Shown piece by piece: positions 1-64,000 of a stretch of 64,000 nucleotides of DNA (position 1 is the stretch's first letter; every line of letters starts with the position of its first letter). Origin of the DNA: Stenotrophomonas lactitubi (GTDB taxonomy: Bacteria > Pseudomonadota > Gammaproteobacteria > Xanthomonadales > Xanthomonadaceae). The position numbers and the translations under genes are program-made. The notes beneath the pieces are model-generated. The model was not told where the DNA came from. It was given only the letters and a program-made list of their open reading frames with translations, and did no database searches. The stretch is from positions 62,001 through 126,000 of the forward strand of contig NZ_PHQX01000002.1 of the NCBI RefSeq assembly GCF_002803515.1, read 5' to 3'.

Positions 1-7
1 AATGCAG

Positions 8-37
8 AGGGTTTCGAAGCCTGAAACCCTTTTGTTT
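8..37 (+). terminator. Rho-independent terminator, probably of dnaA
   Basis: An 8-bp perfect stem (AGGGTTTC at 8-15 with GAAACCCT at 23-30) closes a 7-base loop and is followed by TTTTGTTT. It lies in the gap before dnaN, so it probably ends the upstream gene. That gene is dnaA if the usual order holds, but it is outside the window. Confidence 0.6.
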
Positions 38-138
38 ACAAAGACTTAGCTGTGTTTTCCAGCGATTCTGGCTCTACCAGCACCACCAAGCTTTTGATTT
101 ATTCCACATTTTTTTAAAGCATAGGGGCACGGAACCAC

Positions 139-1239
139 ATGCGTTTCACACTGCAGCGCGAAGCCTTTCTCAAGCCGTTGGCACAGGTCGTCAACGTGGT
201 CGAACGCCGCCAGACCCTTCCGGTTCTGGCCAATTTCCTGGTGCAGGTGCAGAACGGCCAGCTGTCGCTGACCGGTACCGACCTGGAAGTGGAGATGGTG
301 TCGCGGATCGCGGTTGAAGATGCCCAGGACGGCGAAACCACCATTCCCGCCCGCAAGCTGTTCGAGATCATCCGCGCCCTGCCTGATGGCAGCCGGATCA
401 CCGTCTCGCAGACCGGTGACAAGATCACCGTGCAGGCAGGACGCAGCCGCTTCACCCTGGCCACCCTGCCCTCCAACGACTTCCCGTCGGTGGACGAAGT
501 GGAAGCCACCGAGCGCGTTGCGATCGGCGAAGCCACCCTGAAGGAGCTGATCGAGCGCACGGCGTTCGCGATGGCCCAGCAGGATGTGCGCTATTACCTC
601 AACGGCCTGCTGTTCGACCTGCGCGGCGATGCCCTGCGCACCGTCGCTACCGATGGTCATCGCCTGGCCCTGTGCGAAACCGATCTGGCCAAGCCCAGCG
701 GTTCCAAGCGCCAGATCATCGTGCCGCGCAAGGGCGTGACCGAACTGCAGCGCCTGCTGGAAAGCGGCGATCGCGAGATCGAGCTGGAAGTTGGCCGCAG
801 CCACGTTCGTGTGAAGCGCGACGATGTCACCTTCACCTCCAAGCTGATCGATGGTCGCTTCCCGGATTACGAGGCAGTGATTCCGATCGGCGCCGACCGC
901 GAAGTGAAGGTTGATCGCGAAGCACTCCGCGCCTCGCTGCAGCGTGCCGCGATCCTGTCCAACGAGAAGTACCGCGGCATCCGCGTCGAAGTCTCGCCGG
1001 GCAACCTGAAGATCAGCGCGCACAACCCGGAGCAGGAGGAGGCCCAGGAAGAAATCGAAGCCGACACCTCGGTCAGCGATCTGGCCATCGGCTTCAACGT
1101 GAACTACCTGCTGGATGCCCTCTCCGCCCTGCGCGACGAAGAAGTGATCATCCAGCTTCGCGACTCCAACTCCTCGGCGCTGGTGCGTGAATCGAGCAGT
1201 GAGAAGTCGCGTCATGTGGTGATGCCGCTGCGTCTCTGA
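139..1239 (+). CDS. dnaN: DNA polymerase III subunit beta (sliding clamp)
   Basis: The 366-residue product is the ring-shaped processivity clamp that tethers DNA polymerase III to DNA. The length matches the family (E. coli 366) and the protein runs through three clamp-fold repeats of about 120 residues each. The C-terminus ends in VMPLRL, close to the conserved MPMRL end of other beta clamps, which lines the peptide-binding pocket. The ATG at 139 gives the expected N-terminus MRFTLQREAFL. Its position beside recF and gyrB is the standard origin-proximal order. A strong palindromic terminator follows 30 bases after the stop, so dnaN is not obviously co-transcribed with recF here. Confidence 0.97.
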   Translation: MRFTLQREAFLKPLAQVVNVVERRQTLPVLANFLVQVQNGQLSLTGTDLEVEMVSRIAVEDAQDGETTIPARKLFEIIRALPDGSRITVSQTGDKITVQAGRSRFTLATLPSNDFPSVDEVEATERVAIGEATLKELIERTAFAMAQQDVRYYLNGLLFDLRGDALRTVATDGHRLALCETDLAKPSGSKRQIIVPRKGVTELQRLLESGDREIELEVGRSHVRVKRDDVTFTSKLIDGRFPDYEAVIPIGADREVKVDREALRASLQRAAILSNEKYRGIRVEVSPGNLKISAHNPEQEEAQEEIEADTSVSDLAIGFNVNYLLDALSALRDEEVIIQLRDSNSSALVRESSSEKSRHVVMPLRL

Positions 1240-1248
1240 CAGCTGCGC

Positions 1249-1264
1249 CGTTCCACGTGGAACA
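1249..1264. other. parS-like centromere site 1 (ParB binding)
   Basis: The 16-mer CGTTCCACGTGGAACA matches the bacterial parS consensus TGTTNCACGTGNAACA at 15 of 16 positions. It lies just after the dnaN stop. ParB proteins bind such sites near the origin and segregate it. This is one of four near-perfect copies between 1249 and 3230. Confidence 0.85.
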
Positions 1265-1270
1265 CATGGA

Positions 1271-1299
1271 CGCCCGGGAATTCCCGGGCGTTTTTTTTT
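1271..1299 (+). terminator. Rho-independent terminator of dnaN
   Basis: A perfect palindrome at 1271-1290 (arms CGCCCGGG and CCCGGGCG around AATT) is followed at once by nine T residues. It sits between two parS-like sites and should end dnaN transcription. Confidence 0.9.
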
Positions 1300-1314
1300 G
1301 TTCCACGTGGAGCA
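1299..1314. other. parS-like centromere site 2
   Basis: TGTTCCACGTGGAGCA differs from the parS consensus only in the right half (G for A). It starts on the last T of the dnaN terminator, 50 bp from site 1. Confidence 0.75.
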
Positions 1315-1689
1315 TCGGTACGGGTACCCGCCCCTGTTGCCTGTTGGGCGAACCTGATTTCAATCCTGGTTCTGACGAAGGTGCATCAGAACCGGGAGGC
1401 ATTGAACTCGCAAGCCGTCTCACGCACGACGTAGGTTGAAAATTCCTTGACGCCGTCAAACAGCGATCGCTCGTCCAGCTCTTTGCCTGGCCGTGCTGAC
1501 TGCACTGTCCACAGCTCCCGTTCGCGGAATTTCGGGCCCTCCCTAGCTTCTAAATCTGGGTATAAATCAAAAGCTTGGTGGTGATGGTAGGGCCAGATTT
1601 CATGTAGAAGTAGGCTATGTTTTTGATTTAAAACAATTTTATAGGGCTGAAACCCCCTGTATATAGGCCATCAAGCCTGGGGGGGAACC

Positions 1690-1781
1690 TGTGGATAGTT
1701 TTGCAGCCAAGGAAAAAGGCCTTTTTTATCCACAGTTCGCCCACACCTTGTGTATAAGTCATACAGGCCCCCTGTGGATGG
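1690..1781. other. Cluster of DnaA-box-like sites
   Basis: A perfect DnaA box, TTATCCACA, is at 1726-1734. Three related 9-mers lie on the other strand: TGTGGATAG at 1690-1698 (CTATCCACA), TGTGTATAA at 1749-1757 (TTATACACA) and TGTGGATGG at 1773-1781 (CCATCCACA). Four such boxes within 92 bases, just downstream of an AT-rich stretch, support DnaA binding here. Confidence 0.65.
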
Positions 1782-1799
1782 CGTGGAACGGATGCTTTG

Positions 1800-1856
1800 A
1801 ATTTCTTGAAATCTGTGGAACCTGGCAGGACCACCGCCCCCAGATTTCAAGAAATT
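1800..1856. repeat. 16-bp perfect inverted repeat, CAGATTTC family
   Basis: AATTTCTTGAAATCTG at 1800-1815 is the exact reverse complement of 1841-1856, with a 25-base GC-rich spacer. The core AAATCTG/CAGATTT also occurs at 1552-1558, 1594-1600 and 1927-1933, giving five copies in about 400 bases of this gap. Confidence 0.8.
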
Positions 1857-2160
1857 TTTGGAGTATTGACTGCCAGCCCAGCGCACTCCCAGGCCTTGTG
1901 TGCGTGTAACAGTCTCCGGATTGTTGAAATCTGGGCTCCTCAAGCCTTGGCCAGCTGCTGGATTTGAACGATCTCGGCCGCTGTCCGGTCGCCTGTCGCC
2001 GGCAGTCACGCCCCCGCCACGTGGAACACATGTTCTCCAACGTCGACAGGGCTCGCTGATGCCGGACCGTGTCCCGCCATGACGGCTGGCTTGACCAATG
2101 CAGTAAGCTGGATGATTCCCCGCCCCTCTACCGCCACGTGCGGATGGTCTGTCACATCCC

Positions 2161-3255
2161 ATGCAGATTCGTCGTCTTGCCCTCCACCAGTTGCGTCGTT
2201 TCGATGCGGTGGAGCTGTCGCCCCAGCCAGGGGTGAATCTGCTTACCGGTGACAACGGCGCTGGCAAGACCAGCGTCCTTGAAGCGTTGCATTTGATGGC
2301 CTATGGGCGGAGTTTCCGCGGGCGGGTACGCGATGGCCTGGTCCGTCAGGGCCATGAAGCCCTGGACGTCTTCGTGGAATGGGACGAGCAACGCGGTGAT
2401 CTGCCCCCGCAGCGGCGAAAAGCAGGGCTGCGGCACAGTGGGCAGGAGTGGAAGGGCCGTCTGGATGGCGAAGACGTGGCCCAGCTCGGCAACCTGTGTG
2501 CCGCTCTGGCGGTGGTCACCTTTGAACCAGGCAGCCATGCCTTGGTGAGTGGTGGTGGTGAACCGCGTCGGCGTTTCCTGGATTGGGGCCTGTTCCACGT
2601 GGAACCAGACTTCCTTTCCCTGTGGCGGCGCTATTCGCGGGCTCTGAAGCAGCGCAACGCCCTGCTCAAGCAAGGCGGGCCGTCTCGGATGCTCGATACC
2701 TGGGATCACGAGCTGGCCGAGGCGGGAGAGCCGCTGACCAGTCGTCGGCAGCACTACCTGGAGCGGCTGCAGTCCCGGACGATCGCCTTGGCCGAGGCAT
2801 TGGCTCCTCAGCTGGGAATTGTGGGCATGAACCTGAGCCCCGGCTGGCGCCGAAGTGAGGTTCCACTGGCCGATGCACTGTTGCTGGCACGCGAACGCGA
2901 CCGTCAGGCGGGTTACACCTCGCTGGGCCCGCACCGCGCAGACTGGAGCGTGGCGTTTCACAGCATTCCAGGTCGCGATGCGCTCTCGCGCGGCCAGGCC
3001 AAGCTCACCGCCCTCGCCTGTCTGCTGGCTCAGGCGGAGGATTACGCCGAGCAGCGTGGCGAGTGGCCCGTCATTGCGCTGGACGATCTGGCCTCGGAGC
3101 TGGATCGCACCCACCAGAGCCGGGTACTGCACCGTTTGTTGGCGGCGCCGGCGCAGATCTTCATCACCGCAACAGAAACGCCTGCGGCCCTGGAGACCCT
3201 GAGCAACATCGCCCGGTTCCACGTGGAACATGCACAGATCGTGGCTGTGCCATAG
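2161..3255 (+). CDS. recF: DNA replication and repair protein RecF
   Basis: The 364-residue protein is the SMC-like ATPase that, with RecO and RecR, loads RecA on gapped DNA. Visible motifs are Walker A (GDNGAGKT, residues 30-37), the ABC signature region (SRGQAKLTALA, about residue 275) and Walker B (ALDDLASELD, about residue 306). Length is normal for the family. The N-terminus MQIRRLALHQLRRFDAVEL is typical, although no strong ribosome-binding site precedes the ATG. Oddly, two parS-like palindromes are embedded in the reading frame, each encoding FHVE (near residues 147 and 355), so the same DNA serves as code and probable ParB site. Confidence 0.96.
   Translation: MQIRRLALHQLRRFDAVELSPQPGVNLLTGDNGAGKTSVLEALHLMAYGRSFRGRVRDGLVRQGHEALDVFVEWDEQRGDLPPQRRKAGLRHSGQEWKGRLDGEDVAQLGNLCAALAVVTFEPGSHALVSGGGEPRRRFLDWGLFHVEPDFLSLWRRYSRALKQRNALLKQGGPSRMLDTWDHELAEAGEPLTSRRQHYLERLQSRTIALAEALAPQLGIVGMNLSPGWRRSEVPLADALLLARERDRQAGYTSLGPHRADWSVAFHSIPGRDALSRGQAKLTALACLLAQAEDYAEQRGEWPVIALDDLASELDRTHQSRVLHRLLAAPAQIFITATETPAALETLSNIARFHVEHAQIVAVP
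2591..2606. other. parS-like centromere site 3, inside recF
   Basis: TGTTCCACGTGGAACC matches the parS consensus at 15 of 16 positions and is translated in the recF frame as LFHVEP. Confidence 0.85.
3215..3230. other. parS-like centromere site 4, inside recF
   Basis: GGTTCCACGTGGAACA matches the parS consensus at 15 of 16 positions and is translated within recF as RFHVEH, near its 3' end. Confidence 0.85.
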
Positions 3256-3284
3256 TGGGCACGGCAAGGCCGCTCAGCCCCGGC

Positions 3285-5827
<2,543 letters not shown>

Positions 5828-5842
5828 CACAATCGGATCGTG

Positions 5843-5872
5843 GCCGGCGCGCGGGGAGGTGCGCCGGCTTTT
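5843..5872 (+). terminator. Rho-independent terminator of gyrB
   Basis: Stem GCCGGCGC (5843-5850) pairs with GCGCCGGC (5861-5868) around a 10-base loop and is followed by TTTTG. It lies 15 bases after the gyrB stop. Confidence 0.75.
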
Positions 5873-5894
5873 GTCCCTTGATCGCAGGTAATCG

Positions 5895-6740
5895 ATGTCC
5901 GCTTCCGCCCCGGTTTCCGCTCCGCCGCCGGTCCCGCCGGCAACCGCAGCCGCCCGCGCCTCCTCGCCGCTGGCAGGTTTTTTCATTGATCTGGGCATCG
6001 CCGCCGTCACCCTGTTCGGGTTGAGCCTGGTGAGTGGTCTGGTCTGGGGGCTCTACCGCGGCATCGTGGTGGGTTATGCCAGCGCCAAATCCGGCGGCGG
6101 CACGCCTGATACGGCAGCGGTCGCCCAGCAGCTCGGCCAACCCGGTGCGCTCGGGCAGATCCTGATGGCACTGGTCGCTACCGGCGGCGCAGCGCTGCTG
6201 GTGTATTTCTGGCGCCGACCGGCCAACGCTGACGAACGCCAGCGCTCGCGGGACGCACTCCGTCGCCCCTCCACCTGGGGCTGGACGCTGCTGGTTGCCA
6301 GCGCGATCGTGATCGGCAGCAACGGTATCGCCTTCGTGGCCAAGCAGATGGGCATCGAGCCGGTGCCGACAAACCTCGAACTGATGCAGAACGCGGTTGC
6401 CCGTTTTCCGCTGTTCCTGACGTTGTTTGCCGTGGTGCTTGCACCCGCCTACGAAGAACTGCTGTTCCGCCGTGTCCTGTTCGGGCGTCTGTGGCAGGCC
6501 GGACGGCCGTGGCTGGGGATGATCCTGAGCAGCCTGGCGTTCGCGCTCATCCATGAAATTCCCGGTACCAGCGCCAATGGCCCGGCCGAGATCGCACAGC
6601 TGTGGCTGGTCTATGGCGGCATGGGCGCTGCATTCTGCTGGCTGTACCGCCGCACTGGCACCTTGTGGGCGGCGATCGCCGCACATGCACTGAACAACGC
6701 CGTGGCGCTTGCAGCCCTGGTGTTTTTCGGGGCAACGTAA
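5895..6740 (+). CDS. CPBP-family intramembrane metalloprotease
   Basis: The 281-residue polytopic membrane protein has several hydrophobic helices. It carries the three CPBP (CAAX protease and bacteriocin-processing) motifs: EELLFRR near residue 186, a His in FALIHEIPG near residue 218, and HALNNAV near residue 263. These residues form the glutamate/histidine active site inside the membrane. The first 40 residues are Ala/Pro-rich and probably cytoplasmic. An AGGTAA ribosome-binding site precedes the ATG. Substrates of bacterial members are mostly unknown. The following M48 protease gene is close by (72 bases), so both may belong to an envelope-maintenance group, but nothing ties them functionally. 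Confidence 0.85.
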   Translation: MSASAPVSAPPPVPPATAAARASSPLAGFFIDLGIAAVTLFGLSLVSGLVWGLYRGIVVGYASAKSGGGTPDTAAVAQQLGQPGALGQILMALVATGGAALLVYFWRRPANADERQRSRDALRRPSTWGWTLLVASAIVIGSNGIAFVAKQMGIEPVPTNLELMQNAVARFPLFLTLFAVVLAPAYEELLFRRVLFGRLWQAGRPWLGMILSSLAFALIHEIPGTSANGPAEIAQLWLVYGGMGAAFCWLYRRTGTLWAAIAAHALNNAVALAALVFFGAT

Positions 6741-6752
6741 GGCTCTGTCCGC

Positions 6753-6779
6753 TTGACGAAAGATTAAGCAGACCCGTTA
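6753..6779 (+). promoter_or_regulatory. Possible sigma-70-type promoter of the M48 gene
   Basis: A TTGACG box at 6753-6758 is followed 17-18 bases later by GTTACA/TTACAC. The -35 is good and the -10 weak, so this is tentative. Confidence 0.3.
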
Positions 6780-6811
6780 CACACTGGGCTTCTGAACACG
6801 GGGGTGGGTCC

Positions 6812-7618
6812 ATGAAACAACTGCTGTTGGCCATCGTCATCACCACTCTGGTCAGCGCCTGCGCGACCACCACCTCGCCCACCGGACGTCGGCAGATGGT
6901 GGGCGGCGTGTCGCAGGCACAGCTGGATCAGCTGGGTGCGCAGGCATTCGCTGAGACCAAGCAGAAAGAGAAGATCAGCAGCGACGGCCGCCAGAACGGC
7001 TACGTGCAATGCGTGGTCAATGCGCTCGTCGCACAGCTGCCGCCTCAGTACCGTGGCGTACGGTGGGAGACGGCGGTGTTCGTCGACAAGGAACCCAACG
7101 CCTTCGCCCTGCCCGGCGGCAAGGTCGGGGTCAACACCGGCATCTTCACCGTCGCCAAGAACCAGGATCAGCTGGCCGCAGTGATCGGCCATGAGATCGG
7201 CCACGTGATCGCCCGCCACCATGAAGAGCGCATCACCCGGCAGATGGGCGCGCAGACCGGATTGGCGGTGCTCGGGGCACTCGCGGGCGCGTATGGTGGC
7301 GAAGGCGCGGCCAGCACGGTCAACCAGCTCGGCGGGATGGGGGCGCAGACCGCGTTCCTGTTGCCCGGCTCACGCACCCAAGAGAGCGAGGCCGATGTGA
7401 TCGGTCAGCGGTTGATGGCCGAGGCCGGATTCAACCCTGCCCAGGCGGTCGATCTGTGGCAGAACATGATGGCCGCCAGTGGCGGTCGCAGCCCGCAATG
7501 GTTGTCCACCCATCCCGATCCAGCCAATCGGATCAGGGAGTTGCAGCGTGATGTACCGGCGCTCGGCCCCGTCTACCAGCAGGCCCAGGCGGCCGGACGC
7601 CGTCCAAAGTGTGGCTGA
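6812..7618 (+). CDS. M48-family periplasmic metalloprotease lipoprotein
   Basis: The product (268 residues from the ATG at 6812) is a zinc endopeptidase of the LoiP/YcaL/BepA-like M48 group, expected to be anchored in the envelope. It begins with a lipoprotein signal, MKQLLLAIVITTLVSAC, with the lipobox Cys at residue 17. The catalytic motif HEIGH lies near residues 127-131, and the third zinc ligand is probably the Glu of ESEAD near residue 192. The open frame continues upstream to 6602 but overlaps the preceding gene. The lipoprotein signal and the preceding GGGTGGG favour 6812. The family handles misfolded outer-membrane proteins; the substrate here is not known. Confidence 0.9.
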   Translation: MKQLLLAIVITTLVSACATTTSPTGRRQMVGGVSQAQLDQLGAQAFAETKQKEKISSDGRQNGYVQCVVNALVAQLPPQYRGVRWETAVFVDKEPNAFALPGGKVGVNTGIFTVAKNQDQLAAVIGHEIGHVIARHHEERITRQMGAQTGLAVLGALAGAYGGEGAASTVNQLGGMGAQTAFLLPGSRTQESEADVIGQRLMAEAGFNPAQAVDLWQNMMAASGGRSPQWLSTHPDPANRIRELQRDVPALGPVYQQAQAAGRRPKCG

Positions 7619-7749
7619 GTGCGCAGATTCATGCTGTATTGCAGCACATAAAACGATTTCTCACGCCATCTGTTTCTGATACGTTTGGCGGCTCAGATTT
7701 TTCTGACAGTCCGACTTTGCCGCTACCGGCGGTTCGATCGAGGTGAACG

Positions 7750-8937
7750 ATGATTTTCCGTAACCACAAAGCTGTGCTTTCCGTCCTCATCGCCACTGCC
7801 CTGACCGGCGCCGTGGTCACCGATGCGTTCGCGCAGTCCTCGCGTTCGTCCGAGCGTGGCAACCGTGGCGGCAAGCAGGCCAAGGCCGAAGTGCTGTTCC
7901 CGAACGCGACCCGCCAGGAACCGGCAGCGAAGTCGTCGGCCAAGCTGGGCAGCAAGCTGCAGAAGATGATTGACAGCTACAACAAGGAAAAGTTCCCGGA
8001 GACCCGCACGCTGGCCGACGAGATCCTGGCCAACGAAGGCGCCAACGAGTACGACAAGTCGCTGGCCGCGCAGCTCGCCTCCCAGGCGGCCTACCAGACC
8101 GACGACACCGCAGCCGCCATCGCCTACCTGAAGCAGGTGCTGCAGTTCAACGGCCTGGACAACAACGGCCACTTCCAGTCGATGCTGATGCTCGGCCAGC
8201 TGCAGATCCAGGAAGACAAGACCGCTGAAGGCCTGGCGACCCTGGACAAGTACTTCGCCGAGAGCAAGTCGACCAAGCCGGAAGAGCTGATCATCAAGGG
8301 CCAGGCGCTGTACCAGCTGGAGCGCTACCAGGAAGCGATCCCGGTGCTGAAGCAGGCCATCGCCGGCGCTGCCGAGCCGAAGGACAACTGGAACCAGCTG
8401 CTGATGGCCGCGCTGGCCGAAGCCGGCCAGACCGGTGAGGCCGTGCAGGCTGCCGAAGCACTGGCCGCCAAGAACCCGAATGACAAGAAAGCGCAGCTGA
8501 ACCTGGCCAACATGTACATGCAGGCCGACCAGATGCCGAAGGCCGCCGCGGTGATGGACAAGCTGCGCAGCAGCGGTCAGCTCACCGAAGAGCGCGAGTA
8601 CAAGCAGCTGTACTCGATCTATGCCAACACCGAGAACAAGGAAAAGGACGTCATCGCGGTCATCAACGAAGGGTTGCAGAAGGGCATCCTGAAGCCGGAT
8701 TACCAGGTCTACCTGGCACTGGCCCAGTCCTACTACTACTCCGACCAGGTGCCGCAGGCGATCGATGCGTGGCAGAAGGCCGCCCCGCTCTCCAAGGACG
8801 GTGAGACCTACCTGAATCTGGCACGTGTTTTGCACAGTGAAGGTCGTGTCCCGGAGGCCAAGCAGGCCGCCCAGCAGGCGCTGGCGAAGGGCGTGAAGAA
8901 CCAGGCTGATGCCAAGAAAATCATCAACCTGAAGTAA
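7750..8937 (+). CDS. Secreted TPR-repeat protein upstream of the tonB operon
   Basis: The 395-residue protein has an N-terminal signal peptide (hydrophobic LIATALTGAVVTDAFA, cleavage near residue 28) and then a Gly/Arg/Lys-rich linker. From about residue 80 to the end it is helical with TPR-like repeats, with Ala, Leu and Tyr at regular spacing. No enzymatic motif is visible, so it is likely a periplasmic scaffold. It lies 143 bases before tonB in the same direction, which suggests a role linked to TonB-dependent transport. Lys, Glu and Gln codons are abundant and codon use is highly biased, consistent with strong expression. The exact function is unknown. Confidence 0.8.
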   Translation: MIFRNHKAVLSVLIATALTGAVVTDAFAQSSRSSERGNRGGKQAKAEVLFPNATRQEPAAKSSAKLGSKLQKMIDSYNKEKFPETRTLADEILANEGANEYDKSLAAQLASQAAYQTDDTAAAIAYLKQVLQFNGLDNNGHFQSMLMLGQLQIQEDKTAEGLATLDKYFAESKSTKPEELIIKGQALYQLERYQEAIPVLKQAIAGAAEPKDNWNQLLMAALAEAGQTGEAVQAAEALAAKNPNDKKAQLNLANMYMQADQMPKAAAVMDKLRSSGQLTEEREYKQLYSIYANTENKEKDVIAVINEGLQKGILKPDYQVYLALAQSYYYSDQVPQAIDAWQKAAPLSKDGETYLNLARVLHSEGRVPEAKQAAQQALAKGVKNQADAKKIINLK

Positions 8938-8966
8938 GTAGGAATAACGCCTGAACGCCTGCCCAG

Positions 8967-8997
8967 TTGATGCGCAAGCGCTCAGGATTGGTATAAG
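8967..8997 (+). promoter_or_regulatory. Putative promoter of tonB-exbB-exbD-exbD
   Basis: TTGATG (8967-8972) and TATAAG (8992-8997) are separated by 19 bases. The -10 is preceded by TGG, giving an extended -10 (TGnTATAAG). The site lies 84 bases before the tonB ATG. Confidence 0.5.
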
Positions 8998-9080
8998 CTT
9001 GGAGGTTCCTGCGGTGTCATGCACCGCTGATCAGGGATCCCGCCCCCGGGATTCCGGCCCCACTATTGAGCTCTTGGCGC

Positions 9081-9749
<669 letters not shown>

Positions 9750-9843
9750 TGCGCCCGGGTGGCCGCCTGGCCACCCTCGCCTCCAGTTCGATTGTTTAGC
9801 TTAGCTACACCCTTTATCACCACACACAACAAAGGTAAGCGTC

Positions 9844-10605
9844 ATGCTGCAGGAAATTTTCATCGCCGCTGCTGCCGGGGGCAATCCGTCCAACGCCCTG
9901 TCGCAGATGGGCTTCGAGCATCTGATCCACGAAATGACCACCAAGCCGGGTGATTTCGCGGTTTCCTGGGTCGTGCTGCTGACCCTGGTCGTCATGTCCG
10001 CCATGTCCTGGTACTGGACCGTCATCAACATCTTCCGTGCTACCCGCCTGAAGAGCGCCGCTGATCGCGTCGTCAGCCTGTTCTGGGATACCCCGAACGC
10101 GCAGGACGCCATCCGTGCAATGGAAGAGCAGCCGGCTTCGGAGCCGTTCTCGAAGATCGCTCTGGACGCTGCCCAGGCTGCTGCGCACCACCAGCGTGCT
10201 GAAGGCGGCGCCGTCGGCGGCGTGGGTGAGAACCTGAGCCGTTCGGAGTTCGTCGACCGCGCTCTGCGCCAGGCCGTGACCCGCGAAAGCAACAAGCTGC
10301 AGTCGGGCATGACCCTGCTGGCCACCGTCGGTGCAACCGCTCCGTTCGTCGGTCTGCTGGGTACCGTGTGGGGCATCTACGGCGCGCTGATCAAGATCGG
10401 TGCCACCGGCTCCGCTTCGATCGACGCCGTTGCCGGCCCGGTGGGTGAAGCACTGATCATGACCGCCATCGGTCTGTTCGTCGCGATCCCGGCCGTGTTC
10501 GCCTTCAACTTCTTCAGCAAGATCAACAGCGCGACCATCAGCAAGTTCGATACCTTCGCGCACGACCTGCACGACTTCTTCGCCACCGGTTCGCGCGTCC
10601 GCTAA
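9844..10605 (+). CDS. exbB: Biopolymer transport protein ExbB (MotA/TolQ/ExbB family)
   Basis: The 253-residue inner-membrane protein forms the pentameric proton channel of the Ton motor. Three membrane helices are visible: about residues 36-58, and two in the C-terminal half where the conserved LGLLGTVWGIYGAL-type segment (near residue 170) and PVGEALIMTAIGLFVAIPA (near residue 200) lie. A cytoplasmic loop separates helix 1 from helices 2 and 3. A good ribosome-binding site (AAAGGTAAG) precedes the ATG. It follows tonB by 94 bases and precedes two exbD genes. Confidence 0.95.
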   Translation: MLQEIFIAAAAGGNPSNALSQMGFEHLIHEMTTKPGDFAVSWVVLLTLVVMSAMSWYWTVINIFRATRLKSAADRVVSLFWDTPNAQDAIRAMEEQPASEPFSKIALDAAQAAAHHQRAEGGAVGGVGENLSRSEFVDRALRQAVTRESNKLQSGMTLLATVGATAPFVGLLGTVWGIYGALIKIGATGSASIDAVAGPVGEALIMTAIGLFVAIPAVFAFNFFSKINSATISKFDTFAHDLHDFFATGSRVR

Positions 10606-10661
10606 TTGCGACGCGCTGTACCCGCGAGAACGTAGTCACCAAGATCTAGACGGAGCCCGTT

Positions 10662-11087
10662 ATGGCTTTCAGTAGTGGTAACAGCGGCGGCCCCATGGCC
10701 GACATCAACGTTACGCCCCTCGTGGACGTGATGCTGGTGCTGCTGATCATCTTCATCATCACGGCGCCGCTGATGTCCCACAAGGTCAAGGTGGATCTGC
10801 CGGAGGCCAATCTGGTCCAGAAGCCGGACGACACCAACGACCGCAAGGGTCCCATCACCCTGGCAGTCAAGGAAGACGGTTCGATCTACTGGAACGACGA
10901 AGAGATCAACAAGCAGACTCTCGAGTCGCGCTTGGCGACCGCCGCCCAGCAGACCCCGCAGCCGCCGTTGAACCTGCGTGGTGACCGCACCACCAAGATG
11001 CGTGTCATCAACGAGATGACCAAGATCGCGCAGGAACAGGGCATGCTGGACGTCGGCTTCGTGGCGACCAAAGAGAAGGGGCAATAA
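10662..11087 (+). CDS. exbD: Biopolymer transport protein ExbD (first copy)
   Basis: ExbD (141 residues) forms the rotor-like core inside the ExbB pentamer. The N-terminus [25 protein letters not shown] contains the single membrane helix with the essential proton-binding Asp of [13 protein letters not shown], at residue 25 of the helix entry. The rest is the periplasmic ExbD domain. A GGAG ribosome-binding site precedes the ATG. A second, diverged copy follows after only 3 bases. Confidence 0.95.
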   Translation: MAFSSGNSGGPMADINVTPLVDVMLVLLIIFIITAPLMSHKVKVDLPEANLVQKPDDTNDRKGPITLAVKEDGSIYWNDEEINKQTLESRLATAAQQTPQPPLNLRGDRTTKMRVINEMTKIAQEQGMLDVGFVATKEKGQ

Positions 11088-11090
11088 GCC

Positions 11091-11504
11091 ATGGCATTCA
11101 GTAGTGGTGGTGGCAAAGGCCCCATGGCAGACATCAACGTCACGCCCCTCGTGGACGTGATGCTGGTGCTGCTGATCATCTTCATCGTCACCGCGCCGAT
11201 CATGACGTACCCGATCGCCGTGGACCTGCCGCAGCGCGTGCTCAACCCACCGCCGCAGCTGGTCGAACCGCCGCCGCCGATCGAGTTGAAGATCGACGCC
11301 AGCAACCAGGTCTCGTGGAACAACAGCCCGATCAACGCAAGCGAACTGCAGCAGCGGATGGAGCAGGAGGTCCAGCGTGACCCGACCAACCAGCCGGAAC
11401 TGCGGATCGATGCCAGCCCGGATTCGGAGTACGACGTGATGGCCAAGGTTCTGGCCGCCGCGAAGAATGCTCAGATGAAGAAGATCGGCTTCGTGCAGCA
11501 GTAA
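11091..11504 (+). CDS. exbD: Biopolymer transport protein ExbD (second copy, ExbD2-like)
   Basis: This 137-residue paralogue keeps the same N-terminus and membrane Asp as the first copy but differs strongly in its periplasmic part, which has a proline-rich linker ([16 protein letters not shown]). A 45-base stretch around the membrane helix is identical in the two genes (10713-10757 and 11142-11186), pointing to tandem duplication with conversion or strong constraint. In Xanthomonas campestris a second exbD is known to be dispensable for iron uptake but linked to plant interaction and pectin responses. A specialised role is therefore plausible here, beside a uronate catabolic island. Confidence 0.92.
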
Positions 11505-11542
11505 ATCGCTACACCGCAATACATCAGTCATGACGCGACTGC

Positions 11543-11574
11543 AGACGCCCCTGGAAACAGGGGCGTCTTTTTTT
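11543..11574 (+). terminator. Rho-independent terminator of the tonB operon
   Basis: Stem GACGCCCCTG (11544-11553) pairs with CAGGGGCGTC (11558-11567) around a GAAA tetraloop and is followed by seven T residues. Confidence 0.92.
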
Positions 11575-11593
11575 GAATGACATGCCTGCTCTT

Positions 11594-11645
11594 GGTAGGT
11601 GTCGACCTTGGTCGACACGTGGATCCACGCCATGCGTGGATGCGT
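11594..11645. repeat. GTAG-type REP element with paired hairpins
   Basis: GTAG at 11595-11598 is followed by GTGTCGACC-TT-GGTCGACAC (11599-11618) and then ATCCACGC-CAT-GCGTGGAT (11623-11641). These are two adjacent perfect hairpins with very short loops. The GTAG end and stem fit the SMAG elements of Stenotrophomonas. It lies between the tonB-operon terminator and cls. Confidence 0.75.
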
Positions 11646-11710
11646 CTTGCCGGGAACGCGTCTGGGAACAAATGCCGCTGACCGGTGCGTGTGCCCGCTA
11701 TGATCGGCGG

Positions 11711-13171
11711 ATGCTCGCCCTCTTCGATTCCGTGCGCCATTGGCTTGATGGCATCGCCCACCTGGGAACGATCCTGGCGGTGGCCTATCTGCTGTACCTG
11801 CTCGCCCTGACCGGCTGGATCATGCTGCAGAAGCGCGAGCCGGTGGCCACGCTGAGCTGGATCCTGTCGCTGGCGCTGCTGCCCTACCTCGGCCTCTTCA
11901 TCTACTACCTGCTGGGGCCGCAGAAGGTGAAGCGGCAACGGCTGCGACGCGGTCGCGCGCGCTCGGGCATGGAGCACTACAGCGATGTCTGCCCACCCGA
12001 TGCCGACTGCACCGAGCTGGCCAAGATCGCGCAGGCGACGACTGGGCTGGCGCCAAGCACCGCCACCGAAGTGACCTGGCTGGTCGACGGCGCAGCCACC
12101 TATGCTGCGCTGCTGGAAGCGGTGGCGCAGGCCCGTGACCATGTGCATCTGGAGTACTACATCTTCAATCCCGACCGCGCCGGCACCGCGTTGCGGGATG
12201 CCTTGCTGGAACGGGCGAGCGCCGGTGTGCAGGTACGGCTGCTGCTGGACGCGGTGGGCTCCTCCGCCGTGCGCCAGCGCTTCCTGCAGCCCCTGCTGGA
12301 TGCCGGCGCGGACGTGGTCTGGTTCCATCCGCGGCAGCTGCTGAAGCCGTTCAAACGCCCCTGGTTGAACCTGCGCACGCACCGCAAGCTGGTGATCGTC
12401 GATGGCCGGCTGGCGTTCACCGGCGGCATCAATATCACCGACGACGAAGACGAAAGTCGCAACCCGAATGCCTATCGCGATCTGCACATGCGCCTGCGCG
12501 GGCACGTGGTGCGCAGCCTGCAGTTGGTGTTTGCCGAGGACTGGTTGTACGCCAGTGGCCAGGATCACTCGCGGTTCGACATCGCCCGGCTGTGGCCGAG
12601 CGATATGGCCCTGCGCGGCGACGGCGCGATCGACGCGCAGGTGCTGGTCTCCGGCCCGGATTCGGGATGGGAGACGATCCACAGACTGCATGTGGCCGCC
12701 ATCCAGGAAGCACGTGAGCGGGTCTGGCTGGTGACGCCTTACTTCGTACCTGGCGAGGCGGCGCGGATGGCGCTGACGTCGGCGGCACTCGGCGGCCTGG
12801 ACGTGCGCCTGCTGGTGCCGAAGATGAGCGACTCCTGGTTCGTCACCCAGGCCGCCCGCTCGTACTTCGACGAACTGCTGCATGCGGGAGTGAAGATCTA
12901 CGAGTACGGTCCGCGCATGCTGCATACCAAGGCCTTCATCGCCGACGATGATGTCTGCATCGTTGGCAGCGCCAACTTCGACCACCGCAGCTTCCGCCTG
13001 AACTTCGAGCTGTCGATGATGATCAGCGACCGTGGCCGGGTGGCGGAACTGTCCCTGTTGCTGCAGTCCGAGTTCGAGCGTGCCACCCGCGTACACGACC
13101 AGGCAGGACGCTCGCTGTGGCTGCATCGGTTGCCCGAGGCCTTCGCGCGATTGGCCTCGCCGCTGCTGTGA
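11711..13171 (+). CDS. cls: Cardiolipin synthase (phospholipase D family)
   Basis: This enzyme condenses phosphatidylglycerol into cardiolipin in the inner membrane. From the ATG at 11711 the product is 486 residues, the usual ClsA length. Two N-terminal membrane helices (about residues 10-35 and 45-65) precede two PLD domains with HKD motifs: HRKLVIVDGRLAFTGG near residue 223 and HTKAFIADDDVCIVGSANFD near residue 403. The open frame extends 46 codons upstream, but that part crosses the REP element and lacks family character. The start MLALFDSVRHWLDG is therefore preferred. Confidence 0.92.
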   Translation: MLALFDSVRHWLDGIAHLGTILAVAYLLYLLALTGWIMLQKREPVATLSWILSLALLPYLGLFIYYLLGPQKVKRQRLRRGRARSGMEHYSDVCPPDADCTELAKIAQATTGLAPSTATEVTWLVDGAATYAALLEAVAQARDHVHLEYYIFNPDRAGTALRDALLERASAGVQVRLLLDAVGSSAVRQRFLQPLLDAGADVVWFHPRQLLKPFKRPWLNLRTHRKLVIVDGRLAFTGGINITDDEDESRNPNAYRDLHMRLRGHVVRSLQLVFAEDWLYASGQDHSRFDIARLWPSDMALRGDGAIDAQVLVSGPDSGWETIHRLHVAAIQEARERVWLVTPYFVPGEAARMALTSAALGGLDVRLLVPKMSDSWFVTQAARSYFDELLHAGVKIYEYGPRMLHTKAFIADDDVCIVGSANFDHRSFRLNFELSMMISDRGRVAELSLLLQSEFERATRVHDQAGRSLWLHRLPEAFARLASPLL

Positions 13172-13211
13172 GGCAGCGCTACACTGCGGCGGTGGCCCGG
13201 GGAGACTGACA

Positions 13212-13472
13212 ATGTACTGGCTGTACCTGCTGCTGGCGCTGGGCTGCTTCGCCTTTGCGTTGAAAACACCGAACATGGGGCTGATGTCACTGGCCCTGCT
13301 GGGCGCCCTCGCCTTCCTGCTGGCGTGGGTGCGTGGCCGTTACGTCGCACGCTTTGGCGACCTTCAGCGCGATCCGGCGACACTGGTGGACAGCGACGAA
13401 CTGCGGCGTCTGCGCGAACAGGCCAAGGTGACTCCGGCCGACGGCAGCGACCCTCCCTCTTACTCCCCGTAG
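13212..13472 (+). CDS. Small two-helix membrane protein, unknown function
   Basis: The 86-residue product starts at the ATG at 13212, preceded by GGGGAGACTGACA. It has two hydrophobic segments (about residues 2-18 and 23-42) followed by a charged, soluble tail ending in PPSYSP. I do not recognise a family. It ends 9 bases before pdxJ in the same direction, so the two are probably co-transcribed. Codon use is GC-rich like its neighbours, which supports a real gene. Confidence 0.7.
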   Translation: MYWLYLLLALGCFAFALKTPNMGLMSLALLGALAFLLAWVRGRYVARFGDLQRDPATLVDSDELRRLREQAKVTPADGSDPPSYSP

Positions 13473-13481
13473 TCCCGTTCC

Positions 13482-14225
13482 ATGACCCAGCTCAGCGTCA
13501 ACGTCAACAAGATCGCCGTCCTGCGCAACTCGCGTGGCGGTGCCGAACCGGACGTGGTGCGTGCCGCCCAGGCCTGCCTGGATGCAGGCGCGCATGGCAT
13601 CACCGTGCACCCGCGGCCGGACCGCCGCCACATCACCGCCGAGGACGTGCTGGCACTGTCGGCGCTGACCCGTGCGCGGGGCGTCGAGTTCAACATCGAA
13701 GGCAACCCGTTCGCGCCGCCGCGTGAGGGCTACCCCGGGCTGCTGCCGCTGTGCGCGCAGACGCGCCCGGCACAGGCCACGCTGGTTCCCGATGGCGATG
13801 GCCAGATCACCTCCGACCATGGTTTCGACTTCGAGCGCGACGCGCAGCGACTGCGCCCGCTGGTGGCCGAACTGAAGGCGATGGGCTGCCGGGTGAGCCT
13901 GTTCGTGGATGCCGGCAACCCGCTGCTGGAACAGGCGGCCGAGGTCGGCGCCGACCGCATCGAGCTGTACACCGGCCCGTATGCCGAGGCCCATGCTGCT
14001 GGCGACGTACGGGCAATGCTTGAACTGTTTGCCACCGCCGCACGCCGTGCACAGGCCGTCGGCCTGGGTGTGAATGCCGGACACGACCTGTCGCAGGACA
14101 ACCTGCGTGACTTCCTGGCCGATGTGCCGGAGGTGCTGGAGGTCTCGATCGGCCACGCGCTGATCGGCGAGGCGCTGTACGACGGCCTGGATGCCACGGT
14201 GAAGGGTTACCTGGCACTGCTGTAG
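13482..14225 (+). CDS. pdxJ: Pyridoxine 5'-phosphate synthase
   Basis: PdxJ closes the ring of vitamin B6 by condensing 1-deoxyxylulose 5-phosphate with 3-amino-2-oxopropyl phosphate. The 247-residue TIM-barrel protein shows the family landmarks: [17 protein letters not shown] at the N-terminus, a [13 protein letters not shown] phosphate/active-site region near residue 42 and [11 protein letters not shown] near residue 196. Length is typical (about 240-250). The ATG follows a 9-base gap after the small membrane-protein gene. The product is cytosolic and forms an octamer in characterised homologues. Confidence 0.95.
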
Positions 14226-14527
14226 CAGTGCATGGGACTTCCCCGGCAGATTGAAGCCGGAGGACGTGCGGCAGGTCGCCGTATTCCGGCCTGGCGTGCG
14301 TCCCTGTAGCCGATCTTCCCATCGCAGCTGTTGAGACACCCGTGGCCCATGCTGGCCTGCCGCGGCGATGGCGCGCGCCCGGTCGCAAGCCACGCAACCC
14401 TGTGGACAAGTCTGGGGTCAACGTGCGGTCCCATACGCCTCCGCCCCTACAGCTACGTGAATCCTGCCCGCTTGCGCCGCCTGTGGTTAGCAATAACACT
14501 AATATCTCGTAACGGCCGGAGGGCAAC
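14226..14527. other. Intergenic region without recognised feature
   Basis: The 302 bases between pdxJ and the radical SAM gene contain no convincing ORF, hairpin terminator or REP element. The last 50 bases are AT-richer (around 14485-14510) and probably hold the promoter of the radical SAM gene, which has a GGAGG ribosome-binding site at 14518-14522. Confidence 0.5.
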
Positions 14528-15640
14528 ATGCAGCACCCCCCTCGCAACGCCCAGGCCGCCATCAAGGGCCGAGGTTCCACGTCCCACCTTGCCGGGCGCT
14601 TCGAAAGCACCGTCAGCGAGGCGGTGGACGACGGCTGGGCGATGGACGAGAGCGAAGAATTCCTCGCCCCTCGCCTGCGCACCGAAGTGCGTGCCGAGAC
14701 CGCGCGCAGCATCATCAGCCGCAACAACTCGCCGGACGTTGGCTTCAGCCAGTCGGTGAATCCGTATCGAGGCTGCGAGCACGGCTGCTCGTACTGCTTC
14801 GCGCGCCCCTCGCATGCCTATCTGAACCTGTCGCCCGGGCTCGACTTCGAGACCAAGCTGTTTGCCAAGACCAACGCGCCGCAGCTGCTGCGCAAGGAAC
14901 TGTCGAAGCCGGGCTACGTGCCGCAACCGATCGCGCTGGGCATCAACACCGACGCGTACCAGCCGATCGAGCGCAAGTTCAAGCTGACCCGTCAGCTGAT
15001 CGAGGTGATGCTCGAAACCAAACACCCGTTCTCGCTGATCACCAAGAACGCGCTGGTCGAGCGCGACATCGATCTGCTCGCACCACTGGCGGCGGAGAAC
15101 CTGGTCAGCGTGCATTTCTCGGTGACATCGTTGGATCCGCACCTGTCGGCAAAACTGGAGCCGCGTGCCTCGGCACCCCATGCGCGCCTGCGTGCGATGA
15201 AGCGCCTGCATGAAGCGGGCATTCCCGTCGGTGTGATGGTGGCGCCGGTGATTCCCTGGATCAACGACAGCGAACTGGAAGCCGTTCTGGAGGCTGCGCA
15301 CGATGCCGGCGCCAGCACCGCAGGCTACGTACTGCTGCGCTTGCCGCTGGAAGTGGCGCCGCTGTTCCGCGATTGGCTGGATACCCATCATCCGGATCGT
15401 GCCGCGCATGTGATGAGCACGATCCAGCAGCTGCGTGGCGGCAAGGATTACGACAGCCAGTTCGGCACGCGCATGCGTGGCCAGGGCGTATATGCGGAGC
15501 TGTTGAGCAACCGCTTCAAGCTGGCGCGCAAGCGCCTGGGCTTCAACGCGCAGAACAGCCACTGGCCGAAACTGGATCGCAGCCGGTTCGAGAAGCCGCT
15601 GCCACCGAAGGTGGATACGCCGCAGGGTTCGCTCTTCTAA
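14528..15640 (+). CDS. PA0069-family radical SAM protein
   Basis: The 370-residue protein carries the radical SAM cluster motif as CEHGCSYCFAR near residue 83 (CxxxCxxC), followed by a TIM-barrel core with NTDAYQPIERKFKLTR. The N-terminal stretch RGSTSHLAGRFESTVSEAV is characteristic of the PA0069/Rv2578c-like family, whose reaction is unknown. It resembles the spore-photoproduct-lyase side of the superfamily, which suggests a nucleic-acid or DNA-repair role, but that is inference. The gene stands alone, with AGGGC and GGAGG upstream of the ATG and a clear gap on both sides. Confidence 0.85.
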   Translation: MQHPPRNAQAAIKGRGSTSHLAGRFESTVSEAVDDGWAMDESEEFLAPRLRTEVRAETARSIISRNNSPDVGFSQSVNPYRGCEHGCSYCFARPSHAYLNLSPGLDFETKLFAKTNAPQLLRKELSKPGYVPQPIALGINTDAYQPIERKFKLTRQLIEVMLETKHPFSLITKNALVERDIDLLAPLAAENLVSVHFSVTSLDPHLSAKLEPRASAPHARLRAMKRLHEAGIPVGVMVAPVIPWINDSELEAVLEAAHDAGASTAGYVLLRLPLEVAPLFRDWLDTHHPDRAAHVMSTIQQLRGGKDYDSQFGTRMRGQGVYAELLSNRFKLARKRLGFNAQNSHWPKLDRSRFEKPLPPKVDTPQGSLF

Positions 15641-15833
15641 GGCGTGTACATCTGCTGTCGAATGCATCAGCGGTCCGTCGCGCCGTGCTGTGCTCAGCTG
15701 GTTGATGGGCAATGCATGAAAAAACATTACCTGTGTCCATTGCACCGTTGCATCACGCCGTCATACACTCGTTACAAACATGAATTCCCGATGACTGAAT
15801 GAGTCGGTCTCGGATGAGGAGCTAGGCAAGCGC

Positions 15834-18800
15834 ATGACGCACGTTGCAACAAGGAACACCCTGCAGTCCCGTCTTCTTCTTTTGCCGCTGCTTTCCCTGC
15901 CGATGACGTTGGCAACCGCGGCAAACACTCTCGAAACCGTTCAAGTCGTCGCCACGCGCCCTGCTGGAGGTGGCGGTGTAGGCGGTTTTGGATTTGGTGG
16001 CGGCAGTGGCGTCCACCTGTCCGAATCACAGATGGACAATGGCGGCGGCGGTGCGATTCCGACCGAAACCGCGAAGGAGCAGCCGACCGATGACAAAGAG
16101 AAGGACTGCAATGGTCGCAAGGGCAATCCTGTCGTTCTCTACAGCGGTAACAAGGTCGAGCCGGAACTCGATTTCGCCAGTCAGGGCGAAATGGGCCTGT
16201 TCCTGCAGCGCAATTACAATCATTACTGGAGCGCGACTGGACTGTTCGGCAATCACTGGCTGAGCAACTTCGACTATTCGCTCGCATTCACCGATGCAAA
16301 TCAGCTGGCGTGGGTGCAACGGCCCGACGGTCGCCGCATCAAGTACCTCAAGGATGCGGCCAGCGGTCGTTGGTATGAGGACAAGGCCCAGCCCATCGCG
16401 TACCTCTCCGCGAACGGCGATGGCACGTTTACGCTTCGAAACGAAAACAATGGGGCGGAGACCTACAACGCCGAGGGCTACATCACCCGACTCAGCAATG
16501 AGCAGGGTGTGAGCTGGACATTCTCCTATGTTGACCGCTACCTGCAGAAGGTGACCCACTCCTCTGGACGTAGCATCAGCTTTGGCTGGGCCAACGGGCA
16601 GGTTACCCAGGTGACCGATCCGGCCGGCAACATCTATCGCTACACCTATACCCCCAGTGTGTTCGGGAACGGACGTGGCCGGCTCGCCAGCTCGACGCTG
16701 CCAGGCACACCTGCAACGACGATCAGCTACCACTACGAAGATGCCCGCTTCCCGGGAGCCCTGACCGGCAAGTCTTTTGATGGCGTGCGCTATTCCACTT
16801 TTGCCTACGATGCGGAGCGGCGCGCCATCAGCACGGAGCACAATGGTGGCGTTGAACGGTTCCGCTTCAGCTACGCGGTTCGCAGCACCGAACCGGTGCT
16901 TCCGCCCCCCGCACCGACTCGGCCAGGTGGTTTCCGCACCGACGAAGAGCGTGGATGGTGCGAACAGCGCCCCGGAGGCTCACGCATCTGCTACCAGCCA
17001 CGCTCGCTGCCTGTCGATTCGCTGCCGATGGAGAGTGCTCTGGGTATGACGGCCGCCGCATCGCCTGGCCTGACGCGTCCGGTGGACATTGACGTCACCG
17101 TGGTCAATCCCCTCGGCCGTAGCACCACCTACACGTTCAAGGACGGAAAGATGGTGTCGACTAAGGGCGATCCATCGCCGAACTGCCCGGCAAGCTACAA
17201 GGAGCAGAGCTATGACGCGAACGGTTACCCCGACCTGGTTCATGACTTCCAGGACAATCTGACCAACTTTGACTACAGCGCACAGGGCTACCTGCTCAAG
17301 CGGGTGGAAGCTGTTGGCAGCTCTGCCGAACGCACCACGCTGCAGGAGTGGGATACCACGCGGAACCGACTGCTCAAGACAACGGTCGTGGGTGATCTCG
17401 AAGCTGCCTACACCTATGACGATCGTGGAAACGTAGCCAGTGTAACCGAGCGCAATTTGACGGCACGCGGGGTGCCCAGCCAGACGCGGGTGACCCGGAG
17501 CGTCTATACCTACCATCCCAATGGATTGAAGGCCTCCATCAAGGTCGACGGACCGCTTGCACAGGATGACGTTACCTCCGTCTTCAACAGCCAAGGCGAT
17601 CTGGCCAGCGTCACCAACGCACTCGGTCATACGGTCAGCTACTCCAACTTCAACGGACTGGGCTTACCGGGACGCATCGTCAATGCGAACGGTGGCGTGA
17701 GGGAGCTGACGTACGATGGACGTGGCCGTGTTGTGTCCGACAGAACCAGTTCCGCAACAGGCTGGGCCACCACGACCATTGGCTACACCCCTGCAGGCGA
17801 TATTGCCTCGCTCACGCAGCCCGATGGAGTGACCATCCGTTACAGCTACGATGCCGGACGTCGCCTGATACAGGAAGTCCGTTCAATGGGAGACGGCAAG
17901 TGGGCGTGGACGCGCCATAGTTACAACAACGCTTCCAATCGCACGCGTACCGAGGTCTCGCACACCGACTATCCGATCGATACGGTGGTCACAGGAACGA
18001 TTGACGAGATCACCCATGACGGGCAGTGGAACTGGTTCGTGCGTGGCTGGGCCTGCTCCACTGGATCGGCTGGGTCGATCCAGGTAGATGGCTACGCCGA
18101 TGGCAACATCTATCTGGGAAGCACTCAAGCCAACCTCGCCAGTGAGCCAGGGGTTGCTGCAGCCTGCCAAGCCTCAGGTAGTTCTTATCGATATCAGTTG
18201 CCGATCTCGCTAGCTCAGAGGCAGCAATTGGGCGGACGCAAGTTCTCCATCTATGCCCAGTCTCCGCAAGGTCGAAATCAGGATCGACCGCTTGCGAACT
18301 CAGGTGCATTCGCGATTCCATCGGCAAACATCGTCGGCGACATCGGTGGGGTGACCCAGGACGGCAACTGGAACTTCTTCGTCGAAGGTTGGGCTTGCTC
18401 GATGGGCGTGGACGCGTCGATCGATGTGCACGTCTATGCAGGAAGCTCCGCATGGACGGGGGGCACCTTCGTAGCCAGTGGCCGTGCCAACCTGGCAACG
18501 GACGGCAACGTCGCCAACGCTTGCCAAGCGCACGGCAATGCGTACTGGTTCAAGATCCCGCTCGATGCCAATCTACGATCAGCGCATGGTGACAAGGCGC
18601 TGTATGTTCATGGCATCTCGCCATGGGGCGGCGATCATCTGACGATCAATCGATCAGGAGCCTTCACCATACCCGCCGTCGTCCGCAATGCAGAACTGGT
18701 CAGCGCATCGGCATCACCCCGGCAGATATTCAATGGGGGCTCGTCGAATCTGACGTTCCAGTTCCGCAATACCGGCAACGTCGTGTGGAACCCTGGTGAC

Positions 18801-19052
18801 ACCTATCTGGCATTCGGAATCCTTCAGCTCAATGAAAGCATGGGCCTGGCTGGACCGGTGCCTCCTGGGGCAGTTGCAACCTTTACCAGAAGCGTTGGTC
18901 CGAAGAACACCGGCAATGGCAACGTCACCTTCATCTACAAGGCGCAAATGGCCTCTGGTGGTGCTGCGTGGGGCACGGAAGGGAGGGCGACATTGTCTGT
19001 TGAGAACAACAAGGGAAGCTGTGGCCGCGTTACCTGCGAACGGCCTCGGTAA
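15834..19052 (+). CDS. Secreted Rhs/YD-repeat protein, N-terminal part of a split polymorphic toxin
   Basis: The 1072-residue protein has a Sec signal (LLLLPLLSLPMTLATAA, cleavage near residue 30) and a Gly-rich linker. A DUF6531-like entry domain follows (NPVVLYSGNKVE, near residue 98), then YD-repeats to about residue 715, which form a shell-like cage in known Rhs/Tc proteins. Residues about 719-947 hold two tandem copies of a roughly 115-residue module containing DG(Q/N)WN(W/F)FV(R/E)GWACS. A C-terminal Ig-like domain follows (FQFRNTGNVVWNPGD, NBR1-type). The TAA stop at 19050 is in the same frame as the next ORF, which restarts 15 bases later. The shell is therefore interrupted, either as a natural two-gene arrangement or by a nonsense change. 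Confidence 0.8.
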   Translation: MTHVATRNTLQSRLLLLPLLSLPMTLATAANTLETVQVVATRPAGGGGVGGFGFGGGSGVHLSESQMDNGGGGAIPTETAKEQPTDDKEKDCNGRKGNPVVLYSGNKVEPELDFASQGEMGLFLQRNYNHYWSATGLFGNHWLSNFDYSLAFTDANQLAWVQRPDGRRIKYLKDAASGRWYEDKAQPIAYLSANGDGTFTLRNENNGAETYNAEGYITRLSNEQGVSWTFSYVDRYLQKVTHSSGRSISFGWANGQVTQVTDPAGNIYRYTYTPSVFGNGRGRLASSTLPGTPATTISYHYEDARFPGALTGKSFDGVRYSTFAYDAERRAISTEHNGGVERFRFSYAVRSTEPVLPPPAPTRPGGFRTDEERGWCEQRPGGSRICYQPRSLPVDSLPMESALGMTAAASPGLTRPVDIDVTVVNPLGRSTTYTFKDGKMVSTKGDPSPNCPASYKEQSYDANGYPDLVHDFQDNLTNFDYSAQGYLLKRVEAVGSSAERTTLQEWDTTRNRLLKTTVVGDLEAAYTYDDRGNVASVTERNLTARGVPSQTRVTRSVYTYHPNGLKASIKVDGPLAQDDVTSVFNSQGDLASVTNALGHTVSYSNFNGLGLPGRIVNANGGVRELTYDGRGRVVSDRTSSATGWATTTIGYTPAGDIASLTQPDGVTIRYSYDAGRRLIQEVRSMGDGKWAWTRHSYNNASNRTRTEVSHTDYPIDTVVTGTIDEITHDGQWNWFVRGWACSTGSAGSIQVDGYADGNIYLGSTQANLASEPGVAAACQASGSSYRYQLPISLAQRQQLGGRKFSIYAQSPQGRNQDRPLANSGAFAIPSANIVGDIGGVTQDGNWNFFVEGWACSMGVDASIDVHVYAGSSAWTGGTFVASGRANLATDGNVANACQAHGNAYWFKIPLDANLRSAHGDKALYVHGISPWGGDHLTINRSGAFTIPAVVRNAELVSASASPRQIFNGGSSNLTFQFRNTGNVVWNPGDTYLAFGILQLNESMGLAGPVPPGAVATFTRSVGPKNTGNGNVTFIYKAQMASGGAAWGTEGRATLSVENNKGSCGRVTCERPR

Positions 19053-19067
19053 CAAAGGACTGTCCAA

Positions 19068-21275
19068 ATGCCAGCACTGACGCTTGCCCTGATGGGGCTG
19101 AACGCTATTGTCTCTGTCAATACATATGAGTACGACGAACTGGGACGTGTGATTGTCGAACGCGGAAACGGCGTGCAGAACGTGCGCTATGCCTATGACG
19201 CTGAAGGGCGCGTCACCCAGGTCACCGATTCGCAGAATCGGGTTACCCGGATGAACTACGACCCGCGTGGGCGCCTGATCCAATCAATCGACGCTGCCGG
19301 GGGCACGACCCAGATCGCCTACGATCTTGCAGATCGTCCGATCCAGGTGAGCGATCCGCGAAAACTAGTCACCACCTATGAATTCGATGGCTTCGGCCAG
19401 ATGTGGAAGCAGGTGAGCCCGGATACGGGAACGACGCAGCATCAGTATGATGCTGCTGGTTTGCGGACCGCGACGACGCGTGCAGATGGCAGCGTCGTTT
19501 CCTTCGGCTATGACGGCCTGGGACGAATGACTTCTGCGAGCGCCGAAGACCAGACGTTGGGCTACAGCTACGATTGGTGCGGTAATGGCAAGGGACTGTT
19601 GTGCGGCACCTCGGGGCCGGGAACAGCGACACATTTCGCCTACACGCCGAACGGCGAACTGCAGATACGCCGCGACTTCACAGATCTGTCTGGTCAGAAG
19701 ACGGATCACAGCACGACGTATGGCTACGATAGCATCAATCGCCTGAGCCAGATCACCTATCCCAATGGTGACAAGGCGACCTACACCTATGGTTCCCAGG
19801 GAAAGCCAAGCGCGTTGATGGCAACCGTCGACGGTACTCAGCGCTCAATCATCTCGCAGGCCAACTGGAAGGTCACCGGAGCGCATGAGCAGCTGGCCTA
19901 TGGCAATGGCCTCGTCCGTGGCTATAACCACGATCAGGAGGGACGGCTGACGGCAATGTCGGTCTGGGGACCCAACAGCAGCAAGGTCAGCTATTGGGAC
20001 TACCAGTACAGTGGCGATGGAGAAATCACCGCCATCGTCGACGCTGTCGACCCGAACATGACCCAGATGATCGGTTATGACTCGCTGAGTCGCCTGACCC
20101 AGCTGACACGCTTTGGCGTCACCAACACGCTTTCCTACGACGCCGGCGGCAATCACGACCGCTATCAGGCCGGCAATCAGTTGACCCAGTACAGCATCGA
20201 CCCGGGGAGCAATCGGGTGCTGAACTACACCAACCAGGACGGCAGCCGCCAGTACCAGTACGACGCACTGGGAAATCGTATCAGCGAGACTGCGGGCAGC
20301 CGGATCAGCACCTTCGAGTACGACGCCTTCAATCGCATGAGCCGCAGCAACATCGGAGGCGCAACGACCGACTACGTGCTGAATGCGCAGGGACAGCGCG
20401 TTGCGAAGATCAACCAGAGCACCAACAGCCGCTACTTCTACGCCGGTCAGAACCAGCTCATGACCGAGCTGAACAACGGCGTGTGGACCAACTACTTCTG
20501 GTTCGAAGGTGAACTGGTGGGGCTGGCGCGCAGTGGTCAGCACAATTACGTGCATACCGATCATCTCGGACGCCCGGAGTTCGTGACCAGCCCGGACCAG
20601 CACACTGTCTGGAAGGCATACAACTACGCCTATGGGCGCAGCGTGCAGAAGGATGAAATCGGTGGGTTGAACATTGGCTTCCCGGGCCAGTACTACGATG
20701 CAGAAAGCGGGCTTTGGTACAACGGCTTCCGTGACTATGACGCAAGCATTGGCCGGTATGTGCAGAGTGATCCGATCGGGTTGGTCGGAGGAACCAATAC
20801 GTACGCCTATGTTGGCGGCAACCCAATCAATTCGGTTGACCCCCTCGGGCTTCAGGCTCGCGCACTGCGTCCGACCTACTATCCAGGCAACTACGCCACA
20901 GGTGGTTCTGAAGAGTACGGTGGTCCTCGATTGGATGCTGGGAGTTTTGGCATCTTCGGAACTATCGTGCTTGTTTCTCCTTCACTCCCTCAGCTTGCGA
21001 GAGCGCTCTACAACAAGCCACCAGCCGACGCAACAGATCCCAACGGTGCGAAGGCTCCGGGTCTCCCTGGCGAGGTTGAGGGATACTGTGCACCCAAGAA
21101 GGGGCCTCAGTGGGTTAAGAGCCCGAATGGCAGAGGGAGTGGATGGCTCGACAAATCCGGAGATGTTTGGGTTCCCTCTGGCCAAGGAGGGGGTGCCCAT
21201 GGTGGACCTCATTGGGACGTTCAATCCCCCAATGGGGACTACATCAATGTCTACCCTGGTGGAAGAAGGCGCTGA
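19068..21275 (+). CDS. Rhs core and C-terminal toxin, second part of the split polymorphic toxin
   Basis: The 735-residue protein begins MPALTLALMGLNAIVS after its own ribosome-binding site (AAAGGA, 8 bases before ATG) and continues the YD-repeat shell (YEYDELGRVIVERG). It ends the shell with the Rhs core motif (RYVQSDPIGLVGGTNTYAY) and the variable-region boundary DPLGL near residue 593. The tip of about 140 residues ends KSPNGRGSGWLDKSGDVWVP, then AHGGPHWDVQSPNGDYINVYPGG. This resembles a known polymorphic-toxin C-terminal family with a conserved HGGPHWD motif (I believe type 37, from memory), with His residues likely catalytic. No clear signal peptide is present, so export depends on the upstream half or an unknown route. 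Confidence 0.8.
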   Translation: MPALTLALMGLNAIVSVNTYEYDELGRVIVERGNGVQNVRYAYDAEGRVTQVTDSQNRVTRMNYDPRGRLIQSIDAAGGTTQIAYDLADRPIQVSDPRKLVTTYEFDGFGQMWKQVSPDTGTTQHQYDAAGLRTATTRADGSVVSFGYDGLGRMTSASAEDQTLGYSYDWCGNGKGLLCGTSGPGTATHFAYTPNGELQIRRDFTDLSGQKTDHSTTYGYDSINRLSQITYPNGDKATYTYGSQGKPSALMATVDGTQRSIISQANWKVTGAHEQLAYGNGLVRGYNHDQEGRLTAMSVWGPNSSKVSYWDYQYSGDGEITAIVDAVDPNMTQMIGYDSLSRLTQLTRFGVTNTLSYDAGGNHDRYQAGNQLTQYSIDPGSNRVLNYTNQDGSRQYQYDALGNRISETAGSRISTFEYDAFNRMSRSNIGGATTDYVLNAQGQRVAKINQSTNSRYFYAGQNQLMTELNNGVWTNYFWFEGELVGLARSGQHNYVHTDHLGRPEFVTSPDQHTVWKAYNYAYGRSVQKDEIGGLNIGFPGQYYDAESGLWYNGFRDYDASIGRYVQSDPIGLVGGTNTYAYVGGNPINSVDPLGLQARALRPTYYPGNYATGGSEEYGGPRLDAGSFGIFGTIVLVSPSLPQLARALYNKPPADATDPNGAKAPGLPGEVEGYCAPKKGPQWVKSPNGRGSGWLDKSGDVWVPSGQGGGAHGGPHWDVQSPNGDYINVYPGGRRR

Positions 21276-21279
21276 TTCT

Positions 21280-21576
21280 ATGCTGAAGCTGGAAATTGAA
21301 TCCTTGAGGTTCTATTCACGACTGGACGAGGATGCGTTCTTCTCCAGGTTGAGTAAAACATCGGGCGTGGTGTCTGTTGAGGGCTTTCTCAGAACGATCA
21401 ACGTCTCTGTTGATCCGTCGGCTGTGGATGAGGACGGTATGAGAGAGCTGATTTCGCTGTTCCAACGCTATGGAATCGATATGCACCAGTTGCGGGAGCT
21501 CGAGACGAAAGAGTTCAGCACTTGGATGCGGAACAGATCCGCCTACTGGTTCAAGTCGATGTATCCGGACCAGTGA
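21280..21576 (+). CDS. Probable immunity protein of the Rhs toxin
   Basis: The 98-residue acidic protein starts 4 bases after the toxin stop, with GAAGAAGG (21261-21268) as ribosome-binding site 11 bases before the ATG. A GTG at 21259, inside the toxin end, could be an alternative start. There is no signal peptide or membrane segment, so it acts in the cytosol. The sequence is mixed alpha/beta with no family I recognise. Its position directly behind a polymorphic toxin tip is the standard place for the cognate immunity gene, and that position is the only basis for the call. Confidence 0.7.
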   Translation: MLKLEIESLRFYSRLDEDAFFSRLSKTSGVVSVEGFLRTINVSVDPSAVDEDGMRELISLFQRYGIDMHQLRELETKEFSTWMRNRSAYWFKSMYPDQ

Positions 21577-21585
21577 GCACGTGAC

Positions 21586-21768
21586 CTGAAGATCATCTAC
21601 TGGCTGCGCATCGCGTTCCTGTGGATGCTTCCATTGAACGTTCTGCTGCTGACGGCCGGCAAGCTGATGTCGGGCGACGCGCTTGGAGAAGAAGAGCTCG
21701 TTGGCTTCGGTGTGGCGGTGTTCGGCGCTTTGGCGGGCGGGATTCTCTATCGCCGCCGCCCTCGATAG
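21586..21768 (+). pseudogene. Small membrane-protein ORF, possibly a degraded or CTG-started gene
   Basis: Directly after the immunity stop, the same frame reads LKIIYWLRIAFLWMLPLNVLLLTAGKL-type sequence and continues to a TAG at 21766. The product would have two hydrophobic helices and an acidic loop. The natural start appears to be the CTG at 21586, because CTG-AAG-ATC-ATC looks like a one-base change from an ATG start. The first in-frame ATG (21625) would cut the first helix in half. It could be a remnant of an orphan cargo or immunity gene, or a real gene using CTG. Confidence 0.4.
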
Positions 21769-21823
21769 CGTCGAGCTTGCTCGACGGAACCTGGAGCGAA
21801 GTCGAGCAAGCTCGACTCTACGA
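21763..21823. repeat. SMAG/REP inverted dimer (GTCGAGC type)
   Basis: GATAGCGTCGAGCTTGCTCGAC (21764-21785) faces GTCGAGCAAGCTCGACTCTACG (21801-21822) in inverted orientation. Each half is itself a GTCGAGC-hairpin. The TAG of the left unit is the stop codon of the small membrane-protein ORF. It probably also ends transcription of the Rhs cluster and of the convergent oxygenase gene. Confidence 0.8.
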
Positions 21824-21828
21824 GGACG

Positions 21829-22536
21829 CTACCCCCCAAACAACTTCTGCGCACTCTGGAACAAAATCCAGCTGGTGGCGATGAATTTGTCGCCGCCCTG
21901 CGGGCGGTTGCCGCGATGGGTATGGGTGAACGCCGTCGGTGCGATCAACAGGCTGCCGGTGCGCGGCGCGATCTTCCGGCCCTGGAACAGGAACTCGGTT
22001 TCGCCTTCTTCGAAGTCGTCGTTGAGGTACAGCGTCCACAGCAGGTGGCGGTGCAGCGTGTCGGCCTGCGCATCCTTCGGGTACAGCTCGCAGTGCCAGT
22101 ACGGGTAGCCGCCCTCGCCCGCTGCGTACCACTGCAGGTTGATCGCGCCCGGGCGCAGGCAGGTGCGCGCCAGATCCGCAAGCTGCTCCGGTGCCATGTC
22201 GGGAAAATCCTCGGCCGACAGACGTCGCGGCTGGCCGTTGCTGTCCTGGATCTGCAACATCAGCGGCGCGATCAATGCCTGTGGATAACGGCGTAGATAA
22301 GTCTGCAGACCGGCAAAAACCGCCTGCTGCAGCTGCTGGTCGACATCCTGCCATCCGTCCAGGCCGCTGATCCGCAGATCCTTGCTGTGCTTGAGTTCCG
22401 GGAACACGCCGCTGCCCACTGCACCGGGTTTCAGGCCCTGACTTGCACGCATGCGGGCGACGATCGCAGCGCACACGTCGCTGGGGACGGCGTTGTGGAT
22501 GACCTCGATGAAATCGACAGGGCCCGGCTCGTGCAT
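21829..22536 (-). CDS. 2OG-Fe(II) oxygenase family protein
   Basis: The 235-residue cytosolic protein has a double-stranded beta-helix profile in its C-terminal half. WHCELYPKD near residue 150 and FTHTHRGN near residue 209 probably supply the iron-binding triad, and RGNRPQGGDKFIATSWI is the 2-oxoglutarate-binding end. Iron- and 2-oxoglutarate-dependent hydroxylation is therefore likely, but the substrate is not evident. It is transcribed towards the Rhs cluster and separated from it by a REP dimer. Nothing suggests an operon with fbp, which lies 108 bases upstream on the same strand. Confidence 0.75.
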   Translation of the reverse strand: MHEPGPVDFIEVIHNAVPSDVCAAIVARMRASQGLKPGAVGSGVFPELKHSKDLRISGLDGWQDVDQQLQQAVFAGLQTYLRRYPQALIAPLMLQIQDSNGQPRRLSAEDFPDMAPEQLADLARTCLRPGAINLQWYAAGEGGYPYWHCELYPKDAQADTLHRHLLWTLYLNDDFEEGETEFLFQGRKIAPRTGSLLIAPTAFTHTHRGNRPQGGDKFIATSWILFQSAQKLFGG

Positions 22537-22644
22537 GCGTGCATTCCTTCGACGGCAAGGGCTTGATGGTGCCGTTTGCAGCCGCTGCTGTCACCCTGCG
22601 GTCATGTCATCAATCTGCCATGACCGCTGTAGGGATGGCCGCTG

Positions 22645-23661
22645 TCAGACGCTCTTCGCGTCATGCTCCTGGTGATAACGCACGGCCTCGGCGACCTCTT
22701 CGCGCGAACCGAGGAACACCGGCACGCGTTGGTGCAGCTGGTCGGGTTGCAGGTCGATGATGCGTTCGCGACCAGTCCAGGCCGTACCGCCCGCCTGCTC
22801 CACCAGCAGCCCCATCGGGTTGGCTTCGTACATCAGGCGCAGCTTGCCGGCCTTGCCCGGTTCCTTCTTGTCCCACGGGTAGATGAAGATGCCGCCGCGG
22901 GTCAGGATGCGATGCACGTCGGCGACCATGCTGGCGATCCAGCGCATGTTGAAGTTCTTGCCGCGCGGGCCTTCCTTGCCGGCCAGCAGATCTTCCACAT
23001 AGGCCTGCATCGGCGCTTCCCAGTGGCGCTGGTTGGACATGTTAATGGCGAACTCCTGGGTGGCCGCCGGGATCTGCATGTTCTCGGTGGTCAGCAGGAA
23101 CTCGCCGGTTTCGCGGTCGAGGGTGAAGGCGTGGGTACCGTGGCCGACGGTCAGCACCAGCTGCGTGCTGGGACCGTAGATGCAGTAGCCGGCGGCGATC
23201 TGCTTGCTGCCCGGCTGCAGGAAGGCGTCATCGCCAGGCAGTTCGACGTTGGTCGGGCAACGCAGCACCGAGAAGATGGTGCCGACGGAGACGTTGACGT
23301 CGATGTTGGAGCTGCCATCGAGGGGATCGAACAGCAGCAGGAAATCGCCGCGCGGGTAGATGTCCGGCACCGGCTGGCTGTGGTCCATTTCCTCCGATGC
23401 GCAGGCAGCGAGGTGACCGCCCCAGGCGTTGGCTTCCAGCAGGATCTCGTTGCTGATGACATCCAGCTTCTTCTGCGCTTCGCCCTGCACGTTGCCGGTG
23501 CCGGCTTCGCCGAGCACGCCACCGAGGGCGCCCTTGCTGACGGCGATGGAGATGCTGGTGCAGGCGCGGGCGACGACCGCGATCAGCTGGCGCAGGTCGG
23601 CGTTGATGCGGCCGGCGTGCTGCTGCTGGATCAGGAAGCGGGTCAACGAGGTACGGGACAT
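22645..23661 (-). CDS. fbp: Class 1 fructose-1,6-bisphosphatase
   Basis: The enzyme hydrolyses fructose 1,6-bisphosphate to fructose 6-phosphate in gluconeogenesis. From the ATG at 23661 it has 338 residues ([14 protein letters not shown]...), the usual length. The metal-binding motif [12 protein letters not shown] lies near residue 118, and [17 protein letters not shown] near residue 248 is characteristic of class 1. The open frame runs another 200 codons upstream through a palindromic repeat, but that part has no family similarity. Gluconeogenesis matters here because the 3-carbon products of the uronate pathway in this window would feed it. Confidence 0.95.
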
Positions 23662-23785
23662 GGGCGGGCAGGTCTCGGCAACGGGGAAACGACTATTGTC
23701 GCTGGTCTGACTTGCGCGTGGGTGAGCGGGGAGGGCGTAATCGTTTCCAGATGCGTTGCGCTGTGTGGCGCTTCCCTTTCGTCGA

Positions 23786-23896
23786 GGCACGCAGGAGGGG
23801 GAGACAATGCAGGACACGCTGCAAGTACGTCCATGTAAGCTCGATGGCGCCATCCATGGCGCCAACGGTCCTGCATTGCCTCCCCCTCCCGCGTGC
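23786..23896. repeat. Long imperfect palindrome between fbp and the aminotransferase
   Basis: The arm at 23786-23814 (GCACGCAGGAGGGGGAGACA...) pairs with 23868-23896 at 27 of 29 positions. The 53-base loop contains a smaller palindrome, TGGCGCCATCCATGGCGCCA. It is not a simple terminator, since no T-run follows. It is the main content of the 332-base gap at 23662-23993 and probably a dispersed repeat unit or folded RNA element upstream of fbp. Confidence 0.75.
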
Positions 23897-23940
23897 TTCA
23901 GGGTTGGCTGCGCGCGCGGAGGGTGTGGCAAGGCAGGAGC

Positions 23941-23974
23941 AAAAACAAAGGCGCCTTGCGGCGCCTTTGTTTTC
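23941..23974 (-). terminator. Rho-independent terminator of the aminotransferase gene
   Basis: ACAAAGGCGCC (23945-23955) pairs with GGCGCCTTTGT (23960-23970) around TTGC, 20 bases after the stop of the minus-strand gene. A-runs and T-runs flank both sides, so it may work in both directions. Confidence 0.85.
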
Positions 23975-23993
23975 AAACCACTGGAGTGGTGCT

Positions 23994-25196
23994 TCAGCCC
24001 TTGGCGACGGTGGCCACGGCCTTGGCGACGTATTCCAGGTTGTTCTGGTTCAGCGCGGCCACGCAGATGCGGCCGGTGCCGACGGCGTAGATGCCGAACT
24101 CGTCGCGCAGGCGCTCGACCTGTTCGCGGCTCAGGCCGGAGTACGAGAACATGCCGGCCTGCTCGTTGATGAAACCGAACTGCGGGGCACCGGCGGCGGC
24201 CAGCTTCTCGACCAGGCCCTGGCGCAGGGCGTGGATGCGCTCGCGCATCTCGGTCAGTTCCTGCTCCCACATCGCGCGCAGTTCCGGGTTGGTCAGCACG
24301 CCGGCAACCAGTGCAGCACCGTGCGTGGACGGGCTGGAGTAGATCGTGCGGATCACGCGCTTGACCTGCGACTGCACGGCCTTGGCGTCAGCGGCGGTCG
24401 GCGCCACCATCGACAGCGCACCCACGCGCTCGCCATACAGCGAGAACGACTTGGAGTACGAGTTGGCGACGATGAAGCTGTCGATGCCGGCCTCGGCGAT
24501 GATGCGCACCGCGGCGCCGTCCTGCTCGATGCCCTTGTCGAAGCCCTGGTAGGCCATGTCGATGAAGGGGAACAGCTGGCGGTCCTTCAGCAGCTGCGCG
24601 ACCTGCTTCCACTGGCTGACGGTGAGGTCGGCGCCGGTGGGGTTGTGGCAGCAGGCATGCAGCAGCACCACGGTGCCCGCTTCCAGCTTGCCCAGGTCGG
24701 CCAGCAGGCCGTCGAAGTTCACGCCATGGGTGGCCGGGTCGAAGTAGGTGTAATCGACCACCTCGAAACCAGCGGCGCTGAACACGGCGCGGTGGTTTTC
24801 CCAGCTCGGGTTGCTCAGCGCGACGGTGGCGTGCGGCAGCAGCTTTTTCAGCACGTCGGCGCCGACGCGCAGCGCACCGCTGCCACCGACGGTCTGTGCG
24901 GTGGTGACGCGGCCGGCGGCCAGCAGCGGCGAATCCTTGCCGAACACCAGCTCACGGGTAGCCTGGGTGTACGCCGGCAGGCCATCGATCGGCAGGTAGC
25001 CGCGCGGTTTGGCTTCGTTGGCGAGCTGCTGCTCGATCTGCTTGACGGCGCGCAGCAGCGGAATGCGGCCGCTCTCGTCGTAGTAGATGCCCACACCCAG
25101 GTTGACCTTGGTCGGGCGGCTGTCGGCGTTGTACGCCTCGGTCAGGCCCAGGATCGGGTCGCCTGGGACCAGTTCCACGTTTGCAAAGAAGGACAC
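23994..25196 (-). CDS. Class I aromatic/aspartate aminotransferase
   Basis: This PLP enzyme exchanges amino groups between aspartate or aromatic amino acids and 2-oxoglutarate. From a GTG at 25196 the protein has 400 residues ([21 protein letters not shown]...), matching AspC/TyrB proteins (about 397). The PLP lysine is in [16 protein letters not shown] near residue 255. [11 protein letters not shown] near residue 187 and SYSKSF are family hallmarks. The frame is open a further 29 codons upstream, but those residues are not family-like. AspC- and TyrB-type members cannot be separated by eye. It has its own terminator and stands apart from fbp. Confidence 0.88.
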
Positions 25197-25367
25197 GGCG
25201 GTACTCGTTCGGTAGACGGAAAGGGGGAGGAATTGCGCCACGCGGCTTGCGGCCTGTCGGCCGAAACCGACCCATCGTAACAAAGCCTGCCGGGGCTGGC
25301 CGCCGCCATCGTCATCCGCCTGCCCGTACCATGGCGTGCGTTGCCGCCCGATCCATCAACCTGAATC

Positions 25368-27482
25368 ATGAATCCCGCCGCACGACGTCATTGCCTGCCG
25401 CTGTCCGCCCTGCTGCTGTCGCCTTTGGCGGTGGGGGCCGAGCCCTCGCCCACCGCGCTGCCGGCTGTGCAGGTGCAGGCCGCGCGGGTGCCAGGCGTGG
25501 ATCCCTTCGCCCTGCCCGCCAGCCTGGATACGGTGTGGATCGATGCTGACCGTGCCGGCCCCAACGCGCAGCTGTCCGAGGCGCTGGGCGGGGTGCCGGG
25601 CCTCCTGGCCCGCGACCGGCAGAACTTCGCGCAGGACACCCAGCTGTCGATCCGAGGCTTCGGCGCACGCTCGACCTTCGGCGTGCGCGGGGTGCGTGTG
25701 CTGATCGACGGCGTACCGGCGACCATGCCCGATGGGCAGGGCCAGCTGTCGCACGCCAGCCTGCTCGGTGCCGAGCGCATCGAGGTGCTGCGCGGGCCGT
25801 TCTCGGCCCTGTACGGCAACTCGTCCGGGGGCGTACTGCAGGTGTGGAGTGCGCAGGGCCAGGCCGGTGACCCTTGGCGGCTGCGCGTGAATGCCGGTGC
25901 CGACAACACGCTCAGCGTCGGCGCGCAGCTGCGCGGGGCCGGCAAGAGCATCGACTACAACGTGGCCGCCAACCATTTCAGCACCGATGGTTGGCGTGAC
26001 CACAGCCGTGCGCGCCGCGAGTCGTTGAACGCGCGGCTGGGCACCGAGTTCGCTGGCGGCCGCCTGGAACTGCTGCTCAACGCGCTGCACGCGCCCAACG
26101 CGCAGGACCCGCTGGGACTGAGCCGCGCGCAGGTGGCGGCCGACCCGCGTCAGGCGACGGCGGTGGCCCACCAGTACAACACCCGCAAATCGGTGCGCCA
26201 GCAGCAGGCCGGCCTGCGTTGGACGCGGGAAGCCGGCGCGCAGCGCTGGCAGCTGATGGGCTATGCCGGGCAGCGCGCGGTGACCCAGTACCTGCCGATT
26301 CCGCCAGGACCGCAGGCCAACCCATTGCATGCCGGTGGCGTGATCGACCTGGATGGCGGCTATGGCGGGCTGGACGCACGCTGGGGCTGGAACGGCGATC
26401 TGTGGGGCCGCCCGCTGGATCTGGTGGTGGGCGTGAATGCCGATCGTCAGCGCCAGCACCGCACTGGCTACGAGAACTTCATCGGCACCTCCCTGGGCGT
26501 GCGCGGGCGCCTGCGCCGCGACCAGATCGACATCGTGCAGAACGTGGACCAGTTCGCCCAGGCGTGGTGGCAATGGAGCCCGCGCTGGTCGCTGTTGGCC
26601 GGAGTGCGCCACAGCACGGTGCGCTTCGAATCGGATGATCGCTACATCGCCGGGCGCAACCCGGACGACAGCGGCCGCCGCCGCTACCAGGCCACCACGC
26701 CGGTGGCGGGAGTCAGCTTCGAGGCCAGCCCGCAGTGGCGCCTGCACGCGGCCGTGGGCCGTGGATTTGAAACCCCGACGTTCAATGAGCTGGGCTACCG
26801 CGCCGATGGCCAGGCCGGGCTGGCGCTGGATCTCGCGGCTGCCCGCAGCCGCAGCCTGGAAGTGGGCAGCAAGTGGCACGCACAGGATGGAAGGCAGCTC
26901 GATGTAAGCCTGTTCCGCGCAGATACAGACGATGAGCTGGCCGTTGCCAGCAATACCAACGGTCGCAGCACGTACCGCAACATCGGCCGTACCCGCCGCC
27001 AAGGTGTGGAGCTGCAGTACCGGCAACCGCTGGCCGAGCAGCTGGAGCTGCAGCTGGCCTGGACCTGGCTGCAGGCGCAGGTGCGCTCGCCCTACCTGGC
27101 CTGCGCGGCCAGCAACTGCGCAGTGCCCGATACCGTGGTTGCCGCCGGCAGCCGCCTGCCCGGCGTGCCCCGGCAGCAGGCGTATGCGCGCCTGCAGTGG
27201 TCGCCGGGGGACTGGCAGTGGGCGCTGGAAGCTGCCGCCAGCAGCGACGTGGTGGTGAACGACATCGCCACCGAGCGCGCGCCGGGATACGCGCTGCTGG
27301 ACCTGGAGGCCGGCCGCAGCTGGAGGCTGCAGGCCGGTGAGCTGCGTGCATTCGCGCGTATCGACAACGCGCTGGACCAGCGCTACATCGGCTCGGTGAT
27401 CGTGAACGACGGCAACGGCCGGTTCTTCGAACCGGGGCCGGACCGCCGCGCCAGCGTGGGGCTGCAGTGGTCATGGCGCTGA
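25368..27482 (+). CDS. TonB-dependent outer-membrane receptor
   Basis: The 704-residue protein has a signal peptide (LSALLLSPLAVGA, cleavage near residue 24) and a TonB-box-like segment (LPAVQVQAARV). A plug domain follows, with QLSIRGFGARSTFGVRGVRV and the conserved IEVLRGPFSALYGNSSGG near residue 138. The remainder is the 22-strand barrel, ending with an aromatic residue (LQWSWR). The type resembles siderophore or small-ligand receptors rather than the long carbohydrate receptors, but the ligand is unknown. It is energised by TonB-ExbBD encoded at 9.1-11.5 kb. A SMAG dimer begins 4 bases after its stop and likely acts as terminator. Confidence 0.88.
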   Translation: MNPAARRHCLPLSALLLSPLAVGAEPSPTALPAVQVQAARVPGVDPFALPASLDTVWIDADRAGPNAQLSEALGGVPGLLARDRQNFAQDTQLSIRGFGARSTFGVRGVRVLIDGVPATMPDGQGQLSHASLLGAERIEVLRGPFSALYGNSSGGVLQVWSAQGQAGDPWRLRVNAGADNTLSVGAQLRGAGKSIDYNVAANHFSTDGWRDHSRARRESLNARLGTEFAGGRLELLLNALHAPNAQDPLGLSRAQVAADPRQATAVAHQYNTRKSVRQQQAGLRWTREAGAQRWQLMGYAGQRAVTQYLPIPPGPQANPLHAGGVIDLDGGYGGLDARWGWNGDLWGRPLDLVVGVNADRQRQHRTGYENFIGTSLGVRGRLRRDQIDIVQNVDQFAQAWWQWSPRWSLLAGVRHSTVRFESDDRYIAGRNPDDSGRRRYQATTPVAGVSFEASPQWRLHAAVGRGFETPTFNELGYRADGQAGLALDLAAARSRSLEVGSKWHAQDGRQLDVSLFRADTDDELAVASNTNGRSTYRNIGRTRRQGVELQYRQPLAEQLELQLAWTWLQAQVRSPYLACAASNCAVPDTVVAAGSRLPGVPRQQAYARLQWSPGDWQWALEAAASSDVVVNDIATERAPGYALLDLEAGRSWRLQAGELRAFARIDNALDQRYIGSVIVNDGNGRFFEPGPDRRASVGLQWSWR

Positions 27483-27485
27483 AGC

Positions 27486-27556
27486 GGTAGTGCCGGCCGC
27501 TGGCCGGCAACGCTCCGTGCAGGGGATAAGGTTGCCGGCCAGCGGCCGGCACTACC
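27486..27556. repeat. SMAG inverted dimer (TGCCGGCCGCTGGCCGGCA type)
   Basis: A 26-bp arm starting GGTAGTGCCGGCCGCTGG (27486-27511) is perfectly inverted at 27531-27556, ending in CACTACC. The GTAG ends and internal palindrome fit Stenotrophomonas SMAG elements. The same unit recurs at 28451 and 32006. Confidence 0.92.
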
Positions 27557-27587
27557 CGTCAAACGGAGGCCCTGGCCGGCGTGGCGA

Positions 27588-28547
<960 letters not shown>

Positions 28548-28599
28548 TCACGGCGGCCGGCTGAAGCTGGCTACCCCTGCTGAAACCCAGGTGCGCATC

Positions 28600-29529
28600 A
28601 TGGCCCGCCCGATCTGGACCGGCACACTTTCCTTCGGCCTGCTCAACGTACCGGTCTCGCTGATGTCCGGTGAACGCAAGGTCGACCTGCACTTCCGCAT
28701 GCTGGATTCGCGCGACCGCAAACCGATCCGCTTCGAACGGGTCAACGCGGACACCGGCGAAGAAGTGCCGTGGAAGGACATCGTCAAAGCCTACGAGTAC
28801 GACAAAGGCAGCTACGTTGTGCTGGAGGAAGACGATATCCGTTCGGCGGCCCCGGAGAGCCATGAGACGGTGGAGGTGGAGACCTTCGTCGACGCCACGC
28901 AGATCGATCCACGCTACTACGAAAAACCCTATCTGCTGGTGCCGGGTAAAAAAGCCGAGAAAGGCTACGTGCTGCTGCGGGAAACACTGCGCAGCACCGG
29001 CAAGGTCGGTATCGCACGGGTGGTGGTGCGCACGCGCGAGTACCTGTGCGCGGTGATGCCCAACGACGACGCACTGGTGCTGATGATCCTGCGCTATCCG
29101 CAGGAACTGGTCGAGCCTGACGACTACAAGCTGCCCAGTGGAAAGCTCGCCGACTATCGCATCACCAGCAAGGAAACGGCGATGGCCGAGCAGCTGATCG
29201 AGTCGATGGCGGGCGACTGGGATCCGTCGCAGTACCACGATGAATTCCGCGAGCGCCTGCAGCAGGTGCTGAACAAGCGCATCAAGTCCAAGGGTGGGAC
29301 CACCAAGGTGGAGGACGAGCCGGCACCGCGCGAGGACGCCAGCACCAACGTGGTGGACTTCATGGCATTGCTGCAGAAGAGCCTGGATGCCAACAAGCGC
29401 ACGCCGGCAAAGAAGGCAGCAGCTCGCAAGGCACCGGCCAGGAAGACAGCGGCGAAGAAGGCACCGGCAAAAAAGGCCCCTGCGAAGAAGGCTGCAAAGA
29501 AGACCGCCGCGCGACGCAAGGCAGGTTGA
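28600..29529 (+). CDS. ku: Non-homologous end-joining protein Ku
   Basis: Bacterial Ku forms a homodimeric ring on double-strand ends and recruits LigD. The product (309 residues from the ATG at 28600) starts MARPIWTGTLSFGLLNVPV, the canonical N-terminus, and contains the ring/bridge region to about residue 250. The last 45 residues are a Lys/Ala-rich tail (APAKKAPAKKA-type repeats), known in other Ku proteins to bind DNA. It lies 3 bases upstream of ligD in the same direction, so the two form an operon. The frame is open upstream but the extension is not family-like. Confidence 0.96.
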   Translation: MARPIWTGTLSFGLLNVPVSLMSGERKVDLHFRMLDSRDRKPIRFERVNADTGEEVPWKDIVKAYEYDKGSYVVLEEDDIRSAAPESHETVEVETFVDATQIDPRYYEKPYLLVPGKKAEKGYVLLRETLRSTGKVGIARVVVRTREYLCAVMPNDDALVLMILRYPQELVEPDDYKLPSGKLADYRITSKETAMAEQLIESMAGDWDPSQYHDEFRERLQQVLNKRIKSKGGTTKVEDEPAPREDASTNVVDFMALLQKSLDANKRTPAKKAAARKAPARKTAAKKAPAKKAPAKKAAKKTAARRKAG

Positions 29530-29532
29530 GCC

Positions 29533-32010
29533 ATGTCGTTGCATCAGTACCGGCGCAAGCGTCGACTGGGCGGAGGCAGCGGGCAGACCCCCGAGCCGGA
29601 TGAGGCGCCTGCACGGGGCAACCCGAAGCGACGGCCGATCTTCGTGGTTCAACTGCACCACGCCAGCAGCCGACACTACGATTTCCGCCTGGAAATGGAT
29701 GGCGTGCTGAAGAGCTGGGCGGTGCCGAAGGGGCCGTCGCTGCGGGTGGGTGAGAAGCGCCTGGCGGTGGAGGTGGAAGACCACCCGCTGTCCTATGCCG
29801 GCTTCGAAGGTGATATTCCCGAAGGACACTATGGCGCCGGCCACGTCGATGTGTTCGACCACGGCAGTTGGGCCTGCGAAGGTGATCCGCTGCAGGCACT
29901 GGCGGCCGGCAAAATCGACTTCGTGCTGCATGGGCAGCGTCTGGCCGGTGGCTGGAAGCTGGTACGCACGGCGATGAAGGGGCGCCAGGTGCAGTGGCTG
30001 CTGATCAAGCGCGACGACGAGCAGGCGCGGGATGCCGAAGCGGATGATCTGCTGCACGCGCCGGCAACCAAATCTGCGAAGGCGGCCCGCGCCTCTACGA
30101 AGAAGGCAGCGTCAGCGCCGCGTACCGCACACCCACGCAAGGCCGATGCACGCTGGCGTGCGCGCGCGCTGAAGCTGGACGGAGCGCGTGACAAGGACTA
30201 CCCGCGTCAGTTCAAACCACAGCTCACCGATCATCGCGACAGCGCACCGGACGGCGAGCGCTGGCTGCACGAGATCAAGTGGGATGGCTACCGGATGCTG
30301 GCCGATCTGCATGAGGGCGAGGTAAAACTGCGCTCGCGCAATGGCCTGGACTGGACGGCGGATTTTCCCGAAGTGGTGCAGGCCGTACAGGCGCTGCCCG
30401 TGCGCGATGCACGCCTGGATGGAGAACTGGTGGTGCTGGACGACAACGGCCGCAGCGACTTCGCCGCGCTGCAGCGGGTGATCGACGGCAGCTCGAAACA
30501 ACCGCTGCGCTACATCGTGTTCGATCTGCCGGGCGTGGCGGGGGTCGACATCAGCCGCGCGCCGCTGCTGGAACGCAAGGCACTGCTGAAGGAACTGATC
30601 GGCGATGCTGTTGGCACGCTGGCCTTCAGTGAGCACGTCATCGATCACGGCCCGGCGGTGTTCGACGCCAGCGGCAAGGCGGGCTTCGAAGGCATCGTCA
30701 GCAAGCAGATCGACGCGCCCTATGTGAACGCCCGCGCACGCAGCTGGGTGAAGGTGAAGCACGAGGACACCGATGAATTCCTGATCATCGGCCACACCGC
30801 GCCAAAGGGCTCGCGGGTGGGATTCGGCTCGCTGCTGCTGGCCACGCCGGACAAGGGCGGCCTGCGCTATGTCGGTCGGGTTGGTACCGGCTTCGATGAT
30901 GAAAGTCTGCGCGCGCTGTCGGCGGTGCTTGCACCGTTGGCGGTGAAAGCAGCGGTGCTGCAGCTGCCGTCGCACGTGCCGTTCCGTGCGGACAGCGTGC
31001 GCTGGGTGAAGCCGGTGACGGTGGCCGAGGTCGCGTTCCGCGGCTGGGGCAAGGAAGGATTGCTGCGCCAGGCCAGTTTCAAGCGACTGCGCAGTGACAA
31101 GAAGAAGGAGGACCTGGCGATGAGTGCAACATCGGCCGATGACGGCGACGACGTTGCCATCACCCATCCCGAGCGCGTGGTGTTTGCGAAGAAGAAGCTC
31201 AGCAAGGGCGACGTCGCCGACTACTACCGGCAGATGGCGCGCTGGATCCTGCCGGAAATCAGTGGACGACCGCTGTCGCTGCTGCGCTGTCCCGATGGCG
31301 TGGGCAAGGCGTGCTTCTTCCAGAAGCACCACGGCCAAGGCCTGGGCGACGCCGTGCATGCAGTGCCGCTGCAGCAGAAGAGCGGGCGCGAGGACTACGT
31401 CTACATCGATGACGAACGCGGGCTGCTGCAATTGGTGCAGATGAACACCCTGGAGCTGCATCCCTGGGGGGCGACGGTGGCCGATCCCGAACATCCCGAC
31501 CGGCTGGTGTTCGATCTTGATCCGGGTGAGGGCGTGAGCTGGGCCGACGTGAAGCGCGGCGCGCGCGATGTGCGCGATCGACTGCAGGAGACCGGGCTGC
31601 AGAGCTTCGTGCGGTTGTCCGGTGGCAAGGGCGTGCATGTGGTGGTGCCGCTGCTGCCCAAGGCGGACTGGGAGGACGCGAAAGCGTTCTGCGAGGCGTT
31701 CGCGCAGGCGATGGCCGAACAGGCGCCGGACCGCTACGTGGCGACGATGAGCAAGGCCAAGCGCAGCGGCGTGATCTTCATCGACTGGCTGCGCAATACA
31801 CGCGGTGCGACAAGCGTGTGTTCGTGGTCGCTGCGTGCGCGCGAGAGCGCGGGCGTGGCGGTGCCGCTGCGCTGGGAAGAGCTGGCGAGGGTCGGCGCTG
31901 CCGATGCGTTTCCGATGGACAAGGCGTTGGCACGGGCGAAGCGATTGAAGGCGGATCCGTGGCAGGGCATCGACGCGCTGAAGCAGACGTTGCCGACGTC
32001 GAAGCGGTAG
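29533..32010 (+). CDS. ligD: Multifunctional NHEJ DNA ligase LigD
   Basis: The 825-residue protein joins broken DNA ends with Ku. Domain order is phosphoesterase (about residues 30-165; QLHHASSRHYDFRLEMDG and PEGHYGAGHV), then ATP-dependent ligase (about 225-520; adenylated Lys in EIKWDGYR near residue 249, DGELVVLDDNG). The primase-polymerase comes last (about 540-825; HPERVVFAKKKLSKGDVADYY, catalytic DLDPGEGVSW near residue 660). This PE-LIG-POL order is the Pseudomonas-type arrangement. A Lys/Ala-rich linker sits between the first two domains. Its TAG stop is part of the GTAG end of a SMAG dimer. Confidence 0.97.
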   Translation: MSLHQYRRKRRLGGGSGQTPEPDEAPARGNPKRRPIFVVQLHHASSRHYDFRLEMDGVLKSWAVPKGPSLRVGEKRLAVEVEDHPLSYAGFEGDIPEGHYGAGHVDVFDHGSWACEGDPLQALAAGKIDFVLHGQRLAGGWKLVRTAMKGRQVQWLLIKRDDEQARDAEADDLLHAPATKSAKAARASTKKAASAPRTAHPRKADARWRARALKLDGARDKDYPRQFKPQLTDHRDSAPDGERWLHEIKWDGYRMLADLHEGEVKLRSRNGLDWTADFPEVVQAVQALPVRDARLDGELVVLDDNGRSDFAALQRVIDGSSKQPLRYIVFDLPGVAGVDISRAPLLERKALLKELIGDAVGTLAFSEHVIDHGPAVFDASGKAGFEGIVSKQIDAPYVNARARSWVKVKHEDTDEFLIIGHTAPKGSRVGFGSLLLATPDKGGLRYVGRVGTGFDDESLRALSAVLAPLAVKAAVLQLPSHVPFRADSVRWVKPVTVAEVAFRGWGKEGLLRQASFKRLRSDKKKEDLAMSATSADDGDDVAITHPERVVFAKKKLSKGDVADYYRQMARWILPEISGRPLSLLRCPDGVGKACFFQKHHGQGLGDAVHAVPLQQKSGREDYVYIDDERGLLQLVQMNTLELHPWGATVADPEHPDRLVFDLDPGEGVSWADVKRGARDVRDRLQETGLQSFVRLSGGKGVHVVVPLLPKADWEDAKAFCEAFAQAMAEQAPDRYVATMSKAKRSGVIFIDWLRNTRGATSVCSWSLRARESAGVAVPLRWEELARVGAADAFPMDKALARAKRLKADPWQGIDALKQTLPTSKR

Positions 32011-32072
32011 TGCCGGCCGCTGGCCGGCAGCTGCAGGATCATCGAGGTTGCCGGCCAGCGGCCGGCACTACC
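32006..32072. repeat. SMAG inverted dimer after ligD
   Basis: Arms of 24 bp (32006-32029 and 32049-32072) are perfect inverted copies of the GGTAGTGCCGGCC unit. The GTAG supplies the ligD stop codon, and the hairpin probably ends ku-ligD transcription. Confidence 0.92.
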
Positions 32073-32127
32073 CGTATACGGGCATCGACGCGTTGAAGCA
32101 GAAGCGGCCAGTATTGACCATGCGCGC

Positions 32128-32517
32128 TCAGCGCGGATCGCGCGACGCGCGGCGGCCGAACCACCAGCCCAACAACAACTGCACCGGCAGCGAAACCAGC
32201 AGGCCGATGACGAACCACTGTGGGAAATCGCCCCCCATCATCCACAGGCCATAGCCCGCGCCGAGTACCAGCAACGACCAGATCGAGGTGCCATGCGCAC
32301 GTGGCCAGCACGGTGCGTAGTAGGTGGCAAAGGCGATGGCGGCGATGCCGCCGAGCACGGTGAATGCCAGGTCCCAGCCGAGCTGCGCCTCGCTTCCCGG
32401 CGTCAGGCCCAGCAGCGATGGCAGCCAGCCTGCCGCACTGCTGACCAGGGTCAGCGCGAGCAACGCGCCGATCAGGGCGAGCAGGGAGAAAAAGATGGTC
32501 TTGAGCGTGGCGGGCAT
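32128..32517 (-). CDS. Polytopic small membrane protein, unknown function
   Basis: The 129-residue protein begins at the ATG at 32517 (MPATLKTIFFSLLALIG). It has about four hydrophobic helices connected by short loops and ends in a basic tail (WFGRRASRDPR). No motif for transport or catalysis is visible and I do not recognise the family. An upstream ATG (32568) would add 17 residues, but the shorter start begins directly at a helix and is preferred. It lies between ligD and the alcohol dehydrogenase. Confidence 0.6.
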   Translation of the reverse strand: MPATLKTIFFSLLALIGALLALTLVSSAAGWLPSLLGLTPGSEAQLGWDLAFTVLGGIAAIAFATYYAPCWPRAHGTSIWSLLVLGAGYGLWMMGGDFPQWFVIGLLVSLPVQLLLGWWFGRRASRDPR

Positions 32518-32621
32518 GCGCGCATTGTACGGCCGCCAGGCTGCCCGGCGCTGCCGGCAGATCGGCATGGCCGCCGCACCCGTGGGAGAGGGAAACGGGC
32601 ACGGCGGCCATGCACAGGGGG

Positions 32622-33650
32622 TCAGGCAGCGAAGTCGATCACCACGCGGCCTTCGATGGTGCCGGCATGCATGCGCGCGAACACATCGTTGACGTTCTCC
32701 AGGCGGTCGGTGCTGACCGTGGCGGCAACCTTGCCTTCGGCGGCGAACTGCAGCGATTCCTGCAGGTCCAGGCGGGTGCCGACGATCGAGCCGCGCACGG
32801 TGACGCCGTTGAGCACCATGCCGAAGATGTCCAGCGGGAAGTTGCCCGGTGGCAGGCCGTTGAGCGAGACCGTGCCGCCGCGACGGACCATCCCCAGCGC
32901 CTGTTCGAACGCCTTGGGCGAAACCGCGGTGACCAGCGCACCATGCGCGCCGCCGATCTCCTTCTTCAGGAACGCGGCCGGATCGGTGGTGCGCGCGTTG
33001 ACGGTGACCTGCGCGCCCAGGCGCTTGGCCAGGGCCAGCTTGGCGTCGTCCACGTCCACCGCTGCAACGTTCAGGCCCATCGCGCGGGCGTACTGCACGG
33101 CCATGTGGCCGAGGCCGCCGATGCCGGAGATCGCCACCCAGTCACCGGGCTTGGTGTCGGTGACCTTCAGGCCCTTGTACACGGTGACGCCCGCGCACAG
33201 CACTGGCGCGATCTCCACGAAGCCCACTTCCTTCGGAAGCAGGCCGACATAGTTGGCATCGGCCAGTGCGTACTCGGCGAAGCCGCCGTTGACCGAGTAG
33301 CCGGTATTGCGCTGCGTTTCGCACAGCGTTTCCCAGCCGCCCAGGCAGTGTTCGCAATGGCCACACGCCGAGTACAACCAGGGGATGCCGACCCTGTCAC
33401 CTTCCTTGATGTGCCCTACCCCGCCTCCCACGGCCACGACGTGCCCCACGCCCTCGTGGCCGGGGATGAACGGCGGGTTCGGTCTCACCGGCCAGTCGCC
33501 CTCGGCGGCGTGCAGGTCGGTGTGGCAGACGCCACAGGCCTCGATCTTGACCAGCACCTCGCCCGCCCCCGGGCGCGGTACCACGACTTCCTCGATGACC
33601 AGCGGCTTGCCGAACTCACGGACAACGGCGGCCTTCATGGTTCTATTCAT
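32622..33650 (-). CDS. adhP: Zinc-dependent alcohol dehydrogenase AdhP
   Basis: The NAD-dependent medium-chain dehydrogenase oxidises ethanol and related alcohols to aldehydes. The 342-residue product shows the catalytic zinc Cys in [10 protein letters not shown] near residue 41 and the GHEGVG motif. The structural-zinc cysteines are in [15 protein letters not shown], and the Rossmann glycines in [15 protein letters not shown] near residue 174. GGAG eight bases before the ATG at 33650 supports MNRTMKAAV over the ATG four codons later. It lies 74 bases downstream of the aldehyde dehydrogenase on the same strand and probably shares its sigma-54 transcript. Confidence 0.93.
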
Positions 33651-33724
33651 GCGTGCTTCTCCGTAGTGCGCTTGCAGACAGGATGGCGCCGGCCCCATGC
33701 CCGCGCCTTGATCCCGATCAATCC

Positions 33725-35254
<1,530 letters not shown>

Positions 35255-35290
35255 GGCGGCTCCTGTGATGGGCGTGGTGTATCCACAGGC

Positions 35291-35305
35291 GCAAGGACGA
35301 TGCCA
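35291..35305 (-). promoter_or_regulatory. Sigma-54 (-24/-12) promoter of the aldehyde dehydrogenase
   Basis: On the minus strand TGGCATCGTCCTTGC fits TGGCAC-N5-TTGC with one change. It points to the dehydrogenase ATG, 37 bases downstream. The divergent sigma-54 activator makes this assignment stronger. Confidence 0.75.
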
Positions 35306-35446
35306 ACCCTGGCCTGCTGCGCTGCATCACGCCTTCATCGCCCGGCCATCGGTCATCGTGTCGCGCAGGCTGCGGCAGTGCAGCAGGTGCGGCCGTTGCA
35401 GGCCGGCGCGGGGTGTGCTGTTAATCGGGACAGGTCCCGCAACAAC

Positions 35447-35463
35447 TGTCGCAATGTGCGACA
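35447..35463. promoter_or_regulatory. Probable activator site of the sigma-54 regulator
   Basis: TGTCGCA-ATG-TGCGACA is a perfect 7-3-7 inverted repeat. It lies about 150 bases upstream of the -24/-12 promoter and directly before the regulator's own ribosome-binding site (AGGAGG at 35464-35469), suggesting remote activation and self-repression. A weaker TGTTAATCGGGACA at 35419-35432 may be a second site. Confidence 0.65.
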
Positions 35464-35476
35464 CAGGAGGCTGTCG

Positions 35477-37327
35477 GTGTCCCCGCTTGCTCCCGATCCC
35501 CGCCTGGGCAGTGCCCGGCGCAGTTTCTTCGAGCGCGGCGCTGCTCCGGTTGGCGCGGTGCCCGAGGCGATCCTGCATTCCTGGCAACGCTGCCAGCGGC
35601 ATGGCCTGCTGGTGGATGCGCAGCCGGCCGCCGAACCACTGACCGACCACCGCCTGCGCGAACTGCGCCAGCGCCGCGAGCGCCTGTGGCGACAGGCGCG
35701 CCCGGAGCTGGATGGACTGGCGGCGGAAATGACCCACAGCGGCAGCATCGTGCTGCTGACCGATGAAGACGGCTGGATCCTCGATGCCGAAGGCAGCACC
35801 GGTTTCCTCGACAAGGCCGGTCGTGTCGCGCTGATGCCCGGCATGCGCTGGGACGAAGGCACGGTCGGCACCAACGCGATCGGCACCGCGCTGGTCGACG
35901 GACGTGCGCTGCAGGTGCGTGGCGGCGAGCACTACTTCGCCCCGCACGGCATCCTCACATGTTCGGCGGTGCCGATCCTCGATCCCTACGGGCAGTGCCT
36001 GGGTGTGCTCGATGTTTCGGGCGACGCGCGGCTGCCACACGTGCACGCGCTGGCGCTGGTGCGGCAGGCGGTAGCGCAGATCGAGCACCGCGGTTTCGCC
36101 GACGGCCTGGCCGACTGCGAGCTGCTGCGCCTGCATCATCAACCCGCGCTGCTCGGCAGTGCGCGCGAGGGTGTGCTCGGCTTCCGCGGCGGTCGCCTGG
36201 TCGCAGCCAATCGTGCTGGCCTGTCCCTGTTCGGGCTCGATCGGCAGGACATCGGCCGCACGCCGTACGAAGCACTGTTCGAACAACCGCTGTCGCGGCT
36301 GGCCGATGACGGCGTGCTGCTTGATCGCCAGGGTCGTCGTCTGTATGGCGTGCGCGAAGCACGCGCGTCGCGACGCAGTGTGGCCACGCCGGTGGCGACC
36401 GCGCCGTTGCCGGCGCGCGCGCAGGGGCCGCTGTTCGATACCGCACAGCAACAGCAGCTGGCCACCGCCGGGCGTGTGCTGCAGGCCGGGTTGCCGGTGC
36501 TGCTGCAGGGCGAGACCGGCACCGGCAAGGAAGTCTTCGCGCGTGAACTGCATACGCGCAGCGCGCGTGCCGGTAAGCCCTTCGTCGCGGTGAACTGCGC
36601 GGCGTTGCCGGAAGGCCTGATCGAAGCAGAACTGTTCGGCTACGAGGACGGTGCCTTCACCGGTGCGCGCCGCCAGGGCAGCCCGGGCCTGCTGCGGCAG
36701 GCCGAGGGCGGTACCTTGTTCCTCGATGAGATCGGCGACATGCCGCTGGCGCTGCAACCACGTCTGCTGCGCGTGCTGCAGGAGCGCGAGCTGTCACCGC
36801 TGGGCGGTGGCAAGCCGGTAAAACTGGATTTCGCGCTGGTCTGCGCCAGCCACTGCGAACTGCCGCAGGCGGTGGACGCAGGCCGCTTCCGTGCGGATCT
36901 GTATTACCGCATCGCCGACCACGTGGTGACCTTGGCGCCGTTGCGGCAGCATCCCGATCGCGCTGCCGTGGTGGATGCGCTGTGGCAGCAGCTGGGACAC
37001 GGCCATGTGTTGTCTGCGCAGACGCGGGCGGCACTGGTGGCCCATGCCTGGCCCGGCAACCTGCGGCAGCTGAGCGCCTGCCTGCGCACGCTGGCCGCAC
37101 TGGCTGAGCCCGGTCAAGCGGTGGATCCGCAGCTGCTGCCGGTGGATGTGCGTGCTGGCACGGTGGCCGCGCCAGCACTGCCTGCCAGCGGTGCGCTGGA
37201 GGAGATCACCGAGGCGGCCATGCGCCAGGCGCTGGCTGATTGCCAGGGCAACGTCAGCGCGGCGGCCAAGCGGCTGGGGATCAATCGCAGCACCCTGTAC
37301 CGGCGGCTGGGTGCGCCACGCGGCTGA
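35477..37327 (+). CDS. Sigma-54-dependent transcriptional activator (AcoR-like)
   Basis: From a GTG at 35477 the product has 616 residues, with AGGAGG 7 bases upstream. Residues about 1-310 form the sensor region (GAF-like: GMRWDEGTVGTNAIGTALV; then PAS-like). The AAA+ domain follows, with Walker A GETGTGKE near residue 345, the sigma-54 contact loop GAFTGA near residue 393 and Walker B TLFLDEIGD near residue 413. A Fis-type HTH ends the protein (NVSAAAKRLGINRSTLYRRL). This layout is that of AcoR/ExaE-type activators of alcohol and acetoin oxidation. The open frame extends upstream on the complement of the dehydrogenase gene and should be ignored. Confidence 0.9.
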   Translation: MSPLAPDPRLGSARRSFFERGAAPVGAVPEAILHSWQRCQRHGLLVDAQPAAEPLTDHRLRELRQRRERLWRQARPELDGLAAEMTHSGSIVLLTDEDGWILDAEGSTGFLDKAGRVALMPGMRWDEGTVGTNAIGTALVDGRALQVRGGEHYFAPHGILTCSAVPILDPYGQCLGVLDVSGDARLPHVHALALVRQAVAQIEHRGFADGLADCELLRLHHQPALLGSAREGVLGFRGGRLVAANRAGLSLFGLDRQDIGRTPYEALFEQPLSRLADDGVLLDRQGRRLYGVREARASRRSVATPVATAPLPARAQGPLFDTAQQQQLATAGRVLQAGLPVLLQGETGTGKEVFARELHTRSARAGKPFVAVNCAALPEGLIEAELFGYEDGAFTGARRQGSPGLLRQAEGGTLFLDEIGDMPLALQPRLLRVLQERELSPLGGGKPVKLDFALVCASHCELPQAVDAGRFRADLYYRIADHVVTLAPLRQHPDRAAVVDALWQQLGHGHVLSAQTRAALVAHAWPGNLRQLSACLRTLAALAEPGQAVDPQLLPVDVRAGTVAAPALPASGALEEITEAAMRQALADCQGNVSAAAKRLGINRSTLYRRLGAPRG

Positions 37328-37337
37328 GCGGATGCCG

Positions 37338-37363
37338 GTAGCGCCGGGTCTGTGCCCGGCTCC
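37338..37363. repeat. SMAG/REP monomer (GCCGGG type)
   Basis: GTAGCGCCGGGTCTGTGCCCGGC contains a GCCGGG/CCCGGC stem. It lies between the convergent ends of the sigma-54 activator and eda. Confidence 0.7.
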
Positions 37364-37379
37364 ACCAGCGGCCGAACGG

Positions 37380-38018
37380 TCAGCTGGCCAGCACCGCGGC
37401 CTCGCGCGCCATGCGCTCGACACTGTCCCAGTCGCGGGTCTGCATCAGCGCGGCGGTGGTCAGCCAGGAGCCGCCCACGCACAGCACGTTGGGCAGGTGC
37501 AGGAACTGGCTGGCGGTCTGCGCGCTGATGCCGCCGGTCGGGCAGAAGCGCACATCAGCGAACGGGCCGTGCCACGCCGACAGCATCGCGGCCCCCCCGG
37601 CCTGCACGGCGGGGAAGAACTTGAAGGTATCCAGGCCATGCTCCAGGCCGACGATCAGCTCCGAACCGGTGGCCACACCCGGCAGGTAGGGCAGATCGGC
37701 ATCGCGTGCGGCGGCGTACAGCCGTGGCGTCGCCCCGGGCGATACCGCGAAGCGGCCGCCGGCTTCCTTCACGGCCTGCATCTGCGCGGCATCGAGCACG
37801 GTGCCGGCACCGATCACCGCATCCGGCACCGCTTCGACCATGGCCTTGATGGCCTCCAGCGCACGCGGCGTGCGCAGGGTCACCTCGATCACCGGCAGGC
37901 CACCACGGAACAGCGCATGCGCGACCTGCACCGCATCGTCGATGTCATCGGGGGTGAACACCGGAATCACCGGTGCCAGTTTCAGTACCGCACGAACGCG
38001 TGGATCAGCGCCGGACAT
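37380..38018 (-). CDS. eda: 2-dehydro-3-deoxy-phosphogluconate (KDPG) aldolase
   Basis: The enzyme splits KDPG to pyruvate and glyceraldehyde 3-phosphate, the last step of uronate catabolism and of the Entner-Doudoroff route. The 212-residue TIM barrel shows the catalytic Glu in LPVIEVTLRTP and the Schiff-base Lys in GLDTFKFFPA near residue 132. CPTGGI is the phosphate site. The start overlaps the end of kdgK by 14 bases, so the two are translationally coupled. Confidence 0.95.
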   Translation of the reverse strand: MSGADPRVRAVLKLAPVIPVFTPDDIDDAVQVAHALFRGGLPVIEVTLRTPRALEAIKAMVEAVPDAVIGAGTVLDAAQMQAVKEAGGRFAVSPGATPRLYAAARDADLPYLPGVATGSELIVGLEHGLDTFKFFPAVQAGGAAMLSAWHGPFADVRFCPTGGISAQTASQFLHLPNVLCVGGSWLTTAALMQTRDWDSVERMAREAAVLAS

Positions 38019-39024
38019 CGAATCGCTCCTCGCCCATCAGGGCCAACACATCAGCTTCGCTGACGGGATTGAAATCGCCGGGAATGGAGTGCTTCAGGCC
38101 CCCGGCGGCCAGGCCGAAGCGCACGGTGGCGTCGGCATCGAAGGCGGACAGGATGCCATGCAGGATGCCTGCCGCGAAGGCATCACCGCCGCCGATGCGA
38201 TCGACGATGCCCTGCAGCTGGCGCACCGGTGCCTGCGCACGGGTGCCATCGCGGCCCAGCAGCAGCGCGCCCAGCGCATGGTGGTCCACGCTCAGCGTCT
38301 GCCGCTGGGTGCAGGCCAGCCACTGCAGCTGCGGGAATGCGTCGAATGCCGCGGCGGCTGCCGCTTCCACCCGCGCGACCACGTCGGCCTGTTCGAAGCG
38401 CTGGCCGAGGATGACTTCGATATCGCGGTAATCGGCAAAGACGATGTCGGCCTGCGCGAACAGTTCGTGCAGGATCGCCTGCGCATCGCCGCCCCAACGT
38501 TGCCACAGCTTCGGCCGGAAGTTGCCATCGAAGGACACACGCACGCCCAGCGCACGGGCGGCGCGCGCTGCAGCCAGCGTGGCCTGGGCCACGTCCGGGC
38601 CCAGCGCCGGGCTGACCCCGGACAGGTGGAGCCACTGCGCGCCCTGCAGCAGCGCCGGCCAGTCGTAGTCGGCGGCAGTGCTGTTGGCGAATGCGGAATC
38701 GGCACGGTCGTAGACTACTTCACTGGCCCGCTGCACCGCGCCGGTGGTCAGGAAATACAGGCCCATGCGGCCCTCGGCATCTTCGCGCACGCCGCGCGTA
38801 TCGACGCCATGCCGGCGCAGTTCGGCCAGCGCATGCGCGCCGAGCGCGTTGCCGGCGACGGTGCTGACCATGGCCACGTCATGTCCAAAGCGGGACAGCG
38901 AGACAGCCACGTTCGCCTCGGCGCCGCCGACGTGCACCTGCAACTGCGGCGACTGCAGCAGCAGCTCGCGACCGGGCGCACCCAGGCGCAGCAGCAATTC
39001 CCCGAAACACACGATACGACCCAT
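38005..39024 (-). CDS. kdgK: 2-keto-3-deoxygluconate kinase
   Basis: This PfkB-family kinase phosphorylates 2-keto-3-deoxygluconate to KDPG. From the ATG at 39024 (GGAG upstream) it has 339 residues. It shows the PfkB signature GGAEANVAVSLSRFG near residue 36 and the catalytic Asp in RIGGGDAFAAGILHG near residue 285. An ATG 12 codons upstream is possible but lacks support. The gene diverges from a TonB-dependent receptor, and two operator-like CGGTGTCAT sites lie in the gap. With eda, kduI and kduD it completes the uronate route. Confidence 0.94.
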   Translation of the reverse strand: MGRIVCFGELLLRLGAPGRELLLQSPQLQVHVGGAEANVAVSLSRFGHDVAMVSTVAGNALGAHALAELRRHGVDTRGVREDAEGRMGLYFLTTGAVQRASEVVYDRADSAFANSTAADYDWPALLQGAQWLHLSGVSPALGPDVAQATLAAARAARALGVRVSFDGNFRPKLWQRWGGDAQAILHELFAQADIVFADYRDIEVILGQRFEQADVVARVEAAAAAAFDAFPQLQWLACTQRQTLSVDHHALGALLLGRDGTRAQAPVRQLQGIVDRIGGGDAFAAGILHGILSAFDADATVRFGLAAGGLKHSIPGDFNPVSEADVLALMGEERFDVRR

Positions 39025-39106
39025 TTCTGCTCCTTCACGCGTGCCGCCAGCATGTGACACTGGGCGGCGTGGTTGTGGACCACGCGTGGGGCGTGGAATT
39101 GGCTAG

Positions 39107-39115
39107 CGGTGTCAT
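39107..39115. promoter_or_regulatory. Operator-like site A of the uronate island
   Basis: CGGTGTCAT (ATGACACCG on the minus strand) lies 83 bases upstream of kdgK. It is one of at least five copies near uronate-island promoters and a likely LacI-family half operator. Confidence 0.55.
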
Positions 39116-39253
39116 TTCAATCCCGCCCGGCCTTGCCCTAAGCCTACCAAACTGTTGGAAGCATTGTCCTGCAAGCGTCTTGGAGACATTTCAGATCTGT
39201 TGCGGTGCAAGATGCCGGATCGGGAACGTGCTGTTAACGTCCGGCCTGACCAG

Positions 39254-39262
39254 CGGTGTCAT
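39254..39262. promoter_or_regulatory. Operator-like site B of the uronate island
   Basis: CGGTGTCAT lies 48 bases before the receptor ATG, with TGAC eight bases to its left. The 11-mer AGCGGTGTCAT is identical to site A. Confidence 0.6.
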
Positions 39263-39309
39263 CACGCTGAAACAGCCGCGATACCAGACCTTTGGGAGAG
39301 GGGAAAGGC

Positions 39310-42072
39310 ATGCATTCTCGGAACCATGAAAAAAAGACACCGGTTACCTTGCTCGCGTTGGCCGTAGCGCTGGCCCTGGCAGGCAACGCCAGCGCGCAGC
39401 AGCAGAGCGCCAACCCGAACGCCACCGACCTGGATACGGTCACCGTCACCGGCTACCGCGCCAGCGTGGAGAAGGCGCTGGACATCAAGCGTGGCGAAGC
39501 CGGCGTGGTCGATGCCATCGTTGCCGAAGACATCGGCAAGTTCCCCGACCTGAACCTGGCCGAGTCGCTGCAGCGCATCCCCGGCGTGGTCATCACCCGT
39601 GAGGCCGGCGAAGGCCGCAACATCTCGGTGCGTGGCCTCGGCCCGGAATTCACCCGCGTGCGCATCAACGGCATGGAAGCGCTGACCACCGTCGGCGCCG
39701 GTGACCAGAGCGGCGGCACCAACCGCGGCCGTGGCTTCGACTTCAACGTGTTCGCCTCGGACCTGTTCTCGCAGCTGCTGGTGCGCAAGACCGCCTCGGC
39801 CGACGTCGAGGAGGGCTCGCTGGGCGCCACTGTCGATCTGCGCACCGCGCGTCCGTTCGACTACGACGGCTTCACCTTCGCCGCCAGTGGCCAGGCCAGC
39901 TACAACGCGATGGCCGAGAAGGCCGACCCGCGCATCGCCGCGCTGGTCTCCAACACCTTCGCCGATGGCACCTTCGGCGCCTTGCTGTCGGTGGCCTATT
40001 CCGAGCGCCAGGCGCTGGAGGAGGGTTCCAACACCGGCCGCTGGGCCAACGGCCCGAGCAACGGCAACTTCGCCGCGTCCTCGCCGTTCGCCGCCGCGCG
40101 TGGCGCCAACGTGTTCCATCCGCGCTTCCCGCGCTACGTGCAGATGGAACACGAACAGAAGCGGCTGGGCGTAACCGGTTCGCTGCAGTGGAAGCCGAAC
40201 GACGCCACCGAGATCTCGCTGGATGCGCTGTACTCGAAGATCGATGCGACGCGCGACGAGCACTACATCGAAGCGATCTCCTTCAGCCGCGGCGCCAACG
40301 CGAGCGCACGCCTGTCGGGCAAGCCGACCACCATCGTCAAGAATGGCGAGATACGCGACAACGCACTGCTCTACGGCGAATTCGACAACGTCGACATCCG
40401 CACCGAGAACCGCCACGACGAGTGGAGCACCGAGTTCAAGCAGATCGCGCTGAACGGCCAGCACCGCTTCGGCGATGACTTCACCCTGTCCGGCAAGCTC
40501 GGCATCTCGCGTTCCAAGCACGAGAACCCGGTGCAGACCACCGTCATCATGGACAAGTACGACGTCAAGGGTTACAGCTACGACTACCGTGGCAACAGCC
40601 GTGCGCCGGTGCTCAACTACGGCATCGACCCGACCAATCCCAACGGCTGGGAACTGGCCGAGATCCGCCTGCGTCCGCAGTACGTGGACAACGACTTCGA
40701 CACCGGCCAGATCGATTTCAACTGGAATATCAGCCCGGGCTTCCGCCTGAAGGGCGGCGTGCTGGCCAAGGACTACACGTTCAAGACCGTCGAACTGCGC
40801 CGCGCCAGCGAACTGGCCGTGCCCAACTTCGCCGACGGCAGCAAGATCGTGCCGGTGGACCTGACCGAGCAGGCCGGACTGAAGGGCATCAGCGGCAGTC
40901 CGTCGAACTGGGTCGTGCCGAACCTGGACGCGATCGCCGAACAGCTGGACATCTACAGCAACAGCGGCACCTTCGCCGTCGCCCCGCGTGCCAACAACGT
41001 GCGCAGCGTCGAAGAGAAGGACCGTGGCGCCTACCTGATGGGCGAGTTCTCCACCGAACTGGGCTCGTTGCCGTTGTCGGGCAATTTCGGCGTGCGCTAC
41101 GTGCGTACCAAGCAGTCGTCCACCGGGCAGTCGACGCTGGCCAACGGCACCGTCGAAACCACGGTCAGCCGCACCTACGACGACACCCTGCCCTCGTTCA
41201 ACCTGGTGGCTGAAGTCACTCCGGACTTCCTGATCCGCCTGGGTGCGGCCAAGGTGATGAGCCGTCCGGGGCTGGGCAGCCTGACGCCGGGCGCGACGGT
41301 GGCGGTGGCCGGTGGTGCACGCACCATCTCCAGTGGCAACCCGGTACTGGATCCGATCCGTGCGACCAATGTCGACCTCGGCTTCGAGTGGTACTTCGCC
41401 GAAGGTGCGATGGCCGGCATCGGCCTGTTCTACAAGGACATCGAGAGCTTCGTGCAGACCACCCGCGAAGTGCGCCCGTACAGCGACAGCGGCCTGCCGG
41501 CGTCGCTGCTGGTCGGCACCGGCGCCTCGGCCACCGATGACTTCACCTACAGCAAGCCGGTCAACACCCCGGGCGGCGAACTGCACGGCGTGGAAGCCAA
41601 CTACACCCAGCCCTTCACCTTCCTGCCCGGCAAGTGGGCGAACCTGGGCGTGCAGTTGAACTACACCTGGGTGGAATCGAAGATCCAGTACATCAACGCG
41701 GCCGGGCAGCCGGTGATGAAGACCGACCTGACCGGCCTGTCGAAGTCGTCGTGGAACGCCACGCTGTTCTATGAAGGCGAGAAGTTCGCCGGGCGCATCT
41801 CGGCCACCAACCGCGATGACTACCTGACCCAGGCACCGGGCCAGGAGACCGGCTTCAACCTCGATGGCTACCACGGCATGACCGGTACCACGGTGTTCGA
41901 TGCGTCCATCCGCTACAAGATCAGCGACAAGCTGGAACTGAGCCTGGAAGGCATCAACCTGACCAACGAAGCCTCCGACGAGTGGGTGTACTCGCCGCTG
42001 ACCGGTCGCCTGCCGCTGCAGTACACCGAGACCGGCCGCCAGTACCTGCTGGGGCTGCGCTACAAGTTCTGA
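39310..42072 (+). CDS. TonB-dependent receptor of the uronate island
   Basis: The 920-residue receptor starts at the ATG at 39310 after GGGGAAAGG. A signal peptide (LLALAVALALAGNASA, cleavage near residue 28) is followed by a plug domain with LDTVTVTGYRASVEKALDIKR. This and the IPGVVITREAGEGRNISVRGLG stretch are typical of carbohydrate-type receptors of xanthomonads. The barrel ends in the aromatic YKF. It should take up oligosaccharides released outside the cell. It diverges from kdgK-eda across a gap with two operator sites. A further near-copy of the operator (GACACCGGTTACC, 39336-39348) lies in its first codons. Confidence 0.92.
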   Translation: MHSRNHEKKTPVTLLALAVALALAGNASAQQQSANPNATDLDTVTVTGYRASVEKALDIKRGEAGVVDAIVAEDIGKFPDLNLAESLQRIPGVVITREAGEGRNISVRGLGPEFTRVRINGMEALTTVGAGDQSGGTNRGRGFDFNVFASDLFSQLLVRKTASADVEEGSLGATVDLRTARPFDYDGFTFAASGQASYNAMAEKADPRIAALVSNTFADGTFGALLSVAYSERQALEEGSNTGRWANGPSNGNFAASSPFAAARGANVFHPRFPRYVQMEHEQKRLGVTGSLQWKPNDATEISLDALYSKIDATRDEHYIEAISFSRGANASARLSGKPTTIVKNGEIRDNALLYGEFDNVDIRTENRHDEWSTEFKQIALNGQHRFGDDFTLSGKLGISRSKHENPVQTTVIMDKYDVKGYSYDYRGNSRAPVLNYGIDPTNPNGWELAEIRLRPQYVDNDFDTGQIDFNWNISPGFRLKGGVLAKDYTFKTVELRRASELAVPNFADGSKIVPVDLTEQAGLKGISGSPSNWVVPNLDAIAEQLDIYSNSGTFAVAPRANNVRSVEEKDRGAYLMGEFSTELGSLPLSGNFGVRYVRTKQSSTGQSTLANGTVETTVSRTYDDTLPSFNLVAEVTPDFLIRLGAAKVMSRPGLGSLTPGATVAVAGGARTISSGNPVLDPIRATNVDLGFEWYFAEGAMAGIGLFYKDIESFVQTTREVRPYSDSGLPASLLVGTGASATDDFTYSKPVNTPGGELHGVEANYTQPFTFLPGKWANLGVQLNYTWVESKIQYINAAGQPVMKTDLTGLSKSSWNATLFYEGEKFAGRISATNRDDYLTQAPGQETGFNLDGYHGMTGTTVFDASIRYKISDKLELSLEGINLTNEASDEWVYSPLTGRLPLQYTETGRQYLLGLRYKF

Positions 42073-42079
42073 GCAACGC

Positions 42080-42107
42080 CGACGGCGTGCCACCCGGCAC
42101 GCCGTCG
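42080..42107 (+). terminator. Hairpin after the receptor gene
   Basis: CGACGGCGTGCC (42080-42091) pairs perfectly with GGCACGCCGTCG (42096-42107) around a 4-base loop, 8 bases after the receptor stop. No T-run follows, so it may attenuate rather than end transcription into the LamG gene. Confidence 0.55.
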
Positions 42108-42208
42108 TTCGCCACGACCGCTGCTGCGCCGCAAGGTGCCGTCGCGGCGTGGCCTTGCTACGGTCCGGCGGCCCTTGCCGGCCGTCGCCCGTTGAAAGGA
42201 AACGCCTG

Positions 42209-45200
42209 ATGCCGCACCGCTCGACCCTGTCCCGCTGCCTGTTGCTGGCGGTGGCCCTGGCTGCCGGCCCCGCGATGGCCGCCACCGATGCACCCACGCT
42301 GCTGTTCCATGTCGATGCCGGCAAAGGCCTTGAGGCCGTGGTGGCGCAGGGTGAGGCGGTGCCGAACTTCCGCGACAAGGTCGACATCGTCGACGACGGA
42401 GCGCGCGGCAAGGCAATCCAATGGCAGGACGACGGTGTGCTGGCCTGGGATGCGCCCGGCAACATCCTTGCCCAGCGCGGCACCGTCGCCTTCGACTGGC
42501 GCGCGCGCTATGCGGTGGGCGAAGCACCGTTCGTGATCTTCCGCGTCGGCTATGCCGACCACAGCAGCTGGGACATGGCCTGGCTGCGCATCGACTGGAA
42601 CGGGCACGGCTTCGATGCGTTCGTCACCGATGCCAACCTCGCCCGCACGCGCGTGTCGTTCCGCATGGACACGCCGCCACGCGCGGACCAATGGCTGCAC
42701 CTGGCCTTCGCCTGGGATGAAGACCAGGGCGTGCGCCTGTTCGTCGATGGTCGCGAAGTGGCGCGTGTGCAGGCCAGCGGTGACTACGATGCAGCGCTGG
42801 ACCAGCTCGGCCTGGCCGGACGGGTGATGGCGCCCTACCAGGTGCAGAGCCGCTACAACTTCCTGCGCGGCAGTGATTTCCAGCACATCCGCGTGTACGA
42901 CCGCATGCTTGATGCTGCGGCCGTCAGTGCGCTCGCGCGTGGCAAGGCCGTCACCAGCGCCGTTGCCGGTGCCAGCGATGATCGCGCCTGGCGCCATCGC
43001 TTCGGCTGGGACGGCGCACCGCCACCGGCATTGAGCGCCGCCGGCACGCGCATCCGCAAGATCGAGTTTGCCGATGCCCGTGATCTGAAGGCATGGATGT
43101 GGAAGGCCACCGACGGCATCGCCGAGACCACGTGGCCCGGCGTCTACAACCGCTCGCGCCTGCCCGGCCGCAGCGACTACTTCCAGTTGCCGGACTGGAA
43201 CACCTATGTGGAAAGCGGCCAGCACCTGGACCTCACCGTTCCGGCCGGCGAGACCGTCAACCGCGTGGAGATCCGTGGTGCGGCGTTCGGCACGCTGGCC
43301 CATGGCCGCGATGCGGCGCACGCCACGCAGGTGCTGGCAACGCGTCCCCAAGGCGTGGTGCGCAGCGTCGACGACATTCCGGCACAGACCGGGGGCGTGC
43401 TGCGTTTCAGCAACGTTGAACAGGAAACGCCGATCCAGGAGATCTGGGCGTACGACGTGAGCGAAGGCGCCGAGCCCGATGGCACGGTCAAACAGACCTA
43501 TGTCATCGACAGCCAGGCGCTGCCCGATTACACCAACCTGGACACCCTGCGCCGTTACATCGACGGCCGCTATCCGCTGGCCGAACGCAGCACGGTGATG
43601 GCGCTGCCGAAGGGCGCAGGCTCGCGGCGCCGCAGCGCCGACACGCTGCCGGCCGAGCCGGAACCGATCGTGCACGTGTTGATTCCCTCGGGCGTGGGCG
43701 ATGCGCCGGCCAACCAGCCGTTGATCCGCAGCTGGGCCTACAGCTGGGAAAACATGCATGACGGGCTGGACGGCGTGGCCATCGACATCCCCGCGCTGGA
43801 CCTGCCGGCCACGCACGACGGCCTGATCCCGCTGAACATCCGCATCAAGGATCCGATCTGGCCGGCGCGCGACATGATCGATGCTTCGGTCTCGGTGCAA
43901 CCCGGGCAGAAGCGCACGCTGTGGCTGGACCTGCGCGACCGCATCCTTACGCCCGACAGCCTGTGGCTGAGCATCGCCTCGGCTGCGCCCGGCTTCGACG
44001 CCAAGGCACTCGACGGTGCGCAGGTGCGGCTGGTGTTCAAGCCACGCGCCGAGGCGATCAAGGAGCACGTGGCCGACCGCTTCAACCAGGTGCGCGACAA
44101 CTGGGGCTTCCTGGTGGAGGAACACACCACCTCCAAGCGCCAGCGCCTGTATGCGCGCGTATACGCGGACCTGAGCGACCTGCTGCGGGTCGACCCGGAC
44201 CACGAACTGGGCCGGTTGTACTGGAACTACATCAGCTACAACAGCCAGGGCCGACCACCGTACACCGCGCCGGAGGTGCCAAACGGTGTACCGGCGTGGG
44301 CATTCCATCAGGTGCAGGATCTGGCCCAGGTGCGGCAGTTCGTCGACTGGTGGATCGATCAGCGGCAGGTGGCCTACGGCGATTTCGGTGGCGGCATCTC
44401 CGACGATTCCGACCTGACCCAGCAATGGCCGGGGCTGGCCCTGATGGGCGTGCAGCCGGACCGCCTGAATGCCTCGCTGACCGCATTGTCAGACGCGGTG
44501 TACCGCAATGGCATGTTCAGCAATGGCCTCAGCACCATCGAGACCGACGAGCTGCATGCCTACGAGGAAGGCATCAACACCAACAGCGCGATGCTCTACC
44601 TCAACTGGGGCGATCCGCTGACCCTGGAACGACTGATGGAAACGGTGAAGGCGTTCGACGAGCGCATCATCCTGCGCAACCCGCAGGGCCATCTGCTGTT
44701 CTCCAGCAACTGGTTCGGTGGCAACAAGGTCTACCGCGAACCGAACTGGCAGTGGCAGAAGCCGTACTCGTTCCCGGTGCTGCATCCGGCGTTCCTGCTG
44801 GGCCAGTACAACGCCGACGCGACCGGGCGCCGGCTGGTGATCGGCCTGGCCGATGGCTATCTGGCCCACGCCGGTACCGACGACAAGGGCCGCTTCACCC
44901 TGCCCAACGAGATCAACTGGGCGACCGGCGAGACCCGCGGCGGCGAACTCAACAACGGCTCCGGCAGCGGCGACACCATGCATACGTTCTGGGCGGCATG
45001 GCGCTGGACCGGCGACGCGAAGTACCTGCAGGCGCTGGACTACCGCGTGCAGCGCGGCGGGCCCGGCGCGCTGGCCAACCTCGGCGAGAACTACGTGGAG
45101 GCGCTCGGCCGGCAGCAGGACTGGTACCCGCTGCTGACCGCCGAGGCCGACGCCGGGAAGACCGGCTTCGCCAGCCTGATGGCCTGGCAGGCCAGCGGGG

Positions 45201-46012
45201 AACGGAAGTACATCGATGCACTGCATGCCGATGGCCTGCAAGCCAAGGCACAACGCGCGTACATGAACACCGAAGGCCATTGGTGGTCCGACCGGGTGGA
45301 AGCGCCGAGCGAGTTCCTGCAGCGTGCACGGCTGGGTGGCATCGCCCTGAAGCGCAACCAGAGTTGGCCCGGGCACACCGTCAGCTGGCGCTTCGATCGC
45401 GAGGGTGCCGCCGAACAGGTGGCGCTGCTGGTGCATGCGCCCTCGCGCGAGCACTTCACGGTCACCAGCCACAACCTCGGCGCGCGCGTGATCACCGCTG
45501 ACATGACCGGTTGGAACGTGGCCAGCGGGTCATGGCGCGTGCGTAGTGGCGTGGATGCCGACGGCGATGGCCGCATCGACGGCACGCCGCGCGAACGCGT
45601 GGTGCAGTTGGAAACGAGTGCGTCGGTTCCGATGCAGTTCCAGCCTGGGCGCACCGAGGTATTCGAGTTCGAGCGTGTGTCTGCGGGGACGCCGGTGGAA
45701 ACACGCCCGGACCTGGGTGTGGGCCGTGGTGATGTACGGGTGGACGGGCGCCAGGTACACGTGACGGTGCACGGCCTTGGGCATGTGGCCAGCGGTGTGG
45801 GTGTGGCGGTGCTGGAAGATGCGCGGGGCCGCGAGATCGCACGCACCGAAGTGCCGGCGATGGCTGCACCGACTGACCTGTTGCCGAAGACGACGGTGGT
45901 GTCGTTGCCGTTGCCGGCCGGTGACCGAAGTAACCTGCGCGTGCGCGTTGCGCTGGCCGACGGCGGTGAGGAAGTGACGCGCCTCAACAATGTGGTGGAC
46001 GTGCCGCGATGA
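42209..46012 (+). CDS. Large secreted LamG-containing protein, candidate polysaccharide-degrading enzyme
   Basis: The 1267-residue protein has a signal peptide (LLLAVALAAGPAMA, cleavage near residue 25) and a concanavalin/LamG-like domain at about residues 30-260 (DQGVRLFVDGREVA). A middle beta-rich region follows. The helical region at about residues 620-1050 looks like an (alpha/alpha) toroid, with DFGGGISDDSDLTQQWPG near residue 730, TDELHAYEEGINTNSAMLYL near residue 785 and AGTDDKGRFTLPNEINW near residue 890. The C-terminus is beta-rich. I recognise no named catalytic family. Polar, aromatic and acidic residues concentrate in the toroid, as in polysaccharide lyases and some hydrolases. 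It follows the receptor gene and ends before convergent esterase-linked genes. Confidence 0.6.
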   Translation: MPHRSTLSRCLLLAVALAAGPAMAATDAPTLLFHVDAGKGLEAVVAQGEAVPNFRDKVDIVDDGARGKAIQWQDDGVLAWDAPGNILAQRGTVAFDWRARYAVGEAPFVIFRVGYADHSSWDMAWLRIDWNGHGFDAFVTDANLARTRVSFRMDTPPRADQWLHLAFAWDEDQGVRLFVDGREVARVQASGDYDAALDQLGLAGRVMAPYQVQSRYNFLRGSDFQHIRVYDRMLDAAAVSALARGKAVTSAVAGASDDRAWRHRFGWDGAPPPALSAAGTRIRKIEFADARDLKAWMWKATDGIAETTWPGVYNRSRLPGRSDYFQLPDWNTYVESGQHLDLTVPAGETVNRVEIRGAAFGTLAHGRDAAHATQVLATRPQGVVRSVDDIPAQTGGVLRFSNVEQETPIQEIWAYDVSEGAEPDGTVKQTYVIDSQALPDYTNLDTLRRYIDGRYPLAERSTVMALPKGAGSRRRSADTLPAEPEPIVHVLIPSGVGDAPANQPLIRSWAYSWENMHDGLDGVAIDIPALDLPATHDGLIPLNIRIKDPIWPARDMIDASVSVQPGQKRTLWLDLRDRILTPDSLWLSIASAAPGFDAKALDGAQVRLVFKPRAEAIKEHVADRFNQVRDNWGFLVEEHTTSKRQRLYARVYADLSDLLRVDPDHELGRLYWNYISYNSQGRPPYTAPEVPNGVPAWAFHQVQDLAQVRQFVDWWIDQRQVAYGDFGGGISDDSDLTQQWPGLALMGVQPDRLNASLTALSDAVYRNGMFSNGLSTIETDELHAYEEGINTNSAMLYLNWGDPLTLERLMETVKAFDERIILRNPQGHLLFSSNWFGGNKVYREPNWQWQKPYSFPVLHPAFLLGQYNADATGRRLVIGLADGYLAHAGTDDKGRFTLPNEINWATGETRGGELNNGSGSGDTMHTFWAAWRWTGDAKYLQALDYRVQRGGPGALANLGENYVEALGRQQDWYPLLTAEADAGKTGFASLMAWQASGERKYIDALHADGLQAKAQRAYMNTEGHWWSDRVEAPSEFLQRARLGGIALKRNQSWPGHTVSWRFDREGAAEQVALLVHAPSREHFTVTSHNLGARVITADMTGWNVASGSWRVRSGVDADGDGRIDGTPRERVVQLETSASVPMQFQPGRTEVFEFERVSAGTPVETRPDLGVGRGDVRVDGRQVHVTVHGLGHVASGVGVAVLEDARGREIARTEVPAMAAPTDLLPKTTVVSLPLPAGDRSNLRVRVALADGGEEVTRLNNVVDVPR

Positions 46013-46020
46013 ATTCCGCG

Positions 46021-46098
46021 TTCCGCCGGGCATGGCCGCCGCTACCGATGAATCGGTTGCCCACAAGCCCTGGTAGCGCCGGGCCATGCCCGGCGGAA
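46021..46098. repeat. SMAG inverted pair (GCCGGGCATGGC type)
   Basis: TTCCGCCGGGCATGG...GCTACC (46021-46046) and GGTAGCGCCGGGCCATGCCC...GGAA (46072-46098) are near-perfect inverted copies. They lie between two convergent genes and probably act as a bidirectional terminator. Confidence 0.8.
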
Positions 46099-46103
46099 TG
46101 CGA

Positions 46104-46691
46104 TCAGGACGCCTCGGTCTCCATCACCTTCACCCGGCGCTGGTACCAGCCGTCATCCAGCGGATCGAACACCGCGCTGCGCTCCATCACGCCCTGGTAG
46201 ACGTGGACGGATACGGCTATGTCCTCGTCGCTGGCGTTGCGCAGCGTGTGGTACTCGTGCGGCGGAATCAGGCTGCCGGCGCTGCCGCGGTGCCCGTACA
46301 GCGTGTCCTGCGCGGCGAAGCGGTGACGCTCGCCACGCTGTTCCAGCAGCGCATACGGGGTCACGATCAACTCGCCCTGCCAGACCCCCTCCACGCACCA
46401 CATCGCATCGTGGTCGTGCAGTGGCGTGCCCTGCCCCGGGCCCCAGCACATCGCAATCACGCTGTAGCCCAGCGTAGGGCTGCGGTGCAGTTCACGGCGT
46501 GCGTAATGACCATCCACCGGACGGCGTACGCAGGGGGGCAGTTCGATCAGCGGATCGATGATGGCCTCACGCAGCACCCGCTGCAGCGCATCGGTGATCG
46601 CCTTCGGATCAACCAGGCAGACGGCGCCGTCGATCCCTGCAATCAAGCGTTCGCGGCCGGTAAACGGCGGTGGCGTGAACATCGCTTCCAT
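46104..46691 (-). CDS. Cysteine-dioxygenase-like cupin
   Basis: The 195-residue protein has the cupin metal motif PLHDHDAMWCVEG near residue 90 and a second His in PPHEYHTLRNAS. It resembles cysteine dioxygenases and related thiol or polyol dioxygenases, with the sequence RRELHRSPTLGYSVIAM before the metal site. There is no signal peptide, so it is cytosolic. A cysteine dioxygenase role makes little sense in a uronate island. The ATGACACCG operator lies 44 bases upstream, which suggests co-regulation and perhaps a function on a sugar acid, for instance in place of KdgF. That is inference only. Confidence 0.7.
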   Translation of the reverse strand: MEAMFTPPPFTGRERLIAGIDGAVCLVDPKAITDALQRVLREAIIDPLIELPPCVRRPVDGHYARRELHRSPTLGYSVIAMCWGPGQGTPLHDHDAMWCVEGVWQGELIVTPYALLEQRGERHRFAAQDTLYGHRGSAGSLIPPHEYHTLRNASDEDIAVSVHVYQGVMERSAVFDPLDDGWYQRRVKVMETEAS

Positions 46692-46734
46692 GAACCGACT
46701 CTAGCCGAGGCGGGTTAACAGAATGTTTGCATCG

Positions 46735-46743
46735 CGGTGTCAT
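46735..46743. promoter_or_regulatory. Operator-like site C of the uronate island
   Basis: CGGTGTCAT lies between the esterase stop and the cupin ATG (46691). The flanking palindrome is weaker than at the other sites. Confidence 0.5.
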
Positions 46744-48365
46744 CACTGCGTGCCGCGCTGCACGAACGGCACTTTTGCATAGAGCGCACGCTCTCCCGCG
46801 CGTGGATCGTCAACCATGCGGCTGTGACGATCGAACAGCATCGTCTGCCGTTGTGGCAGTGAATAGGGGGCCCATTGCGACATTCCCGCGTGATTCGGAT
46901 CACCGGAACGCGCAAACGCAATCAGGGCATCGCTCATCGTCACCGCCAGTGCAATGGCGTCTTCACCGCCGCCGGTGCGCGCACCGGGCAGACCCGCGTT
47001 GTCAAACACCAGCGGAATATCCAGCGTGTGGAACGCACGCAGACGTCCCTCTTCCACCGGTGACGGCCAATCGAGCTGGTAGGCCCAGGTCGGTGCGGCA
47101 CCCGATGTCTGCCGGGCGCGGGCCTCCAGTTCTTCCACTGCACCACGCCATGAACGGCCGGCCGTAGTGGCGGCGAAGAACACCTCTGACGGCGTGTAGT
47201 GCGGGTACAGGCGTCGATATTCTGCGATCACCACCGAAGGCAGCAGATCGACGAACTGCTGCTTCTCCAGTTGCGCCGGCAGGCTCTCCCAGGTCAGCGT
47301 GAAGTTGGCCGGGTCGTTGCCAAGAAACGCGCGCGTCTCATCGCGGGTGTTGCCGATCACCATCGGAATCGACGCGGACTGCGCCGGTGCCTGTGGCCAG
47401 AACGGATGCACCGGCAGCACCACCTCATCCAGCACCGGGCCGAAATACAGCGCGCTGCTTTCCACCCGCGAAGGATCGCGTGCGCGGGTGGCGGCCAGCA
47501 GCTCGGCCGTCGGCAAGCGCAGCAGTGCCTGCAGGTCGCGCGCGCCAACCGCGTCCATCGCAATCGAAGCGCGTTGCGCCGCCGCACGTGGACCGGCCGC
47601 GGTGACCTGCTGCCCGCTCATCGTCCACGCGCGCTGGAACAGGCCCTTCGCTGCGGGCATCGCCATCAGCGTGGCGATCTTGGCGCCGCCACCGGACTGC
47701 CCGAACACGGTGATGTTGCCGGCATCGCCACCGAACACCGCGGCGTGCTCCCGCACCCACTGCAGCGCCTGCACCAGGTCGAGCTGGCCGACGTTGCCGG
47801 AGGCCGCATAACGCGGGTCGCCCAGCGCGCCCAGGTACAGGTAGCCGAAGGTGTTCAGGCGGTGATTGACGGTGACCATCACCACGTCACCGCGCCGGCA
47901 CAACGCGCTGCCGTCGTACAGCGGGTCGCTGCCGGAACCGTTGTTGAAGCCGCCGCCATGCAGGTACACCAGGATCGGCCGCTTGCCGCCGTCGCCGAGC
48001 GCTGGCGTCCATACGTTGAGGAACAGGCAATCTTCGCTGCCCGGACCATCCCCCCCCGTCTGTGGTGCAGAGGCGGCGTATTCCAGGGCGTCGGCGATGC
48101 CTCGCCAACCTGTCTCGCGGCGTGGTGGCTGGAAACGGTAGGCGGAGGTGTCGGCGCCATAGCGCAGGCCACGGAACACGTGCACGCCGTGCTCGCGCTG
48201 GCCACGCACGCGGCCGCCACGCAGGCGTGCCACCACCTGTGTGTCAGCACGTGGTCCAGGCAGTGCGGATGCAGGAAGCGCTGCGAGGGTGGCCGTGGCC
48301 AGCGCCCAGCGTGCACTGTCGCGCAGGAAACGACGGCGCTGCAGGTCGGTCGTCCCTGCGTTCAA
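46743..48365 (-). CDS. Type-B carboxylesterase, secreted
   Basis: From a TTG at 48365 the protein has 540 residues. It is a secreted serine esterase, with an RRRFLRDSARWALATATLAALPA signal that looks like a Tat leader. Motifs are SEDCLFLNVW, the oxyanion hole YLHGGGFNNGS, and the nucleophile in FGQSGGGAK near residue 205. The TTG overlaps the upstream stop codon (TTGA), and GGAGG lies 7 bases before it, so expression is coupled to the preceding esterase gene. An ATG 16 codons upstream lacks a ribosome-binding site. It probably removes ester substituents from polysaccharide side chains. Confidence 0.85.
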   Translation of the reverse strand: MNAGTTDLQRRRFLRDSARWALATATLAALPASALPGPRADTQVVARLRGGRVRGQREHGVHVFRGLRYGADTSAYRFQPPRRETGWRGIADALEYAASAPQTGGDGPGSEDCLFLNVWTPALGDGGKRPILVYLHGGGFNNGSGSDPLYDGSALCRRGDVVMVTVNHRLNTFGYLYLGALGDPRYAASGNVGQLDLVQALQWVREHAAVFGGDAGNITVFGQSGGGAKIATLMAMPAAKGLFQRAWTMSGQQVTAAGPRAAAQRASIAMDAVGARDLQALLRLPTAELLAATRARDPSRVESSALYFGPVLDEVVLPVHPFWPQAPAQSASIPMVIGNTRDETRAFLGNDPANFTLTWESLPAQLEKQQFVDLLPSVVIAEYRRLYPHYTPSEVFFAATTAGRSWRGAVEELEARARQTSGAAPTWAYQLDWPSPVEEGRLRAFHTLDIPLVFDNAGLPGARTGGGEDAIALAVTMSDALIAFARSGDPNHAGMSQWAPYSLPQRQTMLFDRHSRMVDDPRAGERALYAKVPFVQRGTQ

Positions 48366-49345
48366 GGTGCGGCCTCCGTCGCCTGCAGCCAGCGTTGTGC
48401 CAGCAGCGGCCACACGGCCAGCGTTGAATCAGGCGGCATGCGCATGCCGAAGCCATGGCCGCCGTGGGCGAACAGATGCAGTTCGTGCTCGACGCCCGCC
48501 TTGGCCAGCGCCTGCGCCATCACCTCGCTGTTGTGCACGCTGACCACGCGGTCGTCGTTGGCGTGGATCAGCAGCGTCGGCGGCATGTCCGCGCGTACGT
48601 GCTGCTGCATCGAATACTGCGCAGCCAGCGCCGCATCGGCCTGCTCGCCCAGCAGGCGTCCGCGTGAGCCGCTGTGTGCATGCGGGCCCATGTCGATCAC
48701 CGGATACACCAGCACCGCGCGGGCGGGACGCGCGCTGAGGCGGTCGATGGCATCGCGCGGTGGGTAGACCGGCGCATCGAAGCCGGTGGCCAGCCGTGCG
48801 GCGACGTGGCCACCGGCGGAGAAGCCCATCACCGACACGCTGTCGGCATCCAGCCTGCGCCGTGCGGCCTGGTCGCGCACCACGCGCAGTGCGCGCTGCG
48901 CGTCTGCCAGCGCCGCCTGGCGGTCGCGGCCGGCCTGCGGCAGGCGGTAGCGCAGCACGAACAGGGTATAGCCGGCACGCTCCACCCACTCGGGCACCAG
49001 CGCGCTGTCCTCCTTGTCGATCACCACGCGCTGGTAGCCGCCACCGGGAATCACCAGCAGCGCGCGGCCGTTGCCGTGGGCGGGTGTATGCACCAGCAGG
49101 TAGGGCGCATCGACCTGGTCGATGAAGCGATCAGGGTGGGCCGGATCATCGCTGCGCTCGACCACGCGCGGCGGTCGCGCAGTGCCGGTTTCACCGGGCA
49201 CCTGGCCGGCTGGCCACAGGGGTATCTGTTCACCAGCCAGCTCCTTGCCCAACCGCTCGCCCGCGCGCAGCGGCGCATCGACGGCGGACGCAGGGATGGC
49301 CAACAGCAGGCCGGTCAGCAACAACAGCACACGGGGAAAACGCAT
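48362..49345 (-). CDS. Secreted alpha/beta-hydrolase esterase
   Basis: The 327-residue protein starts at the ATG at 49345 with a signal peptide (RVLLLLTGLLLAIPASA, cleavage near residue 21). The alpha/beta-hydrolase core shows IPGGGYQRV (oxyanion side), the nucleophile Ser in MGFSAGGHVAARLA near residue 150, Asp in HANDDRVVSVHNS near residue 275 and His in HGGHGFGM. This matches acetyl- or pectin-type carbohydrate esterases. The downstream carboxylesterase begins on its stop codon. The gene diverges from the fumarylacetoacetase-like gene across a gap that carries operator site D. Confidence 0.85.
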   Translation of the reverse strand: MRFPRVLLLLTGLLLAIPASAVDAPLRAGERLGKELAGEQIPLWPAGQVPGETGTARPPRVVERSDDPAHPDRFIDQVDAPYLLVHTPAHGNGRALLVIPGGGYQRVVIDKEDSALVPEWVERAGYTLFVLRYRLPQAGRDRQAALADAQRALRVVRDQAARRRLDADSVSVMGFSAGGHVAARLATGFDAPVYPPRDAIDRLSARPARAVLVYPVIDMGPHAHSGSRGRLLGEQADAALAAQYSMQQHVRADMPPTLLIHANDDRVVSVHNSEVMAQALAKAGVEHELHLFAHGGHGFGMRMPPDSTLAVWPLLAQRWLQATEAAP

Positions 49346-49424
49346 GGTGGGCAGGGCTCCAACGGGATGCAACAGAGTGGCCGAGGTCACCGGCAAGCGC
49401 TCGTGATGCGCTGCGGCTTGCGCG

Positions 49425-49442
49425 ATGACACCGGTTTACCAT
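49425..49442. promoter_or_regulatory. Operator-like site D of the uronate island
   Basis: ATGACACCGGTTTACCAT is the best-formed copy: the left half ATGACACC faces GGTTTACCAT. It lies in the divergent gap between the esterase ATG (49345) and the TTG at 49502 and may control both directions. Confidence 0.7.
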
Positions 49443-49501
49443 ATACACCTCCTGCAGACGCTGTCGATGGGCAGTGCAACAACGCCAGAGGGAGACCGTT
49501 C

Positions 49502-50329
49502 TTGAGCAACGAACACGGCATACATGGGCAGACGCCGCCGCCGGACGATGCGGCCGCGATCGCCCACGCCTTCACCACCGCGCGCCGCGCGGGCCAGGCC
49601 CTGCCCGGCTTCCCGGGCCTTGTCCCGCCTGACCTGGTGGCTGCCTACCAGGTGCAGGATCTGGCCATCGCCAGCTGGGACGACCATGTGGTCGGCTGGA
49701 AGGTCGGCTACATCGCCGCCGAGCGCCGTGATGCATCCGGCGACGACCGTCTGCTGGGCCCGGTTTTCTCGCGTCAGCTGAAAAATGCCACCGGTGGAAC
49801 AGTGGACATTCCGGTGTTCGTCGGCGGCTTCGGCGCGGTCGAGGCGGAGTACGTGCTGGAGCTGTTGGAGGACGCTCCGGCCGCACAGCTGCACTGGTCA
49901 CCCGAGCAGGCTGAAGCGCTGCCGGCGCGGCTGTACATCGGTGTGGAAGTGGCCAGCAGCCCGCTGGCGACGATCAACCAACTCGGCCCGCGCGTGGTGG
50001 TGTCCGACTTCGGCAACAACAACGGCCTGGTGCTGGGGCCGGAGATCGCCGACTGGACCGCCCGCGACGAGACCGAGCTGCGCGCCGAAACCCTGATCGA
50101 GGGCGAGGTGGTCGGCACCGGCGGAGCGACGCGCCTGCCCGGTGGTCTGCGCGCGGCGTACGCGTTCGCGCTGTCCCGTTCGGCATTGCGCGGCCGGCCG
50201 TTGCAGCGCGGCGACCTGATCGCAACCGGCAACGCCACCGGCATCCATGACATCACCGCAGGACAGACGGCGCTGGTGCGGTTTGCCGGCTTCGGCGAGA
50301 TTGCCTGCAGGGCCGTGCCGGCCGGGTAA
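49502..50329 (+). CDS. Fumarylacetoacetase-fold hydratase (2-keto-4-pentenoate hydratase-like)
   Basis: The 275-residue cytosolic enzyme starts at a TTG preceded by GAGGGAGA. The C-terminal two-thirds resemble MhpD-like members of the fumarylacetoacetase superfamily: EAEYVLELLE supplies acidic metal ligands near residue 120, then RLYIGVEVASS and GDLIATGNATGIHDI follow. These enzymes act on 2-keto acids with a divalent metal. In a uronate island it could act on a 2-keto-3-deoxy sugar acid, giving an alternative to the kdgK route, but the substrate is unproven. It is followed by dctP in a probable operon. Confidence 0.75.
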   Translation: MSNEHGIHGQTPPPDDAAAIAHAFTTARRAGQALPGFPGLVPPDLVAAYQVQDLAIASWDDHVVGWKVGYIAAERRDASGDDRLLGPVFSRQLKNATGGTVDIPVFVGGFGAVEAEYVLELLEDAPAAQLHWSPEQAEALPARLYIGVEVASSPLATINQLGPRVVVSDFGNNNGLVLGPEIADWTARDETELRAETLIEGEVVGTGGATRLPGGLRAAYAFALSRSALRGRPLQRGDLIATGNATGIHDITAGQTALVRFAGFGEIACRAVPAG

Positions 50330-50368
50330 CCGCCGCACGATCCGGTGAACACGCGCGGGAGGGCGCAG

Positions 50369-51373
50369 ATGATCACACGACGACACTTCCTGGCCGGTGG
50401 CGCTGCTGCGCTGGCCACCCCGATGCTCGCGGCCTGTGGCCGTGGGCCGGCCGAGGCCATCGACGGTGGCCAGCTGCTGACCGCCACTGATGTGCACGTG
50501 GCCGACTACCCCACCGTGACCGCGGTGAAGTGGATCGGCGAAACGCTGCAGCGCGAAAGCAACGGCCGCCTGCGCCTGCGGCAATACCATTCCGGCCAGC
50601 TTGGTCGCGAGTCGGAAGCGATCGACATGGCCCGTTTCGGTGCCATCGACATCACCCGCGTGTATGCCGGTGCGCTGAACAACGCATTCCCGCTGACCCA
50701 GGCACTGTGCCTGCCGTATGTGTTCGAGTCGGTGGCGCACCAGCGCGCCGCACTCGATGGCGGCATCGCCGAGGCGGTGCTGCGGGGTTTCGAGAGTCGC
50801 GACCTGGTCGGCCTGGCGATCTACGATTCCGGCGCGCGCTGCTTCTACAACACCAAGCATCCCATCGTGCAGCCCAATGATCTGCATGGGTTGAAACTGC
50901 GCGTGGCGTCCTCGGACATCTTCATCCAGCTGATGCGCCTGCTCGGCGCCAACCCGACGCCGATGTCGCTGGGCGATACGTTCTCCGGCATGGAGACGCA
51001 CATGATCGATGGCGCCGAGAACAACATGCGCAGCTTCCATTCCAGCCGACACTTCGAGGCGGCGCATTACTGGTCGCAGAGCGATCACTCGTATGCGCCG
51101 GACGTGCTGCTGATGTCGCGCGCCAGCTTCGAGCGCCTGCAGCCGGCTGACCGCCAGCTGTTGCTGGAGACCGCACGCGCCTCGGTGAAGGTGATGCGCG
51201 AGCAATGGGATGCCTCCGAAGATGCCGCGCGCCGCGCGGTGCTGGCCTCTGGCGTGAAAGCCAACGAGGTGGACCTTCCCGCGTTCCGCGCCGCCGCCCA
51301 GCCGCTGCTGCAGCAGTACCTGCAGCAACCCGAGCTGGCCGCGCTGGTCGCCCGCATCCGCGCTGCCGCCTGA
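50369..51373 (+). CDS. dctP: TRAP transporter substrate-binding protein
   Basis: The 334-residue periplasmic binding protein captures organic acids, typically with a conserved Arg that pairs with the carboxylate. The N-terminus (ITRRHFLAGGAAALATPMLAAC) combines a Tat motif with a lipobox Cys, so it is probably a Tat-exported lipoprotein. The body is a DctP fold (YHSGQLGRESEAIDMARFGAIDITRVYAG; GLKLRVASSDIFIQLMRLLGANP). Uronates are common ligands of this family. GGGAGGG precedes the ATG. dctQ and dctM follow in the same operon, with gaps of 10 and 3 bases. Confidence 0.92.
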   Translation: MITRRHFLAGGAAALATPMLAACGRGPAEAIDGGQLLTATDVHVADYPTVTAVKWIGETLQRESNGRLRLRQYHSGQLGRESEAIDMARFGAIDITRVYAGALNNAFPLTQALCLPYVFESVAHQRAALDGGIAEAVLRGFESRDLVGLAIYDSGARCFYNTKHPIVQPNDLHGLKLRVASSDIFIQLMRLLGANPTPMSLGDTFSGMETHMIDGAENNMRSFHSSRHFEAAHYWSQSDHSYAPDVLLMSRASFERLQPADRQLLLETARASVKVMREQWDASEDAARRAVLASGVKANEVDLPAFRAAAQPLLQQYLQQPELAALVARIRAAA

Positions 51374-51383
51374 GGACACTGCC

Positions 51384-51926
51384 ATGACCGAGACGACGAT
51401 TGCCGCCGCCGGCCCCGGCCAGCGCCTGCTGGACCGCATCGCCGACATCGCCATCTACATCGCCGTGGCTGCGCTGCTGGGCCTGGTGGTGGTGCAGGGC
51501 TGGCAGGTGTTCGCCCGCTATGTGATCAACGATTCGCCCAGCTGGACCGAGCCGGTGACGCTGCTGCTGCTGGCCACGGCGATGAGCCTGGGCGCGGCCT
51601 GCGGCGTGCACACCAACCGCCACTTCGGCTTCTTCCTGCTGCACGCCTACATGGGGTCCGGCCTGCGCCGGGCGGTGGATGTGTTCACCCAACTGGTGGT
51701 GGCCGTGCTGGGTGGCTTCATCGCGTTCTGGTCGGCCGACCTGCTGCTCGATGGCATGGACATCAAGACTGCCGGCGCCAACCTGCCGCAGAGCATCAAC
51801 TACCTGCCGCTGGCCGTGGGCGGTGCGCTGATGCTGCTGTTCGCACTGAACCGTGCGTGGAAGGCGCTGCATGCCACGGCAGCTGATGCCGACGCCGACG
51901 CCGTCGACGCTGAAGGAGATCGTTGA
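51384..51926 (+). CDS. dctQ: TRAP transporter small permease
   Basis: The 180-residue inner-membrane subunit has four hydrophobic helices (about residues 22-45, 55-75, 95-115 and 135-155) and the DctQ motif FARYVINDSPSWTEPV near residue 42. It pairs with the large permease in the sodium-driven TRAP complex. It lies 10 bases after dctP and 3 bases before dctM. Confidence 0.9.
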   Translation: MTETTIAAAGPGQRLLDRIADIAIYIAVAALLGLVVVQGWQVFARYVINDSPSWTEPVTLLLLATAMSLGAACGVHTNRHFGFFLLHAYMGSGLRRAVDVFTQLVVAVLGGFIAFWSADLLLDGMDIKTAGANLPQSINYLPLAVGGALMLLFALNRAWKALHATAADADADAVDAEGDR

Positions 51927-51929
51927 TCC

Positions 51930-53213
51930 ATGGGCATCACCATCCTGTTCGCTGTTTTTGCCGCACTGCTGCTGCTGGGCGTGCCGGTCGCCTACGCGTT
52001 GGCTGCTGCTGCGCTGGCCACCCTGCTCTACCTGGACATCCCCAGCATCGTGCTGGTCCAGCAGATCTCCGCCGGCACCGGTTCGGCCTCGCTGATCGCC
52101 ATTCCACTGTTCATCTTCGCTGGCGAGATCATGATGCGCGGCGGCATCTCCGAACGCCTGATCGCCCTGGCGTCATCGCTGGTGGGGCGCATGCGCGGCG
52201 GCCTGGGCCAGGTCTCGATCCTGTCCTCGCTGTTCTTCGGCGGTGTGTCCGGCTCGGCCATCGCCGATGTTTCGGCCGTGGGTGGCACGATGATTCCGCA
52301 GATGGTCAAGCGCGGCTACGACCGCGACTTCGCGGTGAACGTCAGCATCACCGCCGCGCTGGTGGCGCTGCTGGTGCCGCCATCGCACAACCTGATCCTG
52401 TTCTCGGCCGCTGCCGGCGGTGGCCTGTCGATCGCCGACCTGTTCGCCGCAGGCATCGTGCCGGCGCTGCTGATGACGCTGGCGTTGATGATCACCGGCT
52501 ACGTGGTCGCGCGTCGCCGTGGCTATGGCGTGGAAGTGTTCCCGGGCTGGCGCGCGGTACTGCTGCGCATCGTCTCCGCCCTGCCCGGCCTGGGCCTGGT
52601 GGCGCTGATCTTCGTGGGTATCCGCGCCGGCATCTTCACCGCGGTGGAGAGCGCGGCCATCGCCGTGGTCTACGCCCTGCTGGTCACCACCGTGCTGTAC
52701 CGGCAACTGCGCTGGCGCGAGTTCTTCGACACCGTCATCCATGCCGCACGCAGCACCGGCGTGATCCTGTTCGTGATCGCCACCGCGGCGGTGTTCGGCT
52801 GGCTGCTGGCCTACCTGCAGGTGCCCGCGGCGGCGGTGGACTTCCTGCAGTCGTTCGCGCACAGCCAGTTCATGGTGCTGCTGATGATCGTGGTGATGCT
52901 GTTGCTGCTGGGCACCTTCATGGACCTGGCACCGATGATCCTGATCTGCACGCCGATCTTCCTGCCGGTGGCCAAGGCCTATGGCATCGATCCGATCCAC
53001 TTCGGCCTGGTGCTGGTGCTGACCGGTGGCCTCGGCCTGGTCACCCCGCCGGTGGGCTCGGTGCTGTTCATCGGCACCGCCATCGGCAAGATCAGCGTCG
53101 GCCAGAGCATGCGCACGATCTGGCCGTTCTGGTTCGCCGCGCTGGGCGTGCTGCTGATCGTCACCTTCTTCCCATCGCTGTCGCTGTGGCTGCCCGCCGC
53201 GCTGCGCGCCTGA
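51930..53213 (+). CDS. dctM: TRAP transporter large permease
   Basis: The 427-residue permease has about a dozen membrane helices and carries the solute and sodium sites. Visible landmarks are LFIFAGEIMMRGGI, FFGGVSGSAIADVSAVGG near residue 92 and LGLVTPPVGSVLFIGTAIGK near residue 370, typical of DctM/SiaM. AAGGAGA precedes the ATG. The gene ends 17 bases before the GH43 gene, so transport and saccharide cleavage are co-expressed. Confidence 0.94.
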   Translation: MGITILFAVFAALLLLGVPVAYALAAAALATLLYLDIPSIVLVQQISAGTGSASLIAIPLFIFAGEIMMRGGISERLIALASSLVGRMRGGLGQVSILSSLFFGGVSGSAIADVSAVGGTMIPQMVKRGYDRDFAVNVSITAALVALLVPPSHNLILFSAAAGGGLSIADLFAAGIVPALLMTLALMITGYVVARRRGYGVEVFPGWRAVLLRIVSALPGLGLVALIFVGIRAGIFTAVESAAIAVVYALLVTTVLYRQLRWREFFDTVIHAARSTGVILFVIATAAVFGWLLAYLQVPAAAVDFLQSFAHSQFMVLLMIVVMLLLLGTFMDLAPMILICTPIFLPVAKAYGIDPIHFGLVLVLTGGLGLVTPPVGSVLFIGTAIGKISVGQSMRTIWPFWFAALGVLLIVTFFPSLSLWLPAALRA

Positions 53214-53230
53214 TGAGCGGAGGCGCTCCC

Positions 53231-54820
53231 ATGACACAGACCCTGCACCGCGCTGCTGCAACTGCCCTGCTCGGCCTGCTGCTGGCTGCGCTGCCCGCAC
53301 TGGCTGCCGATCCCGCGCCCGCGCAGTGGAAGCGCGGCATCGAGCAGCAGCGCCAGGCTGACCTTGGCAATGGCACCTTCCTGAATCCGGTGCTGGCCGG
53401 CGACAGGCCCGATCCGTCGGTGCTGAAGGACGGCGAGGACTACTACCTCACCCTGTCCTCGTTCGATGCCTACCCCGGCCTGCCGATCTGGCACTCGCGC
53501 GACCTGGTGAACTGGCAGCCGCTCGGTCATGCGATCACGCAGAACGTGGGCGCGATCTGGGCGCCGGACATCGTCAAGCACCAGGGCCGCTACTTCATCT
53601 ACTTCCCGGCGCGCACTGGTGAGCGCCGCAGCAACTTCGTGGTCTGGGCCGATGACATCACGGGCCCTTGGAGCGCGCCGATCGACATCGGCCTGGGCGG
53701 CTACATCGACCCCGGCCACGCGGTCGGTGAAGACGGCAAGCGTTACCTGTTCCTCAGCGGTGGCGACTACGTGCAGCTGGCCGATGATGGCCTGAGCGTG
53801 GTGGGTACGCCGAAACACGTGTACGACGGCTGGCGTTACCCGGAAAGCTGGGACGTGGAGGCCTATGCGCAGGAAGGGCCGAAGATCCACTTCCGCGATG
53901 GCTGGTACTACATGACCACTGCGGTGGGTGGCACCGCCGGCCCGCCGACCGGGCACATGGTGATCACCGCGCGCTCGCGCTCGATCCACGGCCCGTGGGT
54001 GAACGCGCCGAACAACCCGATCATGCGCACGCAGTCGGCTGCCGAACCGTGGTGGTCGCGCGGCCACGCCACGGTGATCGAAGGCACCGACGGCCGCTGG
54101 TGGATGATGTACCACGGCTACGAGAACGGCTTCTGGACGCTGGGTCGACAAGCCCTGCTGGAGCCGATCGAGTGGACCGCCGATGGCTGGTTCGTGGCCA
54201 AGGGCGGTGATCTTGGGCAGCCGCTGCGCAAGCCATCGGGCAGCGCGCTGACGCCGCACGGGATGGCCCTGTCCGATGATTTCACCGGCCGCACGCTCGG
54301 CCCGCAGTGGGCGTTCTTCAACCCGGCGGTGGATGAATACCGGCGCCTGCGCTTCAGCGGCGACGGCCTGGTGCTGCAGGGCAAGGGCAGCACGCCGCGC
54401 GATGCCTCGCCACTGACCACCATCGCCGGCGACCCGGCGTACCAGTTCGAGGTGGAGATGGAGATCGCCCCCGGCGCGGTCGGCGGTGCCCTGCTGTTCT
54501 ACAGCGACCGCCTGTACGTGGGCGTGGGCAGCAATGGCGAGCAGTTCGTCATGCACCGCTACGGCGAGGAGCGCCCCACCCGGCTGGCGGCCAGTGCCAA
54601 GGGCGGCCGGCTCTGGCTGCGGGTGACCAACAACCGCCACATCGTCACCATCCACTCCAGCGCCGATGGCCAGCGCTGGCAGAAGTATCCGGTTCAGATG
54701 GAAGTGTCCGGTTACCATCACAATGTGGCCGGCAAGTTCCTGGCACTGAAACCGGCGCTGTATGCGGCCGGCAACGGTGCGGTAACCTTCCGCAGCTTCC
54801 GCTATCGCGCGCTGGACTGA
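53231..54820 (+). CDS. Glycoside hydrolase family 43 enzyme
   Basis: The 529-residue secreted protein (signal HRAAATALLGLLLAALPALA, cleavage near residue 25) is a five-bladed propeller glycosidase. Residues 48-370 contain NPVLAGDRPDPSVLKDGEDYY with the catalytic-base Asp and the propeller repeat IWAPDIVKHQGRYFIYF. The second acid is probably in ESWDVEAYAQEGPKIH near residue 215. A C-terminal beta-sandwich (residues 375-529) is the kind found in beta-xylosidases and arabinofuranosidases. It should cleave neutral side chains, such as arabinose, xylose or galactose. GGAGG at 53219 supports this start over an ATG at 53213 that overlaps dctM. Confidence 0.85.
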   Translation: MTQTLHRAAATALLGLLLAALPALAADPAPAQWKRGIEQQRQADLGNGTFLNPVLAGDRPDPSVLKDGEDYYLTLSSFDAYPGLPIWHSRDLVNWQPLGHAITQNVGAIWAPDIVKHQGRYFIYFPARTGERRSNFVVWADDITGPWSAPIDIGLGGYIDPGHAVGEDGKRYLFLSGGDYVQLADDGLSVVGTPKHVYDGWRYPESWDVEAYAQEGPKIHFRDGWYYMTTAVGGTAGPPTGHMVITARSRSIHGPWVNAPNNPIMRTQSAAEPWWSRGHATVIEGTDGRWWMMYHGYENGFWTLGRQALLEPIEWTADGWFVAKGGDLGQPLRKPSGSALTPHGMALSDDFTGRTLGPQWAFFNPAVDEYRRLRFSGDGLVLQGKGSTPRDASPLTTIAGDPAYQFEVEMEIAPGAVGGALLFYSDRLYVGVGSNGEQFVMHRYGEERPTRLAASAKGGRLWLRVTNNRHIVTIHSSADGQRWQKYPVQMEVSGYHHNVAGKFLALKPALYAAGNGAVTFRSFRYRALD

Positions 54821-54858
54821 GCGCGCGCTGGAATCCCCAGGCTTATCGGGTTCACTAC

Positions 54859-55917
54859 ATGTCAGTGCGCAACAAGAACGATGCCGCTACGCCGGCATTG
54901 GCAAAGGGCAAGGCAGCCACGATCAATGACATCGCGCGACTGTCGGGTGTATCCAAGAAAACGGTTTCAAGGATCATCAACAACTCGCCGCTGGTGCGCA
55001 AGGACACGCGCGACAAGGTGGAAGCGTTGATGCGCGAGGTCGGTTACACCCCCGACCCGCTGGCCCGTGGCCTGGCCTTCCGCCGCTCGTTCCTGATCGG
55101 CATGGTCTACGACAATCCCACCGCGCAGTACATCGTGGACATGCAGTACGGCGCGCTGGATGCGCTGCGTGGCTCCAGCTTCGAACTGGTGGTGCACCCC
55201 TGCGACAGCCGCAGCCCGGGTTACATCGACGGCGTGCGCCGCTTCGCCCAGCAGCAGAAGCTGCATGGGGTGATCCTGGTGCCGCGTGCGTCCGAAGACC
55301 AGGCGCTGGCGGACATGCTGGACGAGATCGGCTGCCGCTTCACCCGCGTGGCCGCGCTGCCACTGGATGAAACCTCGCAGATGGTGGTCACCCACGACCG
55401 CGATGGTGCTGCCGAAGCAGCCGATTACCTGCTTTCGCTGGGCCACCGCGATATCGCCCTGGTAACCGGCCCGAGTGCCTACCGCTCGGCGCACGAACGC
55501 ACCGCCGGCTTCATCGAGGCGCTGTCGCAGCGTGGCATCGAGCTGCCGAAGGATCGCATCATCGAGGCCGGCTACACCTTCGAATCCGGTGTGGCCGCCG
55601 CCGAGAAACTGCTGCTGGGCAAGCGTCGGCCGACCGCCATCTTCACCGGCAACGATGAAATGGCGGCCGGTGTCTACAAGGTCGCGCTGCGCGCCGGCAT
55701 CAACATTCCGCGCCAGCTGTCCATCGTCGGCTACGACGACAGCCCGCTGGCCTCGCGCCTGTGGCCGTCGCTGACCTCGGTGCGCCGGCATACCCGCGAT
55801 ACCGGCCGCACCGCCGCGGCGATGCTGATCCAGCCCGATGGCCAGCCTGCGCTGCAGATCGCCAGCGTGCGTCCGCACCTGATCGTGCGCGATTCCTGCC
55901 AACCGCCAGAGGATTGA
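54859..55917 (+). CDS. LacI-family transcriptional regulator of the uronate island
   Basis: The 352-residue protein has an N-terminal LacI helix-turn-helix (ATINDIARLSGVSKKTVSRI near residue 22) and the hinge LARGLAFRRSFLIGM. The periplasmic-binding-type sensor runs from about residue 75 to the end (FDGVRRFAQQQKLHGVILVPRA-type, VTGPSAYRSAHERTAGFIEAL). It probably represses the island until a breakdown product, for instance 2-keto-3-deoxygluconate, binds. The ATGACACCG-type operators listed here are the likely targets. It lies 38 bases after GH43 in the same direction. Confidence 0.88.
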   Translation: MSVRNKNDAATPALAKGKAATINDIARLSGVSKKTVSRIINNSPLVRKDTRDKVEALMREVGYTPDPLARGLAFRRSFLIGMVYDNPTAQYIVDMQYGALDALRGSSFELVVHPCDSRSPGYIDGVRRFAQQQKLHGVILVPRASEDQALADMLDEIGCRFTRVAALPLDETSQMVVTHDRDGAAEAADYLLSLGHRDIALVTGPSAYRSAHERTAGFIEALSQRGIELPKDRIIEAGYTFESGVAAAEKLLLGKRRPTAIFTGNDEMAAGVYKVALRAGINIPRQLSIVGYDDSPLASRLWPSLTSVRRHTRDTGRTAAAMLIQPDGQPALQIASVRPHLIVRDSCQPPED

Positions 55918-55936
55918 TCCCGCAGGGATCAATCCT

Positions 55937-56008
55937 GTAGGTCGCCAGCTTGCTTGCGACGCGTCCAGAAGAATCAGTCCGGTAGGTCGCCAGCTTGCTC
56001 GCGACACC
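55937..56008. repeat. SMAG/REP direct repeat pair (GTCGCCAGCTTGC type)
   Basis: Two head-to-tail copies, GTAGGTCGCCAGCTTGCTTG (from 55937) and GTAGGTCGCCAGCTTGCTCG (from 55982), each form a weak GTCGC/GCGAC hairpin. Orientation is direct, unlike the inverted dimers elsewhere. They lie between the LacI gene and kduI. Confidence 0.8.
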
Positions 56009-56062
56009 TTTCAACCCGCCCCACCCCGCCGATGCCGTCTGACCGGTATCGTGCGGCGCAAA

Positions 56063-56080
56063 ATGACACCGGTTTCCTGT
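56063..56080. promoter_or_regulatory. Operator-like site E before kduI
   Basis: ATGACACCGGTTTCCTGT at 56063-56080 shares 13 of its first 14 bases with site D. It lies 86 bases before the kduI ATG, where a repressor could block kduI-kduD. Confidence 0.65.
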
Positions 56081-56100
56081 CTGGCTAGAATCGACCGTGA

Positions 56101-56997
<897 letters not shown>

Positions 56998-57077
56998 GCA
57001 CTGACAGGCCGCCGCGCACGCTGTGCGGTGGCTGCTTGCCTGCATCACGCACGCCTCTACCAAGGAACGCATACGCA

Positions 57078-57833
57078 ATGACCAATCCCTTCAGCCTGGA
57101 AGGAAAAGTCGCTCTGGTAACCGGTGGCAATACCGGCCTGGGCCAGGGTATCGCGGTGGCACTGGCTGCCGCCGGCGCCAATGTCGCGGTGGCCGGCATC
57201 GCCCCGCCCACTGAAACCATCGAGAAGATCACCGCGCTGGGCCGCCGCTGCCTGGCCATCGAAGCCAACCTGATCAGCATCGAGCCGGTCGAGCGCGTGG
57301 TGCGCGAAACCATCGAGGGCCTCGGCAGGCTGGACATCCTGGTCAACAACGCCGGCCTGATCCGTCGCGCCGATGCAGTGGACTTCAGCGAGCAGGACTG
57401 GGACGACGTGATGAACGTCAACATCAAGTCCGCCTTCTTCATCTCGCAGGCCGCCGGCCGCCATTTCATCGCCCAGGGCAGCGGCAAGATCATCAACATC
57501 GCCTCGATGCTGTCGTTCCAGGGCGGCGTCCGCGTGCCGTCGTACACCGCCAGCAAGAGCGGCATCGCCGGCATCACCCGCTTGCTGGCCAACGAGTGGG
57601 CTGGCAAGGGCGTGAACATCAACGCGATCGCGCCGGGCTACATGGCTACTGACAACACCGCCGCGCTGCGCGCCGATGCAGACCGCAACAAGGCGATTCT
57701 GGAGCGCATTCCGGCCGGTCGCTGGGGCAACCCGGAAGATCTGGCCGGTGCGGCGGTGTTCCTGGCCTCGTCGGCGTCGGACTACGTCAACGGCGCAGTG
57801 CTGCCGGTCGATGGTGGCTGGTTGGCGCGCTGA
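57078..57833 (+). CDS. kduD: 2-dehydro-3-deoxy-D-gluconate 5-dehydrogenase
   Basis: This short-chain dehydrogenase reduces 2,5-diketo-3-deoxygluconate to 2-keto-3-deoxygluconate with NADH. The 251-residue protein shows the NAD site TGGNTGLGQG near residue 14, NNAGLIRR near residue 90 and the catalytic Ser-Tyr-Lys triad: S of IASMLSF and Y-K in YTASK near residues 158-162. The start ATG at 57078 is preceded by AAGGAACGC. It follows kduI and precedes a SMAG dimer. Confidence 0.95.
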   Translation: MTNPFSLEGKVALVTGGNTGLGQGIAVALAAAGANVAVAGIAPPTETIEKITALGRRCLAIEANLISIEPVERVVRETIEGLGRLDILVNNAGLIRRADAVDFSEQDWDDVMNVNIKSAFFISQAAGRHFIAQGSGKIINIASMLSFQGGVRVPSYTASKSGIAGITRLLANEWAGKGVNINAIAPGYMATDNTAALRADADRNKAILERIPAGRWGNPEDLAGAAVFLASSASDYVNGAVLPVDGGWLAR

Positions 57834-57845
57834 CGCGCACGGATC

Positions 57846-57915
57846 TGTAGAGCCGAGCCCATGCTCGGCTGTCGCGCTCTGATCAAAAAACAGCCGAGCG
57901 TGGCTCGGCTCTACA
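57846..57915. repeat. SMAG inverted dimer (GAGCCGAGCC type)
   Basis: TGTAGAGCCGAGCCCATGCT (from 57846) faces AGCCGAGCGTGGCTCGGCTC (ending 57915) in inverted orientation. It ends 11 bases before the acetylesterase ATG, so its right edge contributes the GGGGG ribosome-binding region (57916-57920). Confidence 0.88.
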
Positions 57916-57926
57916 GGGGGCTGGCG

Positions 57927-59024
57927 ATGCGAAGGCTGTTGTTGCTGCTGTTGCTGTCGTGCAGCGCCGTGCATGCGGCGCCGGTGCGGCTGTTCATTGC
58001 CGGTGATTCCACCGCTGCCGAATACGGCCCCGATCGCGCGCCGCAGGCCGGCTGGGGACAGATGCTGCAGAGCTATCTGGACCCGGCGCGTTTCGAAGTG
58101 CACAACCACGCCAAGGGCGGGCGCAGCACGCGCAGCTTCATCGACGAAGGGCGCCTGGATGCGATTGCCGCCGAACTACGTCGTGGCGATGTGTTGCTGA
58201 TCCAGTTCGGCCACAACGACGCGAAGTTTGAAGATCCCACGCGCTACACCGACCCGGACAGCGACTATCCACAGCTGCTGATGCGTTACGTGCAGGTGGC
58301 GCGTGACAAGGGCGCCACACCGGTGCTGGTCACGCCGGTGGCGCGGCTGCTGTACGACTTCGGTTCGCTGCTGGATACGCACGCACGCTACACGCTGGCG
58401 ATGCAGCAGCTGGCCGCACGCGAACACGTCGCGCTGATCGACCTCAACGACCGCAGCACACGATGGATCCGCGCGCTGGGCGAGCAGGGCGCACGCCCGT
58501 ACTTCCTGTTCGTGCCGGAGCAGAACAAGGCCGATGGCACGCACTTCAGCGCGGCCGGTGCCACTGCGGTGGCGTGCCTGGTGCTGCGCGAGGCGGTGCA
58601 GGTGTTACCGACGCTGCAACCGGCGCTGGTACGCGACATCGACTGCGATGTGATGGGTGCAGGGCAGGGCGGCGATCCTGCGCGACGCTCGCAGGTGGTG
58701 CACGAAGACACGCTGGCGCGCGCGCAAGCGGGCCCGCACGGCGGCGCCGGGCCGACCACGGCGTATCCGTTCTTCGCCGATGCGCAGGGCCTGCCATTCG
58801 TGCTGCGCAAGCGTGTGCTGCACAAGGGCGCGGGCATCGGCCTGCACCCGCAGCACAAGGACGAGATCTATTACATCGTGAGCGGGCGGGGCAGTTACGT
58901 GCTGGATGGGAAGCAGCATGATGTGCAAGCCGGCCATGCGCTGCTGACCCGCACGGGCAGCACGCATGCGCTGCAACAGGTGGGCGAAGAGGATCTGGTG
59001 GTGCTGCTGGCGTATCCGCGGTAG
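57927..59024 (+). CDS. Rhamnogalacturonan acetylesterase-like SGNH hydrolase fused to a cupin
   Basis: The 365-residue secreted protein has a signal peptide (LLLLLLLSCSAVHA, cleavage near residue 17). Residues 18-245 form the SGNH esterase: nucleophile Ser in FIAGDSTAAEYG, GGRSTRSFI, IQFGHNDAK and the catalytic DGTHFSAAG (Asp and His). Residues about 275-365 form a cupin (GLHPQHKDEIYYIVSGRGSY, two His residues and an acidic ligand; then GSTHALQQVG). The esterase part matches rhamnogalacturonan acetylesterases; the cupin is an added domain. A fused cupin outside the cytoplasm is unusual. It is separated from kduD by a SMAG dimer. Confidence 0.85.
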   Translation: MRRLLLLLLLSCSAVHAAPVRLFIAGDSTAAEYGPDRAPQAGWGQMLQSYLDPARFEVHNHAKGGRSTRSFIDEGRLDAIAAELRRGDVLLIQFGHNDAKFEDPTRYTDPDSDYPQLLMRYVQVARDKGATPVLVTPVARLLYDFGSLLDTHARYTLAMQQLAAREHVALIDLNDRSTRWIRALGEQGARPYFLFVPEQNKADGTHFSAAGATAVACLVLREAVQVLPTLQPALVRDIDCDVMGAGQGGDPARRSQVVHEDTLARAQAGPHGGAGPTTAYPFFADAQGLPFVLRKRVLHKGAGIGLHPQHKDEIYYIVSGRGSYVLDGKQHDVQAGHALLTRTGSTHALQQVGEEDLVVLLAYPR

Positions 59025-59032
59025 CTGAAAAG

Positions 59033-59109
59033 CAGCCGAGCGTGGGCTCGGCTCTACACGGGTCTGCGCTTATCTGTAGAGCCGAGCCCATGCTCGGCTT
59101 GGCTCTACA
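59033..59109. repeat. SMAG elements between convergent genes
   Basis: CAGCCGAGCGTGGGCTCGGC (from 59033) and TGTAGAGCCGAGCCCATGCT (from 59075, ending at 59109) are inverted copies of the unit at 57846. The CTA at 59105-59107, the stop codon of the minus-strand gene, belongs to this element. Confidence 0.85.
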
Positions 59110-59755
59110 ACGGTTCCGCGCCGAAATGCTTCAGGCCCAATCGCGCAAGGTCTTCCGGGCGGGCGTAGTAGTCGTCCTCGAACGCCTCCAGCGCCTGCTG
59201 CTCGTCTTCGCTCATCGCGCCGTACAGGTCGGTCAGTTCCTTGATCGCCGGGTCGTCTTCCAGACGATCCAGCAGCCCGCGCATGCCCGCCAGGATCGTG
59301 TGCGTCTGTGTTGCGCCCATCGCCTGCAATGCGCGCAGCGCCAGCTGGCAGGTGGGGTCGCCCCAGTTGCACAGGAACTGCATGAAGCCGCCGTTGTTGA
59401 TGTCTGCTTCCATGCGCCACAGCGCGACCAGCTGCTGGTCTTCGTCAGACAGCGCATCGAGCGACCAGGCATGCGATTGCAGGCGGGCGAGGGCGGCTTC
59501 ATAGCGGTCATCCCACACCTGGTTCGGAACATCGACCACGCCGCGCTCCTGCGCCGGCAGCAGCGCCGGCCAGTTCACGCCCAGTCCGTCGGCGGTGGTG
59601 ACCCACTGCGCACGTTGTTCGGCATTGGCTTCGAACAGGGCTGGCGCCCAGCGCAGCGGCTGCCGGGTGTGGCGGCCATCGGCCAGGGTCAACAGGACGA
59701 AGTCGTCGTTGAAGGCAACGTCGGTAACCCGCAGGTCGGTAAACACATCGGTCAT
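59105..59755 (-). CDS. DUF2442/DMP19-like protein
   Basis: The 216-residue protein has an N-terminal DUF2442-like domain (VTDVAFNDDFVLLTLADGR and PLRWAPALFEANAEQR, residues 5-75). Its C-terminal part is acidic, helical and DMP19/DUF4375-like (EADINNGGFMQFLCNWGD near residue 130). No catalytic motif is visible. DUF2442 proteins often appear in toxin-linked or phage-linked contexts, but nothing of that kind surrounds it. DMP19-like domains are known as DNA mimics or immunity-type folds, which is only a hint. Its stop codon is donated by a SMAG element. Confidence 0.7.
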   Translation of the reverse strand: MTDVFTDLRVTDVAFNDDFVLLTLADGRHTRQPLRWAPALFEANAEQRAQWVTTADGLGVNWPALLPAQERGVVDVPNQVWDDRYEAALARLQSHAWSLDALSDEDQQLVALWRMEADINNGGFMQFLCNWGDPTCQLALRALQAMGATQTHTILAGMRGLLDRLEDDPAIKELTDLYGAMSEDEQQALEAFEDDYYARPEDLARLGLKHFGAEPL

Positions 59756-59793
59756 GGCCTGCAGGATACCGGAGGCCTGAACCAGGCCCCTTA

Positions 59794-59824
59794 AACTTCA
59801 AAAGCTGCAGACGCTTTTGAAGTT
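59794..59824 (-). terminator. Hairpin after phhA
   Basis: AACTTCAAAAGC (59794-59805) pairs perfectly with GCTTTTGAAGTT (59813-59824) around a 7-base loop, just after the phhA stop at 59847. No long T-run follows, so it is a probable but not certain terminator. Confidence 0.55.
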
Positions 59825-59846
59825 CAGCCGGACCTCTGCTGCCTAC

Positions 59847-60740
59847 TCACACATCCCCACCATCAGCCCAGCCTTCGCCCGTACCGGCCTGGAACACGCG
59901 GTCCTCAGCCTGCACATCGCCCGCCGGCAGGTGCGCCTGGTCGGCCAGTGCGGCGTAGATCGGGGTGAAGTCCGGCGATGTCGCCTGCATCAGCTGTTCG
60001 AAGCTGTCGATGACGAAGTAGGTCTTCTGGAAAGTGTCGATGCGGTAGCGCGTGCGCATGATCCGCTGCAGGTCGAAACCGATGCGGTTCGGTGCGCCCG
60101 ACTCCAGCGAGTACAGCGATTCGCCCTTCGACGAGACGATGCCGGCACCGTAGATGCGCATGCCGTCGGGCGTGTCGATCAGGCCGAACTCCACCGTGTA
60201 CCAGTACAGGCGGGTCAGGTTCTGCAGCGCCTCGGGGCCGATCGCGTGCGCTTTGACGCCACCACGGCCGTACGCCTCCATGTAGTTGGCGAACACCGGG
60301 TTCATCAGCAGCGGCACGTGACCGAACAGGTCGTGGAACAGATCCGGTTCGGCGATGTAGTCGATCTGGTCGGGACGGCGGATCCACCAGGTGACCGGGA
60401 AACGGCGGTTGGCCAGGTGATCGAAGAAATCCAGCTCTGGCAGCAGGCCTTCCACGCCCACCAGGGTCCAGCCCGTGGCCGCACCGAGCACCTCGTTGAG
60501 CTGGTCGAAGCGCGGGATCATGTGCGCGCTCATGCCCATTTCGTCCTGCGCATCCAGGAACTCCTGGCAGGCGCGGCCGACCAGCAGTTCGCGCTGGCGC
60601 TGGTACAGCGTGCTCCAGGTGGCGTGGTCGTCGGCGGTATAGGTGTCCCACGGCTGCTCGACGAGCGCGGTGGTGTACACCGGCACGTAGCCCTTGTCGG
60701 TCTGCTGGTGTTCGACGCGGCGGGGCTGGGCGAGGTCCAT
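59847..60740 (-). CDS. phhA: Phenylalanine 4-monooxygenase
   Basis: The iron- and pterin-dependent enzyme hydroxylates phenylalanine to tyrosine, the first step of phenylalanine breakdown. The 297-residue protein has the length of bacterial PhhA. The two iron His residues are in FHDLFGHVPLL near residue 140, and the iron Glu is in the MEAYG region near residue 157. AAGGAG precedes the ATG. It diverges from an Lrp-family regulator across a gap with inverted repeats. Confidence 0.95.
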   Translation of the reverse strand: MDLAQPRRVEHQQTDKGYVPVYTTALVEQPWDTYTADDHATWSTLYQRQRELLVGRACQEFLDAQDEMGMSAHMIPRFDQLNEVLGAATGWTLVGVEGLLPELDFFDHLANRRFPVTWWIRRPDQIDYIAEPDLFHDLFGHVPLLMNPVFANYMEAYGRGGVKAHAIGPEALQNLTRLYWYTVEFGLIDTPDGMRIYGAGIVSSKGESLYSLESGAPNRIGFDLQRIMRTRYRIDTFQKTYFVIDSFEQLMQATSPDFTPIYAALADQAHLPAGDVQAEDRVFQAGTGEGWADGGDV

Positions 60741-60785
60741 GGAAGACTCCTTGACGGGATACCCACGATGCTAGGGCAGGGGGCG

Positions 60786-60841
60786 CGCAACAGGGTTGCA
60801 AAAGTTGCGTGATTCAGTGCCATTGGCGCAATATCATTGCG
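60786..60841. promoter_or_regulatory. Inverted repeats in the phhA-Lrp divergent region
   Basis: CGCAAC (60786-60791) faces GTTGCG (60804-60809), and CGCAAT-ATC-ATTGCG (60827-60841) is a perfect palindrome. The repeats share the TTGCG half-site and lie between divergent phhA and the regulator gene, so they are probable binding sites of that regulator. Confidence 0.6.
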
Positions 60842-60865
60842 TACTCACCATGTTGCGGGGCAGCA

Positions 60866-61348
60866 ATGGCTGGAGAAGTCCACTTCGATCGCACGGATAT
60901 ACGCCTGCTGGACGAAATCCAGCGCGATGGACGCGTCACCAACGCCGAGCTGGCGGCCCGGGTGAACCTGTCGCCCTCGGCCTGCCTGCGGCGCATGCAG
61001 CGGCTGGAAAGCGAGGGTGTGATCACCGGCTATGGCGCACGGCTGGAGCCGCGCCAGCTGGGGCTGGGACTGCAGGCCTTCGTGCGCGTGCAGCTGGAAA
61101 AGCATGACCAGGCCGCGATCGCGCATTTCGTCGACAGCGTGAAAGGCTGGGACGAGGTGGTGGCCTGCCACGCCCTGACCGGCGACATGGACTACCTGCT
61201 GCACGTCTATGTGCGCGATCTGGAGCACTTCTCGCGCTTCCTGCTGGACAGGCTGCTCAACGCCGGCGGTGTGGCCGATGCCAATTCCAGCTTCGTGCTG
61301 CGCACGGTGAAGGGTTTCCAGGCATTGCCGTTGTCGCAGCTTGAATGA
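60866..61348 (+). CDS. Lrp/AsnC-family transcriptional regulator
   Basis: From the ATG at 60866 the protein has 160 residues. The N-terminal HTH (LDEIQRDGRVTNAELAARVNLSPSACLRRM, residues 12-45) precedes the RAM effector domain (LQAFVRVQLEKHDQAAIAHF), the typical Lrp layout. It is divergent from phhA and probably controls it, with an aromatic amino acid as effector (inference). An open frame 19 codons upstream is less likely. Confidence 0.9.
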   Translation: MAGEVHFDRTDIRLLDEIQRDGRVTNAELAARVNLSPSACLRRMQRLESEGVITGYGARLEPRQLGLGLQAFVRVQLEKHDQAAIAHFVDSVKGWDEVVACHALTGDMDYLLHVYVRDLEHFSRFLLDRLLNAGGVADANSSFVLRTVKGFQALPLSQLE

Positions 61349-61452
61349 GCGGGGCGCCGTGATGTTTGACGGCGCGCACGCACTGGCCGAGCATCGTGCC
61401 CCGCGGCGGCCGTCAACATGCAGGCAGCGCAGTGATTCCTTCTGGCTCCGGC

Positions 61453-63456
61453 ATGTCTGATACCCCATCCTCGACGTCTTCCCTGGTGTTCCTTCCGCTG
61501 CGCGAGCAGAGCCTGCTGCGGCACCTGACCGACGGCACGCCGCCGGACACCCCGCTGGAGCAGGCCGGCCTGCTGGTGGCCATGCTGTGCCGCCGGCAGA
61601 AGCAACCGGCCGCCCAGCTGCAGCGCGTGCTGCACGATGCCTGTGCGTTGTTCGCTGCGGATGATGGCCATGCTGCGCAGGCGCAGCTGGCGGCCAGCGC
61701 TGGACAGGATGCGCGGGCGCTGGAAGCGTGGCTGGGCGTGCTGGCCGCGCAGGACGTGCTGCTGGCACCGGACGAAGTGATGGAGACAGTGCTGGCAGCG
61801 TCGCCGCACGCGTATCCCGGCGCGGACTTCCAGGCGGCCTGCAGGATCACCCTCGAAGAACACACGATCCATTTCCCGGCGACATCGCTGTCCGAAGGCG
61901 ATGACGAAGACGCCGGCGATGACGGACAGACAGCGCACGCGATCCAGCACAACGGCCTGTTCACCTCCGAACAGGCACGCGTGCTGCGCGCGATCGCGGC
62001 CAATCCCGATGAGCTGATCGACCTGCAGGCCTACGCCGGCACCGGCAAGGGCCATCTGGTGCTGGCGCTGCTGCAGGCGCGCCCGGGCCGCTACACCTAC
62101 GTGGCGCCTACGCGTGGCCAGGTGGAGGCATTCCGCGCGCGGCTGCCGGCTGACGCCGGCACGCGCCTGCTGACCCAGATCGAGTTCGCCAACACGATCG
62201 CCCGCCACGCCGCCGCCAACGGCCTGACCGGCGGCTTCGTACCCACCTACCGGCAGAGCACGCTGACCCTGCGCGAAGCGGCTGCCCGCCTCGGTCTCCC
62301 AGCCATCGGCGCGCGCCGGCCGGACCAGGTGCTGATGATCGCCCTGGACGCCATCAACCGCTGGTGCGCATCGTCAGCGCCGAACCTGCAGGCCTGGCAT
62401 TTCCAGCGTTCGCTGGCCGCAGCGCAGCTGGAAGCCACGCCGTTCATTGCGGCCACGGAGTTCGTCTGGCGCTGCATGTTCGATGCGGTCGTTCAGAAGG
62501 GCGGCTGCCTGCGGCTGGATGCCGGGCATATCGGCAAATGGCTGGCGCTGCGTGGCGTGCCGCTGCCGGTGTCGCTGGGAATGGTGCTGGTCGATGAGGC
62601 GCACGATCTCAGCCCGGCATGGAAACAGCTGCTGGCTACCCACGCGCCCGGCGTGGTCAGCCTGGGCGATCCGCATCAGCGGTTGAGCGGACGTGTACAG
62701 CGCTGGTCATCGGCGAAAACGCTGGAGATGCACCAGTCGGTGCGCCAGGGACGCCAGGTCGATGCGCTGGTCAACCAGTCGCTGGTGCTGGACGACCTCG
62801 GCGAGCCGGCACCGTTCATGGGGGCCAGCGACCGCGCCACCGGCCTGCGCCGCTATGACGACTGGTCGGTGGTACCCAGCACCGGCGCCCGCGTGTACGG
62901 CAGCCTGTGGCGGATGCTGCTGGAAGCCAACGCGCTGGTCGCCCGCGGCGCGCGCGTGCATCTGCACCCGGCATCGCGGCAGGCGCTGTTGAAAGAGGTG
63001 GATGGTCCGATCGATGCATGGCGCAGCGCCGCCGGTGGCGGCCCGGGGCAACGCTGGGAAAGCTTCGTGCAGGTCTGCGCCAAGCGTGGACAGGCGGATA
63101 TCCCCGCGCTGTTTGCCGGTGGCTTCGATGCTGCGGCGTTGCAGCGCCTGCTCGGGCAGCTGGTCGATGCGGACGAGGCCAGCATCGTGCTGTGCCTGGC
63201 CCAGCATGCCAAGAACCTGCAGTTCGCCACGGTGTCCATGGCGCCGTGCTGCTTCGACAGCGGCCATGATGCGCGCGCGCTGCACAGCCCGGTGCGCGCA
63301 GCCTACGTGGCGATCACCCGTGCCCAGCAGCAGCTGTGGCTGCCGGGGGACGCGATGGAGCAGTTGCAGCTGAGCGCACAGCGGCATGACCGGGCGGTCG
63401 ATGAGCGGCGCCGGCAGCGACGCCTGGCCAGTGGCTACCCACCGCCGCGGCGCTGA
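61453..63456 (+). CDS. UvrD/Rep-type ATP-dependent helicase-like protein with altered Walker A
   Basis: From the ATG at 61453 the protein has 667 residues. The N-terminal 180 residues are not helicase-like. The P-loop is AYAGTGKGH near residue 199: the usual Ser/Thr after GK is replaced by Gly. Motif II is LVDEAHD near residue 380. SLGDPHQRLSG, EMHQSVRQGRQV and YVAITRAQQQLW near residue 620 are superfamily 1 motifs, so the UvrD/FBH1-like assignment is good. The altered P-loop may weaken ATP use. Function is otherwise unknown; DNA repair or replication restart is possible. Confidence 0.8.
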   Translation: MSDTPSSTSSLVFLPLREQSLLRHLTDGTPPDTPLEQAGLLVAMLCRRQKQPAAQLQRVLHDACALFAADDGHAAQAQLAASAGQDARALEAWLGVLAAQDVLLAPDEVMETVLAASPHAYPGADFQAACRITLEEHTIHFPATSLSEGDDEDAGDDGQTAHAIQHNGLFTSEQARVLRAIAANPDELIDLQAYAGTGKGHLVLALLQARPGRYTYVAPTRGQVEAFRARLPADAGTRLLTQIEFANTIARHAAANGLTGGFVPTYRQSTLTLREAAARLGLPAIGARRPDQVLMIALDAINRWCASSAPNLQAWHFQRSLAAAQLEATPFIAATEFVWRCMFDAVVQKGGCLRLDAGHIGKWLALRGVPLPVSLGMVLVDEAHDLSPAWKQLLATHAPGVVSLGDPHQRLSGRVQRWSSAKTLEMHQSVRQGRQVDALVNQSLVLDDLGEPAPFMGASDRATGLRRYDDWSVVPSTGARVYGSLWRMLLEANALVARGARVHLHPASRQALLKEVDGPIDAWRSAAGGGPGQRWESFVQVCAKRGQADIPALFAGGFDAAALQRLLGQLVDADEASIVLCLAQHAKNLQFATVSMAPCCFDSGHDARALHSPVRAAYVAITRAQQQLWLPGDAMEQLQLSAQRHDRAVDERRRQRRLASGYPPPRR

Positions 63457-63483
63457 GCGCCACGGTCGATCAATCCGCGTGCT

Positions 63484-64000
63484 TCAGCACTTTTCCTTGC
63501 GGCCCATCAGCTTGCCCAGGCGCGAAGGTTCGTCGCACTTCGGCGCAGCCACCGGTGCCGGCGCCAATGCGGCGGCGCGGGCCTTCTGCAGCTGCTGGAT
63601 CTTGGCGCGGATCTGCGGCATCGCCGCCATCGCGGCCTTCTCGCCCTCCAGGATGGCAGTGCCACGCTGGCTGAAATCGGCAGCGCCGATGTCCAGCACC
63701 TTCGGCCGGATCACGATGTCGGCGCGTGCCAGTTCCTGCTCGCCCAGGCGCTGGCCCATGATCGAGATCGACTGGTTGACGATGCCGAGCATGCCGGTCG
63801 GCGCCTTGCCGCTGGCCTTGCTGGAGATGTCCACGGCGATCACGAATTCGGCGCCGAGCTGGCGCGCGGCATCCACCGGCACCGGGCTGACCACGCCGCC
63901 GTCGATGTAGTTGCGGCCACCGATCTTCACCGGCTCGAACACGCCCGGGATGCTGCTGGACGCGCGCACCGCCTGACCGACGTTGCCGCGCACGAAGATC
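63484..64000 (-). CDS. Patatin-like phospholipase, C-terminal part (truncated by the window edge)
   Basis: The visible 172 residues are the C-terminal part of a RssA-like patatin phospholipase. The catalytic Asp is in YIDGGVVSPVPVDAARQLGAEFVIAVDIS, in the DGG motif. The nucleophile GxSxG region lies outside the window. The end of the protein is an Ala/Lys-rich tail (QKARAAALAPAPVAAPK). It is transcribed towards the helicase gene (gap 27 bases) on the opposite strand. The real start is beyond position 64000. Confidence 0.85.
   Translation of the reverse strand, partial: IFVRGNVGQAVRASSSIPGVFEPVKIGGRNYIDGGVVSPVPVDAARQLGAEFVIAVDISSKASGKAPTGMLGIVNQSISIMGQRLGEQELARADIVIRPKVLDIGAADFSQRGTAILEGEKAAMAAMPQIRAKIQQLQKARAAALAPAPVAAPKCDEPSRLGKLMGRKEKC

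Follow-up and report, generated by a model that had tools for sequence, protein, structure and literature searches.

A probable pectin-utilisation locus of Stenotrophomonas lactitubi with a LamG-domain protein as candidate uronate-releasing enzyme

The gene island described here lies in a 64-kb window, the whole stretch of DNA that was analysed (Stenotrophomonas lactitubi NZ_PHQX01000002.1, positions 62,001-126,000). All coordinates are positions in this window, and the start codons of the island genes were picked by eye. Cluster counts refer to a set of 83 related loci, made up of 80 kept from 346 relatives of the LamG protein (a scan with one genome per species) and three plasmid records. 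The genes and features are as follows.

37380..38018 (-): eda, KDPG aldolase (PF01081 and TIGR01182 above cut-off)
38005..39024 (-): kdgK-type PfkB sugar kinase (PF00294; cluster in 67/83 loci)
39105..39115 (-): operator-like motif ATGACACCGST, kdgK/TBDR divergent region (pattern match)
39252..39262 (-): operator-like motif ATGACACCGST, kdgK/TBDR divergent region (pattern match)
39310..42072 (+): TonB-dependent receptor, TBDR (TIGR01782; cluster in 75/83 loci)
42209..46012 (+): LamG protein, 1267 aa, secreted (signal peptide by eye), candidate exo-acting oligogalacturonate lyase (Pfam LamG only; AF2 model)
46104..46691 (-): CDO_I (cysteine dioxygenase type I) family cupin protein (PF05995)
46743..48413 (-): carboxylesterase, COesterase family (PF00135, 274.7 bits; cluster in 32/83 loci)
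48362..49396 (-): secreted alpha/beta-hydrolase, probably a BD-FAE-like esterase (translation; PF20434 in the protein at the matching place of a relative)
49425..49435 (+): operator-like motif upstream of the FAH-TRAP-GH43 row (pattern match)
49505..50329 (+): FAH/hydratase-like protein (PF01557 below cut-off; weak match to NahK)
50345..51373 (+): TRAP binding protein DctP, probably for a uronate (PF03480; best solved relative 4n8y)
51384..51926 (+): TRAP small permease DctQ (PF04290)
51930..53213 (+): TRAP large permease DctM (PF06808)
53231..54820 (+): secreted GH43, arabinofuranosidase/xylosidase type (PF04616; solved relatives 6ms3 and 5jow)
54859..55917 (+): LacI-family regulator, presumed motif reader (PF00356, PF13377)
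56063..56073 (+): operator-like motif upstream of kduI (pattern match)
56149..56997 (+): kduI (NF002091 above cut-off)
57078..57833 (+): kduD (TIGR01832 above cut-off)
57927..59024 (+): secreted GDSL (rhamnogalacturonan-acetylesterase-like) and cupin fusion (PF13472, PF07883; 2o14 and 1deo)

By Pfam and NCBIfam assignment, a receptor, an inner-membrane transporter, a regulator and degradative enzymes lie together here, the composition of a CUT/PUL-type locus. A preliminary description had listed kduI, kduD, kdgK and eda together with a TBDR, a TRAP transporter, a GH43, two esterases and the GDSL-cupin fusion, and all of these genes are present, the second esterase being recognised from its translation and a relative. 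KduI, KduD and Eda scored 409.9, 409.6 and 248.8 bits against NCBIfam cut-offs of 250, 338.85 and 156.05, respectively. The kinase at 38005-39024 passes the PfkB Pfam cut-off and is named KdgK by context, its best NCBIfam equivalog score being 302.6 bits against the cut-off of 700 of a fusion model. The earlier list omitted 42209-46012 (+), the island's largest enzyme-like gene.

That description had also reported no known lyase or unsaturated uronyl hydrolase in the island, and this was borne out: no polysaccharide-lyase, GH28 or GH88/105 model of Pfam or NCBIfam matched the scanned island proteins, which comprised all but the second esterase (48362-49396). Searches of the whole genome for five families (GH88/105, PL10, PL1, PL22 and GH28) likewise gave no match, which strengthens the claim. 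A genome-wide beta-helix search pointed to four places, three above the cut-off (an autotransporter, a PL6-type protein and a 333-aa protein without assigned activity) and a fourth at E 0.17. A separate locus on contig C1 carries, in a row, a TBDR, a protein with PF14592, which we take to be PL6-type, a protein with PF07940, PF05426 and Alg17C_C, which we take to be PL17-type, an MFS transporter and an SDR; such a row is presumably of the kind used for alginate. It contains no ATGACACCGST site. Since the genome holds this motif-free locus apart from the island, alginate was rejected as the island substrate.

LamG is the sole domain above the Pfam cut-off in the 1267-aa protein. No NCBIfam match was obtained at E up to 0.01, the Pfam domains of PL1, PL10, PL22 and GH28 were not found in it, PF07470 (GH88/GH105) gave no match, and a Baseplate_J match below the cut-off was dismissed. 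Pfam, profile searches of PDB sequences and hhalign revealed no sequence kinship to any lyase. When the LamG family was compared by hhalign with GH105, PL10, PL17 and an epimerase, the last two represented by single sequences, nothing emerged: the probability against GH105 was 0.04%, less than that of one among the five column-shuffled GH105 controls (3.0%, E 0.005), so that such scores are meaningless, and the positive control, a distant GH88, gave 98.5%. The gene is present in a single copy in the genome, and the nearest relatives of its product are in Stenotrophomonas. None of the literature records listed described the protein as an enzyme, and the combination of LamG-like jellyroll with pectin gave no record; a recent CAZy assignment is possible.

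An AF2 model of residues 270-1287 (1018 residues, ORF numbering from 42149) reached a pLDDT of 93.3, and both this and a second model (pLDDT 94.1) contained a carbohydrate-enzyme toroid. After LamG, the modelled domain order is a CBM32-like domain, a beta-sandwich, an (alpha/alpha)6 toroid and a C-terminal beta domain. Foldseek with the 1018-residue model returned mostly meaningless alignments, with complement C3b on top, and because this search was uninformative the toroid was folded alone. The toroid-only comparison gave a best E of 2.5e-4 and query TM-scores of 0.26-0.42 among the matches listed, and was headed by a DsbH-like protein, GH88 and GH76, not by lyases. The PL27 structure 5no8 was among the VIA fold matches of the 1018-residue model and absent from the best 50 of the toroid-only list. 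The (alpha/alpha)6 toroid fold is common to hydrolases, epimerases and lyases. Candidates for a predicted catalytic centre are D800, H803, Y805, E806, N810, R739 and R1049/R1059/R1061/R1069, numbered from the ORF start at 42149 (minus 20 for the start at 42209).

The substrate class is best read from the neighbourhood of the gene in relatives. The LamG ORF was at least 1242 aa long in 81 of the 83 loci. In 26 of the 83, a PL10 gene lies directly upstream (distance -7 to 326 bp), and 22 of those 26 (22/83) also have an upstream pectin methylesterase (PME) gene. Both genes accompany the LamG gene in 17 of 29 Xanthomonas loci, 3 of 6 Luteimonas loci and 1 of 2 loci of other Lysobacteraceae; Pseudoxanthomonas has PL10 in 4 of 9 loci and both in 1. 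Stenotrophomonas has PL10 directly upstream in a single locus of 27, leaving 26 without it at that place, and PME upstream in none of the 27, and a PL10 relative (36-37%) is found about 9 kb downstream in four further loci of this genus (L014, L015, L016 and L070). Upstream PL10 or PME was found in none of the nine alphaproteobacterial loci and not in the one Rhodanobacter locus, and our own window holds neither gene. Novosphingobium keeps a TBDR, an esterase, a sugar kinase, kduD, kduI, LacI, MFS, GH43 and the LamG protein together; around the copies in Sphingomonas R1, Asticcacaulis and Nitrospirillum, no recognisable uronate cluster was seen in the annotated or scanned parts. That relatives have PME and PL10 in one row with the LamG gene points to pectin, which is with good confidence the substrate class. 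The cluster comparison, which the preliminary description had proposed as a check, thereby narrows its choice among rhamnogalacturonan, pectin, ulvan and alginate in favour of pectin and, given the separate PL6/PL17-type locus, against alginate.

One relative bears on the mode of action. In X. arboricola CFBP 2528 (L061) the LamG ORF is long, and PL10 is present only as a scrap. Pectate-lyase activity is reported only for the two other, nonpathogenic X. arboricola strains, and homologues of XCC0121 and XCC0122 are reported in nonpathogenic X. arboricola (PMC4686621). A strain with the LamG ORF, a PL10 scrap and no reported pectate-lyase activity makes an endo-lyase activity of the LamG protein unlikely, though an exo-enzyme need not produce a halo. 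The earlier proposal that the depolymerase is missing or new holds as regards an unrecognised releasing enzyme and gives way on the type of enzyme, the candidate being more likely an exo-acting monomer releaser than an endo-depolymerase.

Co-occurrence was assessed in 119 genomes of the family, 19 of which carry the LamG protein. PF04962 (KduI/IolB family) was found in 18 of these 19 and in 22 of the 100 others (Fisher p 1.9e-9), and PL10 in 7 of the 19, always adjacent, against 6 of the 100 (p 8e-4); because the genomes are related, the trials behind these p values are not independent. Four genomes have a second, much stronger PF04962 match, probably IolB. The one exception, G029, has the LamG protein and no KduI, and the 22 genomes mentioned have KduI without the LamG protein. 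GH88/105 occurred in 4 of the 119 genomes, two of the matches being weak, and 2 of the 4 were among the 19 (Fisher p 0.12).

The window contains exactly 4 matches to the motif ATGACACCGST, each in an island promoter region, where 0.05 were expected and the largest count in 100 shuffled windows was 1, for a pattern picked post hoc with the promoters of the window in view. Two less strict patterns had been tried before it; their 9 and 10 matches were numbers reached by 6 and 2 of 100 shuffles, respectively. Across the related loci the motif was present in 77 of 83, with 146 sites in all where mononucleotide shuffling of the loci gave 1.2; since most loci are orthologous, this count speaks for conservation more than it serves as independent proof. 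A simple gene caller, which tends to set starts too far upstream, placed 51 of the 146 sites within ORFs. The alphaproteobacterial sites are more independent: immediately before the LamG gene, Caulobacter L084 has one at 9837 and Sphingomonas L080 one at 6913. The site of Novosphingobium L003, at 11829, separates the LacI gene, which leads a kduI-kduD-kinase-esterase row, from a divergent row whose last genes are MFS, GH43 and that of the LamG protein. No site was present in L002, L004, L049, L072, L074 or L082. The LacI-family protein of the island probably reads this motif.

On the side of transport, the nearest solved relatives of DctP are 4n8y, 4ovr, 4mhf/4mij and 4x8r. Of these, 4n8y was solved with galacturonate and 4x8r with glucuronate (PMC11668362), and galacturonate as well as glucuronate is a ligand of the 4mhf protein (PMC7660916). 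An importer of monomers fits with release of monomers in the periplasm.

With neither PL22 nor GH105 present, some other enzyme must yield the monomers on which the lower pathway acts. We give about an even chance to the reading that the region is a locus for the utilisation of pectin (homogalacturonan/oligogalacturonide) with the LamG protein as the source of unsaturated galacturonate monomers, likely acting as an exo-lyase. The TonB receptor would carry oligogalacturonides into the periplasm, where the esterases and GH43 would remove decorations from pectin fragments. The LamG and CBM32-like modules would hold the chain, from which the toroid would detach 4,5-unsaturated galacturonate as monomers, exo-acting beta-elimination being the likeliest mechanism. 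Unsaturated galacturonate is known to rearrange to 5-keto-4-deoxyuronate, which in this scheme would form from the released monomer, be imported by the TRAP transporter and pass through KduI, KduD, KdgK and Eda. That the LamG protein is the uronate-releasing enzyme appears probable. That its chemistry is that of an exo-lyase has at best an even chance: an exo-lyase would be the simplest source of monomers, with a GH88-like hydrolase as the main rival and another glycosidase third.

The protein might instead cut a different pectin linkage, for instance that of a neutral side chain or of a cap, as a GH76/GH47-like toroid, another enzyme being the uronate releaser. We regard this as unlikely, though to be reckoned with, since the LamG protein stays with kdgK and KduI where PME, PL10, TRAP or GH43 vary, and no other large secreted protein of the island lacks an assigned activity. 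Also unlikely is an unsaturated galacturonyl hydrolase of different descent from GH88/105, trimming oligogalacturonides produced by PL10 or by neighbouring microbes. The model does contain the (alpha/alpha)6 toroid of GH88/GH105; the hhalign comparison with GH105 speaks against this origin, and a strain without PL1, PL10 and PL22 of its own would gain just one residue per foreign oligomer. It is very improbable that the island is a lower pathway only and the lyase is encoded elsewhere (the PL6/PL17-type locus, the beta-helix protein of L086 or a family outside the searches): PL6- and PL17-type genes do lie on contig C1, the 333-aa beta-helix protein is present and PL2, PL3, PL4, PL9, PL11 and PL26 were outside the genome-wide searches, but the PL6/PL17 locus includes a TBDR, an MFS transporter and an SDR of its own, and neither it nor L086 has the motif.

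Loci of this type are already known, and the new part is an enzyme family without assignment, a novelty in degree and not in kind. PL22 oligogalacturonate lyases release the monomers for KduI and have a beta-propeller fold. The exo-lyase reading of the LamG protein would share that pathway step with PL22, whereas PF14583 was absent from the scanned island proteins and the genome. PL27 (L-rhamnose-alpha-1,4-D-glucuronate lyase, 5no8) resembles the LamG protein model in its beta-sandwich and (alpha/alpha)6 barrel, but the LamG protein has extra LamG, CBM32-like and C-terminal beta domains, the gene context differs, and no PL27 chain was among the PDB sequences matched by LamG-family profiles at E up to 10. 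From GH88/GH105 it differs in being a multi-domain protein of 1267 aa without profile similarity. The pectin CUT locus XCC0120-XCC0122 of Xanthomonas campestris, as described, combines a TBDR with PME and pectate lyase, has XCC0120 induced by polygalacturonate and was found only in Xcc among the strains compared (PMC1790865). The window lacks PME and PL10 and adds the TRAP transporter, GH43, esterases and the lower pathway.

We tentatively suggest, at somewhat less than an even chance, that the LamG-toroid protein founds a polysaccharide-lyase family, an exo-acting oligogalacturonate lyase that takes the place of both PL22 and GH105 in many Xanthomonadaceae, among them lineages without adjacent PME/PL10, with relatives in Sphingomonadales and Caulobacterales. 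If so, a protein now at best named LamG domain-containing would gain a testable enzymatic role, the pectin pathway of Stenotrophomonas and Xanthomonas relatives would have its missing step supplied, and a candidate family of toroid-fold enzymes would come to light. The operator-like motif offers a means of tracing the regulon in other genomes.

Two further genes of the island have relatives among the 83 loci that encode relatives of the secreted LamG protein:
46104-46691, CDO_I-family cupin gene, between the carboxylesterase gene and the LamG gene
49505-50329, FAH/hydratase-like protein gene, first of the TRAP transporter row, with PF01557 below cut-off

Relatives of the cupin were found in 21 of the 83 loci, all of them in records titled Stenotrophomonas or its synonym hibiscicola, with the sole exception of L017. 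This suspect locus (positions 1-16894) is Stenotrophomonas-like, at 78% identity, and lies in a record titled Bacillus subtilis SK7B5, which is probably a contaminated assembly. The FAH/hydratase-like protein matched the 4-oxalocrotonate decarboxylase NahK at E 3e-4, and three loci of Novosphingobium and Sphingomonas (L003, L081 and L082) encode relatives at 36-41%; to our knowledge, it has no known role in the uronate pathway.

In the Xanthomonas cucurbitae copy (L045, positions 9779-13909), the LamG ORF as called comprises only 909 aa, and the PL10 pectate lyase is reduced to C-terminal fragments.

Inspection by eye of the intergenic stretch between the TonB-dependent receptor and LamG genes (42073-42208) revealed a strong inverted repeat without a T-run, possibly a stem that tunes expression.

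Upstream of the island lie Ku and LigD end-joining genes (28486-32010), and at 32622-37327 aldehyde dehydrogenase and zinc alcohol dehydrogenase genes adjoin a sigma-54 activator with a GAF domain. At 59847-61348, an AsnC-type regulator adjoins a biopterin-dependent aromatic amino acid hydroxylase (PF00351).
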